Below are positions 1 through 24,739 of a stretch of DNA of 24,739 nucleotides, piece by piece. The DNA is taken from positions 1 to 24,739 of the IMG/VR virus record IMGVR_UViG_3300033233_001344. One strand, 5' to 3'. The stretch is from a virus. The position numbers were made by a program, and so were the translations under genes. Under the pieces are notes generated by a model, which saw nothing but the letters and a program-made list of their open reading frames with translations, was not told the DNA's origin and did no database searches. Every line of letters starts with the position of its first letter. Position 1 is the stretch's first letter.

Positions 1-50
1 TGATCGTATGCAGCTAGCTTCTCGACAAGTGGCAAGCAGTCTTTGGTCAT
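1..50 (-). CDS. 5' end of an unidentified gene, cut by the window edge
   Basis: An ATG at 50-48 on the minus strand lies two bases after the stop of the 112-aa gene and stays open for 16 codons to the window edge (MTKDCLPLVEKLAAYD). The close spacing fits the packed minus-strand operon. Too little is present to suggest a function, and the reading frame may not be real. Confidence 0.4.
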   Translation of the reverse strand, partial: MTKDCLPLVEKLAAYD

Positions 51-52
51 TG

Positions 53-391
53 CTATCCCCGTCGCGTGTAGAAACGATCGAAGGCCGCGCTCGTCGTGAT
101 GCCCTTCAACGCCTCGAATTCGGCATCGGTGACGTCGGTCGCGATGTACGGGCTCTTTTCCAGCCACGAAGCTCGAATCGAGCCCTGTTGGCGAATCTCC
201 GTCGCGGTGACTTCCGTCGGCTCGACGTCGCCCGAGGCGATAGCCGAGATCAGCGACTCGCGCGCGAGGTTGCCGTCTCGCGACACCATGTAGACGTCGA
301 AGATCGCAATCGCGTTGTAGAGCTTGAGGTCGACGCGATCTTTCTTGGGCTTGGTCTTGTCTTTGTCTGGGATCAGACTTGGTGCGCTCAT
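53..391 (-). CDS. Hypothetical protein, 112 aa
   Basis: I do not recognise a family. The first 18 residues are rich in Lys and Asp (DKDKTKPKKDR); the rest looks like a small mixed alpha/beta soluble protein with no cysteine pairs, signal peptide or membrane segment. Its ATG overlaps the TGA of the upstream 209-aa gene in an ATGA arrangement, so the two are probably translationally coupled and belong to the minus-strand operon that starts at the AAA+ helicase. The start is well supported by that overlap. No function can be assigned. Confidence 0.7.
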   Translation of the reverse strand: MSAPSLIPDKDKTKPKKDRVDLKLYNAIAIFDVYMVSRDGNLARESLISAIASGDVEPTEVTATEIRQQGSIRASWLEKSPYIATDVTDAEFEALKGITTSAAFDRFYTRRG

Positions 392-1017
392 TTGAATTTG
401 ATCTCACTTCCTGGTGGTCGAATCGAGTACGCGGCGAAGTAGAGGCCACGCTTCCACGCGATCGAGAAAGCGCTGCGCTCGCGATCGTACTTGTCGCCTT
501 GGAGGTGGCTCGTGGTCCCGATCGCATCGCGACAGCGGTATTCGAGTACGAGCCTTTCGACGAGAGCTGGTTCGATCGGCAAGAACGCTGCGATCAGGAT
601 CTCGTTGTAGGTGACGCCGCCACCATGCGAGTTGGCGATCTTGAGCTGGAAACAGCGCAGCGCAGCGGCGAGAAAGCGGACCGGATCGGTGTTGATCTTG
701 GGCTGGATCAGACCGTTGTAGAGCCTGCCGGCTCGTTCGTATGCAAGCGAGCTGTTCCCGTTTTGCTCGCTGGTCAGCCAATGCGCGATAGATTCTAGAT
801 ACGCGTCAGCGTCTGGGGGCAACACCGTCATCACGGAGCACGCGAGGTCGATCGCATGCCTACCGTCGCGCCACGGTGGTCGGAACCAACCGTACGCGGT
901 GTTGTCGAGCGCGTACTCGGAGAGCACACCGGCAAGCTCGGCGAGATCATCGTCGATTGGCGTCGGCCTTCGCGCACGTCGCGGAGCTTTTCGGCTCGGA
1001 TCCTTCGCCACGATCAT
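388..1017 (-). CDS. Hypothetical protein, 209 aa
   Basis: No family recognised. The N-terminal 20 residues are strongly basic (KDPSRKAPRRARRPTP) and could contact nucleic acid. The body is mixed and aromatic-rich (for example WFRPPWRDGRH near residue 44) with no obvious catalytic signature. Overlaps of four bases at both ends, with the HNH endonuclease gene upstream and the 112-aa gene downstream, argue strongly that the frame and start are right. Its translation seems to depend on ribosomes arriving from the HNH gene, so the homing-type gene has become part of this operon. Function unknown. Confidence 0.75.
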   Translation of the reverse strand: MIVAKDPSRKAPRRARRPTPIDDDLAELAGVLSEYALDNTAYGWFRPPWRDGRHAIDLACSVMTVLPPDADAYLESIAHWLTSEQNGNSSLAYERAGRLYNGLIQPKINTDPVRFLAAALRCFQLKIANSHGGGVTYNEILIAAFLPIEPALVERLVLEYRCRDAIGTTSHLQGDKYDRERSAFSIAWKRGLYFAAYSIRPPGSEIKFK

Positions 1018-1457
1018 TCCTTACGAGCCAGCGAGTTGGCTTTGATGCAGGTTCTACATTTCCGGTGGAAGTACCCGTTCCAGCTTTGGACGTAGTAACT
1101 GTTCTCGTCGGTGTACTCGTGCCCCTTAGAGCAATGCGTTATGGGATGGCGCTGATGTCGACGTGCGTGATTCTCGTCATGGGTAACGACGTCAAGATGC
1201 TCTGGATTTACGCAGCACCTGACCTCACAGCGGTGATCAACTTGCCAGCCATTCGGGATAACTCTATTCGAGGCCAGCACAGCGATGACATGCGCCCCAA
1301 GACGTTGTGGGCTAGCTCCGTTAGGCCATCGAAGATATCCATACCCGTCTGATGTTGCGCCGATCCACAACCAACAGCCTGACATCGGTTCGGGGATTGC
1401 TTTATCCCAGAATCGAGCCGGTAGGTTCTCGGCTCCAAAATGGACTGTTTCGCGCAT
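1014..1457 (-). CDS. HNH endonuclease (free-standing, homing type)
   Basis: A 147-aa protein of the phage HNH_3 type. An N-terminal FWDKAIPEPMSGCWLWIGA segment precedes the nuclease core, where QVDHRCEVRCCVNPEHL (about residues 71-87) holds the His of the beta-beta-alpha-metal fold, the paired zinc cysteines and the second motif NPEHL. A C-terminal zinc module follows (HCSKGHEYTDENSYY, then KCRTC). Such genes nick or cut DNA and often spread between phages. The DNA is visibly less GC-rich than its neighbours, a sign of transfer. The promoter-like motif at 1470-1489 lies just upstream and the stop overlaps the next start (ATGA), so the gene sits neatly in the operon rather than disrupting it. 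Confidence 0.9.
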   Translation of the reverse strand: MRETVHFGAENLPARFWDKAIPEPMSGCWLWIGATSDGYGYLRWPNGASPQRLGAHVIAVLASNRVIPNGWQVDHRCEVRCCVNPEHLDVVTHDENHARRHQRHPITHCSKGHEYTDENSYYVQSWNGYFHRKCRTCIKANSLARKE

Positions 1458-1469
1458 CGCAAAACAACC

Positions 1470-1489
1470 CTACTCGTTTGCTCTGACAG
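1470..1489 (-). promoter_or_regulatory. Copy F of the recurrent CTGWCAG-N7-TGNTAG motif
   Basis: On the minus strand: CTGTCAG, seven bases, GAGTAG, then 12 bases to the ATG of the HNH endonuclease. The first box is preceded by GGGCTAG, as in copies A and B. No Shine-Dalgarno sits between box and start. Likely a promoter or operator; the second box is the least conserved of the set (GAGTAG in place of TGNTAG). Confidence 0.55.
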
Positions 1490-1495
1490 CTAGCC

Positions 1496-1906
1496 CTAGT
1501 TCGGTAGCTGTGCTTCGTCGATGACTCTGGTGATCTTCTCGGCCTCGGCATCGCCGAAGGTGTGCGCGTAGATGTCGCGAGCGATCGTCGGCACGTCCTG
1601 ATTGGCCCTCAGCACGGCAACGAATCGATACATGTCGGGCAGGTCGAGATAGTCGACGACGTTTCCATTGCTGAGCATGATGGAAGGCCGCAAGCGCCAC
1701 TCGTCGAAGTCGGCATCTTCACGTGGGACGTTGACCTGCGCCCAGCCGATGATCGGAACGATGAACAGCTGCCGATGATTCTCCTCGCACTCGGGATCTT
1801 CGCACGCCGCCGCGTAGACCGAGACCCACGACAGATTGGGGTCAGGCGTGAAGCCTTGGACGTCAGCGCCGGGTGGCAGAGGCTCGGGATGGGCGTTACA
1901 CGACAC
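1496..1906 (-). CDS. Hypothetical protein, 136 aa
   Basis: No family recognised. The N-terminal third is cysteine-bearing (MSCNA; ACEDPECEENHRQLF near residues 34-48, a possible C-x4-C-x3-H metal site) and the remainder is a compact acidic domain with a conserved-looking core (VVDYLDLPDMYRFVAVL). The start is GTG at 1906, chosen because motif copy C lies exactly nine bases upstream, as it does for the next gene back. Its stop at 1496-1498 is followed by copy F for the HNH gene, so this may be a single-gene transcription unit or read through into the HNH gene. Confidence 0.7.
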   Translation of the reverse strand: MSCNAHPEPLPPGADVQGFTPDPNLSWVSVYAAACEDPECEENHRQLFIVPIIGWAQVNVPREDADFDEWRLRPSIMLSNGNVVDYLDLPDMYRFVAVLRANQDVPTIARDIYAHTFGDAEAEKITRVIDEAQLPN

Positions 1907-1915
1907 GCTCCGAAT

Positions 1916-1935
1916 CTACCATGCTGCTCTGTCAG
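1916..1935 (-). promoter_or_regulatory. Copy C of the recurrent CTGWCAG-N7-TGNTAG motif
   Basis: On the minus strand: CTGACAG, seven bases (agcagca), TGGTAG, then nine bases to the GTG start of the 136-aa gene. It lies in the 48-base gap after the 258-aa gene. The short gap to the start and lack of a Shine-Dalgarno suggest a leaderless or nearly leaderless transcript. Confidence 0.6.
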
Positions 1936-1954
1936 CGCGCTTCGTCGATCTTGT

Positions 1955-2731
1955 TCAGATGGATTCCTCGATCGCGTCGTCGAAGGTGAAGCCTTCCGAG
2001 AGCAGCTGAATGACGTTAGCGATGGTTTCGATGTCGGTTGTTCGGCAGCTCGGCGCGTTGTCGACGCCGTCGGTGATCTCGGAGATCACGAAGCTCTCGT
2101 AGGCCACAAACTCCGATGGAGCGATAGTGATAGGCTGATCGACGTAGAACAGCCGTTCGCCGATGGACACGCGTACCGCGCAAGGGTTCGCCGTCCAGTG
2201 AGCCCAAGCCCAATCGTTACTGTTCTCGACGAAGTAGACGTCGATGAAGGTCTCTCTACGTAGCTTGTCGAGCTGGCATGCCGGGTTGTGGCATCGAGGG
2301 CAAGCTGTTGGTTTGTTCTCTGGCTCGGCTCCCCGCATCATCATGAGGTCGCGGAACAGCTGCGCTTGCTCGGCGAGCACGGGCTCCAGCTCACGCACGA
2401 CGCTCGCCGTGATTTGGCCGATCAATCCGTCGAGGAAAGTCGCGACGAGCTGCGCGATCTGATCGTGTGGGCTGACTGCGGGGTCGGATCCCGGGATGTA
2501 CCGTGTGCCGGCTGTCCCAGCCTTCGCGTTCGGTCCTTCTGCTTTGCTGTGGAGCGGGCAGAATCGGCCGAATGCACATGGGCAGGATTGGTTCGTGCCC
2601 GGGATCGTCGGTGTGGCTACACCGAACGGTTTGTGGGGCTGCCCGAAGATTGTATGACCGTAGGCTGAGGGCACCGAGGACACGTGAGGGTTCATTGGAG
2701 ATGGGTTCGAGGACGAGCCATTTTCGGTCAT
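1955..2731 (-). CDS. Hypothetical zinc-binding protein, 258 aa
   Basis: No named family recognised. Residues 1-45 are low-complexity Ser/Pro/Asn-rich. Two cysteine clusters could bind zinc: C50-x-C52-x5-C58-x2-H61 (SCPCAFGRFCPLH) and C144-x2-C147-x4-C152 (ACPRCHNPAC). Between them, residues 88-135 look helical (DQIAQLVATFLDGLIGQI and following). The C-terminal 100 residues look like a folded alpha/beta domain ending in the acidic tail DDAIEESI. It follows the AAA+ helicase gene with motif copy D in between, so it may be expressed with or just after it. The ATG start is fixed by the motif spacing of nine bases. Function unknown. Confidence 0.75.
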   Translation of the reverse strand: MTENGSSSNPSPMNPHVSSVPSAYGHTIFGQPHKPFGVATPTIPGTNQSCPCAFGRFCPLHSKAEGPNAKAGTAGTRYIPGSDPAVSPHDQIAQLVATFLDGLIGQITASVVRELEPVLAEQAQLFRDLMMMRGAEPENKPTACPRCHNPACQLDKLRRETFIDVYFVENSNDWAWAHWTANPCAVRVSIGERLFYVDQPITIAPSEFVAYESFVISEITDGVDNAPSCRTTDIETIANVIQLLSEGFTFDDAIEESI

Positions 2732-2740
2732 GCCCGAGGA

Positions 2741-2760
2741 CTACCACGCTGATCTGTCAG
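2741..2760 (-). promoter_or_regulatory. Copy D of the recurrent CTGWCAG-N7-TGNTAG motif
   Basis: On the minus strand: CTGACAG (overlapping the helicase stop codon TGA), seven bases (atcagcg), TGGTAG, then nine bases to the ATG of the 258-aa gene. Closely matches copy C, including GCRTGGTAG. Confidence 0.6.
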
Positions 2761-5189
2761 TCGTCATCGCTTCCTGTTGGATCGACGGGATCTAGAGCTG
2801 GGATGCTCGTGAGCCGCGCATCCGTCTTGCGCCAGATCCGATAGCTCTTGTGGCCGTCGGGCGCGAGCAGCTGAACGATGAAATCACGCTCGATATGCTG
2901 CGAGCGCAGCTTCTGTGACAGCAATCGCGCGTTCTTGTAGAACTGGATCCCGTGGGCGTTGGCGAGCGTTTCCATCTCCTGAAACAGCTGGAACAGCCCA
3001 AGCTCGCGGCCGACGTTCGAGGGCGCGTTGCGCGGGCGGTAGACGATCCACTTGTGGAGCAGCTCGACGAGGGGATCTTCCTCGTTGATGAACGCGATCT
3101 GCTCGCCCTGGACTGCGTTCAACAGATCGGCGACAGCCTCGGGTTCCCAGCCGACGACGCGACCAACAACGCGCGCGAGCGCGGCGAAGTCGGCCATGCG
3201 GTGAACTTCGGTTGCGCTCTCGGTGAGCGCGCCGTGCCGGATCTCGGCGACGATCTGGTTCACGTACCACATGTATTCGCCGACGATCTGCGGGCGTAGC
3301 TGCTGGATCTCTTCTTCGAGCGACTGAAACCGCGTGAACTGCTCGCGGCGATCGAGGCGCAGAATAACGCAGCGATCGGCGGTGTCCTCGCGCCGGAAGC
3401 TCGCCGGGTTCTTCGAGGCCACGGCGATGAACGCGTGCGGCTTGATCGTCGCCTCTTCGCTGTCGGTGAACAGCTTGCGCTTGGTCCATGTGCCCTTGGT
3501 CGTGTACGAGCAGATCGCGTCAGGGAGCCAGTCGATGTAGGCGTCGAGGTTGTCGAACACGGCGATCGGCGAGCGCAGGAGCAAGACGCCGAAGTCGTCT
3601 TCTTTGTTCTTCGAGAGGATCATCGGCTTGGCTTCGCCGAGCAGCGCTTGCTGGAGCAGCTGCACCGCTGATGAGTTGTGCGTGACCGTGAAATCACCGA
3701 GCAAGAATCGGCCGTCCTCATCGAGTGTGAATCCGGCGAAATCGCCTTCGCCGATTGGATCAATAGTGATGCCTGTACGCGTTACGTCTTTGATCTGATG
3801 GCGTGGATCCGGTTTCTTGCGTGGGATACGTAGCGGTAGGCCGTTCATGTCGCCGCTGATCGAAACGTGCCAGTAGGGCTCCTCGTAGCCGAGCACAAAC
3901 TTAGCCTTTGGCGGTGTTGCTCGAAGGCCGAGCGATCGAGCTAGGAAACAGATTCCATCAGCGAAGCCTCGGCGTTTTTGCACAATGTCTAAGCATCCGA
4001 GGCTGAGGTAACCGTCAGTGTCTAAGAGCCCAGCTAGAAATTGTGCTCGTGCTTCTCGTGATGCTGTGAGGTACTGCTTTGGAAAAGCTGTGCCGTCGCC
4101 GACAACCGTACCGTCGCCGTACCAGACACCGAGGAAGTAGGGATCGATTGGGAGCGGTTCCTTCTGCGGTGGAAAGTCCACTCTCGTCATGAACTGCTTG
4201 TAATCACTGCGAAAGTACGCGGTCTCACTCAGAAACTGATCTACTGAGATATCGATGATCTCTCCTCGATGCGATGAGACAAGCGTAAGGACGTGGGCAT
4301 CATTGCAAACCCACGAGTCGCCTTTGACCGGACAGATTTTGAACAACGGTCCACGGCCACGTGTTGTTGCGAGGACTCGGCGAGGTCGACTATCAGGGCC
4401 CATGAGTAGATCCCCGATTTGAACATCCTCAACCGCTTTGGTGGACCCGTCGAAACAAAGCACAGGTGTTCCAAGTTGTAGGCACTTTCCGCTGCCTGGT
4501 GCTCCTTCGAGAATCAATAGCGGCTTGGTCGGCATGAGATCGGGGAGCGCGAGCGCGAAGATCCACACGATGAATGCCATCCGCATTTGCTGGTCGGAGA
4601 TCCCACCCATGCCCGACGACGAGAACGAGAGGTGATTGACGAGCCGATCGAACAGGATCCCGTGCTCACCGACCTCGGGATCGACGTGCTTGCCACCGTC
4701 GTCGTCGATGAAGAACACGTCGTCTTCGCCGTTGACGACCTGCATGATGTTCTCGCCGTCGAGCCGCCACATTTGGCCGTTGTAGCTAGAAAAGTAAACC
4801 GTCTGGTTCTTGTAGGCCGCGAACCGCCGAACCGCGACGTGTGCTCCGTTTTGCATCGCATAGCTCCTATATCTGTCGAGGATTGCCTTGGCGGCTTCTT
4901 CGCGCTCGGTGATTCCGTAGCGCCGCTCTATGTACGTCCAGAATCGATCGCCGCCTCTACCTGGCCTCGGCATCGCCAAGATCTCTTGTGTGAGCCCGAC
5001 GCAGAGATACGGCACGTTCTCGGGCACCGCGACGAGAAATGTCGAGCCCGTCGTGATCTCAATGTTCAGGATCTCGTTCCAGATGCTGATGCGCTTGGCC
5101 CGAGCGTTAACGTAGTCCCCATCGAGCTTGACGGCGATCCGCGATCGATCGCGGGCCATGCGTGCTGATAGCTCGGCTGGGGTGGGCAT
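2757..5189 (-). CDS. AAA+ ATPase, probable replicative helicase, interrupted by an intein
   Basis: An 810-aa precursor that would splice to about 540 aa. The ATPase core has a P-loop GAPGSGK (229-235) completed by S506 after the intein, a Walker B-like AVFDNLD (543-549), a sensor-1-like IAVASKNP (588-595) and a candidate arginine finger in RREDTADR (599-606). This order resembles the D5/SF3-like ATPases of phages and plasmids, which unwind DNA at forks. Residues 1-220 show no primase motif that I recognise; residues 625-810 may be a DNA-binding C-terminal region, ending in an acidic tail. It heads the minus-strand operon, divergent from the SNF2 gene. The ATG at 5189 has no clear Shine-Dalgarno, but motif copy G lies 18 bases upstream. 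The exact family is inferred. Confidence 0.85.
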   Translation of the reverse strand: MPTPAELSARMARDRSRIAVKLDGDYVNARAKRISIWNEILNIEITTGSTFLVAVPENVPYLCVGLTQEILAMPRPGRGGDRFWTYIERRYGITEREEAAKAILDRYRSYAMQNGAHVAVRRFAAYKNQTVYFSSYNGQMWRLDGENIMQVVNGEDDVFFIDDDGGKHVDPEVGEHGILFDRLVNHLSFSSSGMGGISDQQMRMAFIVWIFALALPDLMPTKPLLILEGAPGSGKCLQLGTPVLCFDGSTKAVEDVQIGDLLMGPDSRPRRVLATTRGRGPLFKICPVKGDSWVCNDAHVLTLVSSHRGEIIDISVDQFLSETAYFRSDYKQFMTRVDFPPQKEPLPIDPYFLGVWYGDGTVVGDGTAFPKQYLTASREARAQFLAGLLDTDGYLSLGCLDIVQKRRGFADGICFLARSLGLRATPPKAKFVLGYEEPYWHVSISGDMNGLPLRIPRKKPDPRHQIKDVTRTGITIDPIGEGDFAGFTLDEDGRFLLGDFTVTHNSSAVQLLQQALLGEAKPMILSKNKEDDFGVLLLRSPIAVFDNLDAYIDWLPDAICSYTTKGTWTKRKLFTDSEEATIKPHAFIAVASKNPASFRREDTADRCVILRLDRREQFTRFQSLEEEIQQLRPQIVGEYMWYVNQIVAEIRHGALTESATEVHRMADFAALARVVGRVVGWEPEAVADLLNAVQGEQIAFINEEDPLVELLHKWIVYRPRNAPSNVGRELGLFQLFQEMETLANAHGIQFYKNARLLSQKLRSQHIERDFIVQLLAPDGHKSYRIWRKTDARLTSIPALDPVDPTGSDDD
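3675..4484 (-). other. Class 1 intein in the helicase P-loop, homing endonuclease apparently shrunken
   Basis: Intein of 270 residues (236-505 of the precursor). It begins with Cys (CLQLGTPVLCFDG), has a block B-like VCNDAHVLT (294-302) and ends FLLGDFTVTHN before Ser506, so Cys1, terminal His-Asn and +1 Ser are all present and splicing should work. It splits the Walker A motif between Lys and Ser. Two LAGLIDADG motifs can be seen, LGVWYGDG (353-360) and LAGLLDTDG (385-393), but only about 24 residues separate them, against about 85-105 in the window's other two inteins. The endonuclease is therefore probably dead. The DNA is less GC-rich than the flanking extein. Confidence 0.92.
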
Positions 5190-5207
5190 GGAGCGAGAGG
5201 GTCGTAG

Positions 5208-5227
5208 CTAACACGATGCCCTGACTG
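5208..5227 (-). promoter_or_regulatory. Copy G of the recurrent motif, reading toward the AAA+ helicase
   Basis: On the minus strand: CAGTCAG, seven bases (ggcatcg), TGTTAG, then 18 bases to the helicase ATG. It lies back to back with copy E for the SNF2 gene within the 82-base divergent intergenic region, only nine bases apart. Confidence 0.5.
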
Positions 5228-5236
5228 TCAGCCGCA

Positions 5237-5256
5237 AAGTCAGGTCAGTGTGGTAG
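5237..5256 (+). promoter_or_regulatory. Copy E of the recurrent motif, reading toward the SNF2 helicase
   Basis: AAGTCAG, seven bases (gtcagtg), TGGTAG, then 15 bases to the ATG at 5272. No in-frame start codon lies closer, because TAG of the motif is itself an in-frame stop. Part of the divergent region shared with copy G. Confidence 0.5.
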
Positions 5257-5271
5257 CTCAATCGGCACGGG

Positions 5272-7872
5272 ATGCTCAAACCGGCGGCAAAACTCGATTG
5301 GTTCGTTGTGGACCAAGAAACTATCCGGCCGATCGCCGTGACTCCCGGCATTCGTGTGATCGCCGATCACATAGAGATCCACCGATCGCACTTGCCGTTG
5401 CTTGACAATGACGATGCGGCGAGGGCTCTGAGCCGGATCAGGGCATCGAGTGATCTGATCTGGGAAGGCCGAGATCTCGCCACCGAGCAGCTTGGCTTCA
5501 AGCTCCGCAACGTTCAGAAAACCGCCGTCGACTTCATCCGCTCGCGGCGCGGGACGTTGCTCGGTGACGATCCCCGTGTTGGCAAAGGGCACTTAGTCGG
5601 CACAAAAATCATGACGCCTAGTGGTTGGCAGTCGATCGAACGCCTTCGGTTTGGGGATCGGGTTTGCGGCTCTGACGGATTCTCATGTCGCGTAACTGGG
5701 GTTTTCCATCGAGGAGTTTTGCCGCTCTATCGTGTAACGTTCTCTGATGGGGCCTCAGTCCTTGTCGACGGGGATCATCGTTGGACCGCCTACAATCACA
5801 ACGCGTGGCTTCGAGGAGAGGCGCCGAAGGTCAAAGAGACGCGTGATCTAGCAACGTGCCTTTTCTCTAAGAATGGAAGCAAGCTGAAGCGCGAGTGGCG
5901 CATCCCTCTTGTGAAGCCCCTGTTACTTGAAAGCAGAACGCTTCCGATCGATCCATATCTACTCGGTGTTCTTCTCGGTGATGGCTCGTTTACTCAGCGA
6001 TGCGTGACTTTCACGGCTGGGGATTTGGGTGTGGCGCGTGAGGTTGAACGCGTTTTACCTAATGGTACTAGGTTGGCCAAACGCCAATCGAATGATCGTT
6101 GTCCGGCGTGGGGGATTCGTGGACTCGTTCACAAAAAGAATCCTGTGATCGATGCGCTTCGCGATCTCGGCTTGATGGGCCTGCATTCCTACGAAAAGTT
6201 CGTCCCAGGTTTGTACCTTTTTGCCTCTGAATTACAACGCTTAGGGCTACTGCAAGGGTTGATGGATACTGACGGCGAGCTTCACGGGAATAACAAACGT
6301 TTCGTAGGATTCAGTTCGACATCAAAAGCGCTTGTCGATGCTGTCAGGTTTCTCGTCGAGAGCTTTGGTGGAATCGCTCGACTTAGTGTGAGAGCGACTT
6401 CTAGCTATACCTACAAAGGCGAGCACAAAACTGGGCGCCCATCGTATCGTTTGACGATTTCGATGCCAGCTGGCATCAAGCCGTTTCGTTCACGTCAAGG
6501 CTATCGTGATCGCCCGAAGTTTCAACCAGCGCGACACTTTGCTTCGATCGAGCGCGAGGGTGAAGGTGAGGTCATCTGCATCTCCGTCGATGCACCTGAT
6601 CAGCTCTACGTCACCGAGCACTGCATTGTCACGCACAACACTCTCGCGTGCGCGTACTCGCACGATTGGAGCCTTGGCAAACTCGTGGTCATCGCGCCGC
6701 TGATGGTCCGCGAGGTTTGGCTCGGCTGGCTGCGCCGGGTGTTCCCCGGGCAAGACATCGGCATCATGACTGGCCGGCTGTTCGACCCGATCGAAGCGGC
6801 CAAGCCGATCGTGTTTGGCCACTACGACATCCTCTATGGATGGCAGGACGGCACGCAGATCGGGACGCTGATCCTCGACGAAGCGCACATGCTGACGAAT
6901 CGCAACTCGCGCCGAACGCGCGCGGCGGTGTTCCTGGCTTCCCGAGCCGAGCGCGTGATCGCAGCGACCGGCACGCCGATCTGGAACATGCCACCCGATC
7001 TGTGGAGCGTGCTCGGGCTCGTCGCGCCCGGCGCGTTCGGTAGCTATCACGACTTCGGCAATCGCTACGGGGCGCCCGAAGTCACGGAGTACGGTACGCG
7101 GTTCACCGGGCTCTCTAATGACGCTGAGCTGTCGCTGCGGCTCTCCGAGGTTATGCTGCGCCGTCGCTGGGTCGACGTCTGCGATGATCTGCCGCCGATC
7201 TCGCGCAACGTGATGATCGTCGATCTCGATGATCGACAGCGCCGCAAGCTCGACATCGCGGCCGAGAGCCTGCGCCAAGGGGATCGAACGAACACGGCCG
7301 GCGCGCTCGCACGCTACCGCGACGCGCTGTCGATGGCCAAGCTCCCAGCAGCGATCCAAGAGGCCGAGCGTTGTCTCGATCGCGGGGATTCCGTCGTCAT
7401 CTGGACGTGGCATCGCGAGCTTGCCGATTCGATCGTCGAGCTGCTCCTTGCCGGCGGCCGACAAGCCTTCAAGCTGACCGGCGACACGCCGATGAAGAAC
7501 CGCGATCAGGTTCTGAGCCAATGGCGCGAGGGGCCTGCCGCGCTCGTCGCGACGATGTCTGTGGCGCAGGTCGGCATTGATCTCAGCCACGCGCACCGCG
7601 CGATCTTCGCTGAGATCGACTACACGCCGGCCATGATCGCCCAAGCCGAGATGCGGACGTTCGCGCCGACGCGGCCGATGAACGTGACCTACGTCGTCGC
7701 CGATCACTTCGTGGACCGCAAGATCATCGCGGCGCTGCACCGCAAGCTCGAAGCGGCGTCGCCGCTCGGGGTCGGCTCTGGTGAGGGCGCTATCGCGTCG
7801 ATCGACGCTGCGTTCCGTGGGCCCGAGGAGATCGCTGACATGGATCGCTTTCTTCGGGACTTGTTGGCATGA
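5272..7872 (+). CDS. SNF2-family (SF2) helicase/translocase, interrupted by an intein
   Basis: An 866-aa precursor that splices to about 515 aa. Motif I is LLGDDPRVGK (96-105) plus T457 after the intein; motif II is LILDEAHML (533-541); motif III is AATGTPI (564-570); motif V lies in ATMSVAQVGIDLS (760-772); motif VI is QAEMRTFAPTRP (791-802), the degenerate form in which the usual R-x-GQ is replaced. These proteins use ATP to move on duplex DNA; in phages they occur next to replication and recombination genes. It lacks the accessory domains of chromatin remodellers. It opens the plus-strand operon; the stop overlaps the next start (ATGA). The start at ATG 5272 follows motif copy E. The long antisense reading frame over its 3' half is a codon-bias shadow. 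Confidence 0.93.
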   Translation: MLKPAAKLDWFVVDQETIRPIAVTPGIRVIADHIEIHRSHLPLLDNDDAARALSRIRASSDLIWEGRDLATEQLGFKLRNVQKTAVDFIRSRRGTLLGDDPRVGKGHLVGTKIMTPSGWQSIERLRFGDRVCGSDGFSCRVTGVFHRGVLPLYRVTFSDGASVLVDGDHRWTAYNHNAWLRGEAPKVKETRDLATCLFSKNGSKLKREWRIPLVKPLLLESRTLPIDPYLLGVLLGDGSFTQRCVTFTAGDLGVAREVERVLPNGTRLAKRQSNDRCPAWGIRGLVHKKNPVIDALRDLGLMGLHSYEKFVPGLYLFASELQRLGLLQGLMDTDGELHGNNKRFVGFSSTSKALVDAVRFLVESFGGIARLSVRATSSYTYKGEHKTGRPSYRLTISMPAGIKPFRSRQGYRDRPKFQPARHFASIEREGEGEVICISVDAPDQLYVTEHCIVTHNTLACAYSHDWSLGKLVVIAPLMVREVWLGWLRRVFPGQDIGIMTGRLFDPIEAAKPIVFGHYDILYGWQDGTQIGTLILDEAHMLTNRNSRRTRAAVFLASRAERVIAATGTPIWNMPPDLWSVLGLVAPGAFGSYHDFGNRYGAPEVTEYGTRFTGLSNDAELSLRLSEVMLRRRWVDVCDDLPPISRNVMIVDLDDRQRRKLDIAAESLRQGDRTNTAGALARYRDALSMAKLPAAIQEAERCLDRGDSVVIWTWHRELADSIVELLLAGGRQAFKLTGDTPMKNRDQVLSQWREGPAALVATMSVAQVGIDLSHAHRAIFAEIDYTPAMIAQAEMRTFAPTRPMNVTYVVADHFVDRKIIAALHRKLEAASPLGVGSGEGAIASIDAAFRGPEEIADMDRFLRDLLA
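5587..6639 (+). other. Class 3 intein (W-C-T type) in the SNF2 P-loop, with LAGLIDADG endonuclease
   Basis: Intein of 351 residues (106-456 of the precursor). It begins with Gly (GHLVGTKIMTPSGW) instead of Cys or Ser, so standard class 1 splicing is impossible. The class 3 triad is complete: Trp171 two residues after block B His169 (VDGDHRW), Cys436 at block F position 4 (EVICISVDAP), and Thr454 in the terminal THN, followed by +1 Thr457. In this class the block F Cys is the first nucleophile. The two LAGLIDADG motifs, LLGVLLGDGSF (230-240) and LLQGLMDTDGEL (326-337), have normal spacing, so the endonuclease may be active. It splits GK|T of Walker A. Confidence 0.9.
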
Positions 7873-8369
7873 TAGATCGCGCGATCAGTATGCGGTTCTC
7901 ACGAACGGCTGAGATTGATTTGTGTCCGGCGTGCCCTAGATCCGTGCGCCATGAATGGCGTTGTCATTGGTGTCGAGGGCCGTTGTTCTTTTTCTGTGAC
8001 AGCTGCTCTACCCCCAATAGCATTATCGCTCAAGTATTGATCCACCACCAAGTAACGTGCACCAACGGAGATAGGTGGAGCGTTCCGGAGCCGCTGTGGT
8101 GGCTAGAGCGTTGGCGCGAATTGAAATGGGAGCCAGAGCGAGAGATCAAAGCTCCGATAAAGCACAAGCCCAAGCCGAAACGATCGCGGGGCGATGATCC
8201 GTCTGTTGCTTTCCACTTGTCGGACTCAGTTGATGGCTCCGAGGATGAAGATGATTTCAAGCGCGACCTACCAGATCACTGGGCCGAATTCGTCGTGAGG
8301 CGCATCGGAGATGACGAGGAAACCGAATGGGTGCCAGAGTTGGATCTTGTTAATGAGCTTGAAGAATAA
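7869..8369 (+). CDS. Hypothetical protein with three CxxC pairs, 166 aa
   Basis: No family recognised. The N-terminal 50 residues hold three CxxC pairs, C19/C22, C32/C35 and C43/C46 (LCPAC, RCHWC, FCDSC), enough to bind one or more zinc ions as zinc ribbons. A basic linker (KHKPKPKRSRGDD, about 123-135 minus 20) leads to an acidic C-terminal half (DGSEDEDDFKRD; EEDE-type end ELEE). Such layouts suit a nucleic-acid or protein adaptor. The ATG overlaps the SNF2 stop (ATGA), so it is probably co-translated with that helicase. Confidence 0.75.
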   Translation: MIDRAISMRFSRTAEIDLCPACPRSVRHEWRCHWCRGPLFFFCDSCSTPNSIIAQVLIHHQVTCTNGDRWSVPEPLWWLERWRELKWEPEREIKAPIKHKPKPKRSRGDDPSVAFHLSDSVDGSEDEDDFKRDLPDHWAEFVVRRIGDDEETEWVPELDLVNELEE

Positions 8370-8811
8370 GCGTCCTTCACCGCATTCGTGCAAGTATCCC
8401 TACAAGCGCTGTAAGCGCTGTCGACGGAATGCTCGACGTCGAGAACAGCGGCGGCTATGCAACCCATCCGCTGTGATCAAAGGGGATATGAGCGACTTGG
8501 ATCTGAAACAGCTCCAAAAGCTAATTGACGCCGACGCTGAACTTTGGAATGGGGGCTGGGAGAACGGCTGGCGCTGTGCCGGCTGCAATGTAACTGCTCT
8601 TCAGCTTGCGTTAGAGCTAGACGAAAAAATGGAGCCTAGAGGTTTGTGCCATCGTTGCCTCGAATGCGTCTTCTTGCATACATCCGCATTGATTCTAGAA
8701 GTTGAAACCTTGCGCGCAGAAAGGGCACGCGCCAAGAGCAGCGGCAGTGATCGCGTGTATGGCGTTCCTCGTGGGCGCCTCAGGCTTCCTACATTTTCAA
8801 AACGAAAGTAG
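8353..8811 (+). CDS. Hypothetical cysteine-rich protein, about 152 aa
   Basis: No family recognised. With the ATG at 8353 it overlaps the previous gene by 17 bases and starts MSLKNKRPSPHSCKYPY. Residues 12-36 are very basic with cysteines (YKRCKRCRRNARRREQRR), and the middle has a C75-x2-C78 pair and a C99-x2-C102-x2-C105 cluster (LCHRCLEC), so zinc binding is likely. A later start at 8488 (MSDLDLKQL) is possible: AAAGGGG lies just before it, but only two bases away, which is too close for a good ribosome site. The start is therefore uncertain; the frame from 8488 onward is more secure. Confidence 0.55.
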   Translation: MSLKNKRPSPHSCKYPYKRCKRCRRNARRREQRRLCNPSAVIKGDMSDLDLKQLQKLIDADAELWNGGWENGWRCAGCNVTALQLALELDEKMEPRGLCHRCLECVFLHTSALILEVETLRAERARAKSSGSDRVYGVPRGRLRLPTFSKRK

Positions 8812-8815
8812 CGCC

Positions 8816-8989
8816 TTGCCTGAGCCCAAGAAGCAGCCGTGGATCTGCCCGTGCTGTCGAGGGCCGCTGAACCGTTGGCGCCAGCGCGTGCAGATCATTT
8901 GTCGAGGCAAGCGAGTAGCCTTCGATCGCTGTTACAGCGTCTGCTTGACCTGCAAAGTTCGCGTGGTTCTGCACGCACATCGCGGCTAG
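8816..8989 (+). CDS. Small zinc-ribbon-like protein, about 57 aa (start uncertain)
   Basis: The recognisable part is a two-knuckle zinc ribbon: ICPCCRGPL near the start and SVCLTCKVRVVL near the end, with a basic segment between. TTG at 8816, four bases after the previous stop, gives the least overlap; ATG at 8759 (76 aa) or 8702 (95 aa) would read through the 3' end of the previous gene. Its stop TAG is immediately followed by motif copy A. Function unknown. Confidence 0.5.
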   Translation: MPEPKKQPWICPCCRGPLNRWRQRVQIICRGKRVAFDRCYSVCLTCKVRVVLHAHRG

Positions 8990-9009
8990 CTGTCAGGGCT
9001 ATCTGCTAG
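8990..9009 (+). promoter_or_regulatory. Copy A of the recurrent CTGWCAG-N7-TGNTAG motif
   Basis: CTGTCAG, seven bases, TGCTAG, followed by AC and eight more bases to GTG at 9020. The stop of the upstream gene supplies the preceding GGCTAG. Copy B at 21799 has the same boxes, the same GGCTAG before it, the same AC after it and identical spacing to a GTG start. If TGCTAGAC acts like an extended -10 box, transcription would start at or next to the GTG. Confidence 0.65.
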
Positions 9010-9019
9010 ACCTGAACAC

Positions 9020-9211
9020 GTGAAGATTCCACCTGAGATCATCGGTCCCGTCATCACGTTCCTGCTAGGAGCCCAAGCGCGGGGCTGGGTTGATCTCCGA
9101 GGCATCGAGCCGCTGCTCAAGATCATCGTCGACTCGGGCAACGCGCCGCACGTTCGCCGTGTGCTCGGCGAGATTCTCCAGATGCTCGAACGCGCGGAGC
9201 AGGGCGCGTGA
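9020..9211 (+). CDS. Small hypothetical protein, 63 aa
   Basis: No family recognised. It begins MKIPPEIIGPVITFLLGAQ; this N-terminus is hydrophobic but short for a membrane span, and the rest is amphipathic helix (LLKIIVDSG, RRVLGEILQMLERAEQ). The GTG start is supported by motif copy A at the same distance as in front of the methylase gene. The stop overlaps the next GTG (GTGA). It may be the first gene of a transcript that runs through the nuclease, ATPase and SSB-like genes. Confidence 0.65.
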   Translation: MKIPPEIIGPVITFLLGAQARGWVDLRGIEPLLKIIVDSGNAPHVRRVLGEILQMLERAEQGA

Positions 9212-9369
9212 GCCGTGAACTAGAGGCTAAAGCCCGAGAGCTAGCTGCTAAAGCGCGCCAAATGAGAGAATTTCAAGTCGACATTTCAATCGAGGAAGCT
9301 CTCAAGTTGGCTGAGGAGTTAGCTGAGATCGTGGCCACCCTCATCTACAAGACGGAGATTTCCACATGA
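9208..9369 (+). CDS. Very small helical protein, 53 aa
   Basis: Reads GTG at 9208 to TGA at 9367-9369, giving MSRELEAKARELAAKARQ and then a segment rich in Glu/Leu (EEALKLAEELAEIVATL). It overlaps both neighbours by four bases (GTGA before, ATGA after) and exactly fills what would otherwise be a 154-base gap, which is the main argument that it is real. Heptad-like Leu/Ala spacing suggests an amphipathic helix or coiled coil. Function unknown. Confidence 0.65.
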   Translation: MSRELEAKARELAAKARQMREFQVDISIEEALKLAEELAEIVATLIYKTEIST

Positions 9370-9665
9370 TTTGCCCAAGCTGTGAAGGCCGCGAGCTGGA
9401 GCAAGATATGGTCAATGTTGGCGTCGGCGAAGTGCCATGCGGCCCGCTGAGCTGCCCCGATTGCCATTGGGTCGATGGAGAGCCCGTACCAACACGCGCA
9501 GAAATGCACCAAGCGATTTCGGGCCTGATGGGCGTCTACATAGCGGCTCACACATGGCGGCACGATCCGCCGTCGATTGGCGATGCCGTCGATGATCTAC
9601 TCCGAGCTATTGATGAAGCCGATAAAGTCTTTGAAGCCGGTCAGGCTTTCGAGGCGAAGCCATGA
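9366..9665 (+). CDS. Small zinc-ribbon protein, 99 aa
   Basis: An N-terminal zinc ribbon is plain: C3-x2-C6 (ICPSCEG) and a second knuckle LSCPDCHW at about residues 29-34. The rest is helical and acidic (ISGLMGVYIAAHTW; DAVDDLLRAIDEADKVFEAG). No family name can be given. It overlaps the genes on both sides by four bases (ATGA), so it is translationally tied to the Cas4-like nuclease that follows; a role as partner or adaptor of that nuclease is possible but not shown. Confidence 0.75.
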   Translation: MICPSCEGRELEQDMVNVGVGEVPCGPLSCPDCHWVDGEPVPTRAEMHQAISGLMGVYIAAHTWRHDPPSIGDAVDDLLRAIDEADKVFEAGQAFEAKP

Positions 9666-12040
9666 ACGGCAAAGCGGCTTGCTTGCTCTGCAATCGATAC
9701 CTGGTCGAGACCACGGCACCGGGCTTCTATCTTCATGAAGTCGCCGAAGACTGCCTCGTGCGCGTGGCCGATCAGTTCGGCGTCTCGCTCGACGACGATT
9801 ACGAGGTCCGCGATGACGAGATCTTCGCGAGAGCTGCAAGTGGCTACGTCGATCTCGACGACGGCGCGATCGAGCTGACGCAGTTTTTCGCAACGGATCA
9901 AGCGATCAGCCAGATCTTCGCCGAGAAGAACGTCCCGCGACTCGGCGGCATTTCGAGCGGCAGTGGCTGGAGCAACGTCTCGCTGTTCCAGAAATGTCCG
10001 TACGCGTGGAAGCGGCGCTACCTCGATCGAGTCGAGCAGCCGAACATCCTCGGCATCGTTGGTGAACCGCTCGCGCTCGCGATCGGTTCGCTCACGCACG
10101 TGTACCTCGCGATCCACTACTACCGGATGATCACGCCGGGCTATCCGCTCACCGTCGAGGACGTCAACCAACGGATGCGCGAGCTGGGCTGCAATCCCGC
10201 CGTCTTTAGCGAAGCGTGGCGGCTGTTCACGGGCTATCGGCTCTACTACAAGAACGAGACGCTCCAGCCGCTCGCGGTCGAGCACGATCTGAAAGACCCG
10301 CGCACCGGGCACTCGTGCCGCTACGACTTGATCGCGTTCATCCCCGACGAAAGCCCTGGGATCTTGCCGGGCACCTACATCGTCGAGAGCAAGTGCTTGA
10401 CGGGTGATTCGCTCGTTCACGATTACAACACGAGTCGCTTAGTTCGAATCGATGAACTGTTCAGGCGAGGGATCGCGCCGAAGGTTCTTTCCTACGATCT
10501 GGCGACCGGAAAGCTAGTTCGAGCACAAGCGCTCGTACCGATTGCAAATACTGTGCGACCGATCTACGACGTAGTTTCCGAGAGTGGCCGAAGAGTGAGG
10601 GCCTCCGATAACCACCCGATTTTGACGTCTCGTGGCTGGGTTTGTGCCGGGGATCTGAAACCGGGTGATTGGATTGCTGTTGCCAAGAATACGGGTGGGT
10701 TGCAGCAAGCCTCACGCTTTACGGATGCGGAAGTTCGTTTCTTGGGTTTCATGCTCTCCGAGGGCTATCTCACTGGCCTCGCATTTTCGCAGTTAGCCGG
10801 GCCTGTGTTCGACGCTTTCATCGAAACGCTCTATGCAATGGGATTCTCTGAGGACGGCAGTACGCCTCATACCTTCAGGCGTGAACAGAAATCCTATGCT
10901 TTGAAAGACGGCACGATCTCTACGATTCAAACGATTCGTCTACCAACGAGCAAGGGGAGCCCGGCGCGTGAGCTGCTCGGTGATCTCGGTCTGTTTGGTT
11001 TGCGTTCAGCACAAAAGTGCACCCCAGAGGAATTCAACGAGCTATCTGATCATCAAGTTGGGATCTTCTTGGGGGCTCTGTGGGATGGCGACGGTTGTCA
11101 GTGCGCCGATGAAGCTCGAATGGACGTAACAATCAAGCACGGATCAAGATCTCGGGCTCTGTGCGAAGCTTCGCGTGACTTGCTCTTGCGCTTAGGCATT
11201 CACGCAACGGTTCGAGCATCGTGGACTGTATTTAACGGTGTACGCTACGACGTCTACAACACAACTGTTGTTGGGCGCCCATCGAAGCGCGCTTTCTTAG
11301 ATCGCGTAATCGACGGAACAATTCGATCGGTTCGCTTGATTTCTACTGCCGTTGCCCTACGCGAACGACTAATCGATGGCGATGACACGCTCGTACCTGT
11401 TGCCTGTATTGTAGATGAGCTGGCTGAACAGCGCCTGAAAATCCCGTGGGTCTACAACGGCACGAGGCAACTTTCGTCAACGGTTCTCAACAAGTTTAAG
11501 AGCCAGCCATCATCTGCTTTGGAACGTCGAACACTATCCAAGTGGGCTGAAGATCTTCCGCTACTCAAAAAACACGCAGAAACAGAGATCTGGTGGGAAC
11601 AGGTCGAATCGGTTGTCATTTCTGGCGAGGAACGGACCTACGATTTGACTGTTCCCGGTCAACAAAACTTTGTGGTCAATGGGGTGATCACACACAACAC
11701 GGCAGCGCGCTTCGACTCCAGCTCGCTCGAAGGTTGGTCAAACGACGGCGAAGTTCTCGGCCAGGTCGATCTCTGGGATCGGCTGCACCTTGATCGTCGC
11801 TACGGCAAGCTGCGCGGCGTGATCATCAACCTGCTCGGCAAACAGAAGGTCGCCGAGTACCACCGAACGATCGTGAGCCCGTCGTCGTGGCAGATCGAAC
11901 AGCATCGGCTCGATCTCCGTCGCTGGAACGGCCTCATCCAGCTCGCGAAGTCTTCAGACTCGTTTCCGCGCGCTCGAAACAGTTGCATCGGCCGCTTCGG
12001 CAAGTGCAACCACTGGGATCACTGCGCAACAGGAGAATGA
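9662..12040 (+). CDS. Cas4/RecB-like PD-(D/E)XK nuclease with Fe-S cysteines, interrupted by an intein
   Basis: A 792-aa precursor that splices to about 357 aa. The nuclease core has GSLTHVYLAIH with His146, RYDLIAF with Asp222 and the ExK pair VESK (Glu242, Lys244). Four cysteines in the Cas4/AddB order could hold a 4Fe-4S cluster: C112 in KCPYAWKRRY, and C775, C782, C788 near the C-terminus (SCIGRFGKCNHWDHC). Such enzymes resect or process DNA ends with metal-dependent chemistry and feed recombination. An extra N-terminal domain of about 95 residues has its own cysteines (C7, C10, C31). It sits in one operon with the Sak4-type ATPase and the SSB-like protein, which fits an end-processing role. 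The start is fixed by an ATGA overlap. Confidence 0.88.
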   Translation: MNGKAACLLCNRYLVETTAPGFYLHEVAEDCLVRVADQFGVSLDDDYEVRDDEIFARAASGYVDLDDGAIELTQFFATDQAISQIFAEKNVPRLGGISSGSGWSNVSLFQKCPYAWKRRYLDRVEQPNILGIVGEPLALAIGSLTHVYLAIHYYRMITPGYPLTVEDVNQRMRELGCNPAVFSEAWRLFTGYRLYYKNETLQPLAVEHDLKDPRTGHSCRYDLIAFIPDESPGILPGTYIVESKCLTGDSLVHDYNTSRLVRIDELFRRGIAPKVLSYDLATGKLVRAQALVPIANTVRPIYDVVSESGRRVRASDNHPILTSRGWVCAGDLKPGDWIAVAKNTGGLQQASRFTDAEVRFLGFMLSEGYLTGLAFSQLAGPVFDAFIETLYAMGFSEDGSTPHTFRREQKSYALKDGTISTIQTIRLPTSKGSPARELLGDLGLFGLRSAQKCTPEEFNELSDHQVGIFLGALWDGDGCQCADEARMDVTIKHGSRSRALCEASRDLLLRLGIHATVRASWTVFNGVRYDVYNTTVVGRPSKRAFLDRVIDGTIRSVRLISTAVALRERLIDGDDTLVPVACIVDELAEQRLKIPWVYNGTRQLSSTVLNKFKSQPSSALERRTLSKWAEDLPLLKKHAETEIWWEQVESVVISGEERTYDLTVPGQQNFVVNGVITHNTAARFDSSSLEGWSNDGEVLGQVDLWDRLHLDRRYGKLRGVIINLLGKQKVAEYHRTIVSPSSWQIEQHRLDLRRWNGLIQLAKSSDSFPRARNSCIGRFGKCNHWDHCATGE
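10394..11698 (+). other. Class 1 intein in the nuclease active site, full-length LAGLIDADG endonuclease
   Basis: Intein of 435 residues (245-679). It starts CLTGDSLVHDY, has block B RASDNHPILTSRGW (313-326), and ends YDLTVPGQQNFVVNGVITHN before +1 Thr680: all canonical class 1 residues are present. Two LAGLIDADG motifs, FLGFMLSEGYL (360-370) and FLGALWDGDGC (469-479), are about 109 residues apart and are followed by a further DNA-recognition-like region, so the endonuclease looks intact. It is inserted directly after the catalytic Lys244 of the ExK motif. The codon use is more T-ending and less GC-rich than the extein. Confidence 0.93.
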
Positions 12041-12043
12041 TTC

Positions 12044-12283
12044 ATGTGCGTTGCTCAAGCTATTGCTGACGCCAAGCTGTTTCTCTGGAAGCACCCACTA
12101 TCCACGACGGAGATTGATAATCCGGTCGAAATCCTCGAAGACATCGTGCGCGAGTACGACAAAGACGAAGATGACGAAGGCGACGCTTCCAAGAGCGAGC
12201 GGCTCCTCACGTTCATCAAGAACTTGCGAGATCAGCGGAAGATCTGCGAGGCCGAGTACCAAGTTGCGTGTGCGATTCAGTAA
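12044..12283 (+). CDS. Small acidic hypothetical protein, 79 aa
   Basis: No family recognised. The sequence is helical and acidic in the middle (DIVREYDKDEDDEGDASK), with cysteines at both ends but no CxxC pair. It starts three bases after the nuclease stop, with an AGGAG Shine-Dalgarno at 12030-12034, nine bases ahead of the ATG; this is one of few clear ribosome sites in the operon. Function unknown. Confidence 0.7.
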   Translation: MCVAQAIADAKLFLWKHPLSTTEIDNPVEILEDIVREYDKDEDDEGDASKSERLLTFIKNLRDQRKICEAEYQVACAIQ

Positions 12284-12305
12284 CTAGTTAGCTACTACTT
12301 AGATC

Positions 12306-12629
12306 ATGTCGCAGTTCGGCAATACCGCCCACAAAAACGACCTGTTCGGGCCGGATCGGCTCTCCGATCCGGATTTCGTATCGTGTCGCGACGAGAACTG
12401 TACGCGCGAGGGCTTGCATCAAGCCCACGACGAGCCGCGATCAAGATCTGGGCGCCATGCACATGAGCGCTACGACAAGTGCCCAAAGTGTCAGACCACC
12501 GTGTTAGTGACCCAGACCAGACGAATCAGACAGGGAACCAGACGCAGTCGCCAGGTCAACGTAGCGACGTGCCCGAATTGCGGATGGACCCATAGCAAAG
12601 CCCTGACGAGGACAACAACCGATGCGTGA
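12306..12629 (+). CDS. Zinc-binding protein, 107 aa, with a knuckle shared with the 214-aa protein
   Basis: Two metal sites are visible. The first is C27-x4-C32-x5-H38-x2-H41 (CRDENCTREGLHQAHDE), which is also found with identical spacing in the protein encoded at 15664. The second is a zinc ribbon made of KCPKC (58-62) and TCPNCGWTH (88-96) around a basic hairpin (TRRIRQGTRRSRQ). This layout is usual for DNA- or RNA-binding zinc ribbons. The 3' end overlaps the ATPase start by eight bases, suggesting coupled translation. No named family recognised. Confidence 0.72.
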   Translation: MSQFGNTAHKNDLFGPDRLSDPDFVSCRDENCTREGLHQAHDEPRSRSGRHAHERYDKCPKCQTTVLVTQTRRIRQGTRRSRQVNVATCPNCGWTHSKALTRTTTDA

Positions 12630-13611
12630 AATCAACCTGGATCTCCCCGACCAAACCGGCAAGGCGCCGCGTTACACGTTCCTGATCTACGGGGCCATGG
12701 GATCTGGTAAGACCACGCTCGCGGCGAGCTTTCCTCGTCCGCTGTTCCTGTCGGACGTCACGGAGTCGGGCTACGAGTCGCTACGTGGCCTCGACGAGAG
12801 CGTGCTGTTCGAGCCCAACGTTCGACCACGTGCGCTCGGCATCGAGAAGATGAACGATATGGCCATCGCGCGCGAGATGATCGCGCCGCTCGTCGCATCT
12901 GGTCAGGTTCAGACGATCGTCGACGATTCGCTCACGTTCTACGCCGATCTCTACCTCAACTCGGTGTTCGATCTACAGGGCGCGAACCGTGACAACCGGA
13001 AAGCCTACGGCGAGCTTGGGATCCATCTTCGCGATCTGCGCGTCAAGTGGCAGGGCTTCCAATGCAACATCGTGTGGCTCTGCCTCGTGCGCGATCCCGA
13101 CGACGATCGCCCGCAAGGCGGTCCGATGATCCCCGGCGCAGAGTCGGGCAAGTTCGGTGCGGGCTGCGATTACCAGCTCTACATGCGCCACGATCGATTC
13201 AAGCGCGGTCAGGAATTCGTCGACAACTACGAGCTGCACTCCAGGAACTGGGGCAAGTACGCCGCGCGCGTTCGTCGTGCGGTTGGCGTGCCCGAGCTAC
13301 CGTCGCCGCTCGTCAACACGACCTACAGCGGGATCTTGCAGGCGATGGGCTTCGATCCCGAGGCCACGCGCAAGGCGTTGCCGCCGTACCTGCCGCCCAA
13401 GCCGTTCATGATCGCGGCGCCCGCACCGGTTCAACCGCCATCGCAGGCCGCTCCAGCTCCGGTGATTCAAGGTCCGCGCCCCGCCGTCGCTCCGCATGTT
13501 CCCAACGCTGCCAGGCCGGCGGCGAGCAATGGTGCTCGTCCTCAGCAAGCAGCGGTTTCCCCCGCAGTCACTCGTCGGCCGGCCAGTCCGGTTGGTCGGC
13601 CCAATAGCTAG
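12622..13611 (+). CDS. RecA-like P-loop ATPase, Sak4-type (AAA_24 family)
   Basis: A 329-aa protein with Walker A GAMGSGKTT (24-32) and a Walker B-like QTIVDDSLT (97-105). The compact RecA-like core without RecA's N-terminal domain, and the partner gene downstream, match phage Sak4 proteins, which anneal or pair single strands in recombination together with an SSB-like protein. After the core (about residue 245) there is an 80-residue Pro/Ala-rich tail (for example PAPVQPPSQAAPAPV) that is probably disordered. The adjacent SSB-like protein has a similar tail, so they may contact each other. The ATG overlaps the upstream gene by eight bases. The family is inferred from motif layout and context. 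Confidence 0.85.
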   Translation: MREINLDLPDQTGKAPRYTFLIYGAMGSGKTTLAASFPRPLFLSDVTESGYESLRGLDESVLFEPNVRPRALGIEKMNDMAIAREMIAPLVASGQVQTIVDDSLTFYADLYLNSVFDLQGANRDNRKAYGELGIHLRDLRVKWQGFQCNIVWLCLVRDPDDDRPQGGPMIPGAESGKFGAGCDYQLYMRHDRFKRGQEFVDNYELHSRNWGKYAARVRRAVGVPELPSPLVNTTYSGILQAMGFDPEATRKALPPYLPPKPFMIAAPAPVQPPSQAAPAPVIQGPRPAVAPHVPNAARPAASNGARPQQAAVSPAVTRRPASPVGRPNS

Positions 13612-13634
13612 CAGCCAGCAGAAAGAAGAAAGTC

Positions 13635-14180
13635 ATGAGCAACGAAGGATTCGTAGATCTCCCGGAAATCAACATCGACCTGACCGGCGTCAACCCATGG
13701 GATGGCCAACAGGGTCCCAAACTGCCGCCCGGCATGTTCACGATGGACATCGTGTCGGCTGTTCAGGGCTCGTCGAAGTCGACGCAACAGCCCGTTCTCG
13801 AAGTGACGTTCAAGGTCGCTGATGAGGGCGAGTACCTCGGTGCCGAGCTGATGAAGAAGTACAGCCTTCAGCAGAGCGCGCTCGGTCGCGTGGCATCGTT
13901 GATGGTCGCGTGCGGCGCGCGGCTCGACAAGATCCGTCCAGCCGAGCTGGTGGGCGCGCGGTTGATCGTCGAGATCACGCACGTCCCCGGTGCGGGCAAG
14001 GTCGACGCGCAGGGCAACGTCCAGCCGGGCGGCACGTTCTGCGAGATCAGCAAGGAGCGCGCGATCGAGGTGGCCGAGCAACCGGTTACCCCACCGCCCG
14101 CCGCCAAGAAGGCCGCAGCGGCTGCACCGCCGCAGGCTCAGACGGGACCGAAGAACGGTTCTGTCGCTCGCCGCGCCTAG
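13635..14180 (+). CDS. SSB-like protein, DUF669-type partner of Sak4
   Basis: A 181-aa protein. The first 135 residues look like the beta-rich DUF669/OB-type domain that lies beside Sak4 ATPases in phages: PPGMFTMDIVSAVQ, PVLEVTFKVADEGEY, then a helix ALGRVASLMVACGARLDKI and a strand LVGARLIVEITHV. The 35-residue tail is Ala/Pro/Lys-rich (PPPAAKKAAAAAPPQA), much like the tail of the ATPase before it. It would coat single-stranded DNA and help load or stimulate the recombinase. It has its own purine-rich ribosome site (AAGAAGAAAG just before the ATG) and is the last gene before the terminator. The assignment rests on context as much as on sequence. Confidence 0.72.
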   Translation: MSNEGFVDLPEINIDLTGVNPWDGQQGPKLPPGMFTMDIVSAVQGSSKSTQQPVLEVTFKVADEGEYLGAELMKKYSLQQSALGRVASLMVACGARLDKIRPAELVGARLIVEITHVPGAGKVDAQGNVQPGGTFCEISKERAIEVAEQPVTPPPAAKKAAAAAPPQAQTGPKNGSVARRA

Positions 14181-14362
14181 TTCGCTTTGCTCGATGCAAG
14201 AGCGGGAATCTGCGTTCTCCTTTCAGCGTTGCCTCCTGCTTGCTCATGGCCGTGCCCACATACAGACGTGAGCCGCATCGGGCGCTTTTTTGCTAGTTCG
14301 TGATTCGGTGGAACACCACCACGGTTCAATGCCGAAGCGAGGTCTCACGAGCTGGCGCTTTT

Positions 14363-14399
14363 CGTCGTCGTAATTCTCCAGAATTGTCTAGTGACGACG
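14363..14399 (+). repeat. Nested inverted repeat before the terminator
   Basis: A 7-bp stem, CGTCGTC (14363-14369) with GACGACG (14393-14399), encloses a second perfect hairpin, AATTCT-cc-AGAATT (14372-14385). It stands four bases before the terminator hairpin. It may be a processing or stability element of the transcript, or a protein site. Confidence 0.55.
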
Positions 14400-14402
14400 T
14401 AA

Positions 14403-14439
14403 CTCGCCACCGGAATTCTCCGGTGGCGAGACCTTTTTT
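14403..14439 (+). terminator. Rho-independent terminator of the plus-strand recombination operon
   Basis: A perfect 12-bp stem, CTCGCCACCGGA (14403-14414) and TCCGGTGGCGAG (14419-14430), with an ATTC loop, is followed by acc and six Ts (14434-14439). It ends the operon that starts at 5272 and separates it from the converging kinase genes. No T-run lies on the other side, so it works in the plus direction only. Confidence 0.92.
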
Positions 14440-14444
14440 CGGCT

Positions 14445-14648
14445 CTAGATGAACCAGCGGATTACCGTGATCACGCCGATCACGAGCAGCACGAAGTTGA
14501 TCAGGCGGAACACGCGATCGATGGCGATGAGTCCGGCGCGCGTGGCTCGCGGGTACTTCGCTTCGAGCAGCTCGACGCGCGCGATCATGACCTCGGCGTC
14601 GGTCATCTCGTGAACGCTCGCTACAGGATCAGCCTCAGCCTCGTTCAT
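14445..14648 (-). CDS. Small single-pass membrane protein, 67 aa
   Basis: Starts MNEAEADPVASVHEMTDAEV, continues with an amphipathic helix (IARVELLEAKYPRATRAGLI) and ends in one hydrophobic segment, LINFVLLVIGVITVIRWFI (about residues 48-66), which would span the membrane. Its ATG overlaps the stop of the kinase gene (ATGA), so the pair is co-translated. A tail-anchored protein beside a kinase could bring the kinase, or its target, to the membrane; this is inference. No named family recognised. The downstream end faces the terminator region. Confidence 0.75.
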   Translation of the reverse strand: MNEAEADPVASVHEMTDAEVMIARVELLEAKYPRATRAGLIAIDRVFRLINFVLLVIGVITVIRWFI

Positions 14649-15478
14649 GGGATCAAGCTCACGCGTGAGCTGCGCAGCCGCGAGCGACCGAGCCCGCGCA
14701 GGACTTTGATCCGACGCTTCAGCTCGGTGCCGGTGACGCCGAGATCGATGATCTTCACCTTGCCGGTCTTGGGATCGAGCGCGATGTTGCCCGAATGGAT
14801 GTCGCGCCACTTGATCCCGATGCTCTTGAGCTTCAGCGCTGCGTTGAGCGTGCCGAGCGTGAGATCATCGCAGCCATACTCGCCGCACAGATCATCAGCC
14901 GTCGAGTACCCGTCGACGACATCGACGATCTGGAACAGGCTCCCATTCTCATCGACTTCTCGGCGTTCATCGGGGCTCAGCGGGATCAGGCGATCGACGA
15001 CGAGCGCGTAGACGGGCGTCGTCTCGCCGGTATCGATCGACGTGCCGCCCTGCTTGAGCTTGTAGACCGCGTGGATCTTCGGCACGACGCCGGTCTTCTG
15101 GGCCTGTAGCAACGCGGCGACGTCTTCGGTGTCGCGCGTGAACTTGATGACCTTGGTCTTGCCCGGCGCCGTGTACGCGCACGCGAACACGCCGCAGCCG
15201 AGTTTCTTCTGGCGCTCGCGCTTGCCCTTGAACAGCGTTCGCTCTTGGTTCGGCGTCAGGCACACGCGGTATGAGCCGAATGGATACTTCGGCATGAACT
15301 TCTTGCCGACGATCAAGCAACCATCCTCGTCGGGGCGCGGCGGCGCGTAGGCCGGATCGACTTCCTCGTCAGTCGGGACGAACGTCGGAGCGTCGGAGTG
15401 CACCGTTGTTTGCCCGAGAGATCGCCTGGGGCGCGGGCCGAGCCCGAGCTTTGCGCCGAGATCTGCAAGCCAGCTCAT
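14645..15478 (-). CDS. Protein kinase-like protein
   Basis: A 277-aa protein with the main marks of the eukaryotic-type protein kinase fold: a glycine-rich loop LGCGVFACAY (93-102), the ATP-binding lysine in KVIKFTRD (Lys112), a catalytic loop WRDIHSGNIALD (224-235; Asp226, Asn231 in place of HRDxxxxN) and a DLG metal motif in VKIIDLGVT (Asp245). The chain ends only about 30 residues after DLG, so the usual C-lobe is heavily reduced. The first 90 residues are not kinase-like. Phage kinases often modify host proteins; the target here is unknown. It lies divergent from the polymerase operon and is co-translated with the small membrane protein. A TGATAG box ten bases before the ATG resembles half of the recurrent motif. 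Confidence 0.75.
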   Translation of the reverse strand: MSWLADLGAKLGLGPRPRRSLGQTTVHSDAPTFVPTDEEVDPAYAPPRPDEDGCLIVGKKFMPKYPFGSYRVCLTPNQERTLFKGKRERQKKLGCGVFACAYTAPGKTKVIKFTRDTEDVAALLQAQKTGVVPKIHAVYKLKQGGTSIDTGETTPVYALVVDRLIPLSPDERREVDENGSLFQIVDVVDGYSTADDLCGEYGCDDLTLGTLNAALKLKSIGIKWRDIHSGNIALDPKTGKVKIIDLGVTGTELKRRIKVLRGLGRSRLRSSRVSLIP

Positions 15479-15496
15479 ACGCCCTACGCTATCAGG

Positions 15497-15505
15497 TTAT
15501 CCACA
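15497..15505 (+). other. Exact DnaA-box match (TTATCCACA) in a divergent intergenic region
   Basis: TTATCCACA equals the consensus of the strongest bacterial DnaA boxes. It lies in the 185-base gap between the kinase (minus) and the polymerase operon (plus), with an AT-richer patch (15558-15568) nearby. Only one exact box is seen, so an origin is possible but not established; it could also be a DnaA-controlled promoter site or chance. Confidence 0.4.
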
Positions 15506-15565
15506 GGATGTTCACAGCGACGTAGAAATCGCGATCCCTGTCAGCGTTTTCCAGCTCGAAAAATA

Positions 15566-15595
15566 TTGACGCGATCGATCGCGATTCGCTACAAG
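15566..15595 (+). promoter_or_regulatory. Possible sigma70-type promoter for the polymerase operon
   Basis: TTGACG at 15566-15571 and TACAAG at 15590-15595 are 18 bases apart and preceded by an AT-rich stretch (GAAAAATATTGAC). The spacing and direction suit transcription of the 214-aa and polymerase genes, with a leader of about 60 bases carrying a good ribosome site (AGGGGG near 15649). This contrasts with the leaderless-looking sites elsewhere. Confidence 0.45.
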
Positions 15596-15663
15596 TGCCT
15601 CTCGCAATTCAGCAACGGAGTTGGTGCCGTTGCTTCAACACATAGCCAGGGGGCTGGCGTTCA

Positions 15664-16308
15664 ATGCTCGATCTCAATCTCGGTCGCGTCCTAGATCTGT
15701 GCGGCGATTCTGCTCTGAATCTCATCTGCCGCCACGAGTCATGTAAACGGCCCGAGCTGCACAGCTTCCACGAGCTGAAACGCACGCCCGGGGTCGGCTA
15801 TCGAACGCGCAGCAAGCGCCACGTCAATCAGCCGTGGCAAGCACAGAGCGCGAGTGCGCTGCGTGCTTCGGTGCTCGGAGCGGTATCGATCGTCGAGCCG
15901 CGCAGCTTCGCGATGATCTTGCGCGAGGTCCGTGACGACTACGGTGGTTGCTTGGACCGTTCGGTCCATCGGCATCTTCGAGCGCTGTGTGTGTCCGGCG
16001 CGGTCATCAAGCTGTCGTGGAAGCACGTTCACGCGTACCTGCTACCGGGTAGCAAGCTGATCGCCGATCCCGGGCTCGTCTACGAGCAGATCCTCTCAAT
16101 GTCACGAGCGAGCGGATTTTCGAGGGATATCTCTGACGAGGAGCTGAGTGCACGTAGAGCAGCGGGAATAAAAACAACCACAGCGCGAAAGAAGGCGGCT
16201 GAGGAAAAGGGTACAGCGCATCGATGGCCTGCCAACGGTCACAAAGAGGATCGAGAATGGCAAGGGGCTGAAGGCTGTGATGAAGTTCGAAATACCAGAG
16301 TAAAGTAG
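15664..16308 (+). CDS. Putative winged-helix protein with a zinc knuckle, 214 aa
   Basis: Residues 22-36 hold C-x4-C-x5-H-x2-H (CRHESCKRPELHSFHE), the same knuckle as in the protein encoded at 12306. Residues 65-118 read like a winged helix-turn-helix (ALRASVLGAVSIVEPRSF, then helices to VSGAVIKLSWKH), so DNA binding is plausible. The C-terminal 75 residues are charged and basic, probably disordered. It is the first gene of the polymerase operon, with AGGGGG 10 bases before the ATG, and its TAG stop is followed directly by the polymerase GTG. It may be a regulator or replication accessory protein; no named family was recognised. Confidence 0.65.
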   Translation: MLDLNLGRVLDLCGDSALNLICRHESCKRPELHSFHELKRTPGVGYRTRSKRHVNQPWQAQSASALRASVLGAVSIVEPRSFAMILREVRDDYGGCLDRSVHRHLRALCVSGAVIKLSWKHVHAYLLPGSKLIADPGLVYEQILSMSRASGFSRDISDEELSARRAAGIKTTTARKKAAEEKGTAHRWPANGHKEDREWQGAEGCDEVRNTRVK

Positions 16309-19281
16309 GTGGCAGCCGTCGCCGAGCAGCGCGTGAGCTTGCCGCTGTTGCGCGGCTCAGCCGAGGGTGCTGACTGCCTGACGTGCCCGTTTTCGCATGA
16401 AGGCCAGCCAAGCAGGCCCGTGTTCTCGGAGCATCCCGAGAATCCGCTGTGGATCTTGATCGGCGAAGGCCCTGGTTTCAACGAAGTGCGCTTTGGCCGT
16501 CCATTCTGTGGGGCATCGGGTTCCGAGGTCGACAAGATCCTGACGAAGATCGGCCGACCGCGCGAGGAGATTTTTGTAGGAAATGCGACGCTGTGTTTGC
16601 CTAAGCCCGGTAGCACTGACGTTCACAGAAACCAAGCCGCAGCGGCATGCAAGACGCGACTACAGCTAGAGCTGTCGCAGTTCCCCGGCATCCCAATCTT
16701 GACGCTCGGTGCCGTCGCCGCGCGTAGCGTCATTCCGAAAGCTGCGCTCGATGCGATCGATCCGCCTGACGTCCCCGAGTCAAAGCAGAAGCGCCAGAAG
16801 AAGCGCCAGAGTGCTGAGACCGACGCGAAACAGAAGCGCGAAAAGCGGCTCGGCAAGCTGGAGCTGCGGATCTTCAAGGAGCTGCTCGACTACCACAAGC
16901 GCGGGATCGCCGACGAGATTCGGCAGCGGTTCAAGAAGAAAGCCACGCACGCTCAGATCGAGGAGCGGCTAGAGCTAGAGCGAGCGCGCCAGGGCATCGA
17001 GATCAAGGCCAAGGCTGATGCGCTCGTCGAGCTGGAGCAGCTCGAAATCGAGAAGGCCAAGAAGCCCAAGAAGAAGAAGCCGATCAAGATCGGCGACATC
17101 GTGAGCACGTGCTTCGAGGTCGACGTCGACGGCTCGGGGCCGCGCCCGGTGATTCCAGGGATCCATCCGGCGGCTTTGTTACGCGGCGGCGGGCGAAGCA
17201 TCGCGGGCAGCCACACGCCCGATCTCGCGTTCGTGAATCTGACGTACGACTTCGGCAAGATCGATGCGCTAGCGCGCGGCAAAGACGTGCGGCTCAGGCT
17301 CACCGTCGAGGTCGAAGGCCAGGATAGCCACAAGGCGACGCGGCTATTCGTCGAGGCGATTCAGCGCGCGTTCGACGAGGGCGAGGTCGCGATCGACCTT
17401 GAGACTTACGTCGACGATCCGCTACGTCATCACGCGCTCATGGCCTACGTCGCGAAGATCCGCGCGATCGGGCTGGCGACCAAGGACAAGTCGATCTCGG
17501 TGCTCTGGGATCTGATTCAGCCGTGGGCGATGTCGTACTTCCAGTTGCTGCTGGCCTCAGCCGACATCAAGATCGTTACCCAAAATGGGATCTACGATCG
17601 AACGGTCCTACGGGCCAATGGTTACGAGATCTGCGAAGACAATTTCAGCGACAGTTTGTATTTGCACCACTCCGCGTTTCCGGGCTGCGCCCACAATCTC
17701 CAACAAATCACGGCGCAGTTCTTTGCAGTAGAGCCTTGGAAATCGGAATTTCGCCTTGGTGAAGAAGACACTTCAAAGCTGCTTACCTACAACGCGAAGG
17801 ACACTGGGGCCACTCTCGCAATCAGGCCGGCGATCGAAATCGTCGTCAAGAAAAACGCTAACGAGCGGACCTACGCAATTGATCTCAAGATGGCTGAGAT
17901 TGCTTCACGCATGCACATCGTCGGCATGCCGGTGTCGCGCGAGATCAACTCCGAGCTGCTCGCGACGTTCAGCAAGAACGTTGCCGAAGGGCGCCAGCAC
18001 GTCGAAGCAATCGCCAACGATCCCAAGCTCCACGAGGGGATCCTGCATCACCTTGCGTTGGAACAAGCCAAGATCCAGCGCAAGGCCGACACCGCCGACT
18101 TCGAGGAGCGCTACAATGTACGCCGCGCCAAAATCCTAGCCGACGAAGCCAAAGGCAAGTGGCGTTGGAAGATCTCGGCCGGCAAGCACGTCGCGGCGTT
18201 ACTCCAAGCCGTAGGCGTGAACCTGCACCAAGTTACCAAGAGCGGCTCGATCTCGACGAAGAAAGACATCCTGGAGTCGCTCGTCGATGTGCCGATCGTT
18301 CGAGATTTGTTGCTGTTCCGTGAGAACGACAAGCTCCTGTCCACATTCATCTGGCAGGTGTTCGATAGAACTATCGACGGCAAGATCATTCAACACGGCT
18401 ACGCTGATTCCAACGATCGCATTCACCCGATCTGGAACGTCCATAAGATCACCGGACGATGGGCGAGCTACGAGCCTGTGGTCTCGAACGTTCCAAAGAG
18501 CAAGTTCAAGCGGCTAGCCGATGGGACAAAGAAGATCGTTCGACCGAACTTGCGACGACAAGTCTTCGCACCAAAGGGCCGAAAGTTTGTCGGCTTCGAT
18601 CTAGCTCAGCTCGAAGCGCGGATCATCGCGCTGCTCTCAGGTGATCCGTTCTTGTGCGGTATTTTTGCATCGGGTGGTGACATCCATGCAGCGTGCGCCG
18701 AGGTCGTGTTCCCGAATTTCAAGACGCTTCAGAAGGACGATCAAAAACAGCTCCGCGATCAAGTGAAGCCCCTCGAATACGCATCGTTCTACGGCGCGAA
18801 TCCTGAGACTTGTTGGAAAGGGCTTCTGAAAGAGGGCTACAACGTCAAGCTCGCTGATGTCGCCAACTCGATCGGCAAGATCATGGGCCGCATGCCTGGA
18901 GTTACGCACTGGCAGCGTCAACAGATTGCCCGAGCTTCGACGCCACCTTACACGATTTCTAGCTTCTTACTTGGTCGGCGCCGCGTGTGGCCGATGGGCC
19001 AGATCGAAGCGACGGAAGCCCTCAACTTCGGTGTGCAATCGGCTGGTGCTGACATCATGAACACAGGGATGGCACGGCTAGCTGACAGACTGTGGTGTTA
19101 CAAGCAGGCCGAGATCATCGTGCAGGTTCATGACGCCGCAGTTGTCGAATGTTGGGCTGACGATGCCGAAGACATCAAGGCTGACATCATCGAGTGCATC
19201 TCATCGTCACATGAGGTTGGCGGGTTATCGGTGCCGTTTCCTGTTGATGCGCGCATCGGCGATCACTGGGGTGAAGTGTGA
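16309..19281 (+). CDS. Family 4-type uracil-DNA glycosylase fused to family A DNA polymerase with 3'-5' exonuclease
   Basis: A 990-aa fusion. The glycosylase part has the Fe-S cysteines C23-x2-C26, C96 and C114, motif GEGPGFNEVRFGRPFCG (52-68), FVGNATLC (89-96) and the catalytic-type GIHPAALLR (284-292). Its two halves are separated by a charged, Lys/Glu-rich, probably coiled-coil insert (about 155-260). The exonuclease has AIDLETY (361-367), QNGIYDRTVL (425-434) and LLTYNAKDT (491-499), so all DEDDy acids appear present. The polymerase has motif A VGFDLAQLEAR (Asp764), motif B KPLEYASFYG (820-829) and motif C VQVHDAAVVE (Asp942). The thumb-like region is about 520-720. It is the likely replicative polymerase. 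The GTG start directly follows the previous stop; the end overlaps the HNH gene by four bases (GTGA). Confidence 0.92.
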   Translation: MAAVAEQRVSLPLLRGSAEGADCLTCPFSHEGQPSRPVFSEHPENPLWILIGEGPGFNEVRFGRPFCGASGSEVDKILTKIGRPREEIFVGNATLCLPKPGSTDVHRNQAAAACKTRLQLELSQFPGIPILTLGAVAARSVIPKAALDAIDPPDVPESKQKRQKKRQSAETDAKQKREKRLGKLELRIFKELLDYHKRGIADEIRQRFKKKATHAQIEERLELERARQGIEIKAKADALVELEQLEIEKAKKPKKKKPIKIGDIVSTCFEVDVDGSGPRPVIPGIHPAALLRGGGRSIAGSHTPDLAFVNLTYDFGKIDALARGKDVRLRLTVEVEGQDSHKATRLFVEAIQRAFDEGEVAIDLETYVDDPLRHHALMAYVAKIRAIGLATKDKSISVLWDLIQPWAMSYFQLLLASADIKIVTQNGIYDRTVLRANGYEICEDNFSDSLYLHHSAFPGCAHNLQQITAQFFAVEPWKSEFRLGEEDTSKLLTYNAKDTGATLAIRPAIEIVVKKNANERTYAIDLKMAEIASRMHIVGMPVSREINSELLATFSKNVAEGRQHVEAIANDPKLHEGILHHLALEQAKIQRKADTADFEERYNVRRAKILADEAKGKWRWKISAGKHVAALLQAVGVNLHQVTKSGSISTKKDILESLVDVPIVRDLLLFRENDKLLSTFIWQVFDRTIDGKIIQHGYADSNDRIHPIWNVHKITGRWASYEPVVSNVPKSKFKRLADGTKKIVRPNLRRQVFAPKGRKFVGFDLAQLEARIIALLSGDPFLCGIFASGGDIHAACAEVVFPNFKTLQKDDQKQLRDQVKPLEYASFYGANPETCWKGLLKEGYNVKLADVANSIGKIMGRMPGVTHWQRQQIARASTPPYTISSFLLGRRRVWPMGQIEATEALNFGVQSAGADIMNTGMARLADRLWCYKQAEIIVQVHDAAVVECWADDAEDIKADIIECISSSHEVGGLSVPFPVDARIGDHWGEV

Positions 19282-19748
19282 CGGAGATCGAACGATTCTG
19301 GTCGAAGACGGCTCGACGCGGCAAGTGCATCGTTTGGAAAGCAGGCTGCGCGAAAAATGGATATGGATTGTTCAGCGTGAAGACACCAAAAGGCTCGAAG
19401 CGGCGGCACAAAACGATCTACGCTCACCGTTACATCTACGCGCGCGTGTTCGGTTCGATTCCGCCGAAGAAAGACGTGATGCACTCATGTGATCGGCGCG
19501 GGTGCGTTTCGCTTCAGCATCTCTCACCCGGTTCGCGCAAGCGGAACATGGAAGATGCCGTTGCTAAGCAGCGAACGCAGCGCGGTGAAGATCGACCAAC
19601 AGCAAAGCTGACAGCAAAGTCTGTTCGTGAAATTCGTCGTCGATGTGCTCGTGGAGAATCACAGGCCAGCATCGCGGCCGATCTCGGTGTTCATCAGGTT
19701 ACCGTCGGCAAAGCCGCTACCGGTAAGACGTGGAAGCACATCAAATGA
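19278..19748 (+). CDS. HNH endonuclease with C-terminal helix-turn-helix
   Basis: A 156-aa homing-type nuclease. The core has GKCIVWKAG near the start, AHRYIYARVFGSIPP (49-63) and the HNH pair DVMHSCDRRGCVSLQHL (66-82). The C-terminal half (KLTAKSVREIRRRCARGE, QASIAADLGVHQVTVGK) is a typical resolvase-like helix-turn-helix that would give sequence recognition. Placed between polymerase and helicase genes, it overlaps both by four bases (GTGA and ATGA), so it does not break the operon. Its DNA is less GC-rich than its neighbours, pointing to transfer. Confidence 0.9.
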   Translation: MTEIERFWSKTARRGKCIVWKAGCAKNGYGLFSVKTPKGSKRRHKTIYAHRYIYARVFGSIPPKKDVMHSCDRRGCVSLQHLSPGSRKRNMEDAVAKQRTQRGEDRPTAKLTAKSVREIRRRCARGESQASIAADLGVHQVTVGKAATGKTWKHIK

Positions 19749-21451
19749 TGCTGACAGAGGAGCAACAGGCGATCACCGGCTTCGCCGCGAGCGACAACGG
19801 CAACCTCGTCGTCGAGGCAGGCGCCGGCACTGGCAAGACGTTCTGCCTTCTCGAAGTGCTGAAGGTTCTGCCGCAGCAATCCGCGCTCGTGTGTGCGTTC
19901 AATAAGCCGATCGCCGCCGAGATCCTGGCTAAGCTCCCGACGTTGCCGCGAACGCGCCTCGTTCACGTCAAGACGTTCCACGCGCAAGGGCTCGCGATCG
20001 TCAAGAAACGCTTTCCGAGCATCGTCGTCGCATCGGAGTCTACCGAGGAAATCATCAACAAGGTCGGCACGGCAGCGAGCTTCAAAGCCAAGCGGGCTGC
20101 CGTGAAGATCCTGCGAACGTGGAAGGAGCAGACGACGGCACCCACGCAGGTTCCGAGCGACGAGGAGATCCTGGATCTCGGGTTCGATCGCGATCTGTTC
20201 GGGCGCATCTCGGACGGCGAGATCCAGACCGCGATCAATGCCGTGCGCGCGGGCTACGCGCTGTCGCTCGAAGACAAGGCGCCCAAGTCGATCGACTTCT
20301 GCGACATGGTGTGGCTACCGCTCGCGCACGATCTCGAACTGACGTCGCGCTACAAAGCCGTTCTCGTTGACGAGCTACAGGACATCTCGCCGCCGCAGTT
20401 CGAGCTGATGCGCCGACTGTTGGTCCCCGGTGGGCGGTTCATCGGCGTCGGCGATCACTGGCAACAGATCTACGGCTGGCGCGGTTCGATGGGCAGCGGC
20501 GCATGGGCGCTCGCGCGCAAGCAGTTCAACGCCACGTTCCTGCCGCTCACGGTGTCGTTTCGTTGCGCTGAGAACATCGTGCGCGAAGCCCAGAAGCGCG
20601 TGCCGATGCTCCGAGTGCACCCCGATGCCGTGCCGGGTTCGGTCTCGCACGCGAAGATGTCACAGCTGCCACGGCTGCTCGCGCGCGGCTACTCCGAGAC
20701 GATCCACACATTCATCCTGTCGCGCAACAACGCGGCGCTGCTCGACGTCGCGATGTTCTTGTGGCGTGAGAAGGTTCCGTTCCAGATCAACGCCGGCCGC
20801 GAGATCCTAGAGCCGCTGTACGGCGTGCTCGACGGGCTTCGCCTGACCTCGACCGAAGACTTCAAGCTCAGCGTCCAGCAATGGCACGCCGCCGAGATGT
20901 TCCGCGCCGAGAAGTCTGGCTCGACGGCATGGGCCGATCGCGTCGACGAACAAGCGAAGATGCTGCTCGCGGCTGGAGCGAATACGCAGCCCAAGAAGAT
21001 CAAGCAGCTGTTCCAGGAGATGCTCAAGGCCAGCGGCTCGGGCGTGCTGCTCTCGACGGTGCACAAGGTCAAGGGCCTCGAAGCCGATCGCGTGTTCCTG
21101 CTCAAGCAAACGTTCGCATGCGGTCGAGTTATCGACGACGAATTCGGCGATGATCGACCGCCGCCGCAAGAGGAGATCAACATCGAGTACGTTGCGATCA
21201 CGCGCGCTCGCGAGCATCTGACCTGGGTCGACATCGATCCGCAGGCTCACGTCGTGCCTGATGCCGAGGACGAGCTTGACAGGATGCCTGAGTGCACCGA
21301 CGGCCTATCGATGGACGAGATAAGCGAGCTTTTCGTCTACGCCGAGCGCCGAGCGCTGGAGCTGATGGAGAGCGACGAAGCGCTCGCCGATCGCTGGATG
21401 GTCCGCGCCGAGATGTTGAACAAGGCGATGAAAGAAGCCCTATGCAGGTAG
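19745..21451 (+). CDS. UvrD/Rep-like SF1 DNA helicase
   Basis: About 568 aa. Motif I is EAGAGTGKT (24-32 from this start), motif II LVDELQDIS, motif III GDHWQQIYGWRG, motif IV in TVSFRCAENI, motif V STVHKVKGLEADRVFLL, and motif VI YVAITRAREHL. It is shorter than UvrD (about 720 aa), mainly in the 1B/2B insertions. It should unwind DNA 3' to 5', in replication restart, repair or recombination. The ATG at 19745 overlaps the HNH stop as ATGA; a second ATG follows at once, and an in-frame ATG at 19730 is possible but would overlap more. Confidence 0.92.
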   Translation: MMLTEEQQAITGFAASDNGNLVVEAGAGTGKTFCLLEVLKVLPQQSALVCAFNKPIAAEILAKLPTLPRTRLVHVKTFHAQGLAIVKKRFPSIVVASESTEEIINKVGTAASFKAKRAAVKILRTWKEQTTAPTQVPSDEEILDLGFDRDLFGRISDGEIQTAINAVRAGYALSLEDKAPKSIDFCDMVWLPLAHDLELTSRYKAVLVDELQDISPPQFELMRRLLVPGGRFIGVGDHWQQIYGWRGSMGSGAWALARKQFNATFLPLTVSFRCAENIVREAQKRVPMLRVHPDAVPGSVSHAKMSQLPRLLARGYSETIHTFILSRNNAALLDVAMFLWREKVPFQINAGREILEPLYGVLDGLRLTSTEDFKLSVQQWHAAEMFRAEKSGSTAWADRVDEQAKMLLAAGANTQPKKIKQLFQEMLKASGSGVLLSTVHKVKGLEADRVFLLKQTFACGRVIDDEFGDDRPPPQEEINIEYVAITRAREHLTWVDIDPQAHVVPDAEDELDRMPECTDGLSMDEISELFVYAERRALELMESDEALADRWMVRAEMLNKAMKEALCR

Positions 21452-21798
21452 AGATGAAGAACGGCCACTCGAACGGTCACAGCAATGGCCACAACAAGAC
21501 TACACAGCCTGAAGTCGACGAGGAGCCCGAGAAAGTTCGGCTGTGCTGCGCTCGTTTGGATGTCGACGATTGGTGTGCGTTACCGGACAAGCATGACAGC
21601 CCATGCAAAGGCCCATCACGGCACTACGGCCCGATCGCGCCGCCAGCCTGGGAGATGCAGAAGCGCAGATGGTGGAGCGCAAGAGCTGAGGTGCTTCGAG
21701 CAGAGGTCAAGGCCGGCACGATGACGCACGCTGCCGCTGAACGTCAGATCGAAATTGCGTGGCTCTTTGTTAGCAAGTCGGGCGTCTCGCGAGGCTAG
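21442..21798 (+). CDS. Hypothetical protein with NGHS repeats and zinc-type cysteines, 118 aa
   Basis: The N-terminus carries a short repeat, NGHSNGHSNGHN (about residues 7-18), likely disordered and able to bind metal. It is followed by a Cys/His patch, LCCARLDVDDWCALPDKHD then SPCKG, of the C-x-H-x-C kind common in small phage proteins. The C-terminal half is helical (WWSARAEVLRAEVKAG; AAERQIEIAWLFV). Either ATG 21442 (ten-base overlap with the helicase) or ATG 21454 (preceded by AGGTAGAG) may be used. Its TAG stop adjoins motif copy B. Function unknown. Confidence 0.65.
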   Translation: MQVEMKNGHSNGHSNGHNKTTQPEVDEEPEKVRLCCARLDVDDWCALPDKHDSPCKGPSRHYGPIAPPAWEMQKRRWWSARAEVLRAEVKAGTMTHAAAERQIEIAWLFVSKSGVSRG

Positions 21799-21818
21799 CT
21801 GTCAGAGCGACGTGCTAG
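21799..21818 (+). promoter_or_regulatory. Copy B of the recurrent CTGWCAG-N7-TGNTAG motif
   Basis: CTGTCAG, seven bases (agcgacg), TGCTAG, AC, then eight bases to the GTG start of the methylase gene: the same arrangement as copy A. The preceding bases GGCTAG include the stop codon of the upstream gene. Suggests the methylase and downstream genes have their own promoter. Confidence 0.65.
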
Positions 21819-21828
21819 ACGAGCGCTC

Positions 21829-22764
21829 GTGGAAGCTGTTGCTACTGAAGTATCGCCGCCGAGCATCACGCCCTGGTTAAGATGGTGTGGCGGAAAGAGA
21901 CGCCTCGCGGCGCAGCTCGCGGCCGAGATCACGGCGATCAAGCCCAAGATGTACGTCGAGCCGTTCCTCGGTGGCGGCGCCGTCGCGCTCGCGCTGCCCG
22001 TCGAGCTAAACAAGTTCCTTGCCGACATCAATCCGCACCTGATCGACTGCTGGCTCTGCGTGCAGAAGATCCCCGGCGCCTTGTACGCCGAGATCCGCCG
22101 CGTCGAGGATCAGTACGGCAACGGCTCACCTACCGCGCCGCACAGCGAAGAAGGCTACAAGGCCGCGCGCGTCGAATTCAACACGATGATCAACAATCCG
22201 CGCCCGATGTGGGCTCGGCGATCGGCGTTGTTTATCTTCTTGAACGCGCGTTGCTTCAACGGCCTTTGGCGTACGAACGCGAGCGGGCGCTTCAACGTGC
22301 CGTGGGGCAAGCTCGCGATGCCGCGCTGGCTCGGCGCCGAGGAGATGGCGCACTACAGCGCCGCGCTAAATCACTGCGAGCTGTACGCCGAGGGCTACGC
22401 GCCGCTCATGGGTCGATTGGCTACCGCCGCGTCGCGCAAGACGCGCGGAACGATCGACGAGCTTCGGCACATGCTCGACGGGTTCGCGGTTTTTTGCGAT
22501 CCACCTTATGACGGAGCCTTTGATGGCTACGCGAAAGGCGGCTTCGACGAAGCCGATCAGCGCGTGCTCGGTACGATGCTGTCGTCGTGGGCGGCTTGCG
22601 GCGCGGCGATCTGGGCGACGAACGCCGACACGCCGCTCGTTCGCGAGATCTACAGCTGGGCCCAGATCGAAGCGATCGACGAGCAGCACTCGGTCGGCGC
22701 GACCGGCGATCGTCGAGGCAAGCGATCGTGCTTGCTGATTCGGGGAGGGGCTGCAATCCGATGA
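21829..22764 (+). CDS. Dam-type DNA adenine N6-methyltransferase
   Basis: A 311-aa class alpha methylase. WLRWCGGKRRL (16-26) matches the family N-terminal motif, EPFLGGGAVAL (44-54) is the AdoMet motif I, LADINPHLID (64-73) follows as in Dam, NARCFNGLWRTNASGRFN (139-156) is the conserved substrate-contact region, and DPPY (224-227) is the catalytic motif IV. Dam enzymes usually methylate adenine in GATC, and this DNA is very rich in GATC. There is no restriction partner nearby, so it is an orphan enzyme, probably for evading host restriction or timing replication. Target sequence is inferred. GTG start set by copy B; the stop overlaps the next gene (ATGA). Confidence 0.92.
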   Translation: MEAVATEVSPPSITPWLRWCGGKRRLAAQLAAEITAIKPKMYVEPFLGGGAVALALPVELNKFLADINPHLIDCWLCVQKIPGALYAEIRRVEDQYGNGSPTAPHSEEGYKAARVEFNTMINNPRPMWARRSALFIFLNARCFNGLWRTNASGRFNVPWGKLAMPRWLGAEEMAHYSAALNHCELYAEGYAPLMGRLATAASRKTRGTIDELRHMLDGFAVFCDPPYDGAFDGYAKGGFDEADQRVLGTMLSSWAACGAAIWATNADTPLVREIYSWAQIEAIDEQHSVGATGDRRGKRSCLLIRGGAAIR

Positions 22765-23087
22765 AGACCAACCTCGAACTTGAAGTAGACGAGCTGCGCA
22801 AGCGTCTCTATGAAGTTGCCGAGCGCGTGCGAGTCGACGCCGTGGCCGAGCTGTGGCTCGCCGGCAATCACGACATTCGCGAAGGCGATTACTTCCTCTT
22901 GGACGGCAGTTTTCCGACGCAGTTGCAGAGCGTAGAAAGCGGCATCGGCAAATGGACCTATCGCGATTACAACGGCAGCGTGATCGAGCCATTCAGGGTC
23001 CCGAATCAAGCCGACCATGATCGGCTCTACACGAAGGCCGAAGTCGCCGCGATTCTCGAAAAGGCATTAGGAGCTGCAATCCGATGA
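22761..23087 (+). CDS. Hypothetical protein, 108 aa
   Basis: No family recognised. It begins MKTNLELEVDELRKRLYEVA, an amphipathic helix likely to form a coiled coil, then a small domain (ELWLAGNHDIREGDYFLLDG; WTYRDYNGSVIEPF). A helix at the end (TKAEVAAILEKALG) may be exposed. ATGA overlaps on both sides tie it to the methylase and to the next gene. Function unknown. Confidence 0.75.
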   Translation: MKTNLELEVDELRKRLYEVAERVRVDAVAELWLAGNHDIREGDYFLLDGSFPTQLQSVESGIGKWTYRDYNGSVIEPFRVPNQADHDRLYTKAEVAAILEKALGAAIR

Positions 23088-23761
23088 AGTGCGAACGCTG
23101 CAACAAGTTCGATCTATCCGCTCGAATTGTCGCGATCGTCGACGCGAGATCGATGGATCTTTGCGCGCTGTGCGCCCATGAGCTTCAACGATTCTGTCGT
23201 GACGACGACAAGATGGCCAAGCTTCTGATCACCCTTGATCTATCAAGCATAGGTCTTGAGGTTTTTACGATCGCTGCGGGTCATGGTGACCCCGCTGTGT
23301 CCCATGATAAAGCTGTCTCCAGGGTTGTTGCTCGATTCGATGCGCGTCGTGCAATCTACGACGCGCTCGAAGCGTGGCTCAAAGAGGGCCGCATCCAACT
23401 GTTCTATGTCGCGCATCCCGTCGGCATGAACCATGAGAAGCGCTTGAAGAACATCGCGAGCGCTAAATACTGGATCCAAAAGCTCGTCGAGGCCGTGCCC
23501 GATATCGGCTTCGTGGCACCGTGGTTGCCTTACGTCGAAGTCCTCGATGAAGACAAGTATCGGGTTCGCGGCATTCGTGATGACCTCGAAGCGCTGCGCC
23601 GCTGTGATGGCATCGTTGCGGTCGGCGGCCAAGGAATGTCCTCGGGCATGACGGCTGAATGGGCCAAGGCTGGCGAGTGGGGTCTGACGCGCGTCAACTA
23701 CTCGAATCGCACACTCGAAGGTGATATCGTTCCGCGCAACTTCGTCGAGGGAACCGAATGA
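23084..23761 (+). CDS. Zinc ribbon fused to a nucleoside deoxyribosyltransferase-like (DUF4406-type) domain
   Basis: A 225-aa protein. Residues 1-45 form a zinc ribbon with C3-x2-C6 and C27-x2-C30 (KCERCNKFD; LCALCAHEL). A linker of about 55 residues leads to a Rossmann-like domain from 103: IQLFYVAHPVG, FVAPWLPYVEVLDED, RDDLEALRRCDGIVAVGG, then GMSSGMTAEWAKAGEWG. The last segment corresponds to the S-x-G-x3-E region of nucleoside 2-deoxyribosyltransferases, which exchange bases on deoxynucleosides; many phage relatives have no tested activity. Next to a methylase it could act in nucleotide or base modification, but that is inference. Four-base overlaps on both sides. Confidence 0.72.
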   Translation: MKCERCNKFDLSARIVAIVDARSMDLCALCAHELQRFCRDDDKMAKLLITLDLSSIGLEVFTIAAGHGDPAVSHDKAVSRVVARFDARRAIYDALEAWLKEGRIQLFYVAHPVGMNHEKRLKNIASAKYWIQKLVEAVPDIGFVAPWLPYVEVLDEDKYRVRGIRDDLEALRRCDGIVAVGGQGMSSGMTAEWAKAGEWGLTRVNYSNRTLEGDIVPRNFVEGTE

Positions 23762-24056
23762 AGCCGACACCGGGGCGAGTCGTCCTCTATCACTTTACGA
23801 ACCGAGAACGAGTGACGCATCGTGGTGGGCAGCCGCGACAACTAAGTGAGCGTCCAGCTCTCGTCACTAGCGTCAACGACGATGGGACCGTAAATCTCCA
23901 CGTGTTCTTCGAGCCCAAGATCTTCCGGCATGTCAGCCGGGCGATAACGACGAGATGTGGCGCTACTGGAACTTCAGATACGACGTCGATGCGTGCCACG
24001 CGGATCCGTTGCGCCCCGCGACGCCGTGCACGTGGTCTTGGCCATCGAGAATCTAG
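23758..24056 (+). CDS. Hypothetical protein, apparently frameshifted
   Basis: The first 55 residues (MKPTPGRVVLYHFTNRER, then ALVTSVNDDGTVNLHVFFEPK) look like a common small phage protein. In that frame the rest turns into Arg/Thr-rich nonsense (RATRIRCAPRRRARG). The frame one base back reads a sensible end: DNDEMWRYWNFRYDVDA, then PCTWSWPSRI, stopping at TAG 24054-24056, directly before the next ATG. The switch lies around 23915-23945. Uninterrupted, the first frame runs to TGA 24058-24060. A single-base indel or a sequencing error is most likely; I see no good slippery heptamer. The start overlaps the previous stop (ATGA). Confidence 0.6.
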
Positions 24057-24305
24057 ATGAAGATTTCACCCGAGCTTGATCGAATCATCTCGGCCATCGC
24101 CGAGGCCAAGATGCACTTGATCATCGCCGTCACTTGCAAGGCCGGAAGCCCCGAGCGCGCCAAGGAGATCGAGGGCATCAAACGCTCGACGACAGCGACG
24201 CGCGAGCTGTTGCCGCTGATCGGCGGTTTCGAGCGGCTGCCGAAGAACCTCGCGATCGAGCTGCGTACCTGCGAGATGGCCGTCGAGCGGCTCGGCAAGC
24301 AATGA
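24057..24305 (+). CDS. Hypothetical helical protein, 82 aa
   Basis: No family recognised. It reads as helices throughout (SPELDRIISAIAEAKMHLII; KEIEGIKRSTTATRELLPLI; AIELRTCEMAVERLGKQ), without cysteine pairs or membrane segment. It starts directly after the TAG of the frameshifted gene's second frame, and its own stop overlaps the next start (ATGA). Function unknown. Confidence 0.7.
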   Translation: MKISPELDRIISAIAEAKMHLIIAVTCKAGSPERAKEIEGIKRSTTATRELLPLIGGFERLPKNLAIELRTCEMAVERLGKQ

Positions 24306-24739
24306 TCTTGATCAACCTATTCGGGCGCCTTGCGAAGCGTCGCTCAATGAGGGCCCGAAACCCTGAGAAGTACCGTGCAGCTGCCAAGCGACGGTACGCC
24401 GCCGATCTCGAAAAAACTCGTGCATACCATCGCGCCTGGCGTGCTGCACATCCCGAAGTTTTCCGTAAAGCGAGTCGCAAGTATGCGGCGGCTAACCCAG
24501 AAAAGGTTCGTGCGCACAAAAAGAAGTGGAATCGATCTGATCGTAAGCGCGAACTAAAGCGATCCTGGGCCAAGGCTCATCGCAATGGGGAATTTTCAAG
24601 ACAGTGTCAGTGGCGCCTCGCGAATGTAGATAAAGTGCGCGAATACGGGCGCCAATGGCGATTCGCAAACGCCGCTAAGGTGCTCGAATACATGCGGCGA
24701 TATCGTTGCGCTGCGAATAGAGCAAACGGAAAGGCAACT
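24302..24739 (+). CDS. Basic tandem-repeat protein, 3' end outside the window (possible endonuclease N-terminus)
   Basis: Open for 146 codons from ATG 24302 to the window edge. After MILINLFGRLAKRR it is a run of degenerate, very basic repeats of about 14-18 residues with the core N-P-E-K-x-R-A and R-x-W/Y-R/A (RARNPEKYRAAAKRRYA; AYHRAWRAAHPEVFRKA; RKYAAANPEKVRAHKKKW; EYGRQWRFANAAKVLEY). In phages such repeats often precede an HNH or endonuclease VII-type nuclease domain and probably contact DNA. That domain, if present, lies beyond the edge. The DNA is less GC-rich than nearby genes, as in the HNH genes. Confidence 0.7.
   Translation, partial: MILINLFGRLAKRRSMRARNPEKYRAAAKRRYAADLEKTRAYHRAWRAAHPEVFRKASRKYAAANPEKVRAHKKKWNRSDRKRELKRSWAKAHRNGEFSRQCQWRLANVDKVREYGRQWRFANAAKVLEYMRRYRCAANRANGKAT

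Follow-up and report, generated by a model that had tools for sequence, protein, structure and literature searches.

The question raised by this locus is what a short two-box repeat does in front of several phage start codons, and which machinery would read it. The window, i.e. the whole stretch of 24,739 nt from IMG/VR record IMGVR_UViG_3300033233_001344, had been described in a first-pass annotation as carrying seven copies of CTGWCAG-N7-TGNTAG. All seven were recovered at their coordinates by a pattern search of the window, with the exact pattern in four (1916-1935 and 2741-2760 on the minus strand, 8990-9009 and 21799-21818 on the plus strand) and one or two mismatches in the other three. 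The first box reads CAGTCAG at 5208-5227 on the minus strand (one mismatch) and AAGTCAG at 5237-5256 on the plus strand (two mismatches), and the second box reads GAGTAG at 1470-1489 on the minus strand (two mismatches). In 100 dinucleotide shuffles, 0.00 exact matches were expected against these four; with up to two mismatches allowed, the window holds 13 matches against 2.0 expected, the highest single shuffle giving 6. The distances from TAG to the start codon given in that annotation (in coordinate order 12, 9, 9, 18, 15, 10 and 10) are all exact, and the GGCTAG noted ahead of both the 8990 and the 21799 site is confirmed, with a further copy before the 1470 site. An eighth site, absent from the earlier list, lies at 12488-12507 on the plus strand and is conserved in G001, the closest relative, a phage of 80 kb. 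Window matches at 19082 and 19608 are weaker and less convincing.

TGTCRG-N10-TA(G) is a better description of the motif, with the gap of 10 as its strictly conserved property. The TGTCRG box reads TGWCAG in six of the eight window sites and AGTCAG in two. The motif is non-palindromic, and its orientation targets the downstream gene in all seven listed sites. In actinobacteria, RecA-NDp/PafBC promoters have the form TGTCRG-10N-TA-3N-T (PMC5656591; PMC8151990). The sites and genes concerned are as follows.

1014-1457, minus strand: HNH endonuclease, 147 aa (PHROG 826, E 3e-36), downstream of the 1467-1488 site
1467-1488, minus strand: candidate PafBC-like promoter TGTCAG..TAGGGT with a disturbed extended -10 (GAGTAG), 12 nt to the HNH endonuclease ATG
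1496-1906, minus strand: open reading frame for a 136-aa protein of unknown function, GTG start, predicted leaderless, conserved in G001
1913-1934, minus strand: candidate PafBC-like promoter TGACAG..TAGATT, TAG-to-GTG 9 nt, core identical in G001
1955-2731, minus strand: open reading frame for a 258-aa protein of unknown function, ATG start, predicted leaderless
2738-2759, minus strand: candidate PafBC-like promoter TGACAG..TAGTCC, TAG-to-ATG 9 nt
2757-5189, minus strand: primase-like protein of 810 aa, split by an intein, with Hom_end_hint and homing endonuclease domains
5205-5226, minus strand: candidate PafBC-like promoter AGTCAG..TAGCTA, 18 nt to the ATG of the primase-like gene
5238-5259, plus strand: candidate PafBC-like promoter AGTCAG..TAGCTC, 15 nt to the helicase gene ATG
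5272-7872, plus strand: SNF2-family helicase of 866 aa, containing an intein
8991-9012, plus strand: candidate PafBC-like promoter TGTCAG..TAGACC, TAG-to-GTG 10 nt
9020-9211, plus strand: 63-aa protein, GTG start, predicted leaderless
12489-12510, plus strand: PafBC-like site TGTCAG..TAGTGA, 114 nt ahead of the Sak4-like gene; G001 shares 17 of its 19 core bases
12622-13611, plus strand: Sak4-like ssDNA annealing / AAA_24 protein
21800-21821, plus strand: candidate PafBC-like promoter TGTCAG..TAGACG, 10 nt to the methyltransferase GTG
21829-22764, plus strand: DNA adenine methyltransferase, 311 aa (PHROG 56, E 2.5e-48), GTG start, predicted leaderless

Counterparts of seven of the eight window sites are found in G001. 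The 2738-2759 site and most of its gene are missing there as one block, while the 1467-1488 site immediately precedes the next gene, the HNH gene being missing. The G001 counterpart of the primase-like protein has 534 aa and a DNA primase PHROG match (E 4e-6). The sites at 5205-5226 (minus strand) and 5238-5259 (plus strand) form a divergent pair, which is kept in G001, G003 and G004. Across nine related records, 44 sites have a gap of exactly 10 between TGTCRG and TA, against 0 to 4 sites for each gap of 4-9 and 11-16. The R position is A in 76% and G in 24% of the sites in relatives, and in the window's family the box is mostly followed by ACC or AGC. Enrichment near start codons, proposed earlier as a check, is clear in these nine records: ATG or GTG stands 9-11 bases past TAG in 23 of the 37 distinct sites (about 5% expected), a distance as expected for leaderless mRNA.

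The second box had been thought to act like an extended -10, and it does read as an ordinary -10 (TANNNT), usually with the extended TGN. The accompanying claim of an unconserved last T is true of the window's family, in which 14 of 37 sites have it, still above the 19% background (p 0.007), but not of other phages, where 102 of 122 seed matches carry the T even though the search did not demand it. A transcript beginning with the start codon, 9-10 nt past TAG, would place the TGTCRG box near -26. According to PMC11804915, the holoenzyme with the housekeeping sigma-A reads RecA-NDp/PafBC promoters while the activator sits on a -26 element that is bound by PafB; the deduced position of TGTCRG, about -28 to -23, agrees with this element and with a published site at -24. 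Both TGTCRG and the exact 10-nt gap of this class are present. The tg after TGTCRG is replaced by ACC/AGC in the window's family; in the published consensus these two letters are lower-case and not strictly defining (PMC5656591). The M. smegmatis PafBC motif has also been reported as not conserved in Streptomyces venezuelae (PMC9380542).

IMG/VR was scanned for one version of the motif, together with longer-spacer and reversed-letter controls. At least 120 stretches matched the N10 version; lengthening the spacer by one base gave 1 match, and the reversed-letter control gave 10. From the 52 non-redundant loci a further 201 distinct sites were collected, with TATAAT, TATACT and TACAAT as the commonest -10 boxes and the mycobacterial TGG/TGC after TGTCRG in 41 of the 201. 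Long open frames contain only 8% of these sites, compared with the 53% expected at random, so that the inside-gene frequency also speaks for sites that avoid coding sequence. Leader lengths in the 52 loci are bimodal, 6-7 and 24-38 nt. An excess at gaps of 4-5 and 15-16 in the 52-locus count is probably the motif family itself, with an internal TATGGT and TAGGATAGAAT overlapping the true site. Taken together, spacing, orientation, start-codon distance and avoidance of coding sequence support well the earlier suggestion that these are promoters, predicted to make leaderless or near-leaderless mRNAs.

The phages that carry the motif are very different, with a GC content from 35% to 69%. WhiB, an actinophage indicator, is encoded in 16 of 49 motif contigs, which suggests that the hosts of this set are actinobacteria; the control contigs were shorter and so not a matched control. 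The motif-bearing stretch of a WhiB-positive contig had no match among cultured phages, and the consensus 30-mer gave only chance-level matches to cultured phages. No motif site was found in five cultured actinophages, and the 4 sites of Gordonia phage Orchid, against 2 control matches, are near background.

Based on these data, the repeats are probably phage promoters that belong to the RecA-NDp/PafBC class of actinobacteria, read by sigma-A with the help of host PafBC or a close paralogue. The -10 (TANNNT, most often TAGNNN here and as a rule carrying the extended TGN) would be recognized by the host RNA polymerase carrying the housekeeping sigma-A. Without the usual -35, TGTCRG at about -28 to -23 would offer PafBC or its paralogue a docking place between DNA and sigma region 4. 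In the high-GC family to which the window belongs, transcription would begin at the ATG or GTG or a few bases upstream, leaving most mRNAs leaderless. As ssDNA switches PafBC on, phage replication or damage could activate these promoters, and phage transcription would then track the host's DNA-damage alarm. The WYL domain of PafBC-type proteins was searched for in 39 phage records and not found, which would make the activator a host protein. Whether many, mostly uncultured, actinophages use ssDNA-triggered host PafBC as a main, SOS-independent switch, with leaderless mRNAs in high-GC hosts, seems to us evenly balanced.

A less probable explanation, though one to be taken seriously, keeps the same leaderless sigma-A promoters and has TGTCRG bound by a phage protein or another host regulator instead of PafBC. 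The ACC that follows TGTCRG in the phage consensus differs from the mycobacterial form, G001 has genes for small HTH and RHH proteins, and most phage proteins have no known function. However, a motif shared by phages of such different GC content is easier to reconcile with a host factor than with a single phage protein, the lack of a WYL gene in the 39 records speaks against a phage-encoded activator, and the TGG/TGC form occurs with identical spacing in the same loci as other phage sites. A helix-turn-helix frame before position 57532 of G001 was considered as a PafB-like activator and rejected, being an HNH-HTH protein.

It is very unlikely that a phage RNA polymerase, or a phage or alternative sigma factor, reads the full 20-base motif as a dedicated promoter. 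Two boxes at strict spacing, a short distance to the start codon and the sigma-70 factor encoded by cultured Nanopelagicales phages (PMC10202952) would suit it, but Pfam scans covering most proteins of G001 detected neither an RNA polymerase nor a sigma factor (a few long replication proteins were assigned by homology to window genes instead). Sigma70_r4 matches in relatives were all under the curated cut-off, those read being HNH-HTH or LuxR-type HTH proteins, and were rejected as HTH lookalikes. The ordinary TATAAT boxes of the wider set also argue against a dedicated phage promoter. The unusual sigma factor or phage RNA polymerase once suggested is unsupported, the layout being that of a known promoter read by sigma-A.

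Still more improbable are operators or stoperator-like repressor sites, which repeated intergenic sites of fixed sequence and the integrase gene of the phage group could recall. A non-palindromic motif aimed at the downstream gene, at a -10-like distance from the start codon, reads as a promoter; the operator protein mentioned in the annotation was right in spirit, as the first box fits an activator site. Chance similarity, to which the mismatches in three of seven sites might point, is already refuted by the counts (4 exact matches against 0, 44 sites against 0-4 and at least 120 stretches against 1).

Naming a host for the window's phage was also attempted. Searches of 84,980 bacterial genomes with a helicase alignment and with an extended DNA pattern gave no host match, no WhiB was found in the window's phage family, and the tRNA-Ser of G008 had no match. 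Among the nearest protein matches from cultured sources is a Thermus phage, with 29-45% identity. Matches of the DNA polymerase, helicase, ThyX, packaging ATPase and methyltransferase to cultured phages and plasmids were too distant or mixed to name a host. Three Streptomyces plasmid matches to the consensus 30-mer, near casA, were discarded as chance; the sequence there is cas3-type coding DNA, with GGCAGG in place of the promoter's GGTAGA.

A promoter with the layout of an actinobacterial DNA-repair switch, in this phage, its relatives and many likely actinobacterial viruses, suggests that these viruses run genes off the host's alarm. If true, phages would sense host DNA damage via this activator, not LexA/RecA, at many promoters per genome, which offers a concrete route to ask about actinophage gene timing and SOS-free lysogen induction in actinobacteria. 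TGTCRG-N10-TANNNT would also be a signature for promoter calling and start-codon correction, and would flag likely actinobacterial hosts in viral metagenomes, for which hosts have long been hard to assign.

In our literature search, no paper reporting phages with PafBC-type promoters was found. DriD of Caulobacter and SiwR of M. smegmatis are WYL activators that act at promoters under DNA damage and in this resemble the PafBC reading; SiwR uses a 19-bp imperfect palindrome and DriD a -35 overlap, and TGTCRG-N10-TA is described for neither. Mycobacteria and mycobacteriophages have leaderless sigma-A promoters, such as PL1 and PR2 of cluster O phages (PMC4351075), which are alike in lacking a Shine-Dalgarno and in a +1 that here is predicted to coincide with the start codon's first base. 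These are described as -35/-10 promoters, whereas in the window an activator-type -26 box would replace the -35. The closest likeness is to the RecA-NDp (recA P1-type) promoters of Mycobacterium, which share TGTCRG, the gap of exactly 10, the TANNNT -10 and the missing usual -35, and whose activator box at about -26 matches the position predicted here. Unlike these, the window sites are phage-borne, occur many times per genome and are mostly predicted leaderless, with ACC/AGC after TGTCRG where mycobacteria have tg, and a weak final T in the -10.

All seven sites listed in the first-pass annotation were recovered in the window (24,739 bases of virus record, GC content 59%) at their assigned positions, with the reported distances to the start codon of 12, 9, 9, 18, 15, 10 and 10 bases. 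Four match the proposed form CTGWCAG-N7-TGNTAG exactly (0.00 expected), while the other three carry one or two mismatches; an eighth site, at 12488-12507, was absent from that list. In the nine records covered, TGTCRG and TA stand 10 bases apart in 44 instances; each of the other spacings from 4 to 16 occurs 0-4 times. The 37 non-redundant sites give the consensus GCnnGC-TGTCRG-A(C/G)C-n4-TG-n-TA(G/C), the last T of the -10 being weak in the window's family (14/37). In 23 of the 37, an open-frame ATG or GTG lies 9-11 bases after the TAG (p about 6e-22), compared with 4.6% of random positions having a start codon at 8-11.

Relatives were reached from the window via the DNA polymerase and helicase: G001 (IMGVR_UViG_3300044766_000192; 80,419 bp) and the more distant contigs G002-G005, with helicases 53-60% identical. 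A DNA scan added records G006-G011, including G008 (85 kb), in which 11 sites were counted against no control hit. Across the shared parts, the DNA of G001 is mostly 77-94% identical to that of the window, and its two ends share a near-identical repeat of 148 bp, which suggests a complete genome. When the window and G001 were scored with a profile derived from them, and so trained on the same sites, the two gave 25 matches scoring >11, 16 of them dispersed along G001; the mean in Markov-generated sequence was 0.6. In G001, counterparts exist for seven of the eight window sites. The exception, 2741, is missing along with most of its gene, and promoter and gene (1955-2760) appear to move as a cassette. 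At 1470 (window 1014-1489), an HNH endonuclease gene sits between the promoter and the gene directly following it in G001, and the -10 side (downstream half) of the site is altered at the HNH junction. In the window, and likewise in G001, G003 and G004, two sites stand back to back in the divergent primase/helicase interval.

The replication module of the window comprises a primase-like protein, an SNF2-type helicase, a PD-(D/E)XK-like nuclease, a Sak4-like protein, a DNA polymerase, a second helicase, a methyltransferase and HNH genes. A weak protein kinase match, including a PHROG of a kinase inhibiting host transcription (E 2e-4), is located at 14645-15478 (minus strand). Nearly all large replication proteins of the window and G001 contain inteins or intein-like insertions:

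Window 2757-5189, intein or intein-like insertions (Hint, LAGLIDADG)
Window 5272-7872, the same
Window 9662-12040, the same
G001 8212-14250, the same
G001 14434-16956, the same

These insertions are not alike between the two; the primase-like protein measures 810 aa in the window versus 534 aa in G001, and the DNA polymerase 990 versus 2012 aa.

As an independent test, IMG/VR was scanned with the seed TGTCAGACCC-N3-TGGTAG, found in at least 120 stretches, compared with 1 for one extra spacer base and 10 for the letter-reversed pattern. The fetched loci (52 non-redundant) hold, seed sites excluded, 210 TGTCRG-N10-TANNNT matches (201 distinct). Other gaps mostly gave 1-15; the excess at gaps 5, 15 and 16 (38, 22 and 42) is attributed to overlap with the motif itself. 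TATAAT, TATACT and TACAAT are the commonest -10 boxes, and TGTCRG is followed by ACC 87 times and by the mycobacterial-type TGG/TGC 41 times. Only 8% of the sites lie within long open frames, compared with 53% of random positions, and the start codon follows the -10 after 6-7 bases (predicted leaderless) or about 24-38 bases. The last -10 position is T in 102/122 seed matches, which the seed did not demand. In two WhiB-positive phage contigs, the sites are packed into a single region, most of them on the same strand (at about 104-112 kb in G029 and about 96-103 kb in G052), the arrangement that an early-gene block would show. Judged by sequence, the scan results link the phage element both to an ordinary -10 of the sigma-A type and to the class of RecA-independent DNA-damage promoters (RecA-NDp) of actinobacteria. 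The repeats are real, conserved and part of a widespread phenomenon. The earlier proposal of an unusual promoter producing leaderless mRNA was correct in outline, the promoter being probably of the DNA-damage class and not that of a new polymerase; a phage polymerase, an operator or chance are improbable even jointly.

From the motif, the reader of these promoters is probably the host's PafBC, the WYL-type activator working with sigma-A, or a close paralogue; another activator acting at the same kind of promoter is unlikely. No WYL domain was found in the 39 records searched, favouring use of the host's activator. WhiB, described as confined to Actinobacteriota and as marking actinophages (PMC10202952), is encoded by 16 of 49 motif contigs (14 of the 24 exceeding 55 kb) and by 0 of 11 control contigs, which are shorter and hence a weak control. 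It was not found in the window's own family, for which we infer the host phylum from the motif alone. Several findings leave room for doubt: besides the weak last T of the -10 and the divergent bases after TGTCRG in the window's family, the motif is mostly absent from the cultured actinophages tested, and a Thermus phage is among the closest cultured protein matches. For a packaging-ATPase candidate of G001 (L014:13871-15547; HerA/Zot-like, PHROG terminase match E 1.5e-14), hardly any relatives exist in a set of 50,697 cultured or deposited phages; databases contain little of this virus group. Other G001 genes code for ThyX, an HTH_17 protein and a member of the Phage_integrase family. A temperate lifestyle is possible for the group, in which case damage-responsive promoters would have an obvious use.

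The published motifs are tTGTCRgtg-8nt-TannnT for the actinobacterial RecA-independent promoter (PMC5656591) and TGTCGG/TGTCAG-10N-TA-3N-T for PafBC in M. tuberculosis (PMC8151990). In PafBC, which ssDNA switches on, the PafB HTH engages a -26 motif and PafC contacts sigma-A region 4 (PMC11804915). If transcription started at the start codon, TA would occupy -12/-11, with TGTCRG spanning -28 to -23, the place of the motif engaged by PafB. The core and the spacing of the phage motif are those of the published motif; the bases after TGTCRG in the window's family are unlike the mycobacterial consensus. The novelty lies in phages carrying this promoter class in numbers.
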